A stretch of DNA of 64,000 nucleotides from assembly GCF_001046635.1 (NCBI RefSeq), contig NZ_KQ130453.1, positions 377,001 through 441,000 of the forward strand, in the 5' to 3' direction. Below, one piece after another: positions 1 through 64,000 of the stretch. A program made the position numbers and the translations under genes. Each line of letters starts with the position of its first letter. The stretch's first letter is position 1. The notes beneath the pieces were generated by a model, which was given only the letters and a program-made list of their open reading frames with translations, made no database searches and was not told the origin of the DNA. This DNA comes from Novosphingobium barchaimii LL02 (lineage in GTDB: Bacteria > Pseudomonadota > Alphaproteobacteria > Sphingomonadales > Sphingomonadaceae).

Positions 1-188
1 AAAAAGAGGACCCGGTGCGGGAGCATGTCAAAAAAGTGCCACCGTCGAACCGCTAAGGAAGCAAGGGGATAACCGGTGAACGCTTGATTTGGAAAGCGTA
101 AATACGCCGCGCGGCTATTGCGGACGCTGACCTAATCGTAATAGTCAGTGGTGAATTCGACATATCGGTTCGGAAACGGGAGCGTTGC

Positions 189-773
189 GTGGTTAGTCTG
201 CAAAAAGGCCAGTCGGTTCGTCTTGAAAAGTCTGGCGGAGGCTCGCTGACCCGCGTTTCGATGGGCCTTGGCTGGGACGTGCGCAAAGCCAAAGGCTTAT
301 TCGCCAAGCTGACCGGTGGTGGCGGCGGGGAGGTCGATCTCGACGCATCGTGCCTGCTGTTCGATGCTCAGCGCAACCTGCTCGACCAGGTCTGGTTCCG
401 CCAACTCGCCAGTCACGACGGCAGCATCGTCCACAGCGGCGATAATCGTACCGGTGCCGGGGACGGCGACGACGAGACGATCAACGTCGATCTCACGCGG
501 CTGCCTGCCAACGTCCAGACGCTGCTGTTCACCGTCAACAGTTTTCTAGGCGACAGTTTCGACCGCATCGATAATGCCTACTGCCGGGTCGTCGATTCCA
601 CCAACAGTAAGGAACTCGCGCGTTACGACCTGACCGGCTCGGGCACGCATACCGGTCAGATCATGGCCAAAGTGGTCCGTGTGGGCGAAGGCTGGGAAAT
701 GAAGGCCCTGGGCGAACGGACCACCGGCCGCACCTTCCAGGATATGATGAGCCAGATCATCGGCGCGCTGTGA
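189..773 (+). CDS. TerD-family stress protein, TerZ-like
   Basis: This is a 194-residue protein of the TerD/TerZ family, whose members bind calcium and belong to tellurite and general stress response systems in the cytoplasm. It opens with the family start (VSLQKGQSVRLEK) and carries the acidic calcium-binding motifs VDLDAS and GDNRTGAGDGDDE, followed by a LARYDL stretch. The GTG start is supported by a GGGAG ribosome site about eight bases upstream. It is the first gene of a same-strand Ter cluster running to about 10.2 kb. The tail after about residue 165 departs from the other TerD copies here, lacking their FRAVGQG ending, which is why I call it TerZ-like. The family is certain; the subtype is an inference. 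Confidence 0.9.
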   Translation: MVSLQKGQSVRLEKSGGGSLTRVSMGLGWDVRKAKGLFAKLTGGGGGEVDLDASCLLFDAQRNLLDQVWFRQLASHDGSIVHSGDNRTGAGDGDDETINVDLTRLPANVQTLLFTVNSFLGDSFDRIDNAYCRVVDSTNSKELARYDLTGSGTHTGQIMAKVVRVGEGWEMKALGERTTGRTFQDMMSQIIGAL

Positions 774-821
774 CGCACGTCGGCGAACGTCAAAACGCCT
801 GAACAAGGCATAGGGGCAAGT

Positions 822-1997
822 ATGACTGATCTCCAGCAGGGCGGCAACGCGTCCGTTCCGGCAGACCGGCTAACAGTGTCCTTCGCATGGACGCCGACCG
901 CCGGGCGCGAGGTCGATGCGGACGCCTCGGCTTATCTCTTGACGGCTTCCGGCAAGGTTCGCAGCGACGCCGACATGGTGTTCTACAACCAACCGCAAGG
1001 CGGGGACGGCGGCGTGCGCTTCGTAACCGGGCCCGGGCAAGGCACGTTCGAGGTAGATCTTTCCTGCCTGCCGCCCGAGATCGAGCGAGTGGTATTCTGC
1101 GTGACCATCCATGAAGCGCAGGCCAAGGGACAGACCCTGGCCCTGCTGGAAGGCGCGCTGATCGACGTGGCGACATCAGGCGGCGGGTCTGCCCTGCGCT
1201 TCGTGCCCAGTCTTGCCGGCGCGGCAGAGGCGGCGATGACTTTCGGCGAACTCTATCTTCGCAATGGGCAGTGGAAGTTTCGCGCCGTCGGGCAAGGCTT
1301 CACCGGCGGTCTGGCGCCGCTGGCGCGATCCTTCGGGATCGACGTGGCCGAGGATGCGCCCGCTGCCGCCCCGCCACCGCCCCCTCCGGCCCCGAAGCCG
1401 GTGAGCCTCAGCAAGGTGACCCTGGAAAAGGCGGGCCAGACCGTCAGCCTCGAAAAGCGCGGGTCGAGCTTTGGCGAGATCACGATCAACCTCAACTGGT
1501 CGCGTGGACGCAAGGGGTTCTTTGGCGGCGGTTCGGCGATCGACCTCGACCTCGGCTGCCTGTTCGAACTTTCTGACGGGCGCAAGGGCGTGGTGCAGGC
1601 GCTGGGCAATGCCTTCGGGTCCTTTGCGCAGGAGCCTTTCATCGCCCTCTCTGGCGACGACCGCACCGGCGACGTCTCGCAAGGCGAGACGATGCGGATC
1701 AACGGCGCCCGCTGGGCCGATATCCGCCGCATCGCGATCTTCGCCAACATCTATGACGGCGTGCCGAACTGGCAACAGACCGACGGCGTGGTACTGGTGA
1801 GCATGCCCGACCAGCCGCCGATCGAGGTCCGCATGACCGAAGGTCAGAACGATCGGCGTCTGTGCGGGATCGTGCTGATCGAGAACGATGCCGGCCGCCT
1901 GAAGGTCACGCGCATCGTCGATTACGTCCGCGACCAGAAGGTGCTGGACGAAAGTCTCGGCTGGGGCCTGCGCTGGGTCGCTGGCCGTAAGGATTGA
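822..1997 (+). CDS. Two-domain TerD/TerA-like stress protein
   Basis: The 391-residue product has two TerD-type modules joined by a proline-rich linker (around residues 182-195, with a run of seven prolines). The first module (about residues 14-178) keeps the fold markers DADASAYLL and FRAVGQGFTGGLAPLA but has lost the GDNRTG-type acidic calcium site. The second module (from about residue 196) resembles the C-terminal part of TerA, with VSLEKRGSSFGEI, AIDLDLGCL and SGDDRTGD. TerA proteins are TerD relatives that bind Ca2+ poorly or act as partners in the Ter complex. It lies 48 bases after the TerZ-like gene, and its stop overlaps the region just before the membrane-protein start, so co-transcription is likely. 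Confidence 0.85.
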   Translation: MTDLQQGGNASVPADRLTVSFAWTPTAGREVDADASAYLLTASGKVRSDADMVFYNQPQGGDGGVRFVTGPGQGTFEVDLSCLPPEIERVVFCVTIHEAQAKGQTLALLEGALIDVATSGGGSALRFVPSLAGAAEAAMTFGELYLRNGQWKFRAVGQGFTGGLAPLARSFGIDVAEDAPAAAPPPPPPAPKPVSLSKVTLEKAGQTVSLEKRGSSFGEITINLNWSRGRKGFFGGGSAIDLDLGCLFELSDGRKGVVQALGNAFGSFAQEPFIALSGDDRTGDVSQGETMRINGARWADIRRIAIFANIYDGVPNWQQTDGVVLVSMPDQPPIEVRMTEGQNDRRLCGIVLIENDAGRLKVTRIVDYVRDQKVLDESLGWGLRWVAGRKD

Positions 1998-2023
1998 GCC
2001 GTACGCGGCGAACGGGGGTTAAA

Positions 2024-3079
2024 GTGTTCAAGTATTACAAGGGTTCGCTGCTGTTCACGGCGCTGTGCATGGCGCTTGCCGCATGGCTGGGCTGGGATAT
2101 CACCGGCACACTCGGCGGGACGCTGGGTATTTTGTGGATCGTCGCGGTGCTCGGAGTGCTGGAAGTCTCGCTGTCGTTCGACAATGCGGTGGTCAATGCC
2201 ACCGTGCTGCGCGACATGGACGCGGTATGGCGTCGGCGCTTCCTGACCTGGGGCATCCTCATCGCCGTGTTCGGCATGCGGATCGTCTTCCCGCTGGCGA
2301 TCGTTGCCATCGCCGCGCAGATGGGGCCGATCGACGCGGTGGTTCTCGCTGCTACCGACCCTGTGCGCTATGAACACATCATCACTGCCGCGCATGTGGG
2401 TATCTCCGGCTTCGGCGGAGCCTTCCTGGCGATGGTCGGGCTGAGTTTCTTCCTCGACGAAGAGAAGGAACTGCACTGGATCGGCCTGATCGAGCGGCCG
2501 TTCTCCGAACTTTCGCGCATTTCCGGTCTTGCCATCGGCCTCGTACTGCTGGCGCTTTACGGCATTTCGCGCCTGATCGATCCGGCCGAGGCCATGACCT
2601 TCATCACTTCGGGCATCTTCGGCCTGGTGACCTACATCGCCGTCCAGTCGGTGGGTGCATTGTTGGAGCAGGAGGAGCATGTCAGCCATTCCGGGCAGGA
2701 TGCGGCCGTGGCCGTCGCCAAGTCGGGCCTGGCCGGTTTCCTCTATCTCGAAGTGCTGGACGCTTCGTTTTCGTTCGACGGGGTCATCGGCGCCTTCGCA
2801 TTGTCGAACAACTTGTTCATCATCGCGCTGGGCCTGGGCATCGGGGCGATGTTCGTGCGTTCGATGACGGTGATGCTGGTCGACAAGGGTACGCTGGCCG
2901 AATACCGCTATCTCGAACACGGCGCCTTCTACGCGATCGTGGCGCTGGCCGCGATCATGCTGCTGTCGGTCCGTTTCGAGATCCCGGAGACGATCACCGG
3001 CCTTATCGGCGCGGCCCTGATCGGACTCGCCTTCTACGATTCGCTGCGCAGTAATCGCAAGGACGCGAAGCTGGTCTAG
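2024..3079 (+). CDS. DUF475 / TerC-like integral membrane protein
   Basis: A 351-residue polytopic membrane protein of the DUF475 branch of the TerC superfamily. Members are thought to move or sense metal ions (Mn2+ or Ca2+) at the inner membrane and to team up with TerD proteins. Two conserved acidic membrane motifs are visible, SLSFDNAVVNA near the N-terminus and DASFSFDGVIGA in the second half, as expected for the duplicated TerC core. I prefer the GTG start at 2024 (MFKYYKGS), which follows a GGGGG ribosome site; the frame could extend to a TTG at 1994 overlapping the previous stop. Its place between TerA-like and TerD genes matches Ter operons. The transported ion is unknown. Confidence 0.85.
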   Translation: MFKYYKGSLLFTALCMALAAWLGWDITGTLGGTLGILWIVAVLGVLEVSLSFDNAVVNATVLRDMDAVWRRRFLTWGILIAVFGMRIVFPLAIVAIAAQMGPIDAVVLAATDPVRYEHIITAAHVGISGFGGAFLAMVGLSFFLDEEKELHWIGLIERPFSELSRISGLAIGLVLLALYGISRLIDPAEAMTFITSGIFGLVTYIAVQSVGALLEQEEHVSHSGQDAAVAVAKSGLAGFLYLEVLDASFSFDGVIGAFALSNNLFIIALGLGIGAMFVRSMTVMLVDKGTLAEYRYLEHGAFYAIVALAAIMLLSVRFEIPETITGLIGAALIGLAFYDSLRSNRKDAKLV

Positions 3080-3125
3080 GCTGGCGCCACATACTGCATC
3101 ATAACCCGTAAAGCAGGAGAGCATC

Positions 3126-3704
3126 ATGTCGGTAAGTCTGTCCAAGGGCGGCAACGTCAGCCTGTCCAAGGAAGAACCCAACCTGTCGAAGATCCTCATC
3201 GGACTAGGCTGGGACACCCGCACCACCGACGGCGCGGATTTCGACCTCGACGCCAGCGCCTTCCTGCTGAACGATGCAGGCAAGGTGCGCGGCGACAGCG
3301 ATTTCATCTTCTACAACAACCTGCGCTCGCCTGAAGGTTCGGTGGAGCACACCGGCGACAACCGGACCGGCGAGGGTGATGGTGACGACGAAGCATTGAC
3401 GGTCGAACTGGGCCAGGTTCCGGCGGAAGTGCAGAAACTGGCGATCGCTGTCACCATCCACGATGGTGAGGGGCGCAGGCAGAGCTTCGGCATGGTGTCG
3501 AATGCCTTCATCCGCGTCGTCAACGCCGTGACCGGCCGCGAAATTTCGCGCTACGACCTGGCCGAGGATGCATCCACCGAAACCGCGATGGTTTTCGGCG
3601 AGGTCTATCGCCACAATGGCGAATGGAAGTTCCGCGCCGTTGGGCAGGGCTACAAGGGCGGCCTCGCGCCGCTCGCACGTAATTACGGTGTCAGTGTCGG
3701 CTGA
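3126..3704 (+). CDS. terD: TerD family protein (copy 1)
   Basis: A canonical 192-residue TerD protein. It begins [16 protein letters not shown] and contains the calcium-binding acidic clusters [11 protein letters not shown] and [15 protein letters not shown], then [10 protein letters not shown] and the typical end [16 protein letters not shown]. TerD binds two Ca2+ ions and is needed for tellurite resistance and phage or colicin tolerance in enterobacterial ter systems. The start has a clear AGGAGA ribosome site. It sits 46 bases after the DUF475 gene and 24 bases before a near-identical paralogue, so the pair looks like a tandem duplication. TerE would be an equally valid label; the symbols cannot be separated from sequence alone. 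Confidence 0.92.
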
Positions 3705-3728
3705 AGCCGGCGGATTAGGAGAATCAAG

Positions 3729-4304
3729 ATGGCAGTTTCGCTTTCCAAGGGCGGCAACGTCAGCCTCAGCAAGGAAGCTCCGGGCCTCAAGGGCGTCCGG
3801 GTCGGACTGGGCTGGGACACGCGCGTCACCGATGGTACCGATTTCGACCTCGACGCCAGCGTGTTCCTGCTGAACGACGCGGGCAAGGTCCGTTCGGACG
3901 CGGATTTCGTGTTCTACAACAACAAGAACGGCGCGAACGGTTCGGTCGTCCATCAGGGCGATAACCTGACCGGACAGGGCGACGGCGACGACGAAGTCGT
4001 GGCGGTGACGCTCGACCAGGTTCCGGCCGAGATCCTGCGCCTCAGCTTCGCCGTGACGATCCACGACGCCGATGCGCGCCGCCAGAACTTTGGCATGATT
4101 TCGAACGCTTTTATCCGCGTGCTGAACGCCGATGGCGGCACCGAGATCGCCCGCTACGACCTGTCCGAAGACGCCTCGACCGAGACGGCGATGATCTTCG
4201 GCGACCTCTATCGCCACAACGGCGAGTGGAAGTTCAAGGCGATCGGTCAGGGCTTTGCAGGTGGTCTGGGGCCGCTGGCCTCGTCCTTCGGCGTGAATAT
4301 CTGA
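3729..4304 (+). CDS. terD: TerD family protein (copy 2, TerE-like)
   Basis: A second canonical TerD-type protein of 191 residues, closely similar to its neighbour just upstream. It has the same start ([16 protein letters not shown]), the same acidic calcium sites ([11 protein letters not shown] and [15 protein letters not shown]) and the same end ([14 protein letters not shown]). A TTAGGAGAATCAAG leader gives a good ribosome site. The two copies differ mostly in the loop after FYNN ([11 protein letters not shown] here, [11 protein letters not shown] in copy 1), which suggests duplication followed by divergence rather than a recent copying event. Enterobacterial operons likewise carry adjacent terD and terE, so this may be the TerE equivalent. 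Confidence 0.92.
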
Positions 4305-4326
4305 CACCCCATGACCGCGCCCGCTC

Positions 4327-5517
4327 ATGCGTGATCTGATCGCGGGCGAACGGGCGCCCATTGCCGGTGAGCAGACGTTTTTGCTTGTCGGTGATGGGCA
4401 GGGCGGTGAACTGCCGACTCTGGCGCTGATCGCGCTGGGGGCGGACCGCCGCACCGCGCCTGCCTTCCCGCCGATCGACGGCGTGACGCGGGAAATGCGC
4501 GCCGCAGCGCGGTTTGAAGATACGCACCGGCTGGTCTTGGACCTTCATAGCGTTGCAGGCGAGGTCGAAAGGCTGCTGCTGGTCGCTTTCGACCGCGGCA
4601 ATCAGCCGATCGGGCGCACCCTCAACATCGAGACCGGCGACTTGCGCTTTGCTGTAGAGCTTGGCGGGCGCAGCGATGCGGCGGTGATCCTGGTCGAATG
4701 CTACCGCCATCAGGGCGCATGGCGGATGGCGGCCAACGGGCAAGGCTTTGCCATGGGCCTGGGCGCGATTGCGGGCGCCCACGGCATCGATCACGGCTGG
4801 GTGATGCGGCTGATCCCGCGTCTGCGGCCGGGCGTCAGTAATGGCGAGGGCGACGCTGGCGCGCGGCAGGGTTCGGGCGGATCGGCTACGTCCAGCGGCA
4901 GCGGTGTGGCGATTGAGAGCAACCACATCCTGACGAATGCCCACGTTGTCGAGGACGCCCGCGCCGTGACGGTTCATGCCGGCGGCCGTCCACTTCCCGC
5001 GCAGGTCGTGTTCGCCGATCCGCGCAACGATCTTGCCCTGCTTCGTGTCGAGGCGGCGCTTCCCGGCACCGCCCAGTTCCGCTCTGAAATCGGCTTACAC
5101 CTTGGCGAAGACATCGTCGCGCTGGGCTTTCCCCTTCAGGGCCTGCTCGGCACCGGGCCTCAGGCCAGCGCGGGCAACATCGCTGCGCTGTGCGGCATCG
5201 GCAACGACAGCACCGTGTTCCAGTTCACCGCGCCGATCGCCAGCGGCAACAGCGGTGGGCCAATCCTCGACATGGCCGGCCATCTGGTCGGGCTGGTGAG
5301 TTCCTCGCTCAATCTCGACCGTATCCGCCAGTCCGGCGGCAGCGCTGAAAACATCAACTTTGGCATCAAGGGGGCCATCATCCTCAGTTTTCTGGATTCC
5401 TTCGGCATCGAACCGCCGATGGCACAATATTCCCCTACTGGCCCAAGCCAGATCGGCCGCGCCGCCGTTGTGCGGCAGGCGCGTGACACGATTGCCCGGA
5501 TAACCTGCGAATGCTGA
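4327..5517 (+). CDS. TerD-like domain fused to trypsin-like serine protease
   Basis: A 396-residue fusion. Residues about 1-155 resemble a degenerate TerD domain: ECYRHQGAWRMAANGQGFAMGLGAIA mirrors the [16 protein letters not shown] ending of TerD, but the acidic calcium motifs are missing. After a Gly/Ser-rich linker (about 171-192) comes a chymotrypsin-fold, HtrA-like protease domain with the full triad: His206 in TNAHVV, Asp235 in RNDLALL and Ser309 in SGNSGGP. No signal peptide or PDZ domain is seen, so it is probably a cytoplasmic protease recruited to TerD complexes. The next gene starts inside its last codons (7-base overlap), which indicates translational coupling to the biosynthetic genes. 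Confidence 0.85.
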   Translation: MRDLIAGERAPIAGEQTFLLVGDGQGGELPTLALIALGADRRTAPAFPPIDGVTREMRAAARFEDTHRLVLDLHSVAGEVERLLLVAFDRGNQPIGRTLNIETGDLRFAVELGGRSDAAVILVECYRHQGAWRMAANGQGFAMGLGAIAGAHGIDHGWVMRLIPRLRPGVSNGEGDAGARQGSGGSATSSGSGVAIESNHILTNAHVVEDARAVTVHAGGRPLPAQVVFADPRNDLALLRVEAALPGTAQFRSEIGLHLGEDIVALGFPLQGLLGTGPQASAGNIAALCGIGNDSTVFQFTAPIASGNSGGPILDMAGHLVGLVSSSLNLDRIRQSGGSAENINFGIKGAIILSFLDSFGIEPPMAQYSPTGPSQIGRAAVVRQARDTIARITCEC

Positions 5518-6629
5518 CCCTTGCCGCCGATACCCGTTCGATCGTCCTGCCGACCGGGCAGATCGACATCACAGTGGACGAGGCCGCCTGGCCTCTCGAC
5601 GCCCTGTGCGACTTTGCCGCGCGCGAAAACCCGAAGCGCGGTTTCCTTGTCGTCTCGCGCGTGCTCGGCCGGCACCTGCCCGTTTCGCCGCAGGTGATGC
5701 GCCGCAGCGTGCGTGATCTTGCCGCGCGTATTCCAGCGGACTTGCCGGGCCCGGTTCTGGTACTCGGACTGGCGGAGACTGCCGTGTGTCTGGGCCAGAC
5801 GGTGCATGAGGAACTGCGCCTGCAGACCGGCCGGAAAGACATTCATTTCCTGCATTCGACGCGCCAGCAACTGGGTGACCAGCCGCTGGATACAGCGCTG
5901 CTCTGCCGCTTCGAGGAACCGCATAGCCATGCTTCCGCGCACCTGATCTATCGCAGCGCCCTGCCTGCGCCGCGATCGCTGGTCATCGTCGACGATGAAA
6001 TTTCGACCGGCACGACCACCTGCAACCTCGCTCATGCACTGGTCGCCGCCTGTCCCAGCGTCGAGGGGATCGTCGTCGCCGTGCTGACCGACTGGTCGGT
6101 AGGCCGTGGTTGGCAGGAGCGAATGCCGCGTCCGACGAAAGTCGCTGCCTTGCTTAGTGGCCGCCTTGAATGGACGCAAGGCGAAACGATTGCCGCGACG
6201 GCCGCGTTCGACATGGCCGCAGCCTCGCTTGGCCGGTTGGCAACGCACAGCAATTTCGGACGGCTGGGGCTGGAGGCCTCTGTCGCACCGCTGCCATTGA
6301 CGCCGCTGCCGCCCTTGACCGGACCTTTGCGCATCGTCGGCACCGGCGAATTCACCTACCTTCCGTTTCGTCTTGCGGAACGTATGGAGGCAGAGGGGCA
6401 CGATGTCGTCGTCCAGGCGACCAGCCGCAGTCCGGCGCGGGTCGGCGCGGCGATGAAGACCAAGCTGAGCTTTTCCGACAATTATGGAACCGGTGTGCCC
6501 AACTATCTCTACAATGCCGATCCGGCGGACGGTCGCACCACCTGGATCGCGCATGAAACCGGGGCGGACACGATCGACCCCGGGCTGGTTGCGGCGCTGG
6601 GTGCAAGCGTGATCGGCTGGAACGCCTGA
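5511..6629 (+). CDS. Phosphoribosyltransferase with C-terminal TRSP domain
   Basis: A 372-residue protein with a type-I phosphoribosyltransferase core (about residues 40-210) and a C-terminal TRSP-type domain. The PRPP-binding loop is clear as VIVDDEISTGTTT (residues 158-170). The C-terminal part holds TSRSPARVG near residue 303, the signature from which the TRSP domain is named, and GEFTYLPFRLAE. Published comparative genomics (Anantharaman, Iyer and Aravind, 2012) placed such enzymes in Ter-linked operons predicted to make a nucleoside-like metabolite; the product itself is unknown. The ATG overlaps the end of the protease gene and its stop overlaps the next ATG by one base, so the module is tightly coupled. 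Confidence 0.85.
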   Translation: MLTLAADTRSIVLPTGQIDITVDEAAWPLDALCDFAARENPKRGFLVVSRVLGRHLPVSPQVMRRSVRDLAARIPADLPGPVLVLGLAETAVCLGQTVHEELRLQTGRKDIHFLHSTRQQLGDQPLDTALLCRFEEPHSHASAHLIYRSALPAPRSLVIVDDEISTGTTTCNLAHALVAACPSVEGIVVAVLTDWSVGRGWQERMPRPTKVAALLSGRLEWTQGETIAATAAFDMAAASLGRLATHSNFGRLGLEASVAPLPLTPLPPLTGPLRIVGTGEFTYLPFRLAERMEAEGHDVVVQATSRSPARVGAAMKTKLSFSDNYGTGVPNYLYNADPADGRTTWIAHETGADTIDPGLVAALGASVIGWNA

Positions 6630-7375
6630 TGCGGGCCATCGCTCTGGTCGATCTCGACGATACGCTGTTCCAGACCCTTCGCAAATGCCCGCCCGACGTG
6701 CCGCACGATCGGCTTACCCCGCTCGGCTTCACGCGCGACGGCGACCCGCTAAGCTACGCAACGCCGCGCCAGATGCGCTTCATCGACTGGTTGGCCGAGA
6801 CGACGCATATGGTTCCCGTGACCGCGCGCAGCCTCGATGCGCTGCACCGGGCGCGAATACCCTTCGCGGCGGCGGTCTGCGCCCATGGCGGCGTGGTGCT
6901 GGACGAGGCCGGCGAAGTGGATGCGCAGTGGGCAGACGGTATCGCTGCCCATGCCGCCCGCCATGCCGACGAACTCGCGGTGCTGGCGCAGGCCATCTCC
7001 GCTGAGGCCAACGCGCGCGGGGTAGCCATCAACGCCGGCGTTCTGACCGAAGGCGATATGCCGCTTTACACTCTGGCAAAGCACGCCGATGCGGATCATG
7101 AGGCGATGTATGCCGTTGTCGATGCGGCAGTGCCATCGCTGCCGGAGGGGTGGACCGATCACCGCAACGGCAACAACGTGGCGCTTATGCCGCCCTATCT
7201 GGGCAAGCACCATGCGGTGGCGCACATCTTGCCGTCCTTGCGCGCGCGTTTCCCCGAGGCAACGGTGATCGGCATCGGCGACAGCATCACCGATGCGCCG
7301 TTCATGGGTCTGTGCGACTTTGCGATGATGCCCACGCGCTCGCAGCTTGCAGGGGACATGTTCGGTGCCCGCTGA
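6629..7375 (+). CDS. HAD-superfamily hydrolase of the Ter biosynthetic module
   Basis: A 248-residue cytoplasmic HAD phosphatase. The nucleophile motif is VDLDDT (Asp8 and Asp10) at the N-terminus, and the metal-binding motif IV is GIGDSITDAPFM near the C-terminus. A cap domain lies between, as in Cof or sucrose-phosphate-phosphatase-like HADs. In Ter-linked modules the HAD enzyme is predicted to remove a phosphate from the ribosylated intermediate made by the neighbouring phosphoribosyltransferases. Its ATG overlaps the previous stop by one base, and the following gene probably starts 11 bases inside its 3' end. The substrate cannot be read from the sequence. Confidence 0.85.
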   Translation: MRAIALVDLDDTLFQTLRKCPPDVPHDRLTPLGFTRDGDPLSYATPRQMRFIDWLAETTHMVPVTARSLDALHRARIPFAAAVCAHGGVVLDEAGEVDAQWADGIAAHAARHADELAVLAQAISAEANARGVAINAGVLTEGDMPLYTLAKHADADHEAMYAVVDAAVPSLPEGWTDHRNGNNVALMPPYLGKHHAVAHILPSLRARFPEATVIGIGDSITDAPFMGLCDFAMMPTRSQLAGDMFGAR

Positions 7376-8471
7376 CCTGCGTGAAGCGGCCGTGCCCGCC
7401 TTTTCGGGCAGCTACGATCCGGCGGACGTCACTTTCCTGCTCAAGCCGGTGACGATGGCGCCCACCGCCGTTGCCGACAAGGAAGCGGCGATCCAGTCCG
7501 GCCGCCGCCACTACTCGGAGATGATCGCGCCAGAGCCGCTGCCGGATGCCGAATACCTTTCGCTGTACCATGCCGCTCTGGCGCGAAATGGTGCCCGGTT
7601 GGCGCAGGACGTGGCGAGCCTTGCCGCCGGATTGGCGCAGCGCAGGTCAGGGCGCGAGATCGTGCTGGTTTCGCTGGCGCGGGCAGGCACTCCGATCGGC
7701 GTTCTTCTTGCGCGGACTCTGCGGGCCTGGGGGCATTGCGCCGTTCACTATTCCGTCAGCATCATCCGGGACCGGGGCATCGACCAGGCCGCGCTGGCCC
7801 ATATTGCTGGCCGGCACGATCCGCAGGACGCGTTTTTCGTCGACGGATGGACCGGCAAGGGCGCCATCGCGGGCGAACTGCGGGCCTCGCTGGCGGCAAA
7901 TGCGCTGGGCTTCGTGCCCGAACTGGCGGTGATCGCGGACCCTGCGGGCCAGGCCGATATCGCTGCGACGGACGACGACTATCTCATCGCCTCCGGACTG
8001 CTCAACGGGATCGTGTCCGGCTTGGTAAGCCGCTCGATCCTTAATCCGCAGTACGTGGAAAAGGGGGATTTTCATGCTTGTGTCACGTATCCCCACTATG
8101 CCCATGCCGATTTGTCGCGGGCTTTCGTGGATACAATCGCACCGATCGCAGCGGCGGCGGCGCCATTGCAGATTACCGGCCACGCCGGTCGGCGCGGCGG
8201 GCTGATGGCCGGGTGCGAGGCCATGCTGGGATCGCTGCTGGCGGACTGCGCGGCGGGGGACCGCAACCGAATCAAGCCCGGCATAGCCGAGGCCACACGG
8301 GCGCTGCTGCGGCGGGTGCCAGAGCGGCTTCTGGTTCGTGATCCCGGCGACGAAGACGTCGCGCATCTGATCCACCTTGCCGCCCGCCACCGTATTCCGG
8401 TGGAGCGGCTGGACAAGCAATCACAATATCGCGCCGTGGCGATCATCCGCGGCCTGGGAAACGAGTCATGA
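7365..8471 (+). CDS. StiP-type phosphoribosyltransferase with Pelota-like C-terminus
   Basis: A protein of about 368 residues that databases call 'cysteine protease StiP family' but which is better described as a phosphoribosyltransferase-like protein (PRTase_1 family). Visible marks are SGSYDPADVTFLLKP near the N-terminus, EIVLVSLARAGTPIGVLL, and FVDGWTGKGAI, which matches a PRPP-loop position. The last 65 or so residues (IKPGIAEATRALLRRVPERLLV to the end) resemble the Pelota-type RNA-binding domain reported in these Ter-linked proteins. I prefer the GTG start at 7365, preceded by AGGGGA; the open frame extends to a TTG at 7347. It overlaps the HAD gene, and its stop overlaps the lyase ATG (ATGA). 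Confidence 0.8.
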   Translation: MPADLREAAVPAFSGSYDPADVTFLLKPVTMAPTAVADKEAAIQSGRRHYSEMIAPEPLPDAEYLSLYHAALARNGARLAQDVASLAAGLAQRRSGREIVLVSLARAGTPIGVLLARTLRAWGHCAVHYSVSIIRDRGIDQAALAHIAGRHDPQDAFFVDGWTGKGAIAGELRASLAANALGFVPELAVIADPAGQADIAATDDDYLIASGLLNGIVSGLVSRSILNPQYVEKGDFHACVTYPHYAHADLSRAFVDTIAPIAAAAAPLQITGHAGRRGGLMAGCEAMLGSLLADCAAGDRNRIKPGIAEATRALLRRVPERLLVRDPGDEDVAHLIHLAARHRIPVERLDKQSQYRAVAIIRGLGNES

Positions 8472-9391
8472 GCGTTACGGGTTCGATTTCCGCCATTTCG
8501 CTGGGCGCAACACTCTATATGCCGTGTCTGCGCGACGATCTTTTCTCGGCGCTGATCGGGGTGCGGCGCATACCCGGGCTACGCTCGGCAGTGCTGTGCC
8601 TTGAGGATTCGGTCCTCGAACGCGATCTCCAACTGGCGCTGACGCATCTGGCGGCGCTGCTGCGCACGATGGCAGCGCGCGAGCCGAGCCCGGCCGATCC
8701 GCTGATATTCATCCGTCCGCGCTCCGCCGCGATGCTGGACCATATCCTGTGCATGCCGGGGGTCGAACATATCGACGGCTTCGTGATCCCCAAGGCCCAT
8801 GCCGACACGATGCCCGCCTATCTGGCCCTGCCGCTGCACGACCGTCACCGGCTCATGCCCACGCTGGAGACACGCGAGGCCTGCGACCCTCAGTCGATGC
8901 GCCGGTTCCGCGATCAGTTGCTGGCGGTGCAGGACCGCATTCTGGCGCTGCGGATCGGCGGCAACGACTTGCTTCAGGCGATGGGTTTGCGCCGGGCATC
9001 CCATCGTACCGCTTATGAGGGACCGTTGGGCAACATCATCGCCAACCTCGTCGCCGGGTTTGCGCCCTGGGGGTTTGCGCTCAGCGCGCCGGTGATGGAG
9101 CGTTTTGCAGATGCTGCCCTGCTGCGCGAGGAAGTGGCCCTCGATATCGAACACGGCCTATTGACCAAAACCGCTATCCACCCCGCCCAGATCGGCGTGA
9201 TCCAGGCCGCATTGGCGGTCCCGGCGGATCAGGCCGAGGAAGCGCGGATGATGCTTGCGGAAGACAGCCCGGCAGTCTTCGCGCGCGAAGGCGTGATGTG
9301 TGAACCGGCAACCCACAGGGGCTGGGCCGGGCGGCTACTGGAACGCGCGGAGATGTTCGGGATCGCCGATCCGCTGCCGCTGCGCGCCTGA
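8468..9391 (+). CDS. HpcH/CitE-like aldolase (C-C bond lyase), Ter module
   Basis: A 307-residue TIM-barrel protein of the HpcH/HpaI aldolase and citrate-lyase beta-subunit (CitE) superfamily. Conserved marks are CLEDSV (acidic metal ligand), FIRPR, PTLET, LRIGGNDLL and KTAIHPAQI. Enzymes of this fold make or break C-C bonds using a Mg2+ enolate of a keto acid or acyl-CoA. In Ter-linked modules it is expected to act on the same unknown metabolite as the phosphoribosyltransferases. It starts with an ATGA overlap on the preceding gene and closes the tightly overlapping block 5511-9391. No ATP-grasp gene, reported in some such modules, is present here. Confidence 0.85.
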   Translation: MSVTGSISAISLGATLYMPCLRDDLFSALIGVRRIPGLRSAVLCLEDSVLERDLQLALTHLAALLRTMAAREPSPADPLIFIRPRSAAMLDHILCMPGVEHIDGFVIPKAHADTMPAYLALPLHDRHRLMPTLETREACDPQSMRRFRDQLLAVQDRILALRIGGNDLLQAMGLRRASHRTAYEGPLGNIIANLVAGFAPWGFALSAPVMERFADAALLREEVALDIEHGLLTKTAIHPAQIGVIQAALAVPADQAEEARMMLAEDSPAVFAREGVMCEPATHRGWAGRLLERAEMFGIADPLPLRA

Positions 9392-9434
9392 ACTTGACGG
9401 ACTGAGAATGGTGCCTGCGGAAGGAGAGTAGACG

Positions 9435-10226
9435 ATGAGTGAATATCGCACGAAGATCGACGAACAGGGCAGTTCCGGCGTTCGGTTCGAACTGTATCAG
9501 TTCACCCGCAAGAGCCATGCGCTTGGGCCTTCCATCCACCTTCCCATGGCGGCCGCCAGCCAGGCCGCCCCGATGGCGCAAGTCGTACTTCCCCATGCTG
9601 CCACGGCGCGGCAGGTGAGGATCATTCTGGAAGGCGGCGGCGCGCTGCTCGAGCCCGGCGCCTTGCAGTACGCATATGGCAAGTTGCAGGTCGACGTGCA
9701 GAAGAATGCCGGCGCCGGCAATTTTCTCCAGCGCGCCATAACCTCGGCGGGTACGGGCGAAAGTGCCTTCGCCACGCGCTATTCCGGGCAGGGCGAGGTC
9801 TGGACAGAGGCGACGACCAAGCACTTCATCCTTGCCGCGATGGACGGGCCGCAGGATTCGCTGATCCTCGACGACGGCGCCTTCTACGCCTGCGATGCCA
9901 ACATCGCGCTTTCGACCCATGTTCACCGTTCGGTTCAGGGTATCCTCTCGGGCAATGGCCTGATGCAGCCCAAGCTGACCGGCTCCGGTGCTTTTGTGGT
10001 TGAAGCACCCGTTCCGGTCGACGAGATCGAGGTCATCGAGCTCGACGGGCAGAACGAACTGATCGTAGATGGCGACCTGATGCTGATGTATTCGGCCTCA
10101 TTGCAGGTCGAACTGCGTCCGCTGGTGCGCGGCCTGCGCAATGCGATGCGCACGGGCGAAGGCCTCGTCTATTCGTTCAGAGGACGCGGCACCGTCTGGT
10201 TGACCCCTACGATGCGGCTGGGCTGA
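9435..10226 (+). CDS. AIM24 family protein
   Basis: A 263-residue protein of the AIM24 (DUF124) family. It is rich in beta strands, with the typical Gly/hydrophobic pattern (VRIILEGGGALLEPGALQYAYGKLQVDVQ, and GLVYSFRGRGTVWLTPT at the end). Bacterial members are uncharacterised; the fold is trimeric and TRAP-like, and yeast AIM24 affects mitochondrial cristae organisation. A strong GGAAGGAGA ribosome site precedes the ATG. It follows the Ter module in the same direction after 43 bases, so it may be the last gene of that operon. Its 3' end meets the opposite-strand gene at 10229 with only two bases between. Confidence 0.8.
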   Translation: MSEYRTKIDEQGSSGVRFELYQFTRKSHALGPSIHLPMAAASQAAPMAQVVLPHAATARQVRIILEGGGALLEPGALQYAYGKLQVDVQKNAGAGNFLQRAITSAGTGESAFATRYSGQGEVWTEATTKHFILAAMDGPQDSLILDDGAFYACDANIALSTHVHRSVQGILSGNGLMQPKLTGSGAFVVEAPVPVDEIEVIELDGQNELIVDGDLMLMYSASLQVELRPLVRGLRNAMRTGEGLVYSFRGRGTVWLTPTMRLG

Positions 10227-10228
10227 CC

Positions 10229-10705
10229 CTAGCGCAGCGGGTCGTCGTCGCCGTACCGGTGCTCGATGAAGCGCAGGTTGTCGGCGAAGCTGTCGAGGTC
10301 TTCCTGTGCGAGCGAGCGTGAAAGCGTTTCCAGCCGGGAAATCATTCGCTCGAACCCCTGATTGAGGTTGTAGCTGGCGGACTTACCGGTCTGGCGAAAG
10401 ATTTCGGCGCGGTGCGAAGCCGGGATCTCCGCATAGCTGGTGACCAGTTGCGGCAGGTGGCTGTCGCGCATCTGGCGCACTTCGGTGAGCGCGGAGACCA
10501 TCAGGCTGTCGTCGTGCGTGCGTGCCTCGATGTCTGCGATCAGCGAGAGCAGGCGCGCAACCAGCGGCCGGGAAGCGTCAGGCAGCCGGGAGTCCTCGGC
10601 CGAAATCGTGGGCTTCTGCGCCTCTCGCGGTGCCGGGGGCGGCGCGGGCGGCGTTCCGCCGCCAAGCCAACCCGCCAATCGTTCCAGGAAACCGGCCACA
10701 TTCAC
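10229..10705 (-). CDS. Uncharacterised protein, possibly XpaC-like partner of TelA
   Basis: A 158-residue protein without a firm family assignment. It has a short N-terminal amphipathic segment (VAGFLERLAGWLGGG), a Pro/Ala linker, then an all-helical region from about residue 45 to the end. Its size, helix content and position just downstream of a TelA-like gene on the same strand fit the XpaC/TelA pairing known from tellurite and toxic-anion gene clusters. I see no diagnostic motif, so XpaC-like is only a suggestion. It ends two bases from the converging AIM24 gene. Confidence 0.55.
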   Translation of the reverse strand: MNVAGFLERLAGWLGGGTPPAPPPAPREAQKPTISAEDSRLPDASRPLVARLLSLIADIEARTHDDSLMVSALTEVRQMRDSHLPQLVTSYAEIPASHRAEIFRQTGKSASYNLNQGFERMISRLETLSRSLAQEDLDSFADNLRFIEHRYGDDDPLR

Positions 10706-10755
10706 ATCCTATTCGAGCGTCAAGCGTAAGCCTAGACCAAGCTGGCCGGGCTGCG

Positions 10756-11643
10756 CTAGGTTTCTTGGCGAGGAGTTCGGGGATCGCGCGCGGCGGCCTG
10801 CGCGGCGTCGATCGCGCGGCGGATCTGCGCGGCTGCGTCCGCCAGCGGCCGGTCGACGTCGCGTCCCGAGTTGGAGGCCTTGCCGGCAGCTTCCACCGTG
10901 CTTTCCAGCGCCTGCGCCTGCCTGGTGAGGTCTTGGCTGCCAGTCACGGCCTGCCGGGCCGCCAGCGCGGTGCGCAGCGCCGCGACGCTGGTGTCACGGG
11001 CGCGGTCGATCGCCTGCGCCAGCGCGGTCTGCCCGTCCGCCACCAACTGCAGGGCGAGGATGCCCTGCCGCGTCACGGCGATCTGCGTCAGCAAGTCCTG
11101 TTCCCGTGCAAGCAGCCGCGCGGGGACGGTTTCGCGCAGGAATAGCGCTTGCGGTGGCTTGGACAGCGCAAGTTCGCGGGCTGCCGATTCCGCGGCGAGC
11201 CCACATGCGCGGATCAGTTGCAGTGCGTGGTCAAGCGCATCATCGGCGAGTTGCAGTTTTGCCCTGTCACCTTCGATGCCGATCAAGGTGCGGGCGATTG
11301 CATCCCGCTCGCGTTCGAGGCTGGCGACAAGGGTATTCAGGTTCGCCGGGTCCGGCGTTTTGTCCTCTACGCGCGCGGAGAACCATAGGCGCCTGCGCGG
11401 GGCTGGCGCTTCGAATGTCTCTGCAAACGCTTGTAGTTCCAGCAGGACGCTCTGCGCCGAAGTTGTTGAAGACGTACTGCGCTCCAATCGCCCACTAGCC
11501 TGAGACGCGTCGCGGATGGCCTGCCGGCCCAGTGTCTCGATGGCGGCAAGGACGTCGTTTTCGCTGCCGACCAGCCATTGCCGAAGCAAAAGCCGGGCTT
11601 CTGCGCGGGCATCAGGCGTTCGTCTCGACTCAGAGGTCACCAA
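10756..11643 (-). CDS. TelA-like toxic-anion resistance protein (short form)
   Basis: A 295-residue, mostly helical cytoplasmic protein resembling TelA/KlaA, a family linked to tellurite and antibiotic tolerance. The C-terminal part carries the recognisable TelA stretch LTQIAVTRQGILALQLVADGQTALAQAIDRA followed by DTSVAALRTALAARQAV. The N-terminal 60 residues are poorly conserved and contain Ser/Thr-rich sequence. The protein is somewhat shorter than typical TelA (about 330-400 residues). It is the first gene of a two-gene leftward unit and faces the Ter island, which supports a shared stress role. Confidence 0.7.
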   Translation of the reverse strand: MVTSESRRTPDARAEARLLLRQWLVGSENDVLAAIETLGRQAIRDASQASGRLERSTSSTTSAQSVLLELQAFAETFEAPAPRRRLWFSARVEDKTPDPANLNTLVASLERERDAIARTLIGIEGDRAKLQLADDALDHALQLIRACGLAAESAARELALSKPPQALFLRETVPARLLAREQDLLTQIAVTRQGILALQLVADGQTALAQAIDRARDTSVAALRTALAARQAVTGSQDLTRQAQALESTVEAAGKASNSGRDVDRPLADAAAQIRRAIDAAQAAARDPRTPRQET

Positions 11644-11881
11644 TCACACTTCCTCGAACCGATGCTGATATTATCCTTAGGTATGAAGAACCGAAATTTC
11701 CATACTGCGTTGGAATGCGGACGTGCGCGGTCAGGGCGGCGGGTAGGCAGCGGTGCCAACATTTCAAGAAAGTTGAACGGTTGCGTCGATCTTATCGGCC
11801 TGCACTGGAACGTCCGCCGAGGGTAAGACGGCTTCAAGAGGACGACCCCTCATCAAGACTTACTGCGAAAGGCTTGCTCCC

Positions 11882-12778
11882 ATGACCGTTCACTCATCAG
11901 CGATCGAAGGTGTCGATCTCGTCATCCTCCCCCCGGTCCGTGATCTGGGCGATGGTTTCCAGGTGCGCCGCGCGCTGCCCAGTGCGCAGCGCCGGATGGT
12001 CGGGCCGTTCATCTTCTTCGACCAGATGGGCGAGGCGGTGTTCCGTAGCGGGGAGGGCCTCGACGTTCGCCCCCACCCCCACATTGGCCTTTCGACCCTG
12101 ACCTACCTGATCGAGGGCGAGATCCTGCACCGCGATTCGCTTGGTTCGCTCCAGGCTATCCGCCCGGGCGAAGTGAACTGGATGACGGCGGGCAGCGGCA
12201 TCGTCCATTCCGAGCGGACCTCAGCCGAAAACCGCGCCAAGGGCGGCAAGCTGTTCGGCCTTCAGACATGGATCGCGCTGCCCCGTGAGGCTGAGGAGAT
12301 CGACCCTGCCTTCGCTCATCACAAGGCGCAGGCACTCCCCGTAACCGAGGACGCCGGAACGCGGCTTACCCTGCTTGCCGGCAGCGGCGACGGTATGGTT
12401 TCGCCGCTCAAGACCCATTCAGACATGGTCTATGCCGATATCGTGATGCAGCACGGCGCGCGTTACCGGGTGAAGGCGGAGCATGTCGAACGCGCGGTCT
12501 ACGTGGTCTCCGGTGCGATAGAGGTTGAAGGCCAGACCGGGGCCTTCGCGGCCGGCCAACTTGTTGTGTTCAAGCCCGATGCGGAAGTGGTGCTCCGCGC
12601 CGGTGGAGCCACGCGCCTCATGCTGCTGGGCGGTGAGCCGCTGCCTGAAAAGCGCCATATCTTCTGGAACTTCGTATCATCCTCGGCCGATCGCATCGAA
12701 CAGGCCAAGGAAGACTGGAAGTCCCAGCGTTTCGCCGCCGTGCCCAAAGAGCACGAATTCATCCCCCTCCCGGCCTGA
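11882..12778 (+). CDS. Pirin family protein
   Basis: A 298-residue bicupin of the pirin family. The N-terminal cupin holds the metal-binding set: two His in RPHPHIGLSTLTYL, then His and Glu in GIVHSERT. Pirins bind iron; some act as quercetin 2,3-dioxygenases and others as redox-sensitive regulators, and the sequence does not separate these roles. The C-terminal part (from about residue 180) is the second cupin, with KAEHVERAVYVVSGAIEVEG. It starts at ATG 11882 after a 238-base gap that probably contains the divergent promoters for this gene and the TelA-like gene. The OsmC-like gene follows 11 bases later, so the two are likely co-transcribed. Confidence 0.88.
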   Translation: MTVHSSAIEGVDLVILPPVRDLGDGFQVRRALPSAQRRMVGPFIFFDQMGEAVFRSGEGLDVRPHPHIGLSTLTYLIEGEILHRDSLGSLQAIRPGEVNWMTAGSGIVHSERTSAENRAKGGKLFGLQTWIALPREAEEIDPAFAHHKAQALPVTEDAGTRLTLLAGSGDGMVSPLKTHSDMVYADIVMQHGARYRVKAEHVERAVYVVSGAIEVEGQTGAFAAGQLVVFKPDAEVVLRAGGATRLMLLGGEPLPEKRHIFWNFVSSSADRIEQAKEDWKSQRFAAVPKEHEFIPLPA

Positions 12779-12789
12779 GGAGCAAGTCC

Positions 12790-13173
12790 GTGGCACATGG
12801 AACGGCGCATATCGGCGAAACCCCCTGGCGCACCGACATCGTCGTCGGCGGCCACGCCATCACCGCAGACGAACCGACTGCTCTTGGCGGGCAGGGGGCG
12901 GGCCCGGCACCTTACGACCTGCTGCTCGCCAGTCTCGGCGCATGCACCGCGATTACCTTGAAGATGTACGCCGCGCGCAAGGGTTGGCTGTTGCAATCGC
13001 TCGATGTCGACTTGCGGCTGTCGGGCGGAAAGGACGGGATGAGCATCGTGCGCAAGCTGTCGATCGTCGGTCTGGACGGCGAGCAGAAGGCTCGGCTGGC
13101 CGATATCGCCGAACGCACGCCAGTGACGTTAACGCTCAAGGCGGGTCTGCCCATCGAAACGCATCTGGCGTAA
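12790..13173 (+). CDS. OsmC-like protein lacking the second conserved cysteine
   Basis: A 127-residue OsmC/Ohr-fold protein with the family core PYDLLLASLGACTAITLKMYA, where the Cys is the peroxidatic residue. OsmC-like proteins reduce organic hydroperoxides using two cysteines. Here the second position, usually a CPV motif near the C-terminus, reads RTPVTLTL, so the resolving Cys is replaced by Thr. It may be a one-Cys variant or have another role. Translation starts at GTG 12790, 11 bases after pirin, preceded by a GAGGAGCAAG ribosome site. Both neighbours fit oxidative-stress functions. Confidence 0.85.
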   Translation: MAHGTAHIGETPWRTDIVVGGHAITADEPTALGGQGAGPAPYDLLLASLGACTAITLKMYAARKGWLLQSLDVDLRLSGGKDGMSIVRKLSIVGLDGEQKARLADIAERTPVTLTLKAGLPIETHLA

Positions 13174-13180
13174 ACCGTGC

Positions 13181-14488
13181 TCAGCGCTTCGCCTTTTCGC
13201 GGGCGAGCCGGGACATGAGTAGGGCAGCACGCTTGGTTTGGCGCGGGAAACTGGAGAGATCGACGCGCTCCTCGGGCGTGTGATCGCCGCTGCTGGCGGG
13301 CCCCAGTCCTGCCAGCCCGTCGACGTATTGCGCGACGAAGCTGATGTCTCCCGCACCGCGCTTCAAGGGATCGAGTGCGGGCATCTTCGCCAGGCCGAGA
13401 TCGACGTTGATTGTGTTGAGCTTGTCCAGCAGCGCTTCGTTGCCGGCGGTGGGCGCCATTGGCGGATAGCCGTCCTTGAAAACGATCCGGGCGTCGGTTT
13501 GCGGCAGGTGCCGGGCGACGATCGCTGTCATCTTTGCTCTCACCCGGTTGACCTGCTCCGGCGTCAGTCCGCGAAAGTCGCCTTTTGCGATGGCGACTGG
13601 CGGAATGATGTTGGTCTTGCCGCTTGCCTTGATTTCTGCCTCATCGGGGCTGAGCGTGGCCGTGGCTCCGCCGCCGATGATGCCGATGTTGAAGGTGAGA
13701 TTGGGCTCGGGCAGCTCTTCACGGAAGCTGTTGATGATCCGCGTCAGTTCATAGATGGCGCCGTAGCCTGTCCCCGCCGAGAAGATACCGCTGGAGTGCG
13801 CCGTTTGCCCGCTGGCGGTGATGGTATAGTCGCCCGCCGAACGCCGCGCGACCGAGCCGTGGTCGAGTCCGTCTGCGATCACCAGACCCTCGAAATCGAG
13901 CGCTACGTCGGCCCGTTTGCCCGCTGCGATGAGGTCTGCCCGCGCGATCCGGGTCGGCTCGCCGGCTGCTTCCTCGTCGCCGGTCAGCACGACCTCGATG
14001 TTGGCGCCGCTCAGGGTTCCGGCGGCCTTCATCGCCCGCAGCGCTGCCAGCATCACGACGATCCCGCCCTTGTCGTCCGCCGCGCCGGGGCCGTGCAGCT
14101 TGTCGCCCTCACGCTTTGCGGTCTGGAAGGGCGAACCGGGTTCGAACACCGTGTCGAGGTGGCCGATGAGCAGCATCCGGGTGGTCCCCGGTTTGCCCTT
14201 GTGCACTGCGATCAGGTGGCCGGCACGGTTGACCGCCTCCATCGGCACCCATTTCACCGTGAAACCGAGACGCTCGAATTCGGGCGCCACCATGTCGCGG
14301 ACCTTGCGCACGCCTTCGACATTGCGGGTGCCGCTGTTCTGCGCGACCAGTTTTTCAAGCAGCGCAATGTCGCGGGTCTGCCCTTCGTCGGACGCGGTGA
14401 CGATGGTCTGTTCAGGTGCGGAAAGGGCGGCCGGTGCCGGCCCCGGAAACAGAAGGAGTGTCAGGGCGGCGAGAGGTGCGCGGTTCAT
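13181..14488 (-). CDS. Secreted M20 family zinc metallopeptidase (carboxypeptidase G2-like)
   Basis: A 435-residue exported M20 peptidase. The ATG start at 14488 opens a clean signal peptide (MNRAPLAALTLLLFPGPAPA); the frame can also begin at a TTG at 14512. Zinc-site and catalytic residues are visible as GHLDTVF (His, Asp), GPGAADDKGG (bridging Asp), TGDEEAAG (catalytic Glu pair), LDFEG and SSGDHTPEE (C-terminal His). A dimerisation domain lies in between, with the usual TAHSS. M20 carboxypeptidases release C-terminal amino acids or cleave folate-type conjugates in the periplasm. It converges on the OsmC-like gene with seven bases between. Confidence 0.88.
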   Translation of the reverse strand: MNRAPLAALTLLLFPGPAPAALSAPEQTIVTASDEGQTRDIALLEKLVAQNSGTRNVEGVRKVRDMVAPEFERLGFTVKWVPMEAVNRAGHLIAVHKGKPGTTRMLLIGHLDTVFEPGSPFQTAKREGDKLHGPGAADDKGGIVVMLAALRAMKAAGTLSGANIEVVLTGDEEAAGEPTRIARADLIAAGKRADVALDFEGLVIADGLDHGSVARRSAGDYTITASGQTAHSSGIFSAGTGYGAIYELTRIINSFREELPEPNLTFNIGIIGGGATATLSPDEAEIKASGKTNIIPPVAIAKGDFRGLTPEQVNRVRAKMTAIVARHLPQTDARIVFKDGYPPMAPTAGNEALLDKLNTINVDLGLAKMPALDPLKRGAGDISFVAQYVDGLAGLGPASSGDHTPEERVDLSSFPRQTKRAALLMSRLAREKAKR

Positions 14489-14752
14489 CCGCTTACGATA
14501 GCCGGGCTGCAACGCCGTGCAAGGGCCGGTCTGGCTGCAGAACGCGCAGTGGGCGGCTTAGCGGAGGTGGCCGGACAATACGGCGCCGCCATTGGCCAGT
14601 TCGCGCGGAACAAGAGAGCCTCCAAGGCGCAACGAATTGATGCGAGGGCGATCACGGTTCGGTGCTAGAAGCCCGCTATCGCGCGCCTTCGAACCCGAGC
14701 TGCTCGCGGCTGAGGGATATCACGTGCCCCCGCTTGACGCAGGAGCACTACC

Positions 14753-14890
14753 ATGGCGAAATCGCAAAAACGCAGTACACGCGAAGTTCGCAAACCCAAG
14801 GCATCAAAGACCAAGCCTTCAGCCCCTGTTGGCGTTGCCGCAAGTTCCGCTGTCATGGCCGTGACCCGCAAGCCTGTCGACAAGCTCTGA
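14753..14890 (+). CDS. Small basic conserved-type protein, 45 residues
   Basis: A 45-residue open frame starting MAKSQKRSTREVRKPKASKT, with a perfect AGGAG ribosome site eight bases before the ATG. It is very rich in Lys, Arg, Ser and Ala. Similar tiny proteins beginning MAKxQxRSxRExxKPK occur in many alphaproteobacteria, from memory of annotated genomes, but no function is known. The charge suggests nucleic-acid or ribosome binding. It stands alone between the M20 peptidase and the SbcC-like gene, with its own short AT-richer leader. The good ribosome site and the familiar N-terminus make it more than a chance frame. Confidence 0.65.
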   Translation: MAKSQKRSTREVRKPKASKTKPSAPVGVAASSAVMAVTRKPVDKL

Positions 14891-15048
14891 GCGCGCCGCT
14901 GGCACGCGGCTGACAAGTCGGTGCAGTTTCCGCCCGTCGCTGTGTTGCCGGCGGCGGGGGTCTGCGCTTCATGGCTGCCAACCGGGGCCCTTTACAGCCC
15001 GTCGACGTCTCCGGAGCGGGCACGAAAAGGCGGCTGATGGACCGCGCC

Positions 15049-17667
15049 TCAAAGCCGGATGCGGTTACCCGGAACATGGCGGAAGGCGCGTTCGCGGCAG
15101 GTCAGCAAGATAACCTGCATGCGCTGCGAGGCTTCGATGATAAGTTCGATCATGGCGTCCAGGCGGGTGTCGTCCGCATAGACCAGCGGATCGTCGAGGA
15201 TCAACGAAACCGGGCGGCCTTCCTCCAGCAACATATCGGCGAAGGCGAGGCGGGTGAGGATGGCGAGCTGTTCCTGCGTACCGCGTGAAAGCTGCTCGCA
15301 GGCCTCGTCCGTGCCGCCGCGCCGAATCGCCGCAAGGCCCAGGTCCTCTCCGAAAGCGGGTTCGCCGCCGGGCAGGATGCGGCCGACATAGCGCGCGGCG
15401 CGTGCCGCCACGGGGCCGGTGATGGTGCGCGCCGTCTCGGTCTGCGCTTCGCCCAGGGTGTCGCGCAGGAGGCGCAAGGTTTCGGCTTCCTCCTCGATGC
15501 GGACCAGAGCTGCGCGGGCGGCAAGGTCTTCCTCGCGCGCAGCGGCAGCGTGTTCGGCAAGGCCCTTGCCGCCTTCGCTTTCCACTTTGGCTTCGAGCGC
15601 GGCGATGCGGGTGGTCAACTCGCCCCTGCTGTCCTCGGCGGCTTTGCGGCGAGCGGCGAGCGTTGCTATGCGGCGGCGAAGGGCGTCTTCGTCGAACGCC
15701 TGCGCGTTGATGCGGGCTTTTTCCAGTTCTACCGAGGCTGTCGCGCCGGCCTCGCGTGCGGCGGGAAGCGCGGTATCGAGCGCGGCGAAATCGGGATGGG
15801 CGGCAAGGCGGGTCAGTTCATCGGCAATGCCGGAAAGGTCGTTGAGAGCGGTCTGCTCGTCGATGGCAAGCGGGGTTTCGGCCTTTTCCGCTGCGCGCAG
15901 ATCGTCGTCGGCCTGCTTCAGGAAGGCTTCCGCGCGTGCGTATGCGGTCTCGCACGTCTCGGCGATCCGTTCGAAATCCGCAACAGGGCGGTTTTCGGCT
16001 CTTTCGTCCGCCTCGATAAGGGGATGCGCGGCCACGAAGACCTTGAGTGCATCAGCTCCGGCGAGCAGGCCCAGGTCGCGGTCGACCGGGGCGGCGGCGG
16101 CGATGCGCGCGGCGAGCGTTTCGGCGCCGCGCTGCGCTTCGCGTGCGGCCTCGTTGCGGGCGTGGCCCTGGGCAAGGCTCTCCAGCTGCCACTGTGCAAG
16201 CAGCGTTGCCTGCCGCGTGGCTGCCTTGTCCAGCGCGGCCTGCGCCCCGGCCAGCGCCTGTGAGGGACGCAGCACGAGTTCGCCGCCGCCGGGCAAACCG
16301 ATGCGCGTCTCGCGCGTCAGCATCCATTCGCCGGGCTCCATCGGCCCGCCGTCGCGGGTGAGCGCGACAGCGGGGCCGACCAGTTCCACGCGTGTCCCGT
16401 CCGCTTCCAGCAACGTGCGGTGGCGGATCGCTTCGCGCTCGCCGGCTTCCAGATCGGCGAGAACTTCGGCGGGGACACGGTGCGCGGCGCTACCCTCCAG
16501 CGCCTTTCGCTCGGCTTCCAGGGCGAGGATGCCGGCATGGCGTTCGTGCGCGGCGGCGACCGCCTCGCGGCGCTGCCGGGCCGCGTCGAAGCTGCGCGCC
16601 TCCGCCAGAGCGGTGCGGGCATCGCCGCGTGCGGTGCGCGCTGCAGTCAGCGCTTCGGCGGCATCAGCCGCCTTGCTGCGCGCTTCGCCCAGCCGCAGCG
16701 ACAGTGCGCCGCGCTCGGCCCGTGCCTTGTCGCGCCGCGTCTGCGCAGCGGCCTGCCGGGTTGACGCCTGGCTGCCGCGGGCGGCGAGGTCTTCCAGAGC
16801 GGCCAGGTGCCCGGCCGCGCCGATCGCTTCAGCCTGCCGCGTGGCAAGCTGCTGGGCGGCGCTGCGGGCGGTATCGAGCCGGGCAAGCAAGGCAGCGCGT
16901 TCCTCGGCGTCGTGATCGTCTTCCAGTTCGCGGCGCAAGGTGGCGAGCTGGGCGCGTACTTTCGCAAGGTCGTCGAAAGCCGCTTCCAGCGCGGCTTCCT
17001 TCTGCTCCGCTTCGTTCAGCGCGGCAGCGGCGGCTGCGGCGCGCTGCTGCGCTGCCGTGTAGCGTCCAGTCGGACGCCCCGTGGCGGTGAGGTATTCACG
17101 ACACTGGCTCTCGATCCGTCCGCGCACCCGCTCGAAGGCGGCGCTGCCAAGAATGGTCCCGGCCTCGCCCTGAAGCGTTGCGCCGATCAGGTCGCGCACG
17201 CGTTCGCCCGGCGGGGTTACCGAAAGGCCGTCCATCTGCGAAACCCAGAGCATGCCAAGCGCGCCGGCCATCCCGGTATCGAACCCGCGCCCCTGTTCGA
17301 AGCCGAGAAGGCGCTGCAACGCGTCTTCCGCCTCGGACCCCTGACTGCGCCCGCGCGGGCCGGACAGTTCGGCCATGGCGCGGCTGATGAAGCGCTTCTT
17401 CAACGCATAAGCCGCGCCGTCGACCTCGAAATCAAGCGTGATTTCAGGGCCCACTTCGTCGCCGTGAGGCTGGAATGAGGTGATGAGCTGCGTCTTCGAG
17501 TTGTGCTTGAGAAACAGCCCGGCGCGCACGGCCTCAAGCAGCGTGGACTTGCCGGTTTCATTCGGCTCGATGATCACGTTGAGCCCGTCCGTCAGTCCGG
17601 CGATCTCATGCGGGGCACGGAACTTGCGGAAATTTTCCAGCGACATGCGGCGCAGCAGCAGGCTCAT
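15049..17667 (-). CDS. SbcC/YhaN-like AAA ATPase (SMC-like)
   Basis: An 872-residue SMC-like ATPase, the partner of the SbcD-like nuclease upstream. The Walker A is EPNETGKST (residues 34-42). The ABC signature region is EQLSRGTQEQLAILTRLA, followed by a Walker B, SLILDDPLVYADD. Between them lies a long Ala/Glu/Arg-rich coiled coil (about residues 180-750). It is shorter than E. coli SbcC (about 1050 residues), and I see no CxxC zinc hook in the coil, which places it nearer the YhaN group. With its partner it should process blocked DNA ends. Its ATG overlaps the nuclease stop by four bases, so the pair is translationally coupled. Confidence 0.87.
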   Translation of the reverse strand: MSLLLRRMSLENFRKFRAPHEIAGLTDGLNVIIEPNETGKSTLLEAVRAGLFLKHNSKTQLITSFQPHGDEVGPEITLDFEVDGAAYALKKRFISRAMAELSGPRGRSQGSEAEDALQRLLGFEQGRGFDTGMAGALGMLWVSQMDGLSVTPPGERVRDLIGATLQGEAGTILGSAAFERVRGRIESQCREYLTATGRPTGRYTAAQQRAAAAAAALNEAEQKEAALEAAFDDLAKVRAQLATLRRELEDDHDAEERAALLARLDTARSAAQQLATRQAEAIGAAGHLAALEDLAARGSQASTRQAAAQTRRDKARAERGALSLRLGEARSKAADAAEALTAARTARGDARTALAEARSFDAARQRREAVAAAHERHAGILALEAERKALEGSAAHRVPAEVLADLEAGEREAIRHRTLLEADGTRVELVGPAVALTRDGGPMEPGEWMLTRETRIGLPGGGELVLRPSQALAGAQAALDKAATRQATLLAQWQLESLAQGHARNEAAREAQRGAETLAARIAAAAPVDRDLGLLAGADALKVFVAAHPLIEADERAENRPVADFERIAETCETAYARAEAFLKQADDDLRAAEKAETPLAIDEQTALNDLSGIADELTRLAAHPDFAALDTALPAAREAGATASVELEKARINAQAFDEDALRRRIATLAARRKAAEDSRGELTTRIAALEAKVESEGGKGLAEHAAAAREEDLAARAALVRIEEEAETLRLLRDTLGEAQTETARTITGPVAARAARYVGRILPGGEPAFGEDLGLAAIRRGGTDEACEQLSRGTQEQLAILTRLAFADMLLEEGRPVSLILDDPLVYADDTRLDAMIELIIEASQRMQVILLTCRERAFRHVPGNRIRL

Positions 17668-18791
17668 GCTGCATTCTCCCCGGCAAGCGTTTCTTCTCGC
17701 AGCGCTTCGACGAAAAGGCGCTCCAGCGCGCGGCGGGCGCGCTGCGCATCGGGGCCGTTTGCCTCGATCCGCTCGCGCAGCATGGCCCCGGCGCGGCCCA
17801 GCATGCCCTCTGTCGACAACGCGGCGAGATCGTCTTCCGACGGGCGGGCGACAACGTCTGCGTCCCGCACGTCGAGATGGCGCAACTGATGCATGAGATC
17901 ATCCTCGATCCGGCGCAGCATCGCCACGCGGTCGGTCAGGGGCACGATACCGGCCAGCGACAGCTGGAGCAGCGTGGCGGCCGGTTCGCAACCTGCCAGC
18001 AAATCGCCGCACAGGGCGGAGAAGCCTACTGCGTCCGCCACCGTCCAGTCGCGTGTCAGCCACTGGAAACGCCCGGTGCGCAAGGGGGTGACCACCGGCG
18101 CCGCGCCCGGCTGGGCATCGACGACAAGGCAGTGCCCGGGCTCGTCGCGGCCGAAACGGTCGGTCTCGGGGGTGCCGGAATACCATGTGCGCGCATCGAC
18201 GGTGAGCATCCCGTGCCAGTCGCCCAGCGCTAGATAATCCAGGTTGGAGCGGCGCGCGCGGTCGGGTGCGATGAGGTTCTTTGCCTCGCCCTGCGTGCCG
18301 AAATCACGGATCGAGCCGTGGCCGACGCCGATGCGCAGTCTTGCGCCAGGAGTCTCCATGCGCTCGAACGCCTGGGTCGGATCGTCGAGGGTGTGGCGAT
18401 GGATGAGGGGGGCGGGCAGCAGCCAGGCTCCGTCCTCGATCTCGTGAGGGCGGGCTTCGGCCAGCACGGTGACGTTGCCCGCGCCGCGCCGCCGGACGCG
18501 GTCCCACAGACCGCCGTTGCGGGCGAAATCGTGGTTGCCGGGGAGTAGCCACCAGCGGCAGTCATGGCGCGCCATGCGCGTCACCGCCTGCACGATGGTG
18601 CGATCGTCCGGTCCTTCGGTGTCGAACACGTCGCCTGCGACAAGGACGTGGCCGGCACCTTGCTCGACAGCGGCGCGGCCGATCGCGTCGATGGCGTCGA
18701 AGCGCGCCTCGGTGAGTGCGGCGCGGGTGTCCGCATCGAAGCGGCCAAAGGGCTTGCCGAGCTGCCAGTCGGCGGTGTGGATGAAGCGCAT
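17664..18791 (-). CDS. SbcD/YhaO-like DNA repair metallophosphoesterase
   Basis: A 375-residue calcineurin-type phosphoesterase. All five metal motifs are visible: HTADWQLGKPF, AGDVFDTEGPDD, LLPGNHDFA, GVGHGSI and ALGDWHG. SbcD-type enzymes are Mn2+-dependent nucleases that work with an SMC-like ATPase, here the gene directly downstream, on hairpins and protein-blocked ends. I choose ATG 18791 (MRFIHTADW), because the family starts there; the frame extends to 18839 without similarity. It is the first gene of the pair and lies 142 bases from the stop of the dienelactone hydrolase gene upstream. Confidence 0.88.
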   Translation of the reverse strand: MRFIHTADWQLGKPFGRFDADTRAALTEARFDAIDAIGRAAVEQGAGHVLVAGDVFDTEGPDDRTIVQAVTRMARHDCRWWLLPGNHDFARNGGLWDRVRRRGAGNVTVLAEARPHEIEDGAWLLPAPLIHRHTLDDPTQAFERMETPGARLRIGVGHGSIRDFGTQGEAKNLIAPDRARRSNLDYLALGDWHGMLTVDARTWYSGTPETDRFGRDEPGHCLVVDAQPGAAPVVTPLRTGRFQWLTRDWTVADAVGFSALCGDLLAGCEPAATLLQLSLAGIVPLTDRVAMLRRIEDDLMHQLRHLDVRDADVVARPSEDDLAALSTEGMLGRAGAMLRERIEANGPDAQRARRALERLFVEALREETLAGENAA

Positions 18792-18933
18792 GATCAGGGC
18801 CTTAGCAGGGGATGGGGACAGGTGCAGGACCTTATCCACATCCCCGGTGCGTCAGGAACGGTCGCAGGCGTCTTTTTGAAGCGGCACCGGCCCGGCGCCG
18901 CTCGATGGGCAAAGCCCGTTATCAAACGAACGC

Positions 18934-19644
18934 TCAGAAGCTCTCTTCGAAGAAATTGACCATGGCCTGCCAGCTGCGGCGGTTGGTGGCGGGTTGGAAT
19001 CCGAAAGTCTTTTCCGGGTTGAGCGGGTTGCTCTCTGCCGTAAAGCCGTGGCCGGTGTCGCCATAGGCGATGAGTTGCCAGTCCGCGCCCGCTTCGGTCA
19101 GTTCGGTGGCGAGGGCCACAGTCGCATCGGGCGGGCAGAGCGGGTCATTCCAGCCGTGGCACACCAGCAGCTTGGCGTTCATCGGCGCATTGGCAAATTC
19201 GGGCGCGTCGTAGACGCCGTGGTTTACCACGCCGGCCACATCGGCACCGGCCCGCGCGAGGTCGAGGACGCATTTGCCCCCGGCGCAGAAGCCAACGGCA
19301 GCCACGCGGCCGGGCTTGGCGCCGGGCAACTTGAACAGTTCGGCGTGGTGCGCCAGCAACTGGTCACGCATCAGCGAGCGGTCGGCAGTCAGTTCCTGCA
19401 GCAGTTTGCTGGCAGATTCCATGTCGGTGCCGCGTTTGCCCTGACCGTAGAAATCGACCACGAGAACCTTGAAGCCCAGAGCCGCTACCAATTCCGCCTT
19501 GGCGAAATCCCACTCCTTGGTGCCCATGAAATTGGGGAAGAAGAGCAGGCCGGGCTGCTCGCCTGCAGCGGGATCGTATACCGCCATCGCCTCGTAAGTT
19601 CCGCCGGGTGCCTGGTATACGCGCACATGCCGTTCGACGGTCAT
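18934..19644 (-). CDS. Dienelactone hydrolase family protein
   Basis: A 236-residue alpha/beta hydrolase of the dienelactone hydrolase family. The nucleophile is the Cys in VGFCAGGK, and the other triad members are the Asp in HGWNDPLC and the His in GDTGHGF. The family ranges from ring-cleavage dienelactone hydrolases to general carboxylesterases, and no aromatic-degradation genes are nearby. It lies 47 bases after the KDG kinase gene in the same direction, so it may be read with the alginate regulatory unit without belonging to that pathway. Confidence 0.85.
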   Translation of the reverse strand: MTVERHVRVYQAPGGTYEAMAVYDPAAGEQPGLLFFPNFMGTKEWDFAKAELVAALGFKVLVVDFYGQGKRGTDMESASKLLQELTADRSLMRDQLLAHHAELFKLPGAKPGRVAAVGFCAGGKCVLDLARAGADVAGVVNHGVYDAPEFANAPMNAKLLVCHGWNDPLCPPDATVALATELTEAGADWQLIAYGDTGHGFTAESNPLNPEKTFGFQPATNRRSWQAMVNFFEESF

Positions 19645-19691
19645 CGTCGACCTTCCTTCCGTTAGTGAACCGAAAGGCGCGTCGTACCATC

Positions 19692-20702
19692 TTATCGCCG
19701 CACGTCACCCCCGCTTGCCGAGAAAGCATCGAGTTCGCCGGGCCCTATCAGGCACATGTCGCCGGGCTGGGTATGCTTGAGGACAGTGTAGGCGAGGCCG
19801 GCCCGCGCGGTGGCGGCGATGTCCGCGCCTTCGAGCCACTTATGCAGCACGCCTGCCGCAAAAGCATCGCCGGTGCCGATGCGGTCGACGATGCCAGTCA
19901 CGTCGACTTCGGCGGTCTGGTGGCCCGCATCGCGTGCATCGATACGAGCAGCTATGCGGTGGTGGCTTGAGGTTACGATATGCCGCGCGGTGGAAGCGAT
20001 CAGTTGCAGTTTGGGGAACGCATCGAAAGCGGCCAGCGCGGCTTCGCGGCGGCGCTCAGGCCCGTCGCCGGAAAATGGCTTGTTCAGTAGCAGCGAGATG
20101 TCGCGGTGGTTGCCGATCATGACGGTTGCGGATTGCATGAGGTCGGTCAGGATGCTGCACGGATCGCTGTCCCACGCATCCCATAGCAACGCGCGGTAAT
20201 TGCCGTCGAAGCAGATCGGCACGCTTTCAGCATTGGCTGCAGCAACGGCGGCCTGCGCCAGCGCAACGCCGCCAAGGCCGAGCGCGGGCGTGATCCCGGA
20301 GAGGTGCAGCAATCGGCTTCCCTTGAGAGCGGACGCGAAGTCGAAGTCGTTTGCGCAGGAGGATGCGAAAAGACTTCCCGCGCGATCATAAGTGATCGAC
20401 GAGGGGCGCAGCCCCGCCCCGCTCTCAAGGAAATAGAGTCCCATGCGGCCCGGGGCGCGGGCGACGTGGGTAGTATCGATCCCGGCGCCGCCCAGCGCCG
20501 CGCGGGCTTTATCGCCCAGTGGGCTGGAGGGCAGGCGCGTCACCATCCTCACACTATGTCCGAGCGAGGCGAGACCTGCCGCGACGTTCGCCTCGGCGCC
20601 GCCCACCACCATGTCCAGCGCATCGCACTGAACGGTGATGCGGGCGGCGGGGGTGGCAAAGCGCAGCAATACTTCGCCGAAGCAGGTGACGTGGCCGGTA
20701 AT
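19692..20702 (-). CDS. kdgK: PfkB-family sugar kinase, probable 2-keto-3-deoxygluconate kinase
   Basis: A PfkB kinase expected to phosphorylate 2-keto-3-deoxygluconate (KDG) to KDPG, the step after alginate monomer reduction. Marks are VVGGAEANVAAGLA, FDGNYR, and the catalytic GTGDAFAAG. The only ATG/GTG/TTG-type start is a TTG at 20669, but that would remove the first beta strand. In the same frame an ATT at 20702 gives MTGHVTCFGEVLLRFATP, the usual N-terminus of KDG kinases, and it follows a perfect AGGAG with seven bases spacing. I therefore annotate a rare ATT start (336 residues). It lies 25 bases after the GntR gene. Substrate assignment rests on context; other 2-keto-sugar kinases are possible. 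Confidence 0.82.
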   Translation of the reverse strand: MTGHVTCFGEVLLRFATPAARITVQCDALDMVVGGAEANVAAGLASLGHSVRMVTRLPSSPLGDKARAALGGAGIDTTHVARAPGRMGLYFLESGAGLRPSSITYDRAGSLFASSCANDFDFASALKGSRLLHLSGITPALGLGGVALAQAAVAAANAESVPICFDGNYRALLWDAWDSDPCSILTDLMQSATVMIGNHRDISLLLNKPFSGDGPERRREAALAAFDAFPKLQLIASTARHIVTSSHHRIAARIDARDAGHQTAEVDVTGIVDRIGTGDAFAAGVLHKWLEGADIAATARAGLAYTVLKHTQPGDMCLIGPGELDAFSASGGDVRR

Positions 20703-20727
20703 GGGAAAGCTCCTGTAGATTGCCGGT

Positions 20728-21468
20728 TCAGCCGATTTTGGCGCTCATCAAAAAGCGCTCGCGGCTTTCCTGTGCCTTGCGTCTGAGTTCGGAAATGGCG
20801 TGCTCCTCGGTAGCGTCCAGCATCGAGCCAAGCAGCCGCTGAAAGTGCTGGCGCATGGCAAGCCGCGCACCCTGCGGGTCATGGCGGCGCAGTGCCTCAA
20901 CCACGGCGGCGTGTTCGTCCTGCCTCGTCATGCCGTCGTGATGGCATACGCTTTCGTGGGTGTGGCGCACTTCTGGCAGTTCGGTGCGCAGCCGCCAGAG
21001 TGTACGGATGACATGGGTGATCGCGCCATTTCCCGATGCCGACGCGATGACCATGTGGAATTCGCGGTCGATCTCCGTCGATTTCTCATCGTCGGTCTCC
21101 GTCGCCATCTCGGCTAGCAGTTCGTCCAGCCGCGCCAGTGTCTGGTCCGAGATGACGGGCGCGGCCAGAGCCGCCGCCTCGGATTCGAACAATGAGCGCG
21201 CTTCGGTCAGTTCCAGAGCGCTGACCTTGGGCAGGGTATCGTCGCTGCGGTCGTTCCGGTCCGCAACGTAGACGCCCGAGCCGGTCTTGATCTTGATGAC
21301 ACCCACGGCCTGAAGCGCGATTTCCGCCTCGCGAATGGTCACGCGGCTGACGTTGAAGCGCTCTGCCAGTTCACGTTCGCCGGGAAGGCGTGTTCCGGGA
21401 GGGAACACTCCTTCATCGATGAGTGCGACGATTTGGTCGGCAATGCCCTGAAACAACCTGTCAGCCAT
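20728..21468 (-). CDS. FCD-type GntR regulator of the alginate locus
   Basis: A 246-residue FadR-subfamily GntR regulator. The winged helix-turn-helix is at residues about 10-70 (GTRLPGERELAERFNVSRVTIREAEIALQAVGVIKIKTGSGVYV), and the C-terminal FCD ligand-binding domain follows (EFHMVIASASGNGAITHVI, later HAAVVEALRRHDPQGARLAMRQHF). FCD domains usually bind a sugar acid, often with a metal, through Asp and His residues of this type. It sits between the TBDR gene and the KDG kinase, so KDG or the unsaturated uronate is the natural ligand. TTGGT-type sequences occur before this gene, the TBDR and the PL6 gene, consistent with its control of the locus. Confidence 0.88.
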   Translation of the reverse strand: MADRLFQGIADQIVALIDEGVFPPGTRLPGERELAERFNVSRVTIREAEIALQAVGVIKIKTGSGVYVADRNDRSDDTLPKVSALELTEARSLFESEAAALAAPVISDQTLARLDELLAEMATETDDEKSTEIDREFHMVIASASGNGAITHVIRTLWRLRTELPEVRHTHESVCHHDGMTRQDEHAAVVEALRRHDPQGARLAMRQHFQRLLGSMLDATEEHAISELRRKAQESRERFLMSAKIG

Positions 21469-21528
21469 GGGTTCTTCTCTCTCGTTACACGTCCGCCTAT
21501 AGCTTCCATGCCAAATCGAAGCAATTGC

Positions 21529-21538
21529 CTGACCAATT
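21529..21538. promoter_or_regulatory. Candidate GntR operator upstream of the alginate regulator
   Basis: CTGACCAATT lies about 60 bases upstream of the GntR gene and reads AATTGGTCAG on the gene's own strand. The same CTGACCAA word occurs in the TBDR promoter at 24461. Together with a nearby CAATTG this forms an AT-rich island in otherwise GC-rich DNA. Autoregulation is inferred. Confidence 0.35.
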
Positions 21539-21552
21539 CGCTAACCGCTCGA

Positions 21553-24426
21553 TCAAAGCTTCACGCGAACCCCGGCGAAATACCGCGATCCGTAATAGTG
21601 ATACTGTCGGATGCTGCCCTGCACCGGCATGTCGGTGATCTTTGGCTCATCGAAGATGTTCACGGCCTGAAGCTGGAGCTGCACGCTCTTGTTGATGTCG
21701 AACGAGGCGCGCAGGTCTACCGTATCGTTACCGCGCACATAACGAAGCTGCGAATTGCCGCCAACGAAGTCTTGGTAATACTTCGAGCGGTAGTTGTAGA
21801 TCGCCTGAAGGTTCAGCCCGCCCAGCGAATAATAAAGCTGCGCCGAGACGACATGCTTGGAATAGCCCGAAAGGTTCGCAGCGGGGATCATACCTGGCGT
21901 GGTCACGCCCGTTTCCGGGTCTAGCACCGCGCCAAGGCGAATATCCTCGTTCTTGAAGTTGGAGTTGGCGTAATTGTAGCTGACCTTGCCGCCCAGACCG
22001 TCGAAGGGAGCGGGCAGCCACGAGAAGCGGTTGGCAAGCGTCACTTCCAGTCCGTAGACGCGGCTTTTCTGGCTGCTGTTCTGGGTCTGCACGACCGGTA
22101 TGGAATAGTCCTGCCCGCCGATCGAGAAGTTCTCGTTGAGCACGACCGGGATGAAGCCGCCGGAGAACTGCTTGTAGTAAACGGTAGCGGAAAACAGCGA
22201 GTCCTTGTTGAGATAGTATTCCAGCGACGCGTCGGCGTTCCACGACATCAGCGGTTTAAGGCGCGGCGACCCGTTCGCGGTGATGAGGCTGATGGCATCG
22301 GCCACGGAACTGAAGTTGGTGCCGTCCTCCAGCTGGATCGTGCGGCCCGCGCCGAGCGCGCTGGGCGCAGGGCGCGACATTGCGCGGTAACCGGCGACGC
22401 GCAGCAGCAGGTCTGGTCTCAGTTCGAAGATAGCATTAAGGCTGGGGAGGAACCGCGTGCTCTTGCTTTTGATCGTCACCGTGTCGAACACGCCGCTGTC
22501 GACCAGACGGATGGAACCGTCGCCATTGGTCACGACCTCAAGATCGCTGCGCAGGCCCTTCGACGTCACCCGCGTCTGCACCGCGCGCACGCCGAAGTTG
22601 CCGCGGATCGGCATGTTGCCCAGGTCACCCTCATAGTTGGCCATGAGGTAGGCGGCGAAGGTCTTTTCCGTCACGTCGCGGTTCGCGACAGAGCGGACGT
22701 CGTCGTTGCGGCCAGGGTCTTCGGTGCCGAGATAGCCCTGGAACTGGCAGACCGGATCGAAGGTCGCCCAGCTGGAAAGCTGGCCGCCGGGCGCATTGGA
22801 AAGGTAGTCGCGCTGGGGGAAGATCGTGCGGCAGCCAAGGTTTACGTCGCGGTCGACATTGCGATCATCCTGGGTGATTTCTACCCGGTCGTCGTAGTCC
22901 GAATACGTAAGTTTGGACCAGCGCACGCCTGTCGCGATACCGCGCAGGAAGCCGTCCATCTCGTACGTCGCATCGAGGCGCCCGGCTATGATCTCGTTTC
23001 GGCGCTGCAGTTCGTCGCGCCGTATGCGGGCGTCGTCGCTGAACAGGCTGTGGTCGTTCACGTTGAAACGCGGGTCGATGGTGAGGGTGGGGGCGTAGCT
23101 GCCCGGCGCCACATCATAGATATAGCCGACGCGCTGGTTGTTGATCGCGGTGCGATTGCCGTAGATATCCAGCGGATCGGTACGCAGGCGAACGGAGCGT
23201 TCAACGTCGGTACGCACGGTGCGCGAATAAGATGCGTCGGCCTTAATGGTCAGGCGGTCGGTGGCCTGCCACTCCACGTTCATGCCGCCGCCGAGGTATT
23301 CCTCCTGCCGTTCCAGCAGGGTGCCGACCGCTTCCAGCGAGGTCTTGCCTTCGACATGGCTAAGGACGCCGTTCTCGTCATACTCCATGTTGGTCAGGCC
23401 GTAGCGCAGTTCCGACAGGTTCAAGTCCCGTCGGTTTTCGGAATAGTCGCGCTTGGAATACTGAACGTCGAGGTTGATATCGAGAGTCGGGCTGGGCTTC
23501 CACTGGATGGCACCAAAGACGGCGTCGCGCTTGTCGCTTTCGCTGATCTGCCGGAAGGTCGCCGCATTGGGGACCAGAGCAAAGGGGGTGCCGGCGGCGG
23601 CCTGTTCGCGGCTGACTTCCGAGCAGTTGCCGGCCGGGACGGCGACGGCGGGGTTGCAGGCGACCCAGGTGGAACTGGCGGCGTAGGTTTCCTCGGGGTT
23701 GTTGGTCTTGTTGCGCTGGAAGCCGACGGCCACGCCGATCTCGCCCAGCGAACCGGCGTCGAACTGGTCGACATAGCTGGCAGTGCCGCGCCAGCCAAGG
23801 CCGTCAGAGCCGACCACACGGTCCTGATAGGGGCTGAAGGAGCCTTTCATTTCCAACTGCACACGGCGCTTCTTGAAGGATAGCGGGCGGATCGTGCCCA
23901 GTTCGATCGTGCCGGCAACGCCGCCTTCGACGAGGTCGGCCTGCTGGGTTTTGTAGATCTTGATGCCGTTGACCAGTTCGGACGGGAACTGGTTGAAGTT
24001 GACCGCACGGTCGCCGCTGCCGTTAGAGGCATCGCGCCCGTTGAAGGTGGTGTTGCTGAGGAACGAGCCGAGGCCCCGCAGCGAGATTTCCGAAGCGCCG
24101 CCCTTTTCACGGTGCGAGGTCGCGCCTGTGATGGTCTGGATCGCCTCACCCACGGAAAGCGCGGGCAGATCACCCACTTCGGTGGACGAAAGCGAGTCCA
24201 CGATCGCCGTTTCGCGGCGCTTTTCGCTAATCGAGGTTTGCAGCGTCTCGCGGAAGCCGGTGACAATGATGTCGGGCGCGGTGGCGCCCCCGATGGTTTG
24301 CGGCTGCTCGGCGGGCTGGGGGGCGGTGTCCTGAGCGAAGGCCGGTGCGCCGGTGAAAGCGATGCCGGCAAGCAGCGAACAACGGATGGCGCGGCGCTGT
24401 GACGCCCACTTTGATGACAGCATCAT
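21553..24426 (-). CDS. TonB-dependent receptor, probable oligoalginate importer
   Basis: A 957-residue outer-membrane TonB-dependent receptor. A signal peptide (MMLSSKWASQRRAIRCSLLAGIAFTGAPAFAQ) precedes the TonB-box-like stretch DIIVTGFRETLQTSI and the plug (VDSLSSTEVGDLPALSVGEAIQTITGA, then ASEISLRGLGSFLSNTTFNGR). A long beta-barrel follows, ending in Leu after a typical final strand (YYGSRYFAGVRVKL). I choose the ATG at 24426, which follows an AGGAAAC site; the frame runs further up without similarity. It lies downstream of the alginate lyase operon and upstream of its regulator, so uptake of alginate oligosaccharides is the likely job. The substrate is inferred from neighbours only. Confidence 0.88.
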   Translation of the reverse strand: MMLSSKWASQRRAIRCSLLAGIAFTGAPAFAQDTAPQPAEQPQTIGGATAPDIIVTGFRETLQTSISEKRRETAIVDSLSSTEVGDLPALSVGEAIQTITGATSHREKGGASEISLRGLGSFLSNTTFNGRDASNGSGDRAVNFNQFPSELVNGIKIYKTQQADLVEGGVAGTIELGTIRPLSFKKRRVQLEMKGSFSPYQDRVVGSDGLGWRGTASYVDQFDAGSLGEIGVAVGFQRNKTNNPEETYAASSTWVACNPAVAVPAGNCSEVSREQAAAGTPFALVPNAATFRQISESDKRDAVFGAIQWKPSPTLDINLDVQYSKRDYSENRRDLNLSELRYGLTNMEYDENGVLSHVEGKTSLEAVGTLLERQEEYLGGGMNVEWQATDRLTIKADASYSRTVRTDVERSVRLRTDPLDIYGNRTAINNQRVGYIYDVAPGSYAPTLTIDPRFNVNDHSLFSDDARIRRDELQRRNEIIAGRLDATYEMDGFLRGIATGVRWSKLTYSDYDDRVEITQDDRNVDRDVNLGCRTIFPQRDYLSNAPGGQLSSWATFDPVCQFQGYLGTEDPGRNDDVRSVANRDVTEKTFAAYLMANYEGDLGNMPIRGNFGVRAVQTRVTSKGLRSDLEVVTNGDGSIRLVDSGVFDTVTIKSKSTRFLPSLNAIFELRPDLLLRVAGYRAMSRPAPSALGAGRTIQLEDGTNFSSVADAISLITANGSPRLKPLMSWNADASLEYYLNKDSLFSATVYYKQFSGGFIPVVLNENFSIGGQDYSIPVVQTQNSSQKSRVYGLEVTLANRFSWLPAPFDGLGGKVSYNYANSNFKNEDIRLGAVLDPETGVTTPGMIPAANLSGYSKHVVSAQLYYSLGGLNLQAIYNYRSKYYQDFVGGNSQLRYVRGNDTVDLRASFDINKSVQLQLQAVNIFDEPKITDMPVQGSIRQYHYYGSRYFAGVRVKL

Positions 24427-24460
24427 GTTTCCTCTTCCCGTATGGGTATTTTTATTCTTG

Positions 24461-24534
24461 CTGACCAAATTTAAGATTCGCGTCAACCCAATGTATGGTC
24501 CAATTATCAAATAATTGTAATGCATAATTGGTAT
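24461..24534. promoter_or_regulatory. AT-rich promoter/operator region of the alginate TBDR
   Basis: This AT-rich stretch precedes the TBDR start. It contains CTGACCAAATT (24461-24471), TGGTCCAATTA (24496-24506) and AATTGGTAT (24526-24534), three variants of a TTGGT half-site. The first matches the word found before the GntR gene, and the last matches the PL6 promoter. This is the pattern expected for a GntR-regulated promoter; exact -10 and -35 boxes are not clear. Confidence 0.4.
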
Positions 24535-24628
24535 GAACAGTTTTAGTCAGGCTGCGCGACGGTGCCGCGCGCATAAGCACGTTCGAGATCGGCAGGCTTG
24601 GTGGTAAGCGGCGTGAGCCGCCTGTGAA

Positions 24629-25528
24629 TCAGGGTGCGATCTGGCTGCGTAGATCAGGCACCGCTTTTGCGAGGCCCTGCGCGACCAGGGCAGCGAACAG
24701 GTCGGCGCCCTTATCGCCTACGTGAGTGTAATCGAATTTTCGCTGGAACTGCGCACGCGGGCCGTCAGCGGTGGTTGGTACGTCGGGGAGACGCGCTTCT
24801 GCCGCCGGGCGCGGCTTCAGGGTGGTTCCGGTACGTGCCGCACCGCGTTCAGTGTCGTTAGGTGCCGTCTGGGCCAGGGTCATTGATGCCTCCGGCCCCA
24901 TGGCCTGAACCGCTGCGGCGCTGGCGGCATTGAGGTCCACCAGCGGAACTTTCATCGCGGTCGCTACATCGCGGACCTTGGCGGACCACGGCTCCAGCGT
25001 GTTGTTGAGCTTGCCCTTCACGAATTCGCGGCGGGTCAGCGGGGTGAGCAGCACGGGCATGGCGCCCGCCGCGCGCACTTCTTCCACCATGCGGCGCAGA
25101 TTGGCGGGGAACTCGGATCCCATCTCGGTCCAGCGTTCGGCGACGGTGGACTGGTCGTTATGGGCGAACTGGATCAGAACGTAGGTGCGCCGATAGCCCG
25201 GCACTTTCGCCTCGCCGAGGGCGATGTCCCATGAACCTTCCTGTCGGTAGCTGCGGGTCGATCGGCCGCCGCGCCCCAGGTTGAGGCAGGCGACCGACGA
25301 CTTCACATGATGCGCGCAGAAAAGCGATGCCCAGCCGCTGGTCGGGGCCATGGTGGAATCGCCCACAAGGACGATCTTGTCCGCCGCCAGCTTTTCCGCG
25401 TCGGTGCGAACCGTGCGGCCCTTACTGCTGTCAGGGTTGGCGGCAGCCGCTTGGGCCTGCGCGGTGGGGGGTAGCAGGGCCAGCGTTGCCGCTGCCCCCG
25501 CGATCATCCATACCTGTCGCAACATCAT
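24629..25528 (-). CDS. Secreted SGNH-family esterase (rhamnogalacturonan-acetylesterase-like)
   Basis: A 299-residue exported SGNH hydrolase. A signal peptide (MMLRQVWMIAGAAATLALLPPTAQA) is followed by block I VLVGDSTMAP (catalytic Ser), block II NLGRGGRST, block III QFAHND, and a C-terminal FDYTHVGDKGA with the Asp and His. This set matches rhamnogalacturonan acetylesterase-like enzymes, which remove O-acetyl groups. About 60 residues (roughly 205-265), rich in Ala/Thr/Pro, are inserted before the last block, more than the family usually has. It is the last gene of the PL6-PL17-MFS-SDR unit, so it may deacetylate bacterial alginate before cleavage. That substrate is inferred. Confidence 0.82.
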   Translation of the reverse strand: MMLRQVWMIAGAAATLALLPPTAQAQAAAANPDSSKGRTVRTDAEKLAADKIVLVGDSTMAPTSGWASLFCAHHVKSSVACLNLGRGGRSTRSYRQEGSWDIALGEAKVPGYRRTYVLIQFAHNDQSTVAERWTEMGSEFPANLRRMVEEVRAAGAMPVLLTPLTRREFVKGKLNNTLEPWSAKVRDVATAMKVPLVDLNAASAAAVQAMGPEASMTLAQTAPNDTERGAARTGTTLKPRPAAEARLPDVPTTADGPRAQFQRKFDYTHVGDKGADLFAALVAQGLAKAVPDLRSQIAP

Positions 25529-25536
25529 GTTATACC

Positions 25537-26289
25537 TCAGGAAAAGGCCAGGCCGCCGTTGATGTCGAGGTTTACGCCGGTCAGGAACGCGGCGTCTTCC
25601 GAGAGCAGGAACGAGACGGTGGTGGCCACTTCATCGGGGTGGCCTTCGCGGCGCAGCGGGGTGTTGCCGGCGGTCGCGGCGCGGCCCTCGGGCTTAGAGA
25701 AAATGTCGTGGAAGCTGGTGCCGATCAGGCCGGGGCAAACGGCGTTCACGCGGATGCCCTGCGGACCCAGTTCCTTGGCCCAGCTGCGCGTCAGCGTCAT
25801 CAGCGCGCCCTTCGAGGTGGCATAGATGCTGGCGCCCGGACCGCCGCCGTCACGCCCGGCGAGCGAGGCGATGTTGACGATCGCGCTGCCCTTGGCGAGG
25901 TGCGGCAGCGCGGCCTTGGTGACGAGGAAGGCGGACTTGAGATTGAGGTCCATGACGTGGTCGAAGAACGCTTCGTCCATCTCGGCAAGCGTCTTGCGCG
26001 CGACCATACCGCCAGCGAGGTTCACCACGAAGTCGATCCGGTCGCCAAAGGCGGCGGCGGTAGCAGCGATCAGACCGGTCACGTCTGCGGCTATGCTGAC
26101 GTCTGCCTGGTGGATGATTGCAGTTCCGCCTGCGGCCTCGATCTCGGCCAGGGTCTTTTCGGCTTCCTCGCGGTTGCTGCGGTAGTTGATGACCACTTTG
26201 GCGCCTTCGCGCGCAAGCTGGAGCGATACCGACTTGCCGATGTCGCGGCCGCCGCCGGTGACGATGGCGATCTTGTCCTTGAAACGCAT
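25537..26289 (-). CDS. SDR-family reductase, probable 4-deoxy-L-erythro-5-hexoseulose uronate (DEH) reductase
   Basis: A 250-residue short-chain dehydrogenase. The N-terminal cofactor motif is TGGGRDIG, NLAGG follows, the catalytic Ser lies in NIASLAG and the Tyr/Lys in YATSK. The INYRSN end of beta-2 is compatible with NADPH binding. In alginate use, the monomer left after exolytic cleavage rearranges to DEH, which such reductases turn into KDG; the Sphingomonas A1 DEH reductase is an SDR. The ATG at 26289 matches the family start, and the long upstream extension of the frame lies inside the MFS gene. It sits four bases after that gene. Confidence 0.82.
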   Translation of the reverse strand: MRFKDKIAIVTGGGRDIGKSVSLQLAREGAKVVINYRSNREEAEKTLAEIEAAGGTAIIHQADVSIAADVTGLIAATAAAFGDRIDFVVNLAGGMVARKTLAEMDEAFFDHVMDLNLKSAFLVTKAALPHLAKGSAIVNIASLAGRDGGGPGASIYATSKGALMTLTRSWAKELGPQGIRVNAVCPGLIGTSFHDIFSKPEGRAATAGNTPLRREGHPDEVATTVSFLLSEDAAFLTGVNLDINGGLAFS

Positions 26290-26293
26290 AATG

Positions 26294-27574
26294 TTAGGCC
26301 TCGTTATTGAGATGGGAGGGTGAGGTGAGAGGGGCGATCCGGCCGCCGAGCAGCCAGACGCAAAGGAGCGATACCGGCACCAGCGCGGCGGCCAGTGCGA
26401 AGATCGGGGCATAGCTTTCCTGCGTCATCGACGGCACCAGCCAAGTGGTGACCAGGGTTCCGGCCACCGCTGCCGTGCCGCCAAGGCCCGCCAGCGAGCC
26501 GACCGTGCCGCCGCCGAAATAGTCGGCCGGCAGGGTCTGGATGTTGTTGATTGCCATCTGGAAACCGAACAGGATCACCGCGATCAGCAGCACGGCATAA
26601 AGCGGCGTTGCGGCATGCATGGTCAGCAGCAGCGGGGGCAGCATGATGACGCAGCCCAGCGTGATCGCCGTCTTGCGGGCGAAGTTCACCGTGCGTCCGC
26701 GGGCGATCAGCTTGCCCGACAGCCACCCTCCGGTCAGGCTGCCCGCCATTGCGCCCACGAAGGGAACCCAGGCGAACATGCCGATCTGCTGAACGTCGAA
26801 GCCAAAGGTCTCGGCCAGATAGATCGGCAGCCACGAAACGAACAGCCACCAGACCGGATCGAGGAAGAAGCGGCTGAGGATGATCGCCCAGCTTTCGCTG
26901 TGGCGCAGCATCTCGGTCCAGCCGGGGGCGTAGGCCGGGGCTTTGGGCGCTGCGCTATCCCCGGCGGTGCCCATGATATGGTCGCGCTCGGCTTGGGTCA
27001 GCCACGGGTGGCCATCCGGGTCGGCGCGGTAGAAGAACAGCCAGGGCAGCAGCCAGAGGAAGCCCAGCACGCCGATCAGCAGGAACGTGGTGCGCCAGCC
27101 GAAGCCGGTAAACAGCAGCGCTACCAGCGGCGCCGAGACGATGGCGCCCAGCGAAGCTCCGGCATTGAAGATGCCCTGTGCCAGTGCGCGCTCCTTTTGC
27201 GGAAACCACAGCGCATTGGCCTTGGCCGCGCCGGGCCAGTTGCCCGCCTCGCTGACACCCAGGGTCACGCGCAGCAGCGACAGCAGGCCCAGCGAGCGGA
27301 CCACCGAATGCAGCCCGATCGAGAGCGACCAGAACAGGATCGACACGGCAAAGCCCATGCGGGTGCCGATCACGTCGAAGATCTTGCCGAACACCGATTG
27401 CCCGAAGGCGTAAGCGATCATGAAGATCGTCACAAGCAGGGCATAGTCGGACTTGTCCGCGCCGATCTCCTTGGAGACCGCGGGCCACATCACGGCCAGC
27501 GCGTTGCGATCGATATAGTTGATGACGGTGGCCAACCCGATCAGGGTAATGACCAACCAGCGCATGTTCTTCAC
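26294..27574 (-). CDS. MFS transporter, ACS/hexuronate type
   Basis: A 426-residue inner-membrane transporter of the major facilitator superfamily, anion:cation symporter (hexuronate) branch. It has about 12 membrane segments, the opening MRWLVITLIGLATVINYIDRNALAVMWP and the signature GVSEAGNWPGAAKANALWFPQKERALAQGIF, typical of ExuT-like proteins. It likely carries the unsaturated uronate or DEH made by the PL17 enzyme from periplasm to cytoplasm. Its start overlaps the PL17 stop by four bases (ATGA), and the reductase follows immediately. Confidence 0.88.
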   Translation of the reverse strand: MKNMRWLVITLIGLATVINYIDRNALAVMWPAVSKEIGADKSDYALLVTIFMIAYAFGQSVFGKIFDVIGTRMGFAVSILFWSLSIGLHSVVRSLGLLSLLRVTLGVSEAGNWPGAAKANALWFPQKERALAQGIFNAGASLGAIVSAPLVALLFTGFGWRTTFLLIGVLGFLWLLPWLFFYRADPDGHPWLTQAERDHIMGTAGDSAAPKAPAYAPGWTEMLRHSESWAIILSRFFLDPVWWLFVSWLPIYLAETFGFDVQQIGMFAWVPFVGAMAGSLTGGWLSGKLIARGRTVNFARKTAITLGCVIMLPPLLLTMHAATPLYAVLLIAVILFGFQMAINNIQTLPADYFGGGTVGSLAGLGGTAAVAGTLVTTWLVPSMTQESYAPIFALAAALVPVSLLCVWLLGGRIAPLTSPSHLNNEA

Positions 27575-29778
27575 TTGGCCTTCTCCCCGTCGAAGCGGCC
27601 GACCGGGCCTTTCCAGCTTTGCGCTTTCCCGCCGACCTGCAGGGAATGGCTGCGGGCTGGGTCGGTGTCGTCGGCCAGGACCAGCATCACGCGCCGTCCA
27701 TCACGCAGGGTCAGGGTAACGACGTCGAGGTCGCCCTGACGCGCATGGGTAAAACCGCGCACGGCACTTTCGCTGCCGGTGGTGGTCTCGGCCGATGCGT
27801 CGTAGCGGCCATGCGGCTCCAGCAGGCTGACGAAGGCGGCGTCGGTTGCCCCGTCCAGCCGCTGGATTACGAAAGGTTCGCGCCGCAAGTTGAAGCGCGG
27901 GTCGCTGGCGCCGCTTTCGCCCAGGATCATGGTGACGCCGGGCGTGGCGATCCGGTAGCTGTAGAAACGGCCGTCCTGGATCCAGGTGAGAACGCCGTTA
28001 TCAGCGCCGGGCTTGCCGGTGGCATCGACCCAGAGGTGCTGATAGCCGTCCGCTTTGCCCAGCAAGGGCCGCGTCGTCACGTTCGATTGCAGGGGAAAGC
28101 CGGTGTCGATGATGTGCCCGGCGAAGTGCAGCGGCAGGTCGTAGCGGGCAGGCTTGCCGCCCTTCACCTTGAGCAGATCGACCATGAGCGGGCTTTTCAG
28201 GCCCTTGATATCGAGCTGCACCAGCGCGCGCCGGAAGGTGACGCCCGGGTAGGCCCCGTCCATCTCTGCGATCGAGGCGCGGGTGGGGCCTTCGCCGGAG
28301 AAGTGAAGCTGGCGCGGGGCGAGGGTTTCGGCCAGCTTGGCGTCGCCACCGAAGTGACTGGTCTCGTTCACCACCAGCGTGTTGTGGGCGACGGTCTGCT
28401 TGGCCCAGCTCTCGTTCTCGGGGAGGTAGCGGCCGCCGTCCTTGGCCTCGATATTGAGGAAACGCGCGGCGCCATAGTCGGTCACGATGGCCTGACCGTT
28501 GTCGTAGAGCAGCCAGTTCAGCTTGTCGAAATGGCCGTGGCCCATGCCTTGCGCGGTATTCTTGGCGACCAGCACCTGATCCTTGTCGCCCGGCCCGGCG
28601 CGCAGGATGGCAAGGCCGCCCTTGTCGCCGTCCGGCCCATCGCGCAGCAGCATAGAGGCGAAGGGGAAGGGCCTGGCCTTGCCCGCGGCGACATCGCGCG
28701 CGACTTCAAGGCCCTGAGGCGTCAGCACCGTGCGCTTCTGCCACTGCGCGATGGAAAGCAGCGCGGGATCGTGGGTCACGCCGTACCCGATGGCGACGGC
28801 CTGATACAGTTCCTCGGTGCGCAGGCTCTTGTCCGGCATGGCGTCGTTGAGCGGGAAGAAATAGCCGTCATAAGTCAGCTGGATCGTGGTGCGGATGGCC
28901 TTGGGCACGATGCCGTCCCGATAGGCGAAGATGCGGCGCTGCGGCTCGTTCGCCTCGATGGCGGCCGCGAAAATGACGAAGGGCTGGAGGGCGTAACGCT
29001 GGTAATACGGCCCTTCCGCATAGTAGCCGTCGGGCGAGAACAGCAGGTCGAGCTGGCGCAGAAACCCGGACTTGCCGCTCTTGTCGAGGCCCTTAAGCGC
29101 CTTTTCGACAAGGTCGGGGTCGCGCAGGACGTAGCCGGTCATGCCTACGCCGGCATTGGCCCATGTTGCGTGATTGTGGATGCGGTCGAAGACTTTGGGC
29201 GACCCGGTAGAGAGGAACTGCGCCGTCTTGCGAAAGACGTTGTCGTCGATCGTCTGGCGTTCCTGCGGGGTTAGCGCATCACGCACCGCATCGTAGCCCT
29301 GGACGGCGTAGACTAGCCAGACGCTGTCGTTGAGGCTCTGCCAGAACAGGCGCCCGGCGGCCTGGTTCGACGCCGCCGGGTGCGGGCCCAGGGTGGGGTA
29401 GAGCTTGGCGTAGGCCAGCAGCATGTCGCGCGCGAAGTCGGCGTAGCGGCGCTCTCCCGTGATGCGATAGAGTTGCCCGGCGCCGTAGAGCGCCGTGTAG
29501 TTGCGTTTGTGCTGTTCGTGGCTGGCACCGCCGCCCGCATCCTTGGGCACGGGCACGCTGATGCCGGCCTTCATCGCGGCATCGACACTTTTGCGCACGC
29601 GCGCCAGTTCTTCGCCAAACAGGGGATAGGCTTGCGCATTCGCACCGAGGGCGGACAGCTTGCCGGCATTCATCAGTACAGGGTGGGCATCGTCCGCCGC
29701 GGCCTGCGCGGCCATGGGAAGCGTGAGCGGCGACATGGCGATGGCTGCCACGCCGATGAGGAAAGAGCGGGCAATCAT
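27571..29778 (-). CDS. PL17-type oligoalginate lyase (heparinase II/III fold)
   Basis: A 735-residue exported lyase. The signal peptide is MIARSFLIGVAAIAMSPLTLPMAAQA. An (alpha/alpha)6 toroid (about residues 50-370) is followed by a heparinase II/III-type beta domain. Catalytic-type residues match the characterised PL17 enzyme Alg17c: Asn-His in RIHNHATWAN (202-203), Tyr in YAEGPYYQRYALQPF (258-259) and His in GMGHGHFDKLNW. PL17 enzymes release monomers from the ends of alginate oligosaccharides. The ATG overlaps the PL6 stop by four bases, and the transporter for the product overlaps its own stop. The length agrees with family members. Confidence 0.88.
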   Translation of the reverse strand: MIARSFLIGVAAIAMSPLTLPMAAQAAADDAHPVLMNAGKLSALGANAQAYPLFGEELARVRKSVDAAMKAGISVPVPKDAGGGASHEQHKRNYTALYGAGQLYRITGERRYADFARDMLLAYAKLYPTLGPHPAASNQAAGRLFWQSLNDSVWLVYAVQGYDAVRDALTPQERQTIDDNVFRKTAQFLSTGSPKVFDRIHNHATWANAGVGMTGYVLRDPDLVEKALKGLDKSGKSGFLRQLDLLFSPDGYYAEGPYYQRYALQPFVIFAAAIEANEPQRRIFAYRDGIVPKAIRTTIQLTYDGYFFPLNDAMPDKSLRTEELYQAVAIGYGVTHDPALLSIAQWQKRTVLTPQGLEVARDVAAGKARPFPFASMLLRDGPDGDKGGLAILRAGPGDKDQVLVAKNTAQGMGHGHFDKLNWLLYDNGQAIVTDYGAARFLNIEAKDGGRYLPENESWAKQTVAHNTLVVNETSHFGGDAKLAETLAPRQLHFSGEGPTRASIAEMDGAYPGVTFRRALVQLDIKGLKSPLMVDLLKVKGGKPARYDLPLHFAGHIIDTGFPLQSNVTTRPLLGKADGYQHLWVDATGKPGADNGVLTWIQDGRFYSYRIATPGVTMILGESGASDPRFNLRREPFVIQRLDGATDAAFVSLLEPHGRYDASAETTTGSESAVRGFTHARQGDLDVVTLTLRDGRRVMLVLADDTDPARSHSLQVGGKAQSWKGPVGRFDGEKAK

Positions 29779-32003
29779 GAGGCGTCTCCGCTGCGCGTGT
29801 TGTCCGACACCTGAACTTTCGGGGTGCCTTGCGGGTAAAGTTTCTTGATGAGCGGCTCCGGGGTTTCGACCAGTCGGTTGCCCCGAATGCGGGTGTCCGG
29901 CGATCCGACGCTGTGCGCCAGAGTGATGGCGCCGCCCCTGCGGAAGGTATTGTCTTCGATCAGGGTGGACTGCACGCCCGACAGGGTCAGCAGCACGCGG
30001 CCGCTTTGCGCGACAGTATTGCCGGTGATCGTCACTTCCGGCCCGAAGGTGCTTTCGTCGGTCCCGCCGCGCAGGATATCGGCGAGGGCGCCGATGCGTT
30101 CAAAGCGCGAATTGATGATACGGATGTGCTCAGCGGCATAAAGGCCCCTGCCGCTGGTTTCGGCGCTGGCGGCCAGAACCTTGCCGGAAAGGCCGGTAAC
30201 GGAGATGCCGTTGAGATCGATGTGGTCCGCGAAAGTGGCGGGGGCGGTGGCGATGAGGTCGAAGTCGGGGGCTGCGTCCATGCCCGTGAAAACGGTGCCG
30301 TCCATTTCTACCGCATAGTTGGCGATGGTGGATACCTGCGCGGCGCGCACGGCGGCGTTGCCGGGCAGGCGCGGGGCTTTGTCGCCCCGGATGGTCAGCC
30401 CTTCCAGACGCAGGCTTCCGCCTTCCGCCAGCGCAAAAAGGGTGGGTGATGAAAAGACGATCTCGGCGGCTGCCGGCCCGGTGATCGTCAGCGCAGCGGT
30501 GATGTTCAGAGGGGCGTTGACGGTGTAACGCCCCGCCTTGAGCCGCAGGACCTCGCCTGGTGTGGCCTGCGCGGTGGCAGTCGCAAGGCCGTCCGCCGAC
30601 ACGGTAACGCTGCGGCCGGTGCCGAAACCGGTCTGGTCCGCCGGCTTTGCATACCAGTCTGGTCCGACATCCTTCAGGGCGAGCGGCTTCAAATCGCGCG
30701 GAGCACCCACTTGCGCCAGTTGCGGGTCGGCGGGGTAGAGCAGGCCATTGCCTGCCCTTGCGAGTGCCGTGGCGATCTGGCGGACACCCGGGGACAGGGG
30801 GGCAGGCACAGCAGCGCTGGTCACATTGCGGGAAAAAACGATGCCGCGCGTGTCGGCCTCGATCTGGAAAAGCGTGTCCGCGTTCGCGCCCGTCATCAGG
30901 TTGCCGCGAAGTTCGCTATGGGATGGCGCTGCGGTGCGTTCGGCATCGGCGCCCGCGCCCAGCGTGATGCGGCCCGCGTTCAGGATTGAATTGCCCGCGA
31001 TCACTGCCTGCGACACGGGGTGATAGCGGTTGATCGCGGAGCCGGGCACGCCGTTCATCACCGCGAGCGCGCTGGTGAAATCGGTTCCCGCCAAACCCTC
31101 CATGTAGTTGTCACGCACGGTTTGACGCATGTTGATGACCCGCACGCCGCCGGTATGGGGCTTGCCGTGTCCCATGAAGACATTGCGTTCAACCAGATTG
31201 CCGTTGCCGTGGCGCAGCACGATCGACCCTTGCGAGCGCAGGATCAGGTTGCCGCGAATGATATTGCCGCCAGACTTCACCGAGACGATCTCGACTTCAC
31301 CGTCGCAGCGGTCGAACACGTTGCTGTCGACCATGCTGGCGGAATCGGAAAGGGACTCCTCGCTGGTGCCGATGCGGATCGTCTCGCCGCCGTTCGAGCC
31401 CAGCGGCGGACGGGGGCCGAAATAGTTGTGGTCTATTCTGTGGTTGTTGGCCCCGGCCTGCCCCTTGGGGCGGATGACGGCGAGTGTGACGCCGGCATTG
31501 CCCTTGCCCGCGAACCAGCTGTGGTCGACGCGGTTATCATGCCCGTAGAGAGAGACCCAGCGGTCTTCCTTGCGGCGATCGGGCTGGTTGAAATGGTCGA
31601 TGACGATTTCGGTCAGCCGCGAATGCGCGGCGACATTCTGCGAATCGCGCCGGAAACTGATGACTTCAGCACCCGGCGCATGGCCGCCACGAAAGACCAG
31701 TCCAGACACGACGAGATAGCTTCCCGCCAGTTTGAGACTGGAGGTGCCCGATAGCACGACCTTGCCTTTGGTCTGCGCGGTTAGGGTAATGGGACGTTTT
31801 TCGGTGCCCTTTCCCTCAAACAGGAGTGGGAAGTCTTTCCATTCGCCATCCGCAAGCCTGACGATATCTCCAGGAGCGGCCTTTACTATGGCTGCGCGAT
31901 ATTCGGCCTGATCGTGCACGAGAAATTCAGCTGCGAGCACCGGACAGGGCAGGGCCGGGAGAAGCACGATGCTCCACGCAAAACGAATCGAGCGGCCTTT
32001 CAC
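29775..32003 (-). CDS. PL6 family alginate lyase (chondroitinase B-like), two beta-helix domains
   Basis: A 742-residue secreted lyase with a right-handed beta-helix. After a signal peptide (MKGRSIRFAWSIVLLPALPCPVLA), the first helix (to about residue 380) contains the PL6 catalytic pair: Lys in EIVSVKSGGN and Arg in SIVLRHGNGN. The second helix (about 460-740) is non-catalytic-looking, as in the two-domain enzyme AlyGC. I prefer the GTG start at 32003, which has AGGGGA eight bases upstream; the frame also allows an ATG at 32027. It is the first gene of the alginate operon. PL6 enzymes prefer poly-M, poly-MG or poly-G; the sequence alone does not tell which. Confidence 0.88.
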   Translation of the reverse strand: MKGRSIRFAWSIVLLPALPCPVLAAEFLVHDQAEYRAAIVKAAPGDIVRLADGEWKDFPLLFEGKGTEKRPITLTAQTKGKVVLSGTSSLKLAGSYLVVSGLVFRGGHAPGAEVISFRRDSQNVAAHSRLTEIVIDHFNQPDRRKEDRWVSLYGHDNRVDHSWFAGKGNAGVTLAVIRPKGQAGANNHRIDHNYFGPRPPLGSNGGETIRIGTSEESLSDSASMVDSNVFDRCDGEVEIVSVKSGGNIIRGNLILRSQGSIVLRHGNGNLVERNVFMGHGKPHTGGVRVINMRQTVRDNYMEGLAGTDFTSALAVMNGVPGSAINRYHPVSQAVIAGNSILNAGRITLGAGADAERTAAPSHSELRGNLMTGANADTLFQIEADTRGIVFSRNVTSAAVPAPLSPGVRQIATALARAGNGLLYPADPQLAQVGAPRDLKPLALKDVGPDWYAKPADQTGFGTGRSVTVSADGLATATAQATPGEVLRLKAGRYTVNAPLNITAALTITGPAAAEIVFSSPTLFALAEGGSLRLEGLTIRGDKAPRLPGNAAVRAAQVSTIANYAVEMDGTVFTGMDAAPDFDLIATAPATFADHIDLNGISVTGLSGKVLAASAETSGRGLYAAEHIRIINSRFERIGALADILRGGTDESTFGPEVTITGNTVAQSGRVLLTLSGVQSTLIEDNTFRRGGAITLAHSVGSPDTRIRGNRLVETPEPLIKKLYPQGTPKVQVSDNTRSGDAS

Positions 32004-32096
32004 GCAAAAATCCCCTTCCGTCACCATTCCTGCCGGCTAAATCCCGGTCTTGATGATTGGACTACATCGGATCTCTTTTTATGGCAATATCATATC

Positions 32097-32120
32097 AGAC
32101 CAGATTTCAGATATTGGTAT
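32097..32120. promoter_or_regulatory. Candidate GntR operator of the alginate lyase operon
   Basis: AGACCAG (32097-32103) and ATTGGTAT (32113-32120) form a loose inverted pair (ACCA...TGGT) about 100 bases upstream of the PL6 start, in a very AT-rich segment. ATTGGTAT also occurs in the TBDR promoter at 24527-24534. Control by the GntR regulator at 20728 is inferred. Confidence 0.4.
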
Positions 32121-32329
32121 ATCTTACTGGTAATATAATGTTGCCTGCGCATTCGCGGTGCGGTTGTAGCTCGGTGTATGCGTGAGTCATGTCCGCGCGA
32201 AAGCGGCCGGCGGCTTTGCCTAGCCGCGCGCGATGGGTCTTTGGCGAGGAGGATCGTGCCGGCATGGTCGCAGCAAGATACGGGGCATCAATGGCGCCAT
32301 TTCACTCTGAGCGGCGCACAAGCAAAAGA

Positions 32330-32354
32330 AAAGCCGGCCACAAGGGCCGGCTTT
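32330..32354. terminator. Perfect 10-bp hairpin, possible leftward intrinsic terminator
   Basis: AAAGCCGGCC and GGCCGGCTTT pair perfectly around a five-base loop (ACAAG). On the minus strand the hairpin is followed by TTTTCTTTTG, a good terminator tail; on the plus strand the tail is weaker. No annotated gene feeds into it from the right, which hints at an unseen small transcript. Confidence 0.55.
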
Positions 32355-32756
32355 GAAAGTTTTGGGAGAGGATGCCTGAAAGGCGAGCTCCTTTTGGCCG
32401 ATGCTGCGGTGCGGCACAAGTGCGCGTTTTGCACCTGGGAATTCGTTTTCTACAACACAAAAACGCAACCGCGTTTCCAGGCAGCGGAAAGCCGCTGAGG
32501 TTCTCGCGCTATTTCGCCTGTAACGCTCGGGGATGCCAGCCGTGTTTGGCCTGCCAAGCAGTTTGCACTCGTTAGCCACGCAGTTCGCCGTGTTGCTGGG
32601 CCCCTTGGGTGGACAATTTTGGCTCGCACCGTTGTCACGGCAGCGGGGCAGGCCCGAAGGTGGCGGACGGCTTAAAAAACGTGTGTTTTCGCCGGTTGGC
32701 GGGAACATGCCCGGCGGCCGAGACATACTCCGTTGCGTACTGGGGAGCGTGATATC

Positions 32757-33548
32757 ATGCGGATTGGAATAGTCGTTTTGGTGGCGCTTGCTTTGGTGCC
32801 CAAGGTGGCCAGCGCTCAGGAGCGTGATTTCTGCTCCGACCGGCCGGGTATCGGCACGCCGGCCTGCACGGTATCGCCGGGTCAGGTCTATGTGGAAGCC
32901 GGTATCGGCGACTGGACGCTGGAGCGCAGCGCCGGGGAACGTGAGGATACGTTCCTCGCAGGTGACTTCCTGGTTCGCTACGGTGTGGCAGACCATTCCG
33001 AAGTGCAGATCGGCTGGACCGCGTTGGGGTTTTCTCGAACCCGCGCGGCGGGCAGCATCGAACATAACAGCGGCACCGGCGACGTGACGTTGGCACTGCG
33101 CCGCAATCTGGTACACCCTGACGGGTCCGGTTTTTCAGTGGCGGTTATGCCGTTCGTGACACTGCCCGTCGGACGAGAGCCGATCGGTGCGGGTGACTGG
33201 AGCGCCGGCGCACTGCTGCCGCTTTCCTACGAGCTATCCGACAAGATCAACATTGCCGCCACTACGGAGGTCGACGCCGCCGTGGATGAAGACGGCAGCG
33301 GGCGCCATCTGGCATTCAGCGAGGTCGTCGGCGCGTCGCTGCAAGTGGCGGAGACTTTGACGGCGACGGCCGAGTATCAAGTCATGGCCGACCATGACCC
33401 GCAGGGGCATCAGGTACAGCATGTCTCGGGGCTGTCTCTGGCATGGCAGCCGGGGGAGAACCTGCAGTTCGATGTGGGCGCCAATGCCGGGCTGGACCAC
33501 GATGCGCCTGACCTGGAAGTGTATTTTGGCGTGTCTCGCCGCTTCTGA
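32757..33548 (+). CDS. Outer-membrane beta-barrel protein, MetA-pathway/transporter-like
   Basis: A 263-residue exported protein. The signal peptide MRIGIVVLVALALVPKVASA precedes a short Cys-containing segment (DFCSDRPGIGTPACTVSPGQ). Alternating strands follow, ending in Phe (YFGVSRRF), the hallmark of an outer-membrane beta-barrel. The pattern FLVRYGVADHSEVQIGW and GDVTLALRRNL resembles the 'putative MetA-pathway of phenol degradation' family, which is annotated as transporters without proven substrate. I choose ATG 32757, which follows GGGGAG; an upstream TTG at 32733 is unlikely. It stands alone, converging on the phosphatase gene. Confidence 0.75.
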   Translation: MRIGIVVLVALALVPKVASAQERDFCSDRPGIGTPACTVSPGQVYVEAGIGDWTLERSAGEREDTFLAGDFLVRYGVADHSEVQIGWTALGFSRTRAAGSIEHNSGTGDVTLALRRNLVHPDGSGFSVAVMPFVTLPVGREPIGAGDWSAGALLPLSYELSDKINIAATTEVDAAVDEDGSGRHLAFSEVVGASLQVAETLTATAEYQVMADHDPQGHQVQHVSGLSLAWQPGENLQFDVGANAGLDHDAPDLEVYFGVSRRF

Positions 33549-33601
33549 CAGCGCTGCGAACGGCGGCAGGCCATTCGCAGCACCGTAAGAAACCCGCGAG
33601 G

Positions 33602-34654
33602 TCAGTCGAGCATGGTCGCCCGTAACTTGGCGATGTCCTGGTCGGTGAAGCCCAGCGCCTGCTTGAGGTAGCCTTCCGAACCACCATATTGCTTATCGAT
33701 ATAGGCAAAGAACTGCACGAGATGCGAAGCACCGCTTGGCGTGAACAGCGGTTCGGCCTTGTGCGGCTGCCCTTTACCGTCTTTGAAGTAATACTGGACG
33801 ATGAAATTGTTCGGATAGTCCTTGGGGTCTATCTTGGGCATTTCCCACTCGGTACGGCGCAACGCGGTGGAGAGGTGATAGTCCTTGACGATAGTGTCGC
33901 GGTCCACGCCCAATACATCGTAAAGCAGCGCGGTGGCCATGCCGGTGCGGTCCTGCCCGGCCGAGCAGTGGTAGACCACGGCGCCCTCATCCGCGATCAG
34001 CCGGCGGAAAATGGAGCGGAACTGGGGGGCCAGCATCTTTTCCATGCCCATGTAAGCGTTCTCGCCGCCGCCCTTGCTGAAATTCGCCATCAGCGGCTTC
34101 ATCGAATAGTCGTTGGCGATGAACAACGCGCCGGTGCGGTCGTCCAGCAGGTCGGGGGCTACTTCACGCTCTTCCAGCGAGCGCAGGTCGACGACGTTGC
34201 CGATGCCGAGCTGGCCGAGCAGCGCATAGTCCGCCTCGGTCAGCAGTGGCATCGCGCCGGAACGAAATGCCTTGTCCCACTTCACCGTCTTGCCGCTCTT
34301 GGTAACATAGCCGCCGATGTCGCGGAAGTTGCTGCCCTGCTGAAGCGGCAGCACACGTTCGGCAACGACGGTACGATGCGCACCCTTGCCTTCGAGGATG
34401 ACGTAGCGGCGTTCCGTCACCGGGATCGGCAGCGTCAGCTTGCCATCGTTGCTGGCTGCGGCAAAGCGCGTATCACCCTTGTCGAGCAGGGTATCGGCGC
34501 TGATCCACACCGTGACCGGTGCGGTATCCTCGCGGGTCAGCTCGACGGTCTTGTCGTCGATCCGGGTCAGCACGGCCAGCTCGCGCGCCGAGGCCGGCGA
34601 GGCCCCGAGCACGAGGACGGCCGCGATAAGTGCGTTGCAGGTGGTCTTCTTCAT
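33602..34654 (-). CDS. Exported tyrosine-phosphatase-fold phosphatase
   Basis: A 350-residue protein with a signal peptide (MKKTTCNALIAAVLVLGASPASA). A beta-rich N-terminal part of about 80 residues precedes a Y_phosphatase3-type domain with QGSNFRDIGGY and the active-site loop HCSAGQDRTG (Cys230, Arg236). The general-acid Asp probably lies in the NDYSM region. PTP-fold enzymes cleave phosphotyrosine, phosphoinositides or, in some exported members, inositol phosphates. I choose ATG 34654, since the upstream frame overlaps the preceding TBDR gene. It begins 16 bases after that receptor's stop, so the two should be co-expressed and may share a substrate. Confidence 0.85.
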   Translation of the reverse strand: MKKTTCNALIAAVLVLGASPASARELAVLTRIDDKTVELTREDTAPVTVWISADTLLDKGDTRFAAASNDGKLTLPIPVTERRYVILEGKGAHRTVVAERVLPLQQGSNFRDIGGYVTKSGKTVKWDKAFRSGAMPLLTEADYALLGQLGIGNVVDLRSLEEREVAPDLLDDRTGALFIANDYSMKPLMANFSKGGGENAYMGMEKMLAPQFRSIFRRLIADEGAVVYHCSAGQDRTGMATALLYDVLGVDRDTIVKDYHLSTALRRTEWEMPKIDPKDYPNNFIVQYYFKDGKGQPHKAEPLFTPSGASHLVQFFAYIDKQYGGSEGYLKQALGFTDQDIAKLRATMLD

Positions 34655-34670
34655 TTTCAGGTCCTCCCAA

Positions 34671-37220
34671 TCAATAGCTGAAGCGAACGCCGAACAGGTA
34701 GCGCGCACCGATCTGCTCGACTTCCGTCGGGGTTGCGGTGGTGCCCTGGTAGGCGATGTACTTTTCGTTCGTCAGGTTGGCCAGATCAGCGAACAAGGTA
34801 AAGTTCTCGGTCAGCGCATAGCGCAGCGAAACGTCGACGTTCTCGTAGCCCTTCCGGTATTCGCCGCTGCCCAGGCCGCCCAGCGTGTCCAGCCAGTCTG
34901 AGCGCCACTGGTAGCTGACGCGGGCCGAGACGCCATACTTCTCGTAGAAGAGCGAGGCATTGGCGATGGTGTCCGACATGCCCTGGAAGGCGATGTTCTT
35001 CTCGGTGGGGGTGTCGAACTGGCCGTCGAGCAGGGTCAGGTTGCCCTGGAAGCCTAGTCCGTCCAGCGCGCCGGGCAGGAAGTCGAACTGCTTGAGCACG
35101 TTGAATTCAACGCCGTAAAGCTTGCCGCTCCTGCCGTTGTAGGTGCCCGAGAGCAGGTAGTTCGAACGGTCAACGCCGCCGAAGTTGTAGAAGTCGGAAC
35201 CCACCACAGCCTGGGTCTGGTACAGCACATTGTCGACCCAGCGGCTGAAACCGGCGACCGATATCATGCCGTTGCCGGGCAGGTAATATTCGATGCTGGC
35301 ATCCGCGCCCCAGGTATATTCCGGCTTGAGGAAGGGGTTGCCACCGCCGACCGTGCCGGGATTGTTGCTGTCGTTGATCGAGGCGCCGACGCGGATCGCG
35401 CCGTAAGCCGGGCGCGACACGCCGCGCTGGCCCGCAACGCGCAGAACGAGGTTGTCGGTCGCGTCGAATTTCAGGTTGAGGCTGGGGAAGAAGTCGGTCT
35501 TGCTGGTGCGGCGATCAAGCCCTGTATATGCGCCGCCGGCCAGCACCGAGCCGGAATTGTCCAGCACGTAATTCTCGACGCGCAAGCCGCCCACTGCCGT
35601 CAACTTGCCGGTTTCGACCCGCGCCATGGCGTAGCCGGCCAGCGTCTGTTCGCGCTGAAAATAGCGGTCGGTGCCAGGCACGTCGAGGTCCGGGTTGTAG
35701 AGGCCCGCGGTTTGCAGGCGGCCCAGCAGGCTGTCGATGTCCCGGCGCATCGCGACGTTGTCGACGTAGTTGAGCTGAACGCCGAGCGGGAAACCGGTGT
35801 CCCAGGCCTTGTCGGTGACGTAGCTGTTGATGTTGAACGGCTGGCCCACGGCGGCGCCGTTGGCGAGCATCGCCATGTTCGAGATCGACAAGGCGTTGCC
35901 GCTGATGTCGCGGTCGACATAAAGACCGCCGGCGGACAAGGTCAGGTCGCCCATCTGCTTCGAGAGGTCCAGCTTGACGGTGTAGCTGTCGGAAATCGTC
36001 TTCTGGCGGCCGAGCAGAACATAGGCGCCGGCATTGTTCAGGCTGGCCTGGTTGAAGGTACCCGCGACATCGACGATGGGAAAGCGCGGGTCGCTGTTGT
36101 CATATGTCAAGTTGAGGTTGTTCGCGCCGCCGGTCGAGGCCTGGACGAGCGGCAGGAACGTGCTGTTCTCGGTGCGTGCATAGTTGAACTTGAACGAGGC
36201 GTTGAAGCCGTCGTCGCCTTCGTAATCGCCGCCGATGGTGCCGATGTAGTTGCGGTTGCGGTATTCGCCGAAGTTGAAGCTGCCGCGCAGAGGCACGCCG
36301 GTCAGGGTGCCGCTGTCCTGCGTGCGGGTGCCGCCGGTAGCGCGGTCCAGGCGGAATTCGTACTGGTTGCGCTGTTCGTTGTCGTTGAATTCCGAGAAGA
36401 TCGCCTTGGCGTAGATGCGCTTGCCTGCTTCCGGCTGATACTCCACGCCGGCGAAAAGGCCGTTGTTCCAGCGCTCGATTTCATATTGGCGAACGTCGAA
36501 TTCGGTCGGCCCGTTGGCGTCGTATGCACCAACTTCGCGGTTGTCGGTCAGCTGCTTGCGGCGGTAGTGCGAACCGCCGACGACGAAACCGAAAGTGTCG
36601 TTCGACCATGAAAGGCGCAGCGAGCCCTGCCGCTGTTCGCCTTTGCCCAGGTCCATGAAGCCATAGCCCGCATCGCCCGAGACGTGCAGGCCCTTTTGCT
36701 CCATCGGCGAATAGGTCTTGAGGTCGATCGTGGCGACGACCGCATCGGCCTGGAGGTTGGAGGTGAGCGACTTGTTGACCACCATCTGCGAGAGCAGCAC
36801 GGCCGGGATTGCGTCGAAGCGGAAGGCGCGGGTGTCGCCGCCTTCGTCGACGCCGACCATGGGTACGCCGTCGATGCTTACCGAGGTCCAGCGGTTGGGC
36901 GCGCCGCGCACCTGGATGTAACGCTCCTGCCCCTGATCGCGCTGCACCGCGACGGCCGGCAGGCGGGAAAGCGCGGCGGCGGCGTTCTGATCGGGGAAAC
37001 GGCCGACCGCGTCGGAAGCGGCGATGTCGGAGAGGTTGTCGGCGCGGCGCTTGGCCGAAATCGAATCCTGCTGTGCCGAGACGATCGAGCCGGTGACGAC
37101 GATGTCTTCGCCGACGTTATCTTCCTCGTCGGCGTGGGCGACGGCGGTGGTGGCGAAGGCGGCGGCGAAAGCGCCTGCAAGCGCAGTGGAGTGCAGGAAA
37201 GCGGACATAGGCAGTTTCAC
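34671..37220 (-). CDS. TonB-dependent receptor paired with phosphatase
   Basis: An 849-residue outer-membrane receptor. The signal peptide ends near AVAHA; the TonB-box-like DIVVTGSIVSAQQDS and the plug (VGRFPDQNAAAALSRLPAVAVQRDQGQERYIQVRGAPNRW) follow. The barrel ends in an aromatic residue (ARYLFGVRFSY). The start is a GTG at 37220 preceded by GGGGAAAT; an in-frame ATG four codons later is the alternative. Receptors of this subclass in sphingomonads and Caulobacter often import glycans or phosphorylated ligands. The adjacent exported phosphatase suggests a phosphoester such as an inositol phosphate, but no receptor motif defines the ligand. Confidence 0.87.
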   Translation of the reverse strand: MKLPMSAFLHSTALAGAFAAAFATTAVAHADEEDNVGEDIVVTGSIVSAQQDSISAKRRADNLSDIAASDAVGRFPDQNAAAALSRLPAVAVQRDQGQERYIQVRGAPNRWTSVSIDGVPMVGVDEGGDTRAFRFDAIPAVLLSQMVVNKSLTSNLQADAVVATIDLKTYSPMEQKGLHVSGDAGYGFMDLGKGEQRQGSLRLSWSNDTFGFVVGGSHYRRKQLTDNREVGAYDANGPTEFDVRQYEIERWNNGLFAGVEYQPEAGKRIYAKAIFSEFNDNEQRNQYEFRLDRATGGTRTQDSGTLTGVPLRGSFNFGEYRNRNYIGTIGGDYEGDDGFNASFKFNYARTENSTFLPLVQASTGGANNLNLTYDNSDPRFPIVDVAGTFNQASLNNAGAYVLLGRQKTISDSYTVKLDLSKQMGDLTLSAGGLYVDRDISGNALSISNMAMLANGAAVGQPFNINSYVTDKAWDTGFPLGVQLNYVDNVAMRRDIDSLLGRLQTAGLYNPDLDVPGTDRYFQREQTLAGYAMARVETGKLTAVGGLRVENYVLDNSGSVLAGGAYTGLDRRTSKTDFFPSLNLKFDATDNLVLRVAGQRGVSRPAYGAIRVGASINDSNNPGTVGGGNPFLKPEYTWGADASIEYYLPGNGMISVAGFSRWVDNVLYQTQAVVGSDFYNFGGVDRSNYLLSGTYNGRSGKLYGVEFNVLKQFDFLPGALDGLGFQGNLTLLDGQFDTPTEKNIAFQGMSDTIANASLFYEKYGVSARVSYQWRSDWLDTLGGLGSGEYRKGYENVDVSLRYALTENFTLFADLANLTNEKYIAYQGTTATPTEVEQIGARYLFGVRFSY

Positions 37221-37402
37221 AATGATTTCCCCCGATTGGATGAGGGGCCGCTAGAACGCTTGTATGTATGTATGGTGACACTATGGACGGTTTTGAATGC
37301 GGGCAAGAGGCGCGCAGTATTGCTCGATTGTGACGCGGTAGTCTGCTAGGCCGTGCGAAGCGATCGGGTGCGCCGCCGTTCGTAAAATCTCGGGAAAGCG
37401 TA

Positions 37403-38593
37403 ATGCCTTCGTCATATGATCGACTTGTCGCCACGGTTCACAAGCAGTGGGAGGAGCAGGGGGGGGCGGCAATGTCGGTCCGCCGGATCAGCGTTGCGGC
37501 CGGGGTTCCGGTATCGTCGATCTATCATCATTTCGAATCTATGGAACACTTGTTGGTAGCGGCGCAGCAGGCGCAGCTGGTCCGGGCGAGGGCTTGGTGC
37601 AAGGGATTGCTGGCGGAGGCGGAGGGGCTGCCGGGCTGTCCCGAGTCGTTCGCGGGATTCTTCGCCGAAGCTGTAGACGACTGGGCGATCCGTCAGCGTG
37701 ACCTTGCCTTCGCCTGGCGCGAATGCCGGCTGCTGGCAGGGGGCAATACTCTTTTCGATGCTGCGGGGCATGAGTGGGAACAGCTTTGGGCGTGGTTCTG
37801 GCAAGAGGCGGGCGAGCAATTCGCGTTGGGCGAGTTCGCCGGAGTTGCGGACCGCATGTTCGAAAACGAGAGCTTCCTGCATATGATCCGCTGGCGCCGG
37901 CTGGTCGATCGTGCCGGGCTGGACGAGACGGCGCGCACGCTGGGCGCGCTGGTCTGCCGCAAACCGGTGCCGCCCGCGCCGTGGCGTGAATTCGCGCGTG
38001 AGGAGGCTATCCGCTCCATGCCCACGCTGCTCCAGCGCGATCCCATGGCGGCGCAGATCGTCACCGCCGCAGCGGAATTGATCGACACCAGCGGCGTTGC
38101 CAGCCTGACCCACCGCATGGTTGCCGAGCGTGCGGGGCTGACGCTGGGCATGGTCTCGCACAAGTTCAAGACCAAATCCGCGCTGATCGAAGCGGCGTTC
38201 GAAGGGCTCTATAGCGCCAATGTGGAACGGATGCAGGCGGGCCCCGGCGGGGGGGCGATCCACGGTGCGCAGGACGTGGTAAGCGGCATCATCCAACTGC
38301 TGCGCACGGGCACCAGCGCGCGCGGCAGCAACGAGCTGTTCGTTGCGGTGGCGCGCGATGCCTCGCTGCGCCAGTTCGGCCTCCAACTGCGCTACCTTCG
38401 CGGGCGCACGTCGCGCAGCACATTGCAGGGCCTGCTGGGGCCGGACCGGGCCGTGGGCATTGTGGAAGCGGCGCTGTTCTCGGGCTTCACGGCCTCGCTC
38501 ATCAGGAGCCGCGCCGAGGCGGGGTCGAGGCAGCCGGAGGAGGAGGCCATTCGCCGTGAACTGGAGTGCGTGATCGCCTTGATGGGCGCTTGA
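37403..38593 (+). CDS. Tandem TetR-type regulator with two DNA-binding domains
   Basis: A 396-residue protein with two TetR-like units in series. The first helix-turn-helix is at about residues 25-58 (SVRRISVAAGVPVSSIYHHFESMEHLLVAA) and the second at about 232-268 (SLTHRMVAERAGLTLGMVSHKFKTKSALIEAAF). Each is followed by a helical ligand-binding-type domain; the first contains conspicuous Trp residues (WEQLWAWFWQEAGEQ). Normal TetR proteins are about 200 residues and bind as dimers, so this protein may act as a pseudo-dimer with unequal halves. It is divergent from the TBDR-phosphatase pair with 182 bases between, so that unit is its likely target. Confidence 0.82.
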   Translation: MPSSYDRLVATVHKQWEEQGGAAMSVRRISVAAGVPVSSIYHHFESMEHLLVAAQQAQLVRARAWCKGLLAEAEGLPGCPESFAGFFAEAVDDWAIRQRDLAFAWRECRLLAGGNTLFDAAGHEWEQLWAWFWQEAGEQFALGEFAGVADRMFENESFLHMIRWRRLVDRAGLDETARTLGALVCRKPVPPAPWREFAREEAIRSMPTLLQRDPMAAQIVTAAAELIDTSGVASLTHRMVAERAGLTLGMVSHKFKTKSALIEAAFEGLYSANVERMQAGPGGGAIHGAQDVVSGIIQLLRTGTSARGSNELFVAVARDASLRQFGLQLRYLRGRTSRSTLQGLLGPDRAVGIVEAALFSGFTASLIRSRAEAGSRQPEEEAIRRELECVIALMGA

Positions 38594-38609
38594 ATCTGGC
38601 GCGTCGCTG

Positions 38610-40475
38610 TCACTGAATCCAGCGCGGCTGAGTTTTCGCGGTCACTTCCGTAACAGGGCGGTCGAGGTCGGCGCCGTGTTTCGGGTCCTTCGCCGTATCG
38701 GGGTCTACGAAGCCGTAGAAGACACCTTGCGAAAGCGAGGCGCCTCGCTGTTCTACATCGCCGATCACTTGCGCGGTACCGGACAGCACGATGCCTTTCT
38801 CGTACTCACCGATGGCCAGCATCGAGGTGCGCGCGGCGGCGGCGTCTCGCAGGACGGTGTCACCGCGCAGCACGGTCAGGCCTGCCACCACGGCATTGTC
38901 CTGCACCCGCGCCCGGTCGAGAACGACGGCGTGGTCCTCGATCCGCGCCTTCCCGGTGACGGTGCCCGAGATCACACGCGCATAGGGACCGACATAAGCG
39001 CTGGCGGCCACCTGCGCGTTCGGTCCGACCCAGCCGCCGCCGTTCGCGTGACGATGGCCGCCGGGGATCGCCGCGGGCGCGCCGGGCTGGTAGCGTTCGG
39101 GCATGGCGCCCTCGAACTGAGCCATCCACGGGTAGCGGTAGATCGAATACCAGGGTTGGTCCCAGCGAATCTGCTGCATCTGCGACGGCGCCGCCATGAC
39201 CATAAGGAACAGCCCGGTGTCGCCTGGCTGCAAGGCGATCGAGGCTTCGGCCTTGGCGCCGCGTTGCAGCGGGGCGTAGCGGCTCTTGCCGTCCGCGCCT
39301 ACTGCCACGAGGCCCCAGCGCCAGTCCGATGACGGCGGGGGGATCGTGGAAGGCTCGTCGGCGAGGCCGGGTAAGGAGGCAGCGGCGCTGGCCTGCTGCA
39401 CCATGCCTCGGAACGTCACGGTTACGCGGCTGCTGCCCGCATCGGGATAGAGCTTGACCATGTTGTATCCCCAGCGCTGCGGCGCCCACATCCCGGGGAC
39501 GGCGAAGCGCCGTTTGGGCAGGTCAATGGGATCCAGCACCGTGGCGGAGAGGATGCCGGCGTCGGTGGTCTGGTGGTATGTGCCGTAGTTCTTGCGGAAG
39601 ACGGCGCCCTGGTCCGAGCCGTCCGGGTTGGTGTAATCCCAGTTGGCGTTGTGCAACGCCCAGTCGCCGAAGGCGTCATTGAGCTGTGACTGGCTCCAGC
39701 CCATGTTCTGCTTCAGGACGCTGATCGGATCGGCGGTAAGGTGCGAGGGGTCGGCGGTGCCGGGCGCCTTGCGCCAGATGTCGTTGATCGCCTCGAAACC
39801 GTGCTTGTCCTTGATGTATTCCAGGAACTGCCAGTTGCAGTAGCGCGATCGCGTCGAGCCGTAATAGAGGTGCGGGTACTGCTTGAGCAGGACCGAGCAA
39901 TGGGTGTTCTCGCGGAATTCCGGCAGCTGGACGGTCATCCAGTTGGCGTGGCTCTCGAACAGCCAGCCGGTGAAGGGCGAGTCCATGAGGTGGCCGGTGG
40001 CGGCCTGCAGGGCGTGGGTCAGTTCATGCGCCAGCCCGAAACGGTCTCTCAACGCGCCGGGGCCGATCCACATGCCCATATGGCCGAGTTGATCGGTGCC
40101 GCCGGTCAGCCCGTAATCGACTCCGATATAGGCGTTGACCTTGAACTTCGTGGCGGAGCCGCAGTGGGGTTCGGGGAAGTGCAGGGTGCCAATGAAATAG
40201 TCCCACACATATTCGAGGTGTTTCACCGCGCCTTGCGCATCCGCCTGGGTGACGGTGCCCGGCTTCCAGTGCAGCGCGAAATGGGCGCTCTGCATCTGCA
40301 GAGGCAGGGCGGAGTTGACCGCGTCGGAAGGGTCGGTGTCCGCCACGGCCCATGGTCCGGCCATGCAGGCTTGGTCGGAGGGGGCAGCGGGGGCCTCAGG
40401 CACCGGTACGGCGATCGCCGTGCCGGGTAGGACGGGGAGCAGCGCCAGCGCCGATGCCTGAAGGAGGGCCTTCAT
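38610..40475 (-). CDS. Secreted DUF6055/Svx-like HExxH protein with hexapeptide-repeat tail
   Basis: A 621-residue exported protein. After a signal peptide (MKALLQASALALLPVLPGTAIA), an N-terminal domain holds a zinc-protease motif, AHELTHALQ (His150, Glu151, His154). ESHANW about 20 residues on may supply a third ligand. This fits the DUF6055 family that includes the plant-pathogen secreted factors Svx/AvrXca, as I recall. The C-terminal part (about 495-590) shows left-handed beta-helix-type repeats: WVGPNAQVAASAYVGPYARV, ISGTVTGKARIEDHAVVL and so on. It is the last gene of a leftward S9-DUF5695-DUF6055 unit behind the 45709 operator. A role in cutting plant cell-wall protein is inferred. Confidence 0.75.
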   Translation of the reverse strand: MKALLQASALALLPVLPGTAIAVPVPEAPAAPSDQACMAGPWAVADTDPSDAVNSALPLQMQSAHFALHWKPGTVTQADAQGAVKHLEYVWDYFIGTLHFPEPHCGSATKFKVNAYIGVDYGLTGGTDQLGHMGMWIGPGALRDRFGLAHELTHALQAATGHLMDSPFTGWLFESHANWMTVQLPEFRENTHCSVLLKQYPHLYYGSTRSRYCNWQFLEYIKDKHGFEAINDIWRKAPGTADPSHLTADPISVLKQNMGWSQSQLNDAFGDWALHNANWDYTNPDGSDQGAVFRKNYGTYHQTTDAGILSATVLDPIDLPKRRFAVPGMWAPQRWGYNMVKLYPDAGSSRVTVTFRGMVQQASAAASLPGLADEPSTIPPPSSDWRWGLVAVGADGKSRYAPLQRGAKAEASIALQPGDTGLFLMVMAAPSQMQQIRWDQPWYSIYRYPWMAQFEGAMPERYQPGAPAAIPGGHRHANGGGWVGPNAQVAASAYVGPYARVISGTVTGKARIEDHAVVLDRARVQDNAVVAGLTVLRGDTVLRDAAAARTSMLAIGEYEKGIVLSGTAQVIGDVEQRGASLSQGVFYGFVDPDTAKDPKHGADLDRPVTEVTAKTQPRWIQ

Positions 40476-40476
40476 G

Positions 40477-43233
40477 TCAGCGCGGGCTGAGCGTGACGGT
40501 GGTGACGCCGCCTGTCAGCGGGATCGCATAGCCGCCGCGATCCGCCGTGCCGGTTTGCGTGGTGTAGGCGCGGGCGCCCTGCGTGGTGGTTTCGAACAGC
40601 AGCCGCGCGGTTGGCGCGGTATCGCTGGCGGGGTCGAGGGTTAGCACGACCTTGCCGGTCTTCGTATCGTACTGCGCGCTCTGGATGCGGCCCGCCTCGA
40701 GCGTGATCCACAGGCCTGCGGGAGCCACGAACAGACGGCGGCGAGCGCCGTCCTTCGGGGCCATGGTAATTTGCGAACCCTTGGTCTTGAGGTCTCCGCC
40801 AAAGCCCAGCCAGCCCAGCTGCGCATCGTTGACCATGTAGCTGGCCGAGGTGATCGCATGGCCGTAGAAGCCCATGCCGTAATCTCCGGTGATGACGTCC
40901 CACTTCATCATGTCTGGCCAGGAATGGAACGCGGCCGAGCCGAAGCCTTCCTGATCGATGTTGGTCACGCCGCCCATCATGCCGCCGTAGGCCACCCGCA
41001 GCAGGTGCAGGTCGGTTGGGTTCTGGCGATAGGCGTCGAACAGCGGAACGGCGTTCAGCGCCGAGCCGTAGTGGTGGATCTGGCGCTCGATGCGCGAGAC
41101 CTTGCCGCCGTACAGGAAGTCCCAGTAGCGGCGGGCATTGCCGTTGTAGCCCCAGCTGGGGATCGTGGGGTCATAGCCCAGGATTACTTCGCGGGTCACG
41201 TCTGCCTGCGGCTGGTAGTTGAAATAGCGCATCCACGCATAGACTTCCGGCTGGCCGGTGGAATCCCATGCCATCTCGCTGCCGAAGGGGAATTTCAGCG
41301 TGCGCCAGTGATCGGCGCGGCCTTTCATCAGGCCTTCCATCTTGGTGGCTTCGGCGGTCAGGCCCTCGCGCTTGAGGTCCTTGAGGATGTCGAGGAAGAT
41401 GTCCCCCTCCATCTGTCCGAACTGTGCGTAATAAGGCGCATCGCGCATCATCGCCGCAGAGGTACGATAGGCCCACTCAAGGTAGAACTTCCAGTCGTGC
41501 TGCTTGACCAGCCCCTGGTTGTCGCGCGCAAGGCGGTAGAGCACCCAGTGCCCGATCGCTACGTGGGGATAGTTGTAAGACCGGCCCAGATCGTCCGAAT
41601 CCTTCTTCGACCATGCGGTCCAGTTCTTCCAGTTGATCTTGGGGTCGTAGTAGTCCGGGAATTCCTTGGGGTCGTAGTAGAACAGGCTTTTCTTGACCGC
41701 GCCGGCCTGCGGACCTTCGGCGACCTGGAGGTGGCCGATGACGGTCTCGTTGACGAGGCGTTCCAGTTTGGCGACTTCCTCGGCATTCGGGTTGTCGAGC
41801 TGCTTGATGGCGGCTGCCACCCACGATCCTGCGCCGCCTTCGTCGCTCATGCCCGAAACCCAGACGCGGCCGTCCTGCGTCAGGATCTTGTTGTCCTCGC
41901 GGTCGTAGGACAGGATCGCGGGGGAGCGATGGAACGGATCGTCCTTACCTTCGAACCACTGCTTCGTGGTGGTGAAGTTGCCGATATCGGCCATGACCTG
42001 ATCGAGCGGCTTGGTGATGTAATAGCTCACCGTCTGCTTCTGGCCGTCGGCATAAGTGACGGTCAGGCGGGCCTGGCCCCAGCCGCTGGCCTTCACTTGA
42101 TAGCGCGCCCAGCCGTTCCCGGCCTTTTCGGTGGTCGCGGTCAGCGCGCCCAGCGGGAAGGACTCGATCTTCGCGACTTTGCTTGGCGTCTTGAGGAAGA
42201 GGCTGGCGGTCTGGTCGGTGGGGACCACGTAGCCGGGAATGCCGACTGCGACGGGGCGCTTGTTGGCGACTAGCGTGTCCTCGATCGCACGCACGCTGGG
42301 CGATGTCACGAAGCGCAGGCCGATTGTGCGGCTTTCGCCGGGGGCCAGGGTGATGCTGGTCGCCTCGTTCCACTGCTGGCCGGCCTTGGCCCATTCCTTC
42401 TCGGCAAAGCCCTTGCTGGCGACGGTCCAGTCGTAGAAACCCTCGGACACCTGCGTGCGCGGGCTGCGGTCGGTGAAGATATCGTCCTTGGGCGCGGCGC
42501 GCTTTTCCAGAACCGGGCGATAGGCTTCGAGAGGGGTGCCCGTTTCGGGCAGGACCAGCAGCGCCGGGCCTTGCCCGTTCAGGCGGGTGACCTGAAGGTA
42601 GCCTGCATCACGGCCGATGTACGGGTCGACGAAGCTGGCCTGCGCGTGCGCCTGGTCCAGATCGCGGTCGAGGATGATGTTGTCGAACACCATCGGCATG
42701 CCTAGGCCGCCGATCTCGACGGCAGCATCGGAGGTGTTGACCAGCGTGAAGCGCATCGCCAGCACGCCATGGTCGTTGACCCAGCGGCGCTCCACGCGCA
42801 GCGGCACCGAACTACCCATCGAGGCGGTGATGTCGGCAGCGGCAAGCACGTCGGCGCCGGCTGGAAGTGCGGTGATCTGCTTGCGCGCATGAGCGGAGGA
42901 GAAGTCCTGCCACTCGGACCCGGCAGTCTTCAGACGAATGTGGATGTCGCCGATGTGGACATAGCCATCGCCTGCGCGCTCTGCCTCGCGCGATGCGGGC
43001 ACAAAGTCGAATGCGGCGTCGCCGGTAGGGGAAAGGTGGGCAAGGGTCTGGGTGTCGGCGCGCAGGGCAAGGTCGAATGTCGGCGTTTTCATGGCCGTAG
43101 TCTGGATCGGCGCGAATACCGGCTTGGGCTTTTCGGCGCCGTCTTCGGCTTGGGCTGCAGTCATCGGCAGCATGGCCGGAACAGCGGCCAGCATCAATGC
43201 GACAAGGGGCAAGGGCTTCAGGAGACGCTTCAT
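40477..43233 (-). CDS. DUF5695-like secreted protein, probable carbohydrate-active enzyme
   Basis: A 918-residue exported protein. The signal peptide is MKRLLKPLPLVALMLAAVPAMLPMTAAQA. The N-terminal 350 residues are beta-rich, and residues about 450-800 look like an alpha/alpha toroid, with repeated Trp/Tyr-rich helices (WKNWTAWSKKDSDDLGRSYNYPHVAIGHWVLYRL, YAWMRYFNYQP). A beta C-terminal domain follows. This resembles DUF5695 proteins of glycan loci, whose activity is not known to me. The ATG at 43233 is chosen over a frame start at 43248 because the signal peptide begins there. It lies between a peptidase and an HExxH protein in one unit, with two bases to the next gene. Confidence 0.7.
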   Translation of the reverse strand: MKRLLKPLPLVALMLAAVPAMLPMTAAQAEDGAEKPKPVFAPIQTTAMKTPTFDLALRADTQTLAHLSPTGDAAFDFVPASREAERAGDGYVHIGDIHIRLKTAGSEWQDFSSAHARKQITALPAGADVLAAADITASMGSSVPLRVERRWVNDHGVLAMRFTLVNTSDAAVEIGGLGMPMVFDNIILDRDLDQAHAQASFVDPYIGRDAGYLQVTRLNGQGPALLVLPETGTPLEAYRPVLEKRAAPKDDIFTDRSPRTQVSEGFYDWTVASKGFAEKEWAKAGQQWNEATSITLAPGESRTIGLRFVTSPSVRAIEDTLVANKRPVAVGIPGYVVPTDQTASLFLKTPSKVAKIESFPLGALTATTEKAGNGWARYQVKASGWGQARLTVTYADGQKQTVSYYITKPLDQVMADIGNFTTTKQWFEGKDDPFHRSPAILSYDREDNKILTQDGRVWVSGMSDEGGAGSWVAAAIKQLDNPNAEEVAKLERLVNETVIGHLQVAEGPQAGAVKKSLFYYDPKEFPDYYDPKINWKNWTAWSKKDSDDLGRSYNYPHVAIGHWVLYRLARDNQGLVKQHDWKFYLEWAYRTSAAMMRDAPYYAQFGQMEGDIFLDILKDLKREGLTAEATKMEGLMKGRADHWRTLKFPFGSEMAWDSTGQPEVYAWMRYFNYQPQADVTREVILGYDPTIPSWGYNGNARRYWDFLYGGKVSRIERQIHHYGSALNAVPLFDAYRQNPTDLHLLRVAYGGMMGGVTNIDQEGFGSAAFHSWPDMMKWDVITGDYGMGFYGHAITSASYMVNDAQLGWLGFGGDLKTKGSQITMAPKDGARRRLFVAPAGLWITLEAGRIQSAQYDTKTGKVVLTLDPASDTAPTARLLFETTTQGARAYTTQTGTADRGGYAIPLTGGVTTVTLSPR

Positions 43234-43256
43234 TTCAGATCCTCGCACGCAAGATT

Positions 43257-45635
43257 TTACTGGGCCGCGGCGGCGGCAGGCTTGGCGGGTGTCACCGGGC
43301 CAAGCGGGGGCGGGGTTTCGCCCAGAAGGTATTGGGTGAAGTAGTCGCGCTGCTTCTTGAAGAAGAACGGCTGGTTCACCCGGTGGGTGGTATTGGGCAG
43401 CACGACGAGATCGACATCGCGACCGGCATCCATCAGCGCCTTGGCGAGGCGGAAGCTTTCCGTCACCGGCACGTTGTCGTCGATATCGCCGTGAATCAGC
43501 AGCAGGTGGCCCTTGAGCTGGCTCGCCACCGACATGTTGGAATTACGTTCCCAGGTCGCCTCGTCCGGGTTGCCCATCGACACTTCGGGCCACCAGGTCT
43601 TGTCCAGCCTGAGGTCATGATTGCCCGAGGACGATACGCCGACCTTGAAGAAGTCCGGTCGCCGCAGCACGAAGCGCGCGGTGTCATAGCCGCCCGCCGA
43701 ACCGCCGAACACGCCGACGCGGTTGACGTCCATGTAGGGGTACTTCGCGGCCATCTGGCGGATCAGGGCGATGTGATCGTCCAATCCGACTTCGCCCAGA
43801 TTCTGGAAAGCGGGAAGGCGAAAGGCCTGTCCGCGCCGCGATGTGCCGGTGCCGTCGATCATGACCACGATGGCACCGATCTGGGCAAGGCTGTTGCCGC
43901 TCACGCGCCGGGCATCGGACCATGTGGCGGGCACATCGGTAGTCGTCGGGCCGGTGTAGACGTTGTCTATGACCGGATAGGTGCGCTTCGGGTCGAAGTT
44001 TGCGGGGCGCAGGATCATGCCGTAGATCGGCGTCTTGCCGTCTGCCGCCAGGCCTTTGAAAGGCTCGGGCGCAGTGAAGCCCTTGGCCATCAGGCGGCTG
44101 TCATCGGCCTTGGCCAGCTCCATGACGATCCTCCCCGTGCGGCCGTCGCGCAGGACGGCACGGGTGGGCGAGACGGGGCTGGACATCTGATCGACGATCC
44201 ACTTGCCATCGGGCGATACCTTGGCATCGTGATCGAGCGGTTCGGGCGTCAGTTCGGTAAGGGCTCCCGCTTTGGTCGGTACTCGGTACAGCGCCCGCCA
44301 GTAGGGATTGCGCTCTGCCTCGCGGCCCACGCCGGTCACCACAAGCGCGGACTTGTCCTCGTCGATGTGGTCGACGGAAAGCACTTCCCATGCCCCCTGC
44401 GTCAGTGCGGTGCCGCCGTCAGGCGCGTCGGGGCTCACCAGGTAAAGCTGCGCCCAGCCGCTCCGCTCGGAGATCGACAGTTCGCCGCCAAGCTCAGGCG
44501 AGGGTATTATCATGCTGGAAGTCACCGTGATCACCGGCTTGACCGCCTCATGCGCGGCGATGCGGGCGGCGCCGGTTGCGGGATCGGCGATGTAGACGGC
44601 TTGCTGCTTGTAGCCGCGCTCGGTCCAGAGCATCCGGGGTTTGCCGTCCACCCAGCCCATGTCGGGCTCGGCAGGGTAAAGCAGCGATTCAGTCGGCATC
44701 TGGATCTGTACCAGCTTGGCTTTGCGCGCTTTCATCGCCGCGCGCATGTCAATGACGAAGCGGGTCGCCTGCGGCAACTTTTCGGCCCCTGCCAACGGAT
44801 AGACGTAGGAAAAGCTGCGCGGATAGAAGCTGCCCGGCGGGTTCTGCTGGGTGATCGAAAGCTTCTTCACCTCGCGCGTGTCGAGCCGCCAGCTGAGCAG
44901 GTAGCGGCCATCAGGCGACCACTGGGCCGACACCGGCATTGCCGGCTCTTCGGTGCCTTCCCGCAGGATGTCAGACAATTCGGGGATCGAGCGGCCATAG
45001 GGCTGTTCGCGCGTCCCATCGGTGGTCAGCGGCACTTCACGTCCGCTGTCAACATCGACGGCTATCAGGTTGAAATCACGCGCGATGATCTTTGTCTTGC
45101 CATCGGGAGAAAGCAGATCAAATTCGCGGTGGCCCGCTTCCTCGATCTGCGTGGCCTTGCCGCCCGCATCGACGCTCCACAGGGCTCCGTCGAAGGCGTG
45201 GAACTTCAATTCCTCCTTGGCCGGATCGTAATCGACGTCCGTAATCTTTGCTTCGTCGATCGTCACGGCCTTGCCCTTGGCGGCAGACAGTGCGGCGAGG
45301 AGGTTGGCGGTCGTCGTCACCTGCCGCGTTTCGCGCGTCTTGAGGTCGAGCAATTGGTAGCGTTGGTCGAGGCGGTTGCCGGTGCGATAGAACAGCCCTC
45401 CCTCGACAAAGCGCGGGGCGATGTCTGCATTGTCGATGAGGTCGCCAAGCGCATTTCCCAGAAAGGCGTCGGCAGTGGCATAGCGCCGGGCGATGCTGGG
45501 CTGCGAAGGCGCCGCGACCGTGCGAGCAGTTGCCGCATGGGCGGCGGGTAGCGCTCCGGGGGTTATCCCAAGGCTGGCCCACGCGAACGCAAACAAGCTG
45601 ACGGAACGGGACATGCGGGAAAGTGGTGCGCTCAC
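43257..45635 (-). CDS. S9 prolyl-oligopeptidase/dipeptidyl-peptidase IV-like enzyme
   Basis: A 792-residue exported serine peptidase. A signal peptide (SVSLFAFAWASLGITPGALPAAHA) precedes a beta-propeller domain (about 45-520) and a C-terminal alpha/beta hydrolase domain. The nucleophile is the Ser in GGSAGGYD, the Asp lies in HGDIDDNVP and the His in NTTHRVNQP. S9 enzymes cut after proline (or alanine), which suits proline- and hydroxyproline-rich substrates. The GTG at 45635 is the outermost start; ATG 45614 is an alternative and neither has a strong ribosome site. It is the first gene of a leftward unit, divergent from the FCD regulator across a shared operator. Confidence 0.85.
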   Translation of the reverse strand: MSAPLSRMSRSVSLFAFAWASLGITPGALPAAHAATARTVAAPSQPSIARRYATADAFLGNALGDLIDNADIAPRFVEGGLFYRTGNRLDQRYQLLDLKTRETRQVTTTANLLAALSAAKGKAVTIDEAKITDVDYDPAKEELKFHAFDGALWSVDAGGKATQIEEAGHREFDLLSPDGKTKIIARDFNLIAVDVDSGREVPLTTDGTREQPYGRSIPELSDILREGTEEPAMPVSAQWSPDGRYLLSWRLDTREVKKLSITQQNPPGSFYPRSFSYVYPLAGAEKLPQATRFVIDMRAAMKARKAKLVQIQMPTESLLYPAEPDMGWVDGKPRMLWTERGYKQQAVYIADPATGAARIAAHEAVKPVITVTSSMIIPSPELGGELSISERSGWAQLYLVSPDAPDGGTALTQGAWEVLSVDHIDEDKSALVVTGVGREAERNPYWRALYRVPTKAGALTELTPEPLDHDAKVSPDGKWIVDQMSSPVSPTRAVLRDGRTGRIVMELAKADDSRLMAKGFTAPEPFKGLAADGKTPIYGMILRPANFDPKRTYPVIDNVYTGPTTTDVPATWSDARRVSGNSLAQIGAIVVMIDGTGTSRRGQAFRLPAFQNLGEVGLDDHIALIRQMAAKYPYMDVNRVGVFGGSAGGYDTARFVLRRPDFFKVGVSSSGNHDLRLDKTWWPEVSMGNPDEATWERNSNMSVASQLKGHLLLIHGDIDDNVPVTESFRLAKALMDAGRDVDLVVLPNTTHRVNQPFFFKKQRDYFTQYLLGETPPPLGPVTPAKPAAAAAQ

Positions 45636-45708
45636 GGCTTACGACCCGTCGATAGTTTGTGGAGGAACGCCTTTGTCATGACCGCCACTTGAGAAAGCGT
45701 CAAGAAAA

Positions 45709-45721
45709 ATATACGATATAT
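45709..45721. promoter_or_regulatory. Operator copy 1 (TATACGATATA) between S9 peptidase and GntR genes
   Basis: ATATACGATATAT lies in the 160-base divergent region between the S9 peptidase unit and the FCD regulator. It shares the core TATACGATAT with copies at 46585, 53518, 56870 and 62942. Its position would allow one bound regulator to control both directions. Confidence 0.65.
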
Positions 45722-45793
45722 GATCTGCGCTTTTCCGGTCCTGTCACGCCCTATGCGTGTTACTGGGCCGGACGGATGAAGAAAGAGAGCACG

Positions 45794-46531
45794 ATGGCCG
45801 ATTTGGGGTTGGGCGAAGCGATCGAAGGGCTGCCGCTGCCAAGTGGACGGTTGCACCATGTGGTGGCCCAGCGGCTGGCGACCCAGATCGTCAGCGGCGA
45901 GACGCCTTGCGGGCATGTCTTTCCGGCCGAGGTCGAACATGCCGAGATACTCGGTGTCTCGCGCTCGGTACTGCGTGAAGCGTTTCGCGTGCTCACCGCC
46001 AAGGGCCTGGTCAGCAGTCGTCCCAAGGCGGGCACGCGGATCAACGAGCGGCGCAAGTGGAACTTGCTCGATCCCGATGTGCTCGGCTGGCAGATCCAGT
46101 GCGGTGCCAGCGACGCATTCCTGCGGGACCTTTTCGAACTGCGGATGGTCGTGGAACCGCAGGCTGCCGAGATGGCCGCCATGCGCCGCGACGAAGGGCA
46201 GTTGGTCGACATGGCCAATGCGCTCGATGCTATGGAGCGCTTCACGCTTTCCACCCCCAAGGGGCGCGCCGCAGACATTCGTTTCCACGAACTGCTGATG
46301 GAGGCGACCCGCAACGAGATGCTGCTGGCGCTGTCCAATTCGATCTCCACCGCCATTGCCTCGACCACGGCGATCAAGCAGAGTCGCGACGGATCGCCGC
46401 GCGATGCAATGCCGGAACACCATGCGCTTTATACCCAGATTGCCGAGCGCAATCCCCGGCAGGCGCGCAAGGCGATGATTACGCTGATCGAACTGGCGCA
46501 TTCCGATACAAAGATCGCGCTCAAGCGCTGA
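45794..46531 (+). CDS. FCD-type GntR regulator 1 of the glycoprotein/hydroxyproline locus
   Basis: A 245-residue GntR regulator. The winged helix-turn-helix (about residues 18-80) includes EVEHAEILGVSRSVLREAFRVLTAKGLVSSRPKAGTRI. The FCD domain has the metal/ligand residues in LFELRMVVEPQAAEMAAMRR, FHELLMEATRNEML and EHHALYTQIAERNPRQARKAM. I choose ATG 45794, preceded by AAGAGAG; ATG 45776 is in frame and possible. An operator-like palindrome lies 73 bases upstream, suggesting autoregulation. FCD regulators of this branch bind sugar acids or amino acids, so hydroxyproline or an arabinose derivative is the likely inducer. GH127 follows after its own promoter. Confidence 0.87.
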   Translation: MADLGLGEAIEGLPLPSGRLHHVVAQRLATQIVSGETPCGHVFPAEVEHAEILGVSRSVLREAFRVLTAKGLVSSRPKAGTRINERRKWNLLDPDVLGWQIQCGASDAFLRDLFELRMVVEPQAAEMAAMRRDEGQLVDMANALDAMERFTLSTPKGRAADIRFHELLMEATRNEMLLALSNSISTAIASTTAIKQSRDGSPRDAMPEHHALYTQIAERNPRQARKAMITLIELAHSDTKIALKR

Positions 46532-46552
46532 ACTGCCTTGCCCCGAACGGGG

Positions 46553-46595
46553 TTGACTTAGTTTGCCGGGCTTCTATCAATAACGTATACGATAT
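46553..46595 (+). promoter_or_regulatory. Sigma70-like promoter with operator copy 2 before GH127
   Basis: TTGACT (46553-46558) and TATCAA (46575-46580) are 16 bases apart and fit a -35/-10 pair. GTATACGATAT (46585-46595) lies just after the -10, across the expected start point, a typical repressor position. The GH127 ATG follows at 46616 after a GGAG site. Confidence 0.65.
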
Positions 46596-46615
46596 TCGAT
46601 AGGAGTTTTGAGGGC

Positions 46616-48973
46616 ATGAAGGCCAGTCGGCGCGAATGGATGGCGGGTGTTGCGGCACTGGCGCTTTGCTCTGTTCCCTTGAAGGGTTTTGCCGCGATCG
46701 TCGCGCCCAAGGTGCCGCTCAAGGCGAAGCCTCTGCCGCTGACCGCCGTGCGCCTGCGCCCCTCTGCCTATGCAACGGCGGTGGAAGTCAACATCGACTA
46801 CCTGATGTCGCTCAGCCCCGACCGGTTCCTGCACAATTTCCGCAAGTATGCCGGACTGGAGCCGAAGGCGCCGATCTATGGCGGCTGGGAATCGGACACC
46901 ATCGCCGGGCATACCCTTGGCCACTATATGACGGCGTTGGTGCTGGGCTGGCAGCAGACCGGCAATCCGGAATGCCGCCGCCGCGCGGACTATATCGTCG
47001 AGGAACTGGCACTGTGCCAGTCCAGGCGCAGCGATGGCTACATCGGCGCGCTGGGCCGCAAGACCAAGGACGGCACGATCGTCGACGGCGAAGCGATCTT
47101 CCCCGAAGTCATGCGCGGCGAGATCAAGTCCGGCGGGTTTGACCTCAACGGATCGTGGTCGCCGCTCTACACAGTACACAAGTATTTCGCTGGTTTGCTC
47201 GACGTTCATGCGGCCTGGGGCAATGCCAAGGCGCTGGAAGTGGTAATCGGCCTTGGCGGGTACTTCGAGAAGGTCTTCGCCGCGCTCGACGACAAGCAGA
47301 TGCAGGAACTGCTGGGCTGCGAATATGGCGGCCTGAACGAGAGCTATGCCGAGCTCTATGCCCGCACCGGCGACCTGCGCTGGCTGAAGGTTGCCGAGCG
47401 CATCTTCGACCGCCGCGTTCTGGCTCCGCTCGAAGCGCAGGAGGACAAACTCGCCAACTTCCACGCCAATACCCAGGTGCCCAAGCTGATCGGCCTTGGC
47501 CGTATCCACGAACTGACCGGCAAGGAAGCGCCGGGCAAGGCTGCGCGCTTTTTCTGGGAGCGAGTGACCGGGCACCACAGCTACGTGATCGGGGGCAATG
47601 CCGACCGCGAATACTTCTTCGAGCCGGATACGGTGGCGCTGCATCTCACGGAATCGACCTGCGAGCACTGCAACACCTACAACATGCTCAAGCTGACCCG
47701 TCAGCTTTACGGCTGGCAGCCGGATGGTGCGCTGTTCGACTATTATGAGCGGGCCCATCTCAACCACGTGATGTCGGCGCAGAACCCAGCGACGGGCGGT
47801 TTCACCTACATGACGCCGATGATGAGCGGCGCCGCGCGCGGGTATTCTCAGCCGGGTGAGGAGGCGTTCTGGTGCTGCGTCGGTTCGGGCATGGAAAGCC
47901 ACGCCAAGCACGGCGATTCCATCTACTGGGAGGGCGACGATACCCTTTTCGTCAACCTCTATATTCCCTCCAGCGTGCAGTGGCAGGCCAAGGGCGTCGC
48001 TGCAACGATCGACACGGAATATCCGTTCAAGTCCGATGTGCGCTTCACGCTTGATGCGGTGAAGCAGGGCAAGTTCGCGCTGGCGCTGCGCATTCCGGCA
48101 TGGTCGGGCGGCAAGGCGGCGATCACCGTCAACGGCGCGCCCGTGCCTTCGGCGCCGACCAACGGCTATGCCTTCATCGAGCGCAGGTGGAAGAGGGGAG
48201 ACGTTGTCGCACTGCACCTGCCGCTGGACCTGCGACTGGAATCCGCTCCCGGTGCTCAGGACGTCGTGGCCGTGGTGCGCGGCCCTCTGGTCCTCGCCGC
48301 CGACCTTGGCCCTTCCGAAACGGAATGGACGGGCGTGGAGCCGGCAATGGTCGGCGACAGCCCGCTTGCCGCCTTTGCGCCGATGGTTTCGGATCGCCCG
48401 CGCTTCCAGACGGCCGGCATCATCCGCCCGGGCAACCTGACCTTCGTGCCGTTCTACAGCCAGTACGACCGGCGCAGCGCAGTCTACTTCAAGCGCTTCA
48501 CCGAGGCCGGGTGGAAGACCGAGGAAGCGGCCTTCCTTGCCGAACAGGCCCGTCAGAAGGACCTTGCGGCGCGTTCGATCGACTTCATGCACCTCGGCGA
48601 GATGCAGCCCGAGCGTGACCACGCTCTGACTTCGGAACTGTCGTATCCCACCTCATACCGGGGCCGTAACGGCCGCGACGCGCGTTCGGGCGGGTTCTTC
48701 GAGTTCACGATGAAGGTGAAGCCCGGTCCGCTGCTGCTCCAGGCCAGCTACTGGGGTGATGAGCGTTCGCGTGTTTTCGATATCCTCATAGATAACGTCA
48801 AGGTCGCCACGCAACGCCTTGAGAACGATCGGCCAGGCAAGTTCTTCGACGTCGATTATCCGCTGCCTGAGGATTTGACGAAGGGCAAGAGCAGCGTGAA
48901 GGTGCGCTTCGTGCCCGCCGATCGAAGTTCGGCGGGGCCGGTCTTCGGCGTCCGTCTGTTCACCGCGAAATGA
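46616..48973 (+). CDS. GH127/GH146-type beta-L-arabinofuranosidase, Tat-exported
   Basis: A 785-residue glycosidase of the DUF1680 group (GH127 and relatives). The N-terminus has a twin-arginine signal (SRREWMAGVAALALCSVPLKGFA), fitting export of a folded metalloenzyme. The (alpha/alpha)6 catalytic domain carries the zinc/thiolate set of HypBA1-type enzymes: Glu350 and Cys352 in CEHCNTYNML, and Cys420-Cys421 in FWCCVGSGMES, one of which is the nucleophile. Bifidobacterial HypBA1 removes beta-L-arabinofuranose from hydroxyproline-linked oligosaccharides of extensin. It opens a rightward unit; the next gene overlaps its stop (ATGA). GH146 arabinan enzymes share these motifs, so activity is inferred from context. 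Confidence 0.85.
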   Translation: MKASRREWMAGVAALALCSVPLKGFAAIVAPKVPLKAKPLPLTAVRLRPSAYATAVEVNIDYLMSLSPDRFLHNFRKYAGLEPKAPIYGGWESDTIAGHTLGHYMTALVLGWQQTGNPECRRRADYIVEELALCQSRRSDGYIGALGRKTKDGTIVDGEAIFPEVMRGEIKSGGFDLNGSWSPLYTVHKYFAGLLDVHAAWGNAKALEVVIGLGGYFEKVFAALDDKQMQELLGCEYGGLNESYAELYARTGDLRWLKVAERIFDRRVLAPLEAQEDKLANFHANTQVPKLIGLGRIHELTGKEAPGKAARFFWERVTGHHSYVIGGNADREYFFEPDTVALHLTESTCEHCNTYNMLKLTRQLYGWQPDGALFDYYERAHLNHVMSAQNPATGGFTYMTPMMSGAARGYSQPGEEAFWCCVGSGMESHAKHGDSIYWEGDDTLFVNLYIPSSVQWQAKGVAATIDTEYPFKSDVRFTLDAVKQGKFALALRIPAWSGGKAAITVNGAPVPSAPTNGYAFIERRWKRGDVVALHLPLDLRLESAPGAQDVVAVVRGPLVLAADLGPSETEWTGVEPAMVGDSPLAAFAPMVSDRPRFQTAGIIRPGNLTFVPFYSQYDRRSAVYFKRFTEAGWKTEEAAFLAEQARQKDLAARSIDFMHLGEMQPERDHALTSELSYPTSYRGRNGRDARSGGFFEFTMKVKPGPLLLQASYWGDERSRVFDILIDNVKVATQRLENDRPGKFFDVDYPLPEDLTKGKSSVKVRFVPADRSSAGPVFGVRLFTAK

Positions 48974-51792
48974 GCGTGGCAGGCGACGTTGCCCTGACGT
49001 TGGCCGAAGCCGACGAACTGGCGCGCACCGTGCTGCAGGCATGGGGGCTGGCGCCCGACCATGCCGCCGCCGTTGCCGAAACCATGGTCTCGGGCGAGCG
49101 TGACGGCTGCACCTCGCACGGGCTGTACCGGCTGCTGGTGGCGGCGAACTCGGTCGAGCGCGGGGTCGTCGTGCCCGATGCAGTGCCGGAAGTTAGCGAG
49201 CCGGCCGCTGCGCTGGTGCGCGTCGACGGGAAGGGTGGCTTTGCGCAGTTGCCGTTCCAGCAGGGCATGCCGCTGCTGGTCGAAAAGGCGCGTCGCTACG
49301 GCATCGCTGCCATGGCGCTGAACAACGTGGTTCACTTCGCCGCGCTCTGGCCCGAGGTCGAGGCGCTGGCGGAGCAGGGGCTGGTCGTGCTGGCCTTTAC
49401 CCCCAGCCATGCCTGGGTTGCGCCAGAAGGCGGGACCGTGCCGGTGTTCGGCACCAATCCGATCGCCTTCGGCTGGCCGCGCCCAGGCCGTTCGCCTTTC
49501 GTCTTCGATTTCGCCACCAGCGCGGTCGCGCGCGGGGAGATCGAACTGCACCGCCGCGCGGGCAGGTCGATCCCACTCGACTGGGGCTATGACGCGGACG
49601 GCAATCCTTCCGCCGATGCAAAGGCGGTGCTGGACGGCGCGATGCGCACGTTCGGCGCGCACAAGGGGTCGGCGCTGGCGGCGATGGTCGAACTGGTTGC
49701 CGGGCCGCTGATTGGTGACATGACCAGCGCGGAATCGCTTGCAGCGGATGAGGGGCGAGGCGGTTCACCGCTGGGCGGCGAATTGATCGTCGCGATCGAC
49801 CCTGCCGGGTTCCTCGGCACCGGGCTGGACGCGCACCTGAGCCGGGCCGAAGCGATGTTCGCGGCGATCGAGGGGCAGGGCGCACGCCTTCCCGGATCGC
49901 GCCGCCTCGTCGCCCGCGCCCGCTCCGAGGCAGAGGGGCTGCGGATACCCGCGAAGCTCCATCAGGATATTATAGAGGTTCTCGAAAGGGGAAATGACGT
50001 GAACAAGACGGTTGCCCGCGCGATGCTGCTGGCCGGCGCTACCCTTGCCGCTGCGCCCGGCGTGACCGCCGCTGCGCCCGCCGAGCAGGTTACGGCGCAA
50101 GCTAAGGAAACTGGCGCCGACAAGGCATTCGAGGCGATCTATACCGCCGAATACGAATGGCGCCAGAAGCAGGTCGGCCCTTGCGAGGACACCCCGAAGA
50201 ACAGCAAGGTCGTCCTCCCGGACCTTAGTCCGAAAGCGCAGGCTGACCGCCTCGCGTGCTGGGACAAGGTCGAGAAACAGCTTGGTGCGATCCGCCAGGA
50301 TCGGCTCTCCTTGGAAAACCGCATCAACTTCGCCGTCTACAAGGGGCAGGTCGATGCGCTCCTGGCATCGCAGCGTTACCGTGATTTCGAAAAGCCGTTC
50401 AACGCCGACACCAGCTTCTGGGGCGATCTAGGCGACTGGGCGCGCAATCCGCTGAAGGACAAGGCAGCGGCCGACGACTATCTCGAAATGCTGCGCGAGA
50501 TACCGCGCTATTACGATCAGCAGATCGAAAACATGCGCGCCGGTCTCGCCCGTGGTTTCTCGGCGCCGCACGTCACGCTGGCCGGGCGCGACAAGGGCAT
50601 CGAGCTTGTGACACAGGCAAAGACGCCGGAAGCCTCGCCCTTCTACGAGCCGTTCAAGGCGCTGCCCTCTACCATCCCCGCTGCCGAGCAGGAAAAACTG
50701 CGCAGCGAGGCAGGCAAGCTGATTACGCAGGGCGTCGTTCCGGCGCACGTCAAGCTGCTGGCCTTCATGCGCGGTGAGTACGAAACCGGCGCGCGCAAGA
50801 CCCTCGCCGCCTATGCTCTGCCTGATGGCCAGGCCTACTACCGCTCGAAAATTCGCGAATTCGTGACGCTAGACAAGAGCCCTGAGGACATTCACCAGAT
50901 CGGTCTTTCCGAGATGGCGCGCATCCGCACGCAGATGGCTGAAGTGATGCAGCAGGTGGCGTTCAAGGGCGACCTCAAGGCCTTTCTTCACTTCCTGCGA
51001 ACCGATCCGCAGTTCTATCCCAAGACGCCGAACGAGCTGCTCTACCGCGCCGCGTGGATCGCCAAGACCTTCGACGGCAAGGCCTCGCAGTTCTTTGGAC
51101 GGATGCCGCGCAGCCGCTTCGCGATCAAGCCGGTGCCGGACGATATCGCGCCGTTCTACACCGGCGGGCGTGGCGGTCCGGGTATCTATCTGGTCAATAC
51201 CTATGACCTGCCTTCGCGCCCGTTCTACTCGCAGATCGCGCTGACCCTGCACGAAAGCGCGCCGGGCCACGCCATGCAGATGCCGCTGGCGGCCGAGAAC
51301 GCCGACCTCCCCGCCTTCCGCCGCGACAGCTACCTCCCCGCTTACGGCGAGGGCTGGGCGCTCTACTGCGAGGCGCTGGGCGAAGACATGGGCATGTACG
51401 AAACGCCCTACGACCGCTTCGGAATGCTGAGCTATCAGGCCTGGCGCGCCTCGCGCCTTGTGGTCGACACCGGCATCCACGCGATGGGCTGGTCGCGCGA
51501 GCAGGCGCAAGCCTATCTGCGCGATAACACCGCGCTGTCCGATCACGAGATCGAGACCGAAGTCGATCGCTACATCTCCTGGCCGGGTCAGGCATTGTCC
51601 TACTATATGGGGCAGTTGGCCTTCGTCGACGCGCGCCGCAAGGCAGAGAAGGCACTAGGTCCGAAGTTCAATATCCGCGCCTTTCACGATGCCGTACTCG
51701 AACTCGGCGGAGTGCCTCTGCCAGTGCTCGATACCCGCGTCGATCAGCTGATCAAGGATGGCGGCAAGGGACCTTACCCCAATGAGGAATGA
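48970..51792 (+). CDS. In-frame Ldh2-type imino-acid reductase plus DUF885 peptidase (fusion or merged genes)
   Basis: One open frame of 940 residues holds two unrelated proteins. Residues 1 to about 340 are a complete Ldh2/malate-L-lactate dehydrogenase-family domain (TSHGLYRLL with catalytic-type Ser49-His50; HKGSALAAMVELVAGPL), the family of delta-1-pyrroline/piperideine-2-carboxylate reductases. Residues from about 344 start a signal peptide (VNKTVARAMLLAGATLAAAPGVTAAAPA), then a DUF885 protein with HESAPGHAMQM and a C-terminal helix bundle. A GTG at 49999 with AAGGGGA upstream could start the second protein separately. The reductase belongs in the cytoplasm and the DUF885 part outside, so a working fusion is doubtful. 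The reductase fits hydroxyproline catabolism, and the peptidase-like part fits glycopeptide breakdown. Confidence 0.75.
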   Translation: MSVAGDVALTLAEADELARTVLQAWGLAPDHAAAVAETMVSGERDGCTSHGLYRLLVAANSVERGVVVPDAVPEVSEPAAALVRVDGKGGFAQLPFQQGMPLLVEKARRYGIAAMALNNVVHFAALWPEVEALAEQGLVVLAFTPSHAWVAPEGGTVPVFGTNPIAFGWPRPGRSPFVFDFATSAVARGEIELHRRAGRSIPLDWGYDADGNPSADAKAVLDGAMRTFGAHKGSALAAMVELVAGPLIGDMTSAESLAADEGRGGSPLGGELIVAIDPAGFLGTGLDAHLSRAEAMFAAIEGQGARLPGSRRLVARARSEAEGLRIPAKLHQDIIEVLERGNDVNKTVARAMLLAGATLAAAPGVTAAAPAEQVTAQAKETGADKAFEAIYTAEYEWRQKQVGPCEDTPKNSKVVLPDLSPKAQADRLACWDKVEKQLGAIRQDRLSLENRINFAVYKGQVDALLASQRYRDFEKPFNADTSFWGDLGDWARNPLKDKAAADDYLEMLREIPRYYDQQIENMRAGLARGFSAPHVTLAGRDKGIELVTQAKTPEASPFYEPFKALPSTIPAAEQEKLRSEAGKLITQGVVPAHVKLLAFMRGEYETGARKTLAAYALPDGQAYYRSKIREFVTLDKSPEDIHQIGLSEMARIRTQMAEVMQQVAFKGDLKAFLHFLRTDPQFYPKTPNELLYRAAWIAKTFDGKASQFFGRMPRSRFAIKPVPDDIAPFYTGGRGGPGIYLVNTYDLPSRPFYSQIALTLHESAPGHAMQMPLAAENADLPAFRRDSYLPAYGEGWALYCEALGEDMGMYETPYDRFGMLSYQAWRASRLVVDTGIHAMGWSREQAQAYLRDNTALSDHEIETEVDRYISWPGQALSYYMGQLAFVDARRKAEKALGPKFNIRAFHDAVLELGGVPLPVLDTRVDQLIKDGGKGPYPNEE
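49984..50001 (+). promoter_or_regulatory. Internal ribosome site and GTG start for the DUF885 part
   Basis: GAAAGGGGAAATGACGTG contains a strong AAGGGGA ribosome site six to eight bases before GTG 49999, which opens the signal peptide of the DUF885 protein. An out-of-frame TGA at 49995-49997 is where the reductase would end after a one-base shift. Confidence 0.6.
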
Positions 51793-51796
51793 CGCG

Positions 51797-53353
51797 ATGA
51801 TCCGCATCCTTGCCGCGGTTCTCGCGACCACTGTGCTGGCCGCTCCGGTGCAGGCGCAGGAGGCGCGGGAACTCACGATACCGGGCAACCCGATTCTGGC
51901 TGACGGCGACTATTACTCGACCGACCCGGCGCCTTTCGTGGCGGATGGGCAGCTGTGGATTCTTGCGGGCCGCGATCAGGCGCCGCCGGACGTCAACGAC
52001 TTCATCATGGGCGAGTGGCAGCTCCTGAAGACCGCCGATCCCGCCTCGGGCAAATGGACGCACTATCCCGCCATCGCCAAGCCGGAGACGGTCTTTGCCT
52101 GGGCTGAGGAAGCACGCGCCTATGCCGGCCAGATCGTCCAGGGGCCAGACAAGCGTTACTACCTCTATGCCCCGGTCCTGGAGAAAAACAGCGATGCGCA
52201 GGACCGCTTCGCGATCGGCGTGGCGGTGGCGGACAGGCCCACCGGGCCCTGGCGCGATGCCCATCCGGCCGGCCCGATCATCTCGCAGCGCGTGCCGGTT
52301 GCCAATACTATCCAGAATATCGACCCTACCGTGCTGATGGACGATGACGGCAAGGTTTATATCTACTGGGGCACCTTCGGGCAGCTGCGCGGCATGGAAC
52401 TGGCGCGCGACATGATTACCCCTAAAGGCCCGGAGCAGAAGATCGGGGGGCTGGACGGCTTCTTCGAAGCGCCATGGATCATGAAGCGAAAGGGCACCTA
52501 TTACATGCTCTATGCCGGCAACAAGGCAGGTCCCAGCTCGGAGTGCACCCCGGCGGTTTACCATGCCTGCATCGCCTATGGCAGTGCGCCTTCGCCGATG
52601 GGTCCGTGGACTTATCGCGGCGTTGCGCTGAAGCCGGTATCTTCCACCACGTCGCACCCCGGCGCGGTGGAGTTCAAGGGCCAGTGGTACATGGCCTATC
52701 ACACCGCTGACGCGGCGGGCGGCGGTCACTTCCGCCGCAGCGTCGCGCTGGACAAAATGGAATGGGACGACAGCGTCAGCCCCGCGCGTATCCGCACCGT
52801 AGTGCCGACCCTGCGACCTCAGCCACCGCTCGCGCCCAGCCGCAACGTCGCCCGCTCGGCCTGGGCCAGCGCTTCGAACGACCCGGTGCCGGTGCAGTTC
52901 TGGATCAAGTCGCTGAACGATGGGATCACCAAGTCCGCGCCTCTGCCGCCCGACATGTGGGGCAGCTGGACGGGCAATAACCCGACGCGCCAGTGGATCG
53001 AGTATCGCTGGGACAAGCCAGTCACGCTCGATGGTTCGCGCATCTGGTTCTGGAATGACCAGCCCGCCGGTTCCGGCATGGGCGTTGCGCCGCCGGCCGC
53101 CTGGCATCTGGAATATTGGCAAAAGGGATGGAAACCGGTTCGCGGCGCCAGCGGCTACGGCCTCGCCACCGGGTCCTATCAGGACGTGTCGTTCAGCCCG
53201 GTCACCACCCGCTGCCTGCGCGCGGTTATGGACGCCTCGACAGACGGCAAGACGCACGCCGCGCTTGCGGTGCAGGAGTGGGAAGCGCTGGCCCCCGCAG
53301 CGGCGCCGGTCAACGTACGTGCAGCGGAGGCAGCGCCTCCGCCCTGTAAATAA
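51797..53353 (+). CDS. GH43-family glycosidase, probable alpha-L-arabinofuranosidase
   Basis: A 518-residue exported glycosidase. The signal peptide is MIRILAAVLATTVLAAPVQA. The five-bladed propeller carries the three GH43 acidic residues: Asp43 in STDPAPF (base), Asp in QNIDPTVLMDD (pKa modulator) and Glu in GFFEAPWIM (acid). A C-terminal domain of about 170 residues (from SRNVARSAWASASN, with WIEYRWDKPVTLDGSRIWFW) looks like a discoidin-type carbohydrate-binding module. I choose ATG 51797, after GAGGAATG; an earlier ATG at 51782 lies inside the DUF885 gene. Bifidobacteria pair a GH43 enzyme (HypAA) with GH127 to trim extensin arabinans. The exact linkage is unknown, and xylosidase activity cannot be excluded. 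Confidence 0.82.
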   Translation: MIRILAAVLATTVLAAPVQAQEARELTIPGNPILADGDYYSTDPAPFVADGQLWILAGRDQAPPDVNDFIMGEWQLLKTADPASGKWTHYPAIAKPETVFAWAEEARAYAGQIVQGPDKRYYLYAPVLEKNSDAQDRFAIGVAVADRPTGPWRDAHPAGPIISQRVPVANTIQNIDPTVLMDDDGKVYIYWGTFGQLRGMELARDMITPKGPEQKIGGLDGFFEAPWIMKRKGTYYMLYAGNKAGPSSECTPAVYHACIAYGSAPSPMGPWTYRGVALKPVSSTTSHPGAVEFKGQWYMAYHTADAAGGGHFRRSVALDKMEWDDSVSPARIRTVVPTLRPQPPLAPSRNVARSAWASASNDPVPVQFWIKSLNDGITKSAPLPPDMWGSWTGNNPTRQWIEYRWDKPVTLDGSRIWFWNDQPAGSGMGVAPPAAWHLEYWQKGWKPVRGASGYGLATGSYQDVSFSPVTTRCLRAVMDASTDGKTHAALAVQEWEALAPAAAPVNVRAAEAAPPPCK

Positions 53354-53517
53354 AAGCCTGGACGGCGCTGCAACTAGAAGTCCGAAAGGGGCGCGGGTGA
53401 TGAGCCTGCGCCCCGAAGTCTTTGTGTTTGCCGATATATCTTCATCCAGACATTTGTCGGACATAAAATTCACCAAACCGCCACAATCGGCTTGACTCAG
53501 TTTAGATATCATAAGAA

Positions 53518-53528
53518 GTATACGATAT
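53518..53528. promoter_or_regulatory. Operator copy 3 (GTATACGATAT) before the TBDR
   Basis: GTATACGATAT lies 52 bases before the TBDR start. A TTGACT at 53492-53497 may be the -35 box; the -10 is uncertain, and the operator overlaps the likely position. The core is identical to copy 2. Confidence 0.65.
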
Positions 53529-53580
53529 AAGTTAAGGTGTCAGATTAAAGGCGCCGGGGTATTCAAACAGGGGGTTTGTG

Positions 53581-56298
53581 ATGACATCTTTAAAAGCCTT
53601 GAAGCTTTCGACTGCGCTGTCTTCCATCATGATAATCGCCATTGGTACGCCTGCCATCGCGCAGACGGCTGATGTTGCCGCTGAGGACACGTCCCGCGCC
53701 GATATCGTCGTGACCGGCGTGCGGGGCAGCGTCGAGGCCGCTGTCACGAAGAAGAAAAACGCCAAGCAAATCGTCGATTCGATCGTGGCAGAGGATGTCG
53801 GCAAATTGCCCGACAATAACGTGCCCGAAGCGCTGGCCCGCGTGACCGGCGTACAAATCGACCGCGCGCGTGGGCAAGGGCAGGACGTTACGATCCGCGG
53901 CCTGTCCGGCGTCCAGACCACCGTTAACGGCAACAACACCAACCTAGGTGATGGCCGCTCACTCAACCTGTCGGACATCCCTGCCGAGTTGCTGAAGCAG
54001 GTCGATGTCTACAAGACGCGCTCGGCCGACCAGGTGGAAGGCAGCATCGCCGGCGCCGTGAACGTCGAACTGCGCCGTCCATTCGACATGAAAAAGGGGT
54101 GGACGATCGCGGGCAGTGCGCGCGGGTCCTATGACGACATCTCTGAGAAGGTCAGCCCCTACGGCAGCCTCTTGGTCGCCAACCGTTTCGAAACCGGGAT
54201 TGGCGAGATCGGCTTCCTCATCAACGCATCGATGACCAAGACCAACTATCGTGAAAACTTCATCGAAAGCGAATCTCCGTTCTCGGTCACGCCGACCGGC
54301 GGCAGCGAGATGGTGATCCCCTACCGTGCCCAGTACGGCCTTGAGCAGGGCAGCGTGAAGCGCCCCTCGATCAACGGCGTGCTGCAATGGCGGGCCAGCG
54401 ACAAACTCGATTTCGTGCTGGAAGGCAGCTATCTCGGCTCGCGCGAGAAGCGTTCGGTCGAGCGTCTCTACGTGCAGGACATGCAGGTAGTGCCGAATTA
54501 CAGCGACCTCGTGTTCATGCCGGACGGCAAGACGGTGAAGTCGGTAACGCTGACCAACCCGAATGGCCTGAATGCGGGCATCGACAGCCTGTTCAATTCG
54601 ATCCACTCGAACCTTTACACCACCAACCTCGAGGCACACTGGCATTCCGATCGGGTCCAGATCAATGCCGGCGCGCAGTACAACTGGTCGAACGAAGGTA
54701 ATTACTTCGTGGAGAGCATCCTGAAGCCTGGTACGATAAGGTCGGCCAGCGTCGATTTCGCATCCGATCTCTACAGCAAGGGCGCGCCTTCGATCACCTT
54801 CAACGGGGTCGACCTGAACAACCTGTCCTCCTACGGGGTCGAGCGGTTCCAGGACAATCGCGGCGGTTCGAAGAACAAGGAGCTCGCCGCCCAGGCTGAC
54901 CTGACCTTGCAGGTCAGCGACACCGGCTTCCTGCGTAACCTGCAGGTGGGCGGTCGCTTCAACCAGCGCCGGACCAGCCGTTACTACGGCTATCGCGATG
55001 GCTTCCCGCGCGTCGGCGGCGCGTTTGCTCCGCTCAGCATGTTCCCCGGGTTCGATGATGCATCGATGGTCGGGCCTGACATCGGCGGCGCAACAACGCA
55101 GTGGTATCGGATCCCCGGCGCATCGGTCCTCAGCAATATCGACGCGATCCGTGCACTGATCCAGCAGACTGATCCTGCCAACGCGAACAATTTCGCCGGC
55201 GTGTATCCGTCGAGCGATCGCGGTCAGACGTTCAGCTCGAACGAGAAGAACTTTGCGGCGTATGCCCAGTTCAACTACGGCTTCGAAATCGGCTCGATCC
55301 CGGTCGATGGACTCGCCGGTGTACGCTACACCAACACCTGGGGTACTTCGAACAGCTTCAACTTCCGGCCGGGCACGCCCGCGAACGGCAACCAGCAGAT
55401 CGTCGAGCAATCGCCCGGCGCGGGCAACTATTACGACCTGCTTCCGACCGTTTCGGCCGTCGTTCACTTCACTCCCAAGGCCCAGCTGCGCCTGTCCTAT
55501 TCCACCAACGTCTCGCGGCCCGGTTTCTACGATTCCCGCCCGTTCTATACCGTGGATGTCGGATCGACTTCAGCCGTTGTCTTTGCCGGAAACCCGGCAC
55601 TCAAGGCCCAGCGCGAGCAGGCGTTCGACGTCAGCGCGGAATACTACTTCGGCCGCGGCGGGCAGGTATCGCTTGCCGGCTATTACAAGAAGGCTACAGG
55701 CTTCCTCTACTACAGCCGTGAACAGGTGACCGCGACCGAGATGGCGGCCTACGGCATCAACCTTGCGGACTATGGTTTGAGCACCGGCTATGTCGAACAG
55801 TTGCGTAACGCAGGTGACGGCACCTTCATCGGTCTCGAAGGAACGGTGCAGTCGTTCTTCGACTTCCTGCCGGGCATCCTGAAGAACTTCGGTGCCAGCA
55901 TGAACGCCAGCCACATCTTCAAGGCCCGCATCGAATATCCATACCCCGAAGATTTCCCCGGCGCATTCGATTCCCCGAATACGTCGAAGTGGACGGCCAA
56001 TGCCACGCTATTCTACGATACGCCGAAGTTCAGCGCGCGCGTGGCTTATAACTACCGTTCTTCCTATCGCTTGAGCATCTGGCAGGAGAACCCGGAGTAC
56101 TCGCCCTATAACGGCAGCACGTCCAAGCTGGATGCGGCGGTGAACTACACCCCGGTGCCGTTCATGACGCTCTCGCTTGAGGCTTCGAACATTCTGGGCA
56201 ACGATGTGTTCCGCTATCACGCCAGTCAGAACCTGCTGCCGCTGGGTGTGCGCACCCTGGCACGCACGCTTCAGGGCAGTGTCCGCTTCCGTTTCTGA
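53581..56298 (+). CDS. TonB-dependent receptor of the glycoprotein/hydroxyproline locus
   Basis: A 905-residue outer-membrane receptor. A signal peptide (ending TPAIAQ) is followed by the TonB-box-like DIVVTGVRGSVEAAV and the plug motif KKKNAKQIVDSIVAEDVGKLPDNNVPEALARVTGVQIDRARGQGQDVTIRGLSGVQTTVNG. The barrel ends in Phe (TLQGSVRFRF). ATG 53581 follows CAGGGGG; the GTG one codon earlier is possible. It has its own promoter with an operator copy and ends at a strong terminator. Importing arabinosylated glycopeptides or arabino-oligosaccharides is the natural role, inferred from its neighbours. Confidence 0.88.
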   Translation: MTSLKALKLSTALSSIMIIAIGTPAIAQTADVAAEDTSRADIVVTGVRGSVEAAVTKKKNAKQIVDSIVAEDVGKLPDNNVPEALARVTGVQIDRARGQGQDVTIRGLSGVQTTVNGNNTNLGDGRSLNLSDIPAELLKQVDVYKTRSADQVEGSIAGAVNVELRRPFDMKKGWTIAGSARGSYDDISEKVSPYGSLLVANRFETGIGEIGFLINASMTKTNYRENFIESESPFSVTPTGGSEMVIPYRAQYGLEQGSVKRPSINGVLQWRASDKLDFVLEGSYLGSREKRSVERLYVQDMQVVPNYSDLVFMPDGKTVKSVTLTNPNGLNAGIDSLFNSIHSNLYTTNLEAHWHSDRVQINAGAQYNWSNEGNYFVESILKPGTIRSASVDFASDLYSKGAPSITFNGVDLNNLSSYGVERFQDNRGGSKNKELAAQADLTLQVSDTGFLRNLQVGGRFNQRRTSRYYGYRDGFPRVGGAFAPLSMFPGFDDASMVGPDIGGATTQWYRIPGASVLSNIDAIRALIQQTDPANANNFAGVYPSSDRGQTFSSNEKNFAAYAQFNYGFEIGSIPVDGLAGVRYTNTWGTSNSFNFRPGTPANGNQQIVEQSPGAGNYYDLLPTVSAVVHFTPKAQLRLSYSTNVSRPGFYDSRPFYTVDVGSTSAVVFAGNPALKAQREQAFDVSAEYYFGRGGQVSLAGYYKKATGFLYYSREQVTATEMAAYGINLADYGLSTGYVEQLRNAGDGTFIGLEGTVQSFFDFLPGILKNFGASMNASHIFKARIEYPYPEDFPGAFDSPNTSKWTANATLFYDTPKFSARVAYNYRSSYRLSIWQENPEYSPYNGSTSKLDAAVNYTPVPFMTLSLEASNILGNDVFRYHASQNLLPLGVRTLARTLQGSVRFRF

Positions 56299-56329
56299 TC
56301 GGATCGGCGCCTTTGCCAGCATGACCCCG

Positions 56330-56366
56330 ACAGCCGCGCCATTTCGATGGCGCGGCTGTTTTCGTT
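56330..56366 (+). terminator. Rho-independent terminator after the TBDR
   Basis: A perfect 13-bp stem (56330-56342 with 56347-56359) closed by a TTCG tetraloop is followed by TTTCGTTT. It lies 32 bases after the TBDR stop and ends that transcription unit. Confidence 0.9.
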
Positions 56367-56399
56367 TCAACGCGCGTTCCAAGGATCGGAGCTTCTGTC

Positions 56400-56825
56400 A
56401 TGATCGGACCATCCCGTTTTCCCGCCAGACTTTCCAAGCAGGCGCTTGCGTTCGGCGGCATCTTCACAGCGCTGCTTCTGGGGGCTGCGACTTCGGCTTC
56501 CAATCCCCCGCATCCGGCTAAGCTGTGTGTCCTGCGCTCTGCCTTGGCCGGGCCCACGGTGCGGGACGATGGCTTGCTGTATTTTCGCGGACAGCCTGAT
56601 GTACGGCAGTCGTACATCGCGGCCTTCAAGGGCGAAGCTTGCCGCAAGCTCAACCCGCTGGCGATCGTCAGTCTGGAATCGGACGGCGACCGCGTGTGCG
56701 AAGGCGACAAGGTGCGCGCCGTGATGACGGTAAGCCAGGTCCCGGGACCTGCCTGCGCGATCGACCGTCTTCTGCCGTTTGCAGGCGATGTCGACGATGC
56801 CCTGCCGGCCGATTGGCTAAAGTGA
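56400..56825 (+). CDS. Small exported protein of unknown function
   Basis: A 141-residue protein of no family I recognise. The N-terminus has a basic region and a hydrophobic segment (LAFGGIFTALLLGAATSA) that looks like a signal peptide. The mature part of about 105 residues has four cysteines (in KLCVLRS, EACRKL, RVCEGDK and PACAIDR), suggesting two disulfides in the periplasm. It lies between the TBDR terminator and the operator of the hydroxyproline genes and has only a modest ribosome site (GGATCGGAG). Its location makes a role in the locus plausible, but nothing more can be said. Confidence 0.6.
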   Translation: MIGPSRFPARLSKQALAFGGIFTALLLGAATSASNPPHPAKLCVLRSALAGPTVRDDGLLYFRGQPDVRQSYIAAFKGEACRKLNPLAIVSLESDGDRVCEGDKVRAVMTVSQVPGPACAIDRLLPFAGDVDDALPADWLK

Positions 56826-56869
56826 CACAGTGTGCAGCTGCGAAAAAGACCATTGCCTTCGGCTAAATA

Positions 56870-56885
56870 ATATCGTATACGATAT
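56870..56885. promoter_or_regulatory. Operator copy 4, perfect 16-bp palindrome, before the deaminase gene
   Basis: ATATCGTATACGATAT is a perfect palindrome. TTGCCT (56853-56858) and TATACG (56876-56881) are 17 bases apart and fit a -35/-10 pair, so the operator covers the -10 box, a strong repressor position. It lies 31 bases before the ATG of the deaminase gene. Confidence 0.8.
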
Positions 56886-56915
56886 CTCAAGTTAACGTAT
56901 AACAGGACGAAATTC

Positions 56916-57830
56916 ATGGCAATCGGTTGGAAGGGTGTTTTCCCGGCAGTCACCACGCAGCTCCGCGCGGACCTGTCGATCGATATCGCGGACACCCAGC
57001 GCGTCGTCGACGATCTGATCCGTGACGGTGTGACCGGCGTGATCGCGCTCGGCACGGTGGGGGAAAACAACTCGCTGGAATACGACGAGAAGGTCCAGGT
57101 TCTCTCCGCCATCGTCGAAGTGGTGGATGGCCGCGTACCCGTCATCACCGGCGTTTCGGAATACGACACCCGCCGCGCGGTGCGCTATGCGCAGGCCGCT
57201 GAGAAGGCCGGCGCGGATGGCCTGATGCTGCTGCCGCCGATGGTCTACGTGCCCAAGGCGCATGAACTCGTCGCCCACTTCAAGGGCGTGGCGGAACAGA
57301 CCGGCCTGCCGATCATGCTTTACAACAACCCCCCGGCGTATCGCACCGTGATCGACCAGGAAGTGCTGACCCAGCTGATCGATGTGCCGAACATCGTCGC
57401 GGTCAAGGAATCGGCTCCCGATACGCGCCGCTTCACTGATTTCCGCAACGCCTTCGGCGATCGCTATGTCTTGTTCGCCGGTCTCGACGACGTGGCCCTC
57501 GAAGGCCTGTACCTGGGCGCGCAGGGCTGGGTTTCCGGCCTTACCAACGCTTTCCCCAAGGAATCGGTGGAGCTGGTTGCGGCGTTCGCGCGCGGCGATC
57601 ATGCCAAGGCCATGGAAATCTACCGCTGGTTCATGCCGCTGCTGCACCTCGATGCCGAGCACGACCTTGTCCAGTCCATCAAGCTGGCCGAAGAAGTGAT
57701 GGGCCGCGGTTCGGAGCGCGTCCTGCCTCCGCGCTATGTTCTGCAAGGCGAGCGCCGCGCCGAAGTGATCGCGATGGTCGAGAAGGCCGCCGCTACCCGC
57801 CCGGACCTGTCCGTCGCAAAGGCAGCCTGA
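56916..57830 (+). CDS. DHDPS-family lyase, probable 1-pyrroline-4-hydroxy-2-carboxylate deaminase
   Basis: A 304-residue TIM-barrel of the dihydrodipicolinate synthase/N-acetylneuraminate lyase family. The Schiff-base Lys164 is in IVAVKESAPD, Tyr136 in LYNNPP and the substrate loop in GTVGENNSL. Next to a 4-hydroxyproline epimerase and a D-amino-acid oxidase, the best fit is the deaminase that turns 1-pyrroline-4-hydroxy-2-carboxylate into 2-oxoglutarate semialdehyde. Another DHDPS-fold option is L-2-keto-3-deoxyarabonate dehydratase, which makes the same product from arabinose, an attractive link given the arabinosidases. It starts after a palindromic operator and is 10 bases before the epimerase gene. 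Confidence 0.82.
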   Translation: MAIGWKGVFPAVTTQLRADLSIDIADTQRVVDDLIRDGVTGVIALGTVGENNSLEYDEKVQVLSAIVEVVDGRVPVITGVSEYDTRRAVRYAQAAEKAGADGLMLLPPMVYVPKAHELVAHFKGVAEQTGLPIMLYNNPPAYRTVIDQEVLTQLIDVPNIVAVKESAPDTRRFTDFRNAFGDRYVLFAGLDDVALEGLYLGAQGWVSGLTNAFPKESVELVAAFARGDHAKAMEIYRWFMPLLHLDAEHDLVQSIKLAEEVMGRGSERVLPPRYVLQGERRAEVIAMVEKAAATRPDLSVAKAA

Positions 57831-57840
57831 AGGAGCATCG

Positions 57841-58839
57841 ATGCGGCACACATTCTTCTGCATCGACGGTCACACAGCCGGTAACCCCGTCCGCTTGATT
57901 GCGGGCGGGGTTCCGCTGTTGAAGGGCGCGTCCATGTCCGAGCGGCGCCAGGATTTCCTGGAGCGTTTCGACTGGATCCGCACTGGCCTGTGCTTCGAAC
58001 CGCGCGGCCATGACATGATGTCGGGCGGCTTCCTCTATCCGCCGACCGATGCCGCGAACGACATCGGCATTCTGTTCATCGAGACCAGCGGCTGCCTGCC
58101 CATGTGCGGCCACGGCACCATCGGCATCGTCACTTTCGGTCTGGAGCACGGGCTGATCCAGCCCGCCACGCCGGGCCGCCTGCGCGTGGAAGTGCCGGCG
58201 GGCGTGATCGAGATCGCCTATGAAACCGAAGGGCCAAAGGTCACTTCGGTGCGCATCACCAACGTCCCCGCCTATGTCGCCGCACGCGGCATCGAGGTGG
58301 ACGTGGAGGGTATCGGACCGCTTTCGATCGACGTGTCCTATGGCGGCAACTACTATGCCATCGTCGAGCCGCAGGGCGCCTACACCGGCCTCGACGATCT
58401 CGGCGCAGCGCGGATAATCGACCTGAGCGGGCGTGTCCGCGAGGCGGTTCGGGCGAAGTTCGAGCCGGTTCATCCGCTGGACCCCACGATCCGGGGCGTC
58501 AGCCATGTGCTTTGGGCGGATAAGCCCCGGCATGAGGGCGCCGATGGCCGCAATGCCGTGTTCTACGGCGACAAGGCGATCGACCGCAGCCCTTGCGGCA
58601 CCGGCACCTCGGCGCGTCTGGCGCATCTGGCGGCGTCTGGACGGTTGTCCGTCGGCGACAGCTTCGTGCACGAAAGCTACATCTGCAGCCGCTTCATAGG
58701 CCGGGTCGAGAAGTCGGTCATGCTGGGCGACCAGCCGGCGATCATCCCCTCGATCGAGGGATCGGCGATCGCTACCGGTTTCAATACCATCTGGATCGAC
58801 AAGGCCGATACCTTCTGGGAAGGCTTCCAGGTCACGTGA
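57841..58839 (+). CDS. 4-hydroxyproline epimerase (proline racemase family)
   Basis: A 332-residue cytoplasmic proline racemase-fold enzyme. The two catalytic Cys are Cys89 in PMCGHGTIG and Cys252 in RSPCGTGTSAR, the arrangement of hydroxyproline 2-epimerases; trans-3-hydroxyproline dehydratases have Thr at the second site. CIDGHTAGNP at the N-terminus also fits. It converts trans-4-hydroxy-L-proline into cis-4-hydroxy-D-proline for the FAD oxidase encoded at 62980. It lies 10 bases after the deaminase gene behind an AAGGAGC site, so both are read from the 56870 promoter. Confidence 0.9.
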   Translation: MRHTFFCIDGHTAGNPVRLIAGGVPLLKGASMSERRQDFLERFDWIRTGLCFEPRGHDMMSGGFLYPPTDAANDIGILFIETSGCLPMCGHGTIGIVTFGLEHGLIQPATPGRLRVEVPAGVIEIAYETEGPKVTSVRITNVPAYVAARGIEVDVEGIGPLSIDVSYGGNYYAIVEPQGAYTGLDDLGAARIIDLSGRVREAVRAKFEPVHPLDPTIRGVSHVLWADKPRHEGADGRNAVFYGDKAIDRSPCGTGTSARLAHLAASGRLSVGDSFVHESYICSRFIGRVEKSVMLGDQPAIIPSIEGSAIATGFNTIWIDKADTFWEGFQVT

Positions 58840-58916
58840 TTTCGCCGGGCAGTACTGGCTTGAGGAGGCGTTAGCGTCGCTAGTTGGTGTTTCAACGCTC
58901 GCCAAATACCTAGAAC

Positions 58917-58997
58917 CCCGCTCAGCCTGAGCTTGTCGAAGGCCCCCGAGACTGGGCGCCCCATTTCGGGGCCTTCGACAAGCTCAGGCTGAGCGGG
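58917..58997. repeat. Perfect 30-bp inverted repeat, REP/BIME-like
   Basis: The arms 58917-58946 and 58968-58997 are exact reverse complements, 21 bases apart. The word CAGCCTGAGCTTGTCGAAGG is a sequence I recall as common between genes in sphingomonads and other proteobacteria. It lies between the converging epimerase and GH27 genes, so it may also act as a bidirectional transcription stop. Confidence 0.85.
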
Positions 58998-59048
58998 TTG
59001 TGGGGTTGTGGGGCGGAGCGCGATTTCTCGCTGCTCCCCCGCTAACCC

Positions 59049-60566
59049 TCAGTCTCCCACGACGACCATCACCGCGCCGCGCGCCGGGACGGTGTAGCTG
59101 GCAGGCAGTTTGGCGGACTTGGTGCCGCTCCACACGTCCTGGACCTGCGTTACCGCCGTCAGCCCGGCATCGCCCGGCACAAGCGCCAGCGAACTCGCCG
59201 CATCGCCCCGGTTGAACAACGCGAGCGCGACCCGGCCATCGGCCAGGGGTTTGGCCCAGACTTCCATCGTGCCGTGTTTACGCAGCGCCTTGGCCTGCAC
59301 TCCCTTTGCGTCCTGATCGACAGCGATCACGCGTGGGTTGGTGAGCATGGCGAGCGTCTCGGGCGTGGATTCCCGCAGGTCATGGCCCATCATCAGCGGC
59401 GCGGCGGACATCGCCCATAGCGTCATGTGCGTGCGGTATTCGTCCGCGCTCATGCCGCCGTTGCCGATTTCGAGCATGTCGGGGTCATTGAAGCCGTGCG
59501 GACCGGCCCACTCGGGTTTGCCGTTTTTGTCAAAGCCGATTTTCGCCATTGTCGGATAATCGTCGGTGATGTCGCCGGTGGTGCGCCAGAGCTGACCGCC
59601 GACGTCGCGGCCCCAAGATCCCACGTCGAAGCGCCCATATTCACACAGCGAGAAGATGAAATCGCGCCCCGTCGCCTGAAGCGCGGCGCCCATTTCGTAG
59701 TAGCTGCGCTTTACCGTGGCGGCTTCGTCGTAGAACCATTCACCCGAACACAAATCGTACTTGAGGTAGTCGAAGCCCCAGTCCGCATACGTCTGGGCGT
59801 CCTGCATTACATGGCCATAGCTGCCCTCATACCCTGCGCAGGTGCGCGGCCCCTGCGAGGAATAGATGCCGATCTTCAGTCCCCTGGAATGGACATAGTC
59901 GGTCAGCGCCTTCATGTCCGGGAACTTCTCGTTGGGTTGCAGCACGCCGTCTGCGCCGCGCTTGCCCTGCCAGCCATCGTCAATGTTGACGTAAAGGTAG
60001 CCGGCATCGCGCAGGCCCGTGGAAACCATCGCATCGGCCATGGCGCGCACGGTCTTGTCGTCGATATGCTCGGCGAACTTGTTCCAGCTGCTCCAGCCCA
60101 TCGGCGGGGTGGCCGCCAGCTTGCTCGGGATCGGCGCACCAAGCGCTGGCAGCGGAGGCGAAAACTTGAAGGCGCGGGCTCGGGCGTCCTTCGTGTTGCC
60201 GCGATAGCCGGATGCATCGACTTCGGATTCCCAGATGCGGCCCTTGAGGTGGGCCTTGCCACCTTCGATGGCGACGCTCCAGGGGCGGGTGGGGTGCTCG
60301 CGGTCGTTGATGTTGCGGGTGTCGAATTTCAACGCGCCGTCCTCGACACGCGGGTTCAGCATTTCGACGGGTCCGTACCACTGCGTGGTCACGGTGCCCT
60401 CTATCTTGCCGCCTTTCGAGGTGACCTGCATCATCGTCACGCCGGGCGTGGGCGGGGCTTCATCGAAGAGCCAGACGCCATCGTAGGCGGTTTTGGCCAG
60501 AGCAGGAGCAGCCAGCGACAGGCTGGTTCCCAAAAGTACGGCAGCGGTGAAAAGGGCGCGGGGCAT
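59049..60566 (-). CDS. GH27 alpha-galactosidase (or beta-L-arabinopyranosidase)
   Basis: A 505-residue exported glycosidase. The signal peptide is MPRALFTAAVLLGTSLSLAAPALA. An N-terminal beta-rich domain of about 110 residues (DGVWLFDEAPP to FKFSPP) precedes a GH27 barrel with PPMGWSSWNKF, NIDDGWQG, the nucleophile Asp in YLKYDLC, and the acid Asp in the segment after NDPDMLEIGNGGMSADEY. A beta C-terminal domain ends the protein. The ATG at 60566 follows AAGGAGATC; the frame runs further up into the permease gap. It is downstream of the GntR and permease genes in one leftward unit. In extensin, Ser carries alpha-galactose, a fitting target; arabinopyranose in arabinogalactan protein is another. 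Confidence 0.87.
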   Translation of the reverse strand: MPRALFTAAVLLGTSLSLAAPALAKTAYDGVWLFDEAPPTPGVTMMQVTSKGGKIEGTVTTQWYGPVEMLNPRVEDGALKFDTRNINDREHPTRPWSVAIEGGKAHLKGRIWESEVDASGYRGNTKDARARAFKFSPPLPALGAPIPSKLAATPPMGWSSWNKFAEHIDDKTVRAMADAMVSTGLRDAGYLYVNIDDGWQGKRGADGVLQPNEKFPDMKALTDYVHSRGLKIGIYSSQGPRTCAGYEGSYGHVMQDAQTYADWGFDYLKYDLCSGEWFYDEAATVKRSYYEMGAALQATGRDFIFSLCEYGRFDVGSWGRDVGGQLWRTTGDITDDYPTMAKIGFDKNGKPEWAGPHGFNDPDMLEIGNGGMSADEYRTHMTLWAMSAAPLMMGHDLRESTPETLAMLTNPRVIAVDQDAKGVQAKALRKHGTMEVWAKPLADGRVALALFNRGDAASSLALVPGDAGLTAVTQVQDVWSGTKSAKLPASYTVPARGAVMVVVGD

Positions 60567-60621
60567 CGCGATCTCCTTCGATCTTTGACGAGGCAGGTTC
60601 AGGTGGGAAAAGAGCGCCCGG

Positions 60622-62043
60622 TCAGGCGGCGGCGTTCGCTGCTTCGCGCCCGGCATCGCTGCGGCTCCGGCCGTAGAGGTAGTAGACCAGCAGGCCGATG
60701 ACGTTCCATGCCCCGAAGCGCACCAGCGTGGAGGCGGGCAGGCTGAACAGCAGGTAGGCGCAGCCAAGGATCGTCAGGGTGCCCACCAGGTACGGTTTGG
60801 GGCAACGGAACAGGCGCGGCAGTTCGGGCATACGGCGGCGCAGGATCATCAGGCACGCCCCGACCGAGATAAAGGCGATCAGCGTACCGGCATTGGCCAG
60901 TTCGGCGATCTCGTCGAGACGGAAGATACCGGCGACTATGGCGATCGAGATGCCCGTCATCAGCGTGATGCGGGTGGGCGCACCGGTGCGGGGGCTGATC
61001 TTGGCAAGGCTGCGCGGCAGCAGGCCATCGCGCGCCATGACGAAGAACACGCGGCTCTGGCCGTACATCATCACCAGGATGACGGAGGGCAGGGCCAGCA
61101 CGGCGGCAAGGGCGATCAGATGCGCGGCAACCGGCTGCCCAAGCTGGCGCAGCACGAGAGCCAGCGGCTCAGGCGAATTGGCAAGCTGCTGGAAGGGCAG
61201 GGCGCCGATCGCGGCAAAGGCAACCGCCATGTAGATCACTGTGCAGACGACCATGGAGCCGACGATGCCGATGGTCAGGTCACGGCCCGGATTCTTGGCT
61301 TCCTCGGCCGAAGTCGCCACGGCGTCGAAGCCGTAGAACGCGAAGAACACGATGGCGGCGGCGGCCATGACGCCGCGCTGCTCACCGCCAACCTCGGTGC
61401 TGACGAAGCCGTAGGGCATGAAAGGTTCGAGGTTGCCGGACTGGAATGCCGGCATCGCCATGGCCACGAACACCGAAAGCGCGACGAGCTTGATGATGAC
61501 CAGCACGATGTTCAGGGTGGCGCTTTCGCGCGTACCGGCGATCAACATGCCCATCACTGCTAGGGCAACGCCCACGGCGGGCAGGTTGACGATGCCGCCG
61601 CCGTGCGGGCCAACCAGCAGCGCATGAGGCAGGTGGACCCCCGCCGACTGTATCCACCCGACCAGATAACCCGACCAGCCGACCGCCACGGTGGAGCAGG
61701 CCAGCGAATATTCGAGGATCAGGCTCCAGCCCACGATCCAGGCGATTGTCTCGCCCATGGCGGCATAGCTGAAGGTATAGGCGCTGCCTGCCGCCGGGAT
61801 CATCGTGGCCATTTCGGCATAGGCGAGGGCGGCGCAGGCGCAGACAGCGCCGGCGATCGCAAAGGCCAGGATCACGGCGGGGCCTGCACGATCGGCGCCC
61901 ACGCCGGTCAGCGTATAAATGCCGGTGCCGACGATGGCGCCCACGCCCAAGGCGATCAGGTGCGGCCAGCTCAGGGTCTTGGCAAGGGAGTGCCCGGATT
62001 CGCGTTTCAGCAACGAGTCTATGGATTTACGCGGTCCGAGCAT
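60622..62043 (-). CDS. APC-family amino-acid permease, possible hydroxyproline importer
   Basis: A 473-residue inner-membrane transporter of the amino acid-polyamine-organocation superfamily, cationic amino-acid transporter-like branch. It has about 12 membrane segments, with the substrate motif GVGAIVGTGIYTLTG in the first segment and EEAKNPGRDLTIGI in the loop after segment six. Between a GntR gene and GH27 in a locus with hydroxyproline enzymes, it most likely brings in hydroxyproline or proline. It begins 21 bases after the GntR stop (GGGGGAACC before the ATG) and precedes GH27 by 55 bases. Substrate assignment is by context only. Confidence 0.85.
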   Translation of the reverse strand: MLGPRKSIDSLLKRESGHSLAKTLSWPHLIALGVGAIVGTGIYTLTGVGADRAGPAVILAFAIAGAVCACAALAYAEMATMIPAAGSAYTFSYAAMGETIAWIVGWSLILEYSLACSTVAVGWSGYLVGWIQSAGVHLPHALLVGPHGGGIVNLPAVGVALAVMGMLIAGTRESATLNIVLVIIKLVALSVFVAMAMPAFQSGNLEPFMPYGFVSTEVGGEQRGVMAAAAIVFFAFYGFDAVATSAEEAKNPGRDLTIGIVGSMVVCTVIYMAVAFAAIGALPFQQLANSPEPLALVLRQLGQPVAAHLIALAAVLALPSVILVMMYGQSRVFFVMARDGLLPRSLAKISPRTGAPTRITLMTGISIAIVAGIFRLDEIAELANAGTLIAFISVGACLMILRRRMPELPRLFRCPKPYLVGTLTILGCAYLLFSLPASTLVRFGAWNVIGLLVYYLYGRSRSDAGREAANAAA

Positions 62044-62064
62044 GGTTCCCCCTGAAAATGTGGA

Positions 62065-62721
62065 TCAGCCGGTCTGGCTGGCGGCGAAATGAGCGCGCAG
62101 GTCGTCGAGCGTGCTGGCGATGTGCTGGGTGAGCAGACCCTTCACCTTGTCCGCCTCTCCGGCGAGCCAGGCGTCGAGCAGGTCACGGTGTTCGGAATGC
62201 GCGCGGTCGCCGCGCCCCGCAGGTTCGAGATGCGCGATCACGTAGCGTTCGGCGAGAACCTCGAGCCGTTCGACGTGCTGGGTGGTCAGCAGGCGCTTAC
62301 CGGGCCGCACCAGCGCAACGTGGAATTCCCGGTTGCGTAGGCCGACATTGGCAAGATCGCCGCGCGCCGCCTCATCGAGCCGTTCGAAGGCGGCCACGGC
62401 GGCCTCCTTGTCGGCCTCGTCGGCGTGGCGGCAGGCATAGGCGACGGCCGCCGGTTCGATGGCCAGGCGAAGGAGGTAGATTTCCTCGGCCTGATCGCTC
62501 GACATCGGGCGGACGAACCAGCCGCGATTGGCCTGACTGGTCAGCAGGCCCTCATGCTCGAGGCGGGTCAGCGCCTCGCGCAGGGGAATCTTGCTGACGC
62601 CTAACTCCGCTGCAAGCGCGTCCTGGCGGACCGGCTCCATTACGGGAAGTTTACCTTCGACGATCCTTTCGCGGATCACGTCAAAAATCCGTTCTGCAAG
62701 CGTGCGGACGACGATCGTCAC
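62065..62721 (-). CDS. FCD-type GntR regulator 2 of the hydroxyproline locus
   Basis: A 218-residue FCD GntR regulator. The helix-turn-helix region is PVRQDALAAELGVSKIPLREALTRLEHEGLLTSQANRGWFV (about residues 30-70). The FCD domain shows LLRLAIEPAAVAYACRHAD, REFHVALVRPG and SEHRDLLDAWLAGEADK, with the His residues used for metal or ligand. GTG 62721 follows ATGGAG at good distance; TTG 62724 is the alternative. It heads the leftward unit GntR-permease-GH27, with an operator-like copy 50 bases upstream. Regulators next to hydroxyproline epimerases and oxidases in proteobacteria are often of this type. Whether it or the paralogue at 45794 binds the shared palindrome is unknown. Confidence 0.87.
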   Translation of the reverse strand: MTIVVRTLAERIFDVIRERIVEGKLPVMEPVRQDALAAELGVSKIPLREALTRLEHEGLLTSQANRGWFVRPMSSDQAEEIYLLRLAIEPAAVAYACRHADEADKEAAVAAFERLDEAARGDLANVGLRNREFHVALVRPGKRLLTTQHVERLEVLAERYVIAHLEPAGRGDRAHSEHRDLLDAWLAGEADKVKGLLTQHIASTLDDLRAHFAASQTG

Positions 62722-62769
62722 CAATATATCTCCATATCGAAAGCAACCGTGTGAAACCCGGCCTCACTA

Positions 62770-62781
62770 ACGTATACGGTA
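62770..62781. promoter_or_regulatory. Operator copy 5 (ACGTATACGGTA) before GntR regulator 2
   Basis: ACGTATACGGTA lies about 50 bases upstream of the regulator start and reads TACCGTATACGT on its strand. It matches the TACCGTATACG of copy 6 across the same divergent region, so both directions could be controlled by one protein. Confidence 0.6.
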
Positions 62782-62941
62782 GATGATCCTGAATGCCCCT
62801 GCAATCCGCGCCTCGTTTTCAGAGCCCACGAACTCATCGCCACGCGAATAGTGTCCCGATAAGGGCAACTTTTCTGAAGGCGGGTGAAGCCTGGGGTCAT
62901 TGAGGATGCGGAGCCTTGTATCAGCGATGATCGGTGTATAT

Positions 62942-62955
62942 ACCGTATACGATAT
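62942..62955. promoter_or_regulatory. Operator copy 6 (ACCGTATACGATAT) before the FAD oxidase
   Basis: ACCGTATACGATAT lies 25 bases before the GTG start of the oxidase gene, within an AT-rich segment. It shares GTATACGATAT exactly with copies 2, 3 and 4, so the oxidase belongs to the same proposed regulon. Confidence 0.7.
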
Positions 62956-62979
62956 CTCGTTCATTGCAACGGAGTTTTT

Positions 62980-64000
62980 GTGGGACTAATCGGGATCGTC
63001 GGCGGCGGGGTGGTCGGCCTGTGTACCGGCATCGAATTGCTGGAGGCGGGAGAGCGCGTGGCGATCATCGACAACGATGCCGCCGCGCAGGCCCCATCCT
63101 GGGGCAACGCCGGGCACATCGCGGTCGAGCAGGTAGAGCCGCTGGCCTCGATGAACACGGTGCGCACAATGCCCAGGCGTCTGTTCATGCGCGGCGGCGC
63201 AGTGGGCCTGCCGCCTCTGTCGCTGCCTGCATGGTTACCGTTTGGACTGCGCCTGCTGGCGGCGGCCCGTCCCGAGCGCTTTCGTAGCGGCTGCGCGGCG
63301 CTGGGACCGCTGCTGGATCGGTCAATGCCGGCGTGGGAATCCATGGCGACGCGCATCGGCGCGCCGGAATTGCTGCGGCAGGATGGGCATTTCGTGGTGT
63401 GGCACGGCGATGATGCCGCCAGTGCCGGACGCGCTTCCTGGGAAATGGCTCGTACCGGCACGGCACAAGTCCGCAGCGCGACGCCGGATGAGCGCGACAT
63501 GCTTGCTGCCCTCGGCAATCGACGTGTAGCCGGAGCGATCCGCTTTTCAGGCAGCGGGCAGATCGCCGATCTCGGCGCCCTGCGTGCTGCCCTGCGCGCA
63601 GCTTTCATCGGGCGCGGCGGCACGATCCACGAGGCATCCGCTGCGCTTGGCCTGAACCATGGACGCGCCGAAATCGCGGGGCTGGACGCGGAGCGGGTGA
63701 TCGTGTGTGCGGGGGTACACTCGCGGGCTCTAATGGAAGCGTTAGGCCATAAGGTGCCGATGATCGCCGAGCGCGGCTACCACGTCCGCGCCGAAGCCTC
63801 AGGCTGGCCGGAGGATCTGCCGCCGGTGGTGTTCGAAGAGCGTTCGATGATCGTGACCCGCTATGGGCCGACCGTGCAGGCGGCCAGCTTCGTGGAATTC
63901 AGCCGGCTCGATGCGCCGGCCGATCCGCGCAAATGGGAACGCCTCGAACACCATGTCGCGCAGCTTGGTTTGCCGATTTCCGGGCCGTTCCGCCGGTGGA
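62980..64000 (+). CDS. FAD-dependent D-amino-acid/D-hydroxyproline dehydrogenase (5' part, cut by window end)
   Basis: An open frame starts at GTG 62980, five bases after a GGAG site, and runs unbroken to the end of the window (340 codons). The N-terminus GIVGGGVVGLCTGIELLEAGERVAIID is a dinucleotide-binding fold ending in the acidic residue that holds FAD ribose. APSWGNAGHIA follows, as in DadA-like D-amino-acid dehydrogenases. Next to a 4-hydroxyproline epimerase it should oxidise cis-4-hydroxy-D-proline to 1-pyrroline-4-hydroxy-2-carboxylate, the substrate of the lyase at 56916. It is divergent from GntR regulator 2 and has its own operator copy. About 80 C-terminal residues are probably missing. 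Confidence 0.85.
   Translation, partial: MGLIGIVGGGVVGLCTGIELLEAGERVAIIDNDAAAQAPSWGNAGHIAVEQVEPLASMNTVRTMPRRLFMRGGAVGLPPLSLPAWLPFGLRLLAAARPERFRSGCAALGPLLDRSMPAWESMATRIGAPELLRQDGHFVVWHGDDAASAGRASWEMARTGTAQVRSATPDERDMLAALGNRRVAGAIRFSGSGQIADLGALRAALRAAFIGRGGTIHEASAALGLNHGRAEIAGLDAERVIVCAGVHSRALMEALGHKVPMIAERGYHVRAEASGWPEDLPPVVFEERSMIVTRYGPTVQAASFVEFSRLDAPADPRKWERLEHHVAQLGLPISGPFRRW

Follow-up and report, generated by a model that had tools for sequence, protein, structure and literature searches.

The DNA analysed here, called the window, is a stretch of 64,000 nt from Novosphingobium barchaimii LL02 (GCF_001046635.1, NZ_KQ130453.1, positions 377,001-441,000), and its positions 38610-64000 hold a locus that probably serves the utilisation of plant hydroxyproline-rich glycoproteins, that is, extensins and/or arabinogalactan proteins, by the mechanism proposed below. 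The original prediction, that one regulon couples deglycosylation, proteolysis and hydroxyproline (Hyp) catabolism, is supported in its core by an operator that recurs across genera and is retained where the genes are scattered. As far as sequence comparison goes, there is good support for a single regulon that links glycan removal with Hyp catabolism, since operator conservation, scattered sites in a second genome (G002), co-occurrence of the genes and their linkage in Acidobacteria all point the same way. Extensin and/or arabinogalactan protein is the best inference for the food.

It appears that some bacteria living in soil or with plants have sugar-cutting and hydroxyproline genes under one DNA switch, which would be a little-described way to feed on plant walls. 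Extensins and arabinogalactan proteins rank among the major proteins of these walls, and their use by leaf and soil bacteria is little described. The locus offers a set of genes open to testing, along with predictions of both an operator and an inducer.

Gene content of the locus

All gene families named in the original prediction were recovered in place with Pfam/NCBIfam profiles. Its list was incomplete, as the DUF5695 protein, the Ldh_2 domain and two GntR/FCD regulators were missing from it. The features are as follows:

38610..40475, minus strand, Svx/AvrXca-family metallopeptidase (DUF6055); NF040510 841 bits (cut-off 625), DUF6055 1e-96
40477..43248, minus strand, DUF5695 protein; export-signal-like N-terminus, PL27-like fold (beta-sandwich and (alpha/alpha) barrel)
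43257..45635, minus strand, S9 dipeptidyl-peptidase-4-like peptidase; DPPIV_N and Peptidase_S9, best PDB match 5yp1 (dipeptidyl aminopeptidase 4), 3e-46
45709..45718, plus strand, predicted operator half-site ATATACGATA; one mismatch to GTATACGATA, between the divergent S9 and GntR 1 genes
about 45794..46531, plus strand, GntR/FCD regulator 1 (GntR 1); profile match, start by eye
46580..46595, plus strand, predicted operator ATAACGTATACGATAT; one mismatch, 5' of the beta-arabinofuranosidase
46616..48973, plus strand, GH146-like beta-L-arabinofuranosidase with C-terminal DUF6805; Pfam GH127_cat 390 bits
48970..51792, plus strand, Ldh_2 (pyrroline-2-carboxylate-reductase-like) and DUF885 (peptidase-like) domains in frame; Pfam 312 and 494 bits
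51782..53353, plus strand, GH43 glycosidase (alpha-arabinofuranosidase or xylosidase); Pfam GH43 5e-31
53513..53528, plus strand, predicted operator AAGAAGTATACGATAT; 5' of the TonB receptor, perfect half-site at 53518-53527
53578..56298, plus strand, TonB-dependent receptor, TonB-Xanth-Caul subfamily; TIGR01782 522 bits
56329..56360, plus strand, terminator-like stem 3' of the receptor gene; 14-pair stem, then a T-rich tail
56870..56885, plus strand, predicted operator, perfect palindrome ATATCGTATACGATAT; 5' of the DHDPS-family lyase
56916..57830, plus strand, DHDPS-family lyase, probable pyrroline-4-hydroxy-2-carboxylate deaminase; Pfam DHDPS 198 bits, Lys in AVKES at 162
57841..58839, plus strand, 4-hydroxyproline 2-epimerase; NF010578 532 bits (cut-off 376)
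59049..60566, minus strand, GH27 alpha-galactosidase; Melibiase_2 218 bits, PDB 6f4c (alpha-galactosidase) 5e-94, start picked by eye
60622..62043, minus strand, APC amino-acid permease; AA_permease_2 192 bits
62065..62724, minus strand, GntR/FCD regulator 2 (GntR 2); profile match, flanked by the genes for the permease and the Hyp oxidase
62768..62784, minus strand, weaker second operator-like site; 5' of regulator 2, one-mismatch half-sites on both strands
62940..62955, plus strand, predicted operator ATACCGTATACGATAT; one mismatch, 5' of the oxidase
62980..64000, continuing past the window end, plus strand, FAD-dependent D-amino-acid oxidase family; Pfam DAO 8e-30, start by eye

The arabinofuranosidase matches PDB entries 5opj (1.5e-141), which we take to be BT0349, and 8k7x (3e-49), presumably Bll3HypBA1, against 3e-30 for 4qjy, the best chain labelled GH127, and 7.5e-13 for 3wkw. 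BT0349, an arabinan/RG-I enzyme, and Bll3HypBA1 are both GH146, a family in which Araf-beta1-Hyp is a substrate of some members (PMC10850190). By these PDB matches, the protein appears closest to GH146, so that the earlier label GH127, and with it a HypBA1-type assignment, has to be given up; the Pfam GH127 catalytic domain is common to both families. In the alignment, CEHC at 349 and WCC at 419 match the Glu-Cys-Cys-Cys zinc site. The GH43 protein, of uncertain start (51758-51797) and with an export-signal-like N-terminus, has 3qee, gly43N, as its best PDB match (3e-45), and the HypBA2 model gives a weak match (2e-6) to its residues 399-511. The family proposed for it stands, but the name HypAA cannot be assigned; gly43N, the nearest solved structure, is presumably arabinan-specific.

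The S9, DUF5695 and Svx genes form a run in that order, with intergenic gaps of 8 and 1 bp. The predicted DUF6055 protein with an HExxH motif is confirmed, with HELTH at residue 150 and ESHAN at 174; its N-terminus is signal-peptide-like and the NF040510 match spans 588 of 601 positions. The hexapeptide (acyltransferase-like) match in its C-terminal part (Hexapep, 482-507) lies below the Pfam cut-off, so the call of this domain depends mainly on the full-length NF040510 match. Judged by its score, HExxH motif and acyltransferase-like C-terminus, the protein is a member of the Svx/AvrXca family. Svx of Pectobacterium was reported in 2026 to cleave carrot extensin (PMC13164431). The Svx proteins of phytopathogens form a separate clade (PMC9266454), and the specificity at this locus may therefore differ.

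The DUF5695 sequence has no match among PDB sequences up to E 1, and it resembles PL27 in fold at a sequence identity of 14%. The PL27 enzyme BACCELL_00875, an L-rhamnose-alpha-1,4-D-glucuronate lyase that uncaps gum arabic, shares the N-terminal beta-sandwich and the (alpha/alpha) barrel (PMC8377490), whereas DUF5695 has an extra C-terminal beta region past residue 802. DUF5695 is not classed as PL27. Named in a single paper of the literature searched, it gains in this way a structural clue. The fold comparison speaks for the families that it lists, and not against those missing from it.

In the 48970..51792 protein, DUF885 makes up the C-terminal part and lacks an HExxH string; the best PDB matches are 1wtj (1e-69) and 3o0y (1e-64). 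The reading frame has an internal GTG near 50000, with Shine-Dalgarno-like bases and a signal-peptide-like stretch; the domain junction was compared in relatives. The portion of the literature drawn on offered no lead on DUF885 function. The stem 3' of the receptor gene is a consensus match only, as the stretch holds 11 terminator-like sites against 12.1 in shuffles.

Both catalytic cysteines of the epimerase are present (MCGH at 88, DRSPCGTG at 248), as they are in all 27 full-length homologues listed. Its discriminating sites, located by eye in an alignment to 6j7c (TlProR, as we assume), carry Tyr in VFYG (site 5), His in VSHVLW (site 4) and Ser in MMSGG (site 1). This agrees with the published rule for HypE, with two catalytic Cys (Cys-Thr in T3LHyp dehydratase), a residue other than Phe at site 1, His at site 4 and, at site 5, where proline racemase has Phe, either Tyr or Cys (PMC4364671), and by both sets of residues the product is a 4-hydroxyproline epimerase. 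The DHDPS-family lyase gene adjoins the epimerase gene in relatives as well, and the DAO-family protein is the probable D-Hyp oxidase.

A common predicted operator

A 16-base palindrome, ATATCGTATACGATAT, precedes the arabinofuranosidase gene, the Hyp lyase-epimerase unit and the oxidase gene, with half-sites elsewhere. At up to three mismatches the window holds three copies against 0.05 expected, and none of 100 shuffles reached three. The half-site GTATACGATA, at up to one mismatch on both strands, gave 11 matches at seven places against 0.38 expected matches, again with 0 of 100 shuffles reaching 11; of the seven places, 19572 alone is outside the locus. These counts confirm the shared operator copies noted in the original prediction. 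As a full site, AAGAAGTATACGATAT has four mismatches, and the same is seen at the receptor gene of locus L001.

Related loci were picked by the arabinofuranosidase (best 80 of 176), with presence defined as at least 45% identity within 10 kb. In these 80 we found DUF885 in 68, Ldh_2 in 60, DUF5695 in 58, the DHDPS-family gene in 46, GH43 in 42 and the epimerase in 36, in differing gene order. Svx is present in 12 and S9 in 28 of the 80, which makes proteolysis the weakest part of the regulon. GH27 is likewise present in 12, and the rarity of Svx and GH27 speaks against the glycoprotein reading. At least one of the epimerase, DHDPS, oxidase, permease and GntR 2 genes lies within 10 kb in 56 of the 80, and none in 24.

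Scanned at up to four mismatches within 350 bp upstream, the operator stands 5' of the arabinofuranosidase in 69/80 of these loci, of the DHDPS-family gene in 43/46, of the TonB receptor in 19/24 and of the oxidase in 14/19. It was found at 145 of 169 promoters, against a mean of 2.4 and a maximum of 53 for shuffled palindromes (up to 60), this maximum coming from one palindrome. By the same scan it occurs before GH43 in 0/42 and before Ldh_2 in 0/60 cases, and among the best 80 loci it is absent before GH27 in 11/12, APC in 21/22, Svx in 12/12 and GntR 2 in 27/27; some of these last four genes may be read from upstream promoters. The counts for S9 (13/28), DUF5695 (22/57) and GntR 1 (7/22) in the best 80 loci are not independent, because divergent intergenic stretches are common to these genes and the arabinofuranosidase.

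Co-occurrence across genomes

The glycosidase and Hyp genes do co-occur in relatives, a point on which the original prediction could have failed. This holds for the 80 loci and also for 149 genomes from the family to which the nearest relative, G001, belongs. The family assignments of G001 and of G157 (Acidobacteria) are presumed from the organism names of loci L001 and L062. Among the 149 genomes, the arabinofuranosidase (E 1e-50, with matches reaching down to 40% identity in G028) was found in 13, the epimerase (at least 70% identity) in 17 and both in 11 (Fisher p 6e-11, relatedness uncorrected), so that 11/13 genomes with the arabinofuranosidase carry the epimerase against 6/136 without. 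The pair lies within 10 kb in nine of the 11 and on different contigs in two. DUF5695 occurs in six of the 149, all with the arabinofuranosidase, and Svx in one. The operator is found at the arabinofuranosidase in 8/9 genomes with the epimerase and 0/2 without, the both-gene genomes G028 and G081 lying outside the scan; five of the six epimerase genomes lacking an arabinofuranosidase have it about 1 kb upstream of the epimerase.

All four sites of G001 with up to two mismatches fall within 28 kb of the locus, and its site C18:36163 is not upstream of any comparison-set gene; neighbour genes were examined at 5/14 sites in G001, 6/12 in G154 and 4/6 in G155. In G002 (Novosphingobium), where the locus is scattered, six of nine sites (up to three mismatches; seven examined, that is, all but C1:835554 and C4:233974) precede locus genes at six places on three contigs, namely orthologues of four window genes and of two genes lying downstream of these in G001. 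In the family of G157, the arabinofuranosidase occurs in 5/120 genomes, with an epimerase within 20 kb in 5/5 and one complete cluster, the Acidobacteria Hyp genes being only distantly related.

Alternative explanations

The locus might serve the use of pectic arabinan (RG-I), with the arabinofuranosidase, GH43 and GH27 trimming the side chains of pectin; the Hyp genes would then be neighbours or a side branch. The closest solved arabinofuranosidase relative does come from an RG-I locus (5opj; PMC10850190), the GH43 protein is nearest gly43N, and in L024 and L025 (2/80) relatives of an alpha-arabinofuranosidase/GH43 operon of G001 are located nearby, downstream. We consider this unlikely, however: in G001 that operon, which includes L-arabinose oxidation, lies on a different contig, where it has a GntR/FCD gene of its own and 0 of the 14 listed operator sites, the operator is common to the arabinofuranosidase and Hyp genes, and no role in arabinan use is evident for the Svx, S9 and M24 peptidases. 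A general regulon for scavenging Hyp/proline peptides, as for collagen, with glycosidases acquired by chance, seems just as doubtful. Some known HypR regulons do include collagenases and proline peptidases (PMC5343134, PMC6608401), and the six epimerase genomes lacking an arabinofuranosidase, five with the operator near the epimerase, would fit such a role. Against it stand the operator at the arabinofuranosidase in 69/80 loci (best 80 of 176) and in 8/9 both-gene genomes, and the linkage seen again in Acidobacteria; collagen is not known to carry arabinose. That two independent loci lie side by side by chance could explain the variable gene order and the 24/80 loci without a Hyp-side gene within 10 kb, but it is highly improbable given the common operator persisting where genes are scattered and the co-occurrence in two families (p 6e-11 and 0.0017, relatedness uncorrected).

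Within the glycoprotein reading, the target may be arabinogalactan protein (gum arabic included) rather than extensin, a variant that we hold tentatively, as a serious possibility. In its favour are the resemblance of the DUF5695 fold to the gum-arabic-uncapping PL27 lyase, the GH2 beta-galactosidase gene further along in G001, and the activity of a bifidobacterial GH146 enzyme on arabinogalactan protein (PMC10850190). On the other hand, an Svx relative cleaves extensin and recognises its arabinans (PMC13164431), no exo-beta-1,3-galactanase is assigned among the window genes, and the 14% identity of DUF5695 to PL27 leaves its bond unassigned.

Relation to known systems

The closest known systems are the Hyp (HypR) regulons, including those with collagenases, and the reach to enzymes for plant-glycoprotein sugars would be a new variation. 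In Proteobacteria, of which Sinorhizobium meliloti HypR is a cited example, GntR-family regulators control Hyp epimerase, oxidase, deaminase and dehydrogenase genes, and some gammaproteobacterial regulons also include collagenases, proline peptidases, a di/tripeptide permease and a TonB receptor; the passages of that paper drawn on here name no glycosidase, Svx or DUF5695 (PMC5343134), whereas our locus includes predicted sugar-removing enzymes. As in HypR systems, a GntR-family gene is linked here to epimerase, oxidase and deaminase genes with a common predicted operator. In Streptomyces coelicolor, one GntR repressor, HypR, likewise joins a putative collagenase to Hyp catabolism, but the target is collagen and the motif is CTNTGC(A/C)ATGTCAC instead of ATATCGTATACGATAT (PMC6608401).

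Bifidobacterium longum, with HypBA1, HypBA2 and HypAA, similarly uses a beta-arabinofuranosidase for the arabinose of Hyp-rich glycoproteins, but its system is described, in the parts of these sources used here, as sugar use without a peptidase or Hyp catabolism (PMC7263609, PMC10850190). XeHypBA1 and Bll4HypBA1 belong to GH146 (PMC10850190), and no window gene is assigned to GH121, the family of HypBA2. Svx of Pectobacterium shares with ours the NCBIfam family, HExxH and acyltransferase-like C-terminal part (PMC13164431, PMC9266454); there it is a virulence factor (PMC13164431), while the catabolic locus here sets it beside S9 and DUF5695 and so places a protein known from plant pathogens in a likely nutritional setting. 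Among the open-licence PMC papers searched, none paired "hydroxyproline epimerase" with "arabinofuranosidase", and a description elsewhere is possible. The chances seem to us evenly balanced that this is a locus class of Sphingomonadales, Caulobacter and Acidobacteria (the latter with distant Hyp genes), in which a Hyp-sensing repressor governs glycan removal, proteolysis and imino-acid catabolism of plant Hyp-rich glycoproteins, and that DUF5695 is a new enzyme family acting on the glycans of these.

Proposed route and its regulation

While gene families, conserved linkage and the common operator can be read from the DNA, we infer from them the substrate, the effector, the binding regulator, the cell location and the exact bond cut by each enzyme. 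Exported GH146-like, GH43 and GH27 enzymes would strip beta- and alpha-arabinose and alpha-galactose, DUF5695 would perhaps remove a capped uronic-acid structure, and Svx, S9 and DUF885 would cleave the backbone. Fragments and imino acids would enter via the TonB receptor and the permease, and the epimerase, oxidase and DHDPS-type deaminase would convert trans-4-hydroxy-L-proline to 2-oxoglutarate semialdehyde. The last step, to 2-oxoglutarate, would fall to a dehydrogenase whose gene lies outside the locus, within an L-arabinose operon.

The original prediction proposed looking for this dehydrogenase past position 64000. In G001 none of the type searched is there: beyond the oxidase come an M24 peptidase, another S9 peptidase, a GH2 beta-galactosidase and a TonB receptor, and the sole homologue at E 1e-60 is at C24:40622, inside the separate L-arabinose operon. 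Breakdown of arabinose and of hydroxyproline leads to the same compound, 2-oxoglutarate semialdehyde, so that a single dehydrogenase may act in the two halves of the system. The cluster of this dehydrogenase has members in four of the best 80 loci (L049, L051, L056 and L062).

A GntR/FCD repressor, most likely 62065-62724, would bind ATATCGTATACGATAT at several promoters and would probably be released by a Hyp-derived metabolite; regulator 2 is our best candidate for the Hyp-responsive repressor. GntR 1 as sole master regulator was rejected, being absent within 10 kb at 46/69 operator-bearing arabinofuranosidase loci, but GntR 2 is likewise absent within 10 kb at 44/69, so that its assignment is tentative. 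The GntR 1 relatives found in L026 and L049 share 54% identity with the regulator of the G001 L-arabinose operon.

A putative extended hydroxyproline regulon

The locus is best described as a hydroxyproline (Hyp) regulon that, going by its predicted operator, would be widened to the sugars and the backbone of plant wall glycoproteins; extensin, arabinogalactan protein (AGP) or both are the candidate foods, and GntR 2 is a candidate for binding the operator. Proteobacterial HypR regulons cover Hyp catabolism, and in some gammaproteobacteria they extend to collagenases and proline peptidases and also take in a peptide permease (PMC5343134, section 11); in Streptomyces, HypR links a putative collagenase with Hyp use (PMC6608401). 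The present locus resembles the HypR regulons described there in having Hyp catabolism under shared predicted control, but would differ from them in reaching glycosidases, Svx and DUF5695. Enzymes acting on Hyp-linked arabinose are known from Bifidobacterium and Xanthomonas (PMC10850190; PMC7263609). We regard the locus as an extended Hyp regulon because HypR regulons are known, whereas the open-licence PMC literature searched yielded no account of a Hyp-type operator governing glycosidases, Svx or DUF5695.

Gene content

All families listed in the original prediction are present between 38610 and 64000 (profile matches), together with a DUF5695 protein that had been overlooked. The genes most relevant here are:

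38610-40475 (-), DUF6055 gene (Svx)
40477-43248, DUF5695 protein
~45794-46531 (+), GntR/FCD regulator (GntR 1)
46616-48973 (+), GH146-like arabinofuranosidase
48970-51792, N-terminal Ldh_2 domain, then a DUF885 part
56916-57830, DHDPS-type lyase
57841-58839, 4-Hyp epimerase
62065-62724 (-), GntR/FCD regulator (GntR 2)
62980 to past 64000, oxidase

The gene order from Svx to the oxidase is identical in Novosphingobium sp. 18050 (locus L001, genome G001), the closest relative among the matches listed, whose arabinofuranosidase is 97% identical. The assignment of the window's arabinofuranosidase to GH127 did not hold: its best matches were 5opj (1.5e-141) and 8k7x (3e-49), while 4qjy, the best chain labelled GH127, reached only 3e-30 and 3wkw 7.5e-13. 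We take 5opj to be BT0349, and 8k7x, going by the structure's label, is probably Bll3HypBA1. Both BT0349 and Bll3HypBA1 belong to GH146 and have a Glu-Cys-Cys-Cys zinc site (PMC10850190).

The Ldh_2 domain, likewise absent from the original prediction, is closest to delta1-piperideine-2-carboxylate reductase (1wtj, 1.3e-69, PDB sequence comparison). Ldh_2 and DUF885 share a single frame with no stop between them in the window, L001-L005, L018 and L020; they are split by a stop or frame change in the remaining loci compared, L006 being ambiguous. Near 50000, at the junction, an internal GTG is accompanied by AGGGGA, which resembles a Shine-Dalgarno sequence, and by a signal-peptide-like stretch; this suggests that DUF885 may also be produced as a separate protein.

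Adjoining Svx, at 37403-38593, lies the gene of an unusual tandem regulator, whose 396 aa include TetR_N twice. A small ORF (56400-56825) stands between the receptor and the DHDPS gene, and a small protein family occupies a comparable position in L012, L014, L015 and L018. The epimerase and GH27 genes converge, and the space between them contains a perfect 30-base inverted repeat (arms 58917-58946 and 58968-58997, 21-base spacer). An alginate-type cluster at 26294-32027, comprising a chondroitinase B-family protein, an oligoalginate lyase-like protein (under the model cut-off) and an MFS transporter, is not counted in the putative Hyp regulon.

The predicted operator

In the window, copies of the predicted operator, ATATCGTATACGATAT, lie upstream of the arabinofuranosidase, of the DHDPS-epimerase unit and of the oxidase. 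Half-sites are found ahead of the TonB receptor and of GntR 2, and in the gap separating S9 from GntR 1. The shared operator copies originally proposed are borne out. In the best 80 of 176 related loci the operator precedes 145 of 169 arabinofuranosidase, DHDPS, TonB receptor and oxidase promoters (shuffled palindromes: mean 2.4, maximum 53).

Table. Genes in the best 80 of 176 related loci (presence, at least 45% identity within 10 kb; operator, at most 4 mismatches and at most 350 bp upstream, expectation 0.04 per gene)
Gene; loci with gene; operator upstream
Arabinofuranosidase; reference gene; 69/80
DHDPS; 46/80; 43/46
TonB receptor; 25/80; 19/24
Oxidase; 20/80; 14/19
S9; 28/80; 13/28
DUF5695; 58/80; 22/57
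GntR 1; 23/80; 7/22
Epimerase; 36/80; 2/35
GH27; 12/80; 1/12
APC permease; 23/80; 1/22
GH43; 42/80; 0/42
Ldh_2; 60/80; 0/60
DUF885; 68/80; 0/67
Svx; 12/80; 0/12
GntR 2; 30/80; 0/27

The near-absence of the operator before GH43, Ldh_2, DUF885, Svx, epimerase, GH27 and APC is expected if these genes are transcribed from upstream promoters; its absence before GntR 2 is unexplained. S9, DUF5695 and GntR 1 have intergenic stretches in common with the arabinofuranosidase or with one another.

In the 5.3 Mb of G001 four sites have 2 mismatches or fewer, and every one of them falls on contig C17, between 35379 and 62756; at 3 mismatches there are ten further sites, against 1 in total for the reversed control pattern. 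In G002, where the locus is fragmented, nine sites have 3 mismatches or fewer. Four of these precede the arabinofuranosidase, the TonB receptor, the DHDPS-epimerase unit and the oxidase-M24 unit, the last of which is divergent from GntR 2, permease and GH27; two more precede the counterparts of the second S9 and of the second TonB receptor found downstream in G001. A seventh site precedes a TonB receptor that is only distantly related (29%) and has a DUF5695 relative (26%) as its divergent neighbour.

Sites were also placed, at up to 3 mismatches (within 100 bp for the arabinofuranosidase) and with positions compared by eye, in nine genomes with both arabinofuranosidase and epimerase. A site precedes an arabinofuranosidase gene in 8/9 and lies about 1 kb before the epimerase in 7/9, which in the loci examined is the start of the DHDPS gene. 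The latter site occurs in 5/6 epimerase-only genomes, and neither of two arabinofuranosidase-only genomes has one at that gene. By these counts the operator tracks the Hyp genes, the arabinofuranosidase bearing it, in most cases seen, where Hyp genes exist.

Two divergent genes with alike N-termini occur in both G001 (L103, C18 near 36163) and G002 (L097, C3 590845-592874). In the former an operator-like site separates the two; in the latter they adjoin the putative regulon's TonB receptor. They are possible additional members.

Co-occurrence in relatives

Of the best 80 of 176 loci, 56 contain one or more genes from the set epimerase, DHDPS, oxidase, permease and GntR 2, and 47 contain epimerase or DHDPS. 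Also recurrent are an M24 peptidase cluster (18 loci) and a POT-type peptide transporter (10). A HExxH protein of about 340 aa recurs in 12 loci (L080:13925-14950 and 11 more); its representative matches no Pfam or NCBIfam model, and it is possibly a new peptidase family.

The family of G001 is presumably Sphingomonadaceae. Among 149 of its genomes, 13 hold the arabinofuranosidase (E 1e-50), while the epimerase is in 17 if at least 70% identity is required and in 19 at E 1e-20. The two genes occur together in 11 (Fisher p 6e-11), in agreement with the predicted co-occurrence; by listed positions they lie within 10 kb in nine of these and on separate contigs in G028 and G081. DUF5695 is found in six genomes, all with the arabinofuranosidase, and Svx in one.

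Hydroxyproline catabolism

The epimerase scores 532 bits against the 4-hydroxyproline epimerase model (cut-off 376) and carries a Cys-Cys pair that the 27 listed full-length homologues all share. At the three sites that distinguish Hyp epimerase from proline racemase according to section 22 of PMC4364671, it has Ser, His and Tyr (positions placed by eye on the alignment); site 5 is Tyr in 25 of those homologues and Cys in the two Acidobacterial ones. The DHDPS-type gene and the oxidase match specific NCBIfam models with scores that fall short of the cut-offs, and their putative Hyp-pathway roles are assigned by linkage.

A 2-oxoglutarate semialdehyde dehydrogenase had been anticipated past the oxidase. 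It is not there in G001, where the next genes encode a prolidase-type M24 peptidase, another S9 peptidase, a GH2 beta-galactosidase and another TonB receptor. The one G001 homologue at E 1e-60 is on a different contig. Around it are AraD1-like, dihydroxy-acid-dehydratase-type and Gfo/Idh-type genes, together with two GH43 genes, one for an alpha-L-arabinofuranosidase and a separate GntR/FCD gene. We read this neighbourhood as a putative L-arabinose oxidation operon, so that arabinose and Hyp routes would converge on the same semialdehyde, the candidate dehydrogenase being the single homologue of the family searched. L-arabinose oxidation genes (AraD1, dihydroxy-acid-dehydratase type, Gfo/Idh type; incomplete in some) also lie near the arabinofuranosidase in L026, L049, L051 and L060.

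Linkage in Acidobacteria

The family of G157 (Granulicella) we take to be Acidobacteriaceae. Among 120 of its genomes, five hold the arabinofuranosidase (E 1e-250) and 35 the epimerase (E 1e-60); all five have both (p 0.0017), spaced by 5.2 to 19.9 kb in the listed positions. In L062 and L069, the two loci compared, identity to the window is 31-32% for the epimerase and 66% for the arabinofuranosidase. One stretch of Granulicella paludicola (L062) holds epimerase, FAD oxidase, DHDPS and aldehyde dehydrogenase together with a GH127-type protein, arabinofuranosidase, DUF885, permease, GntR/FCD, GH43 and S9.
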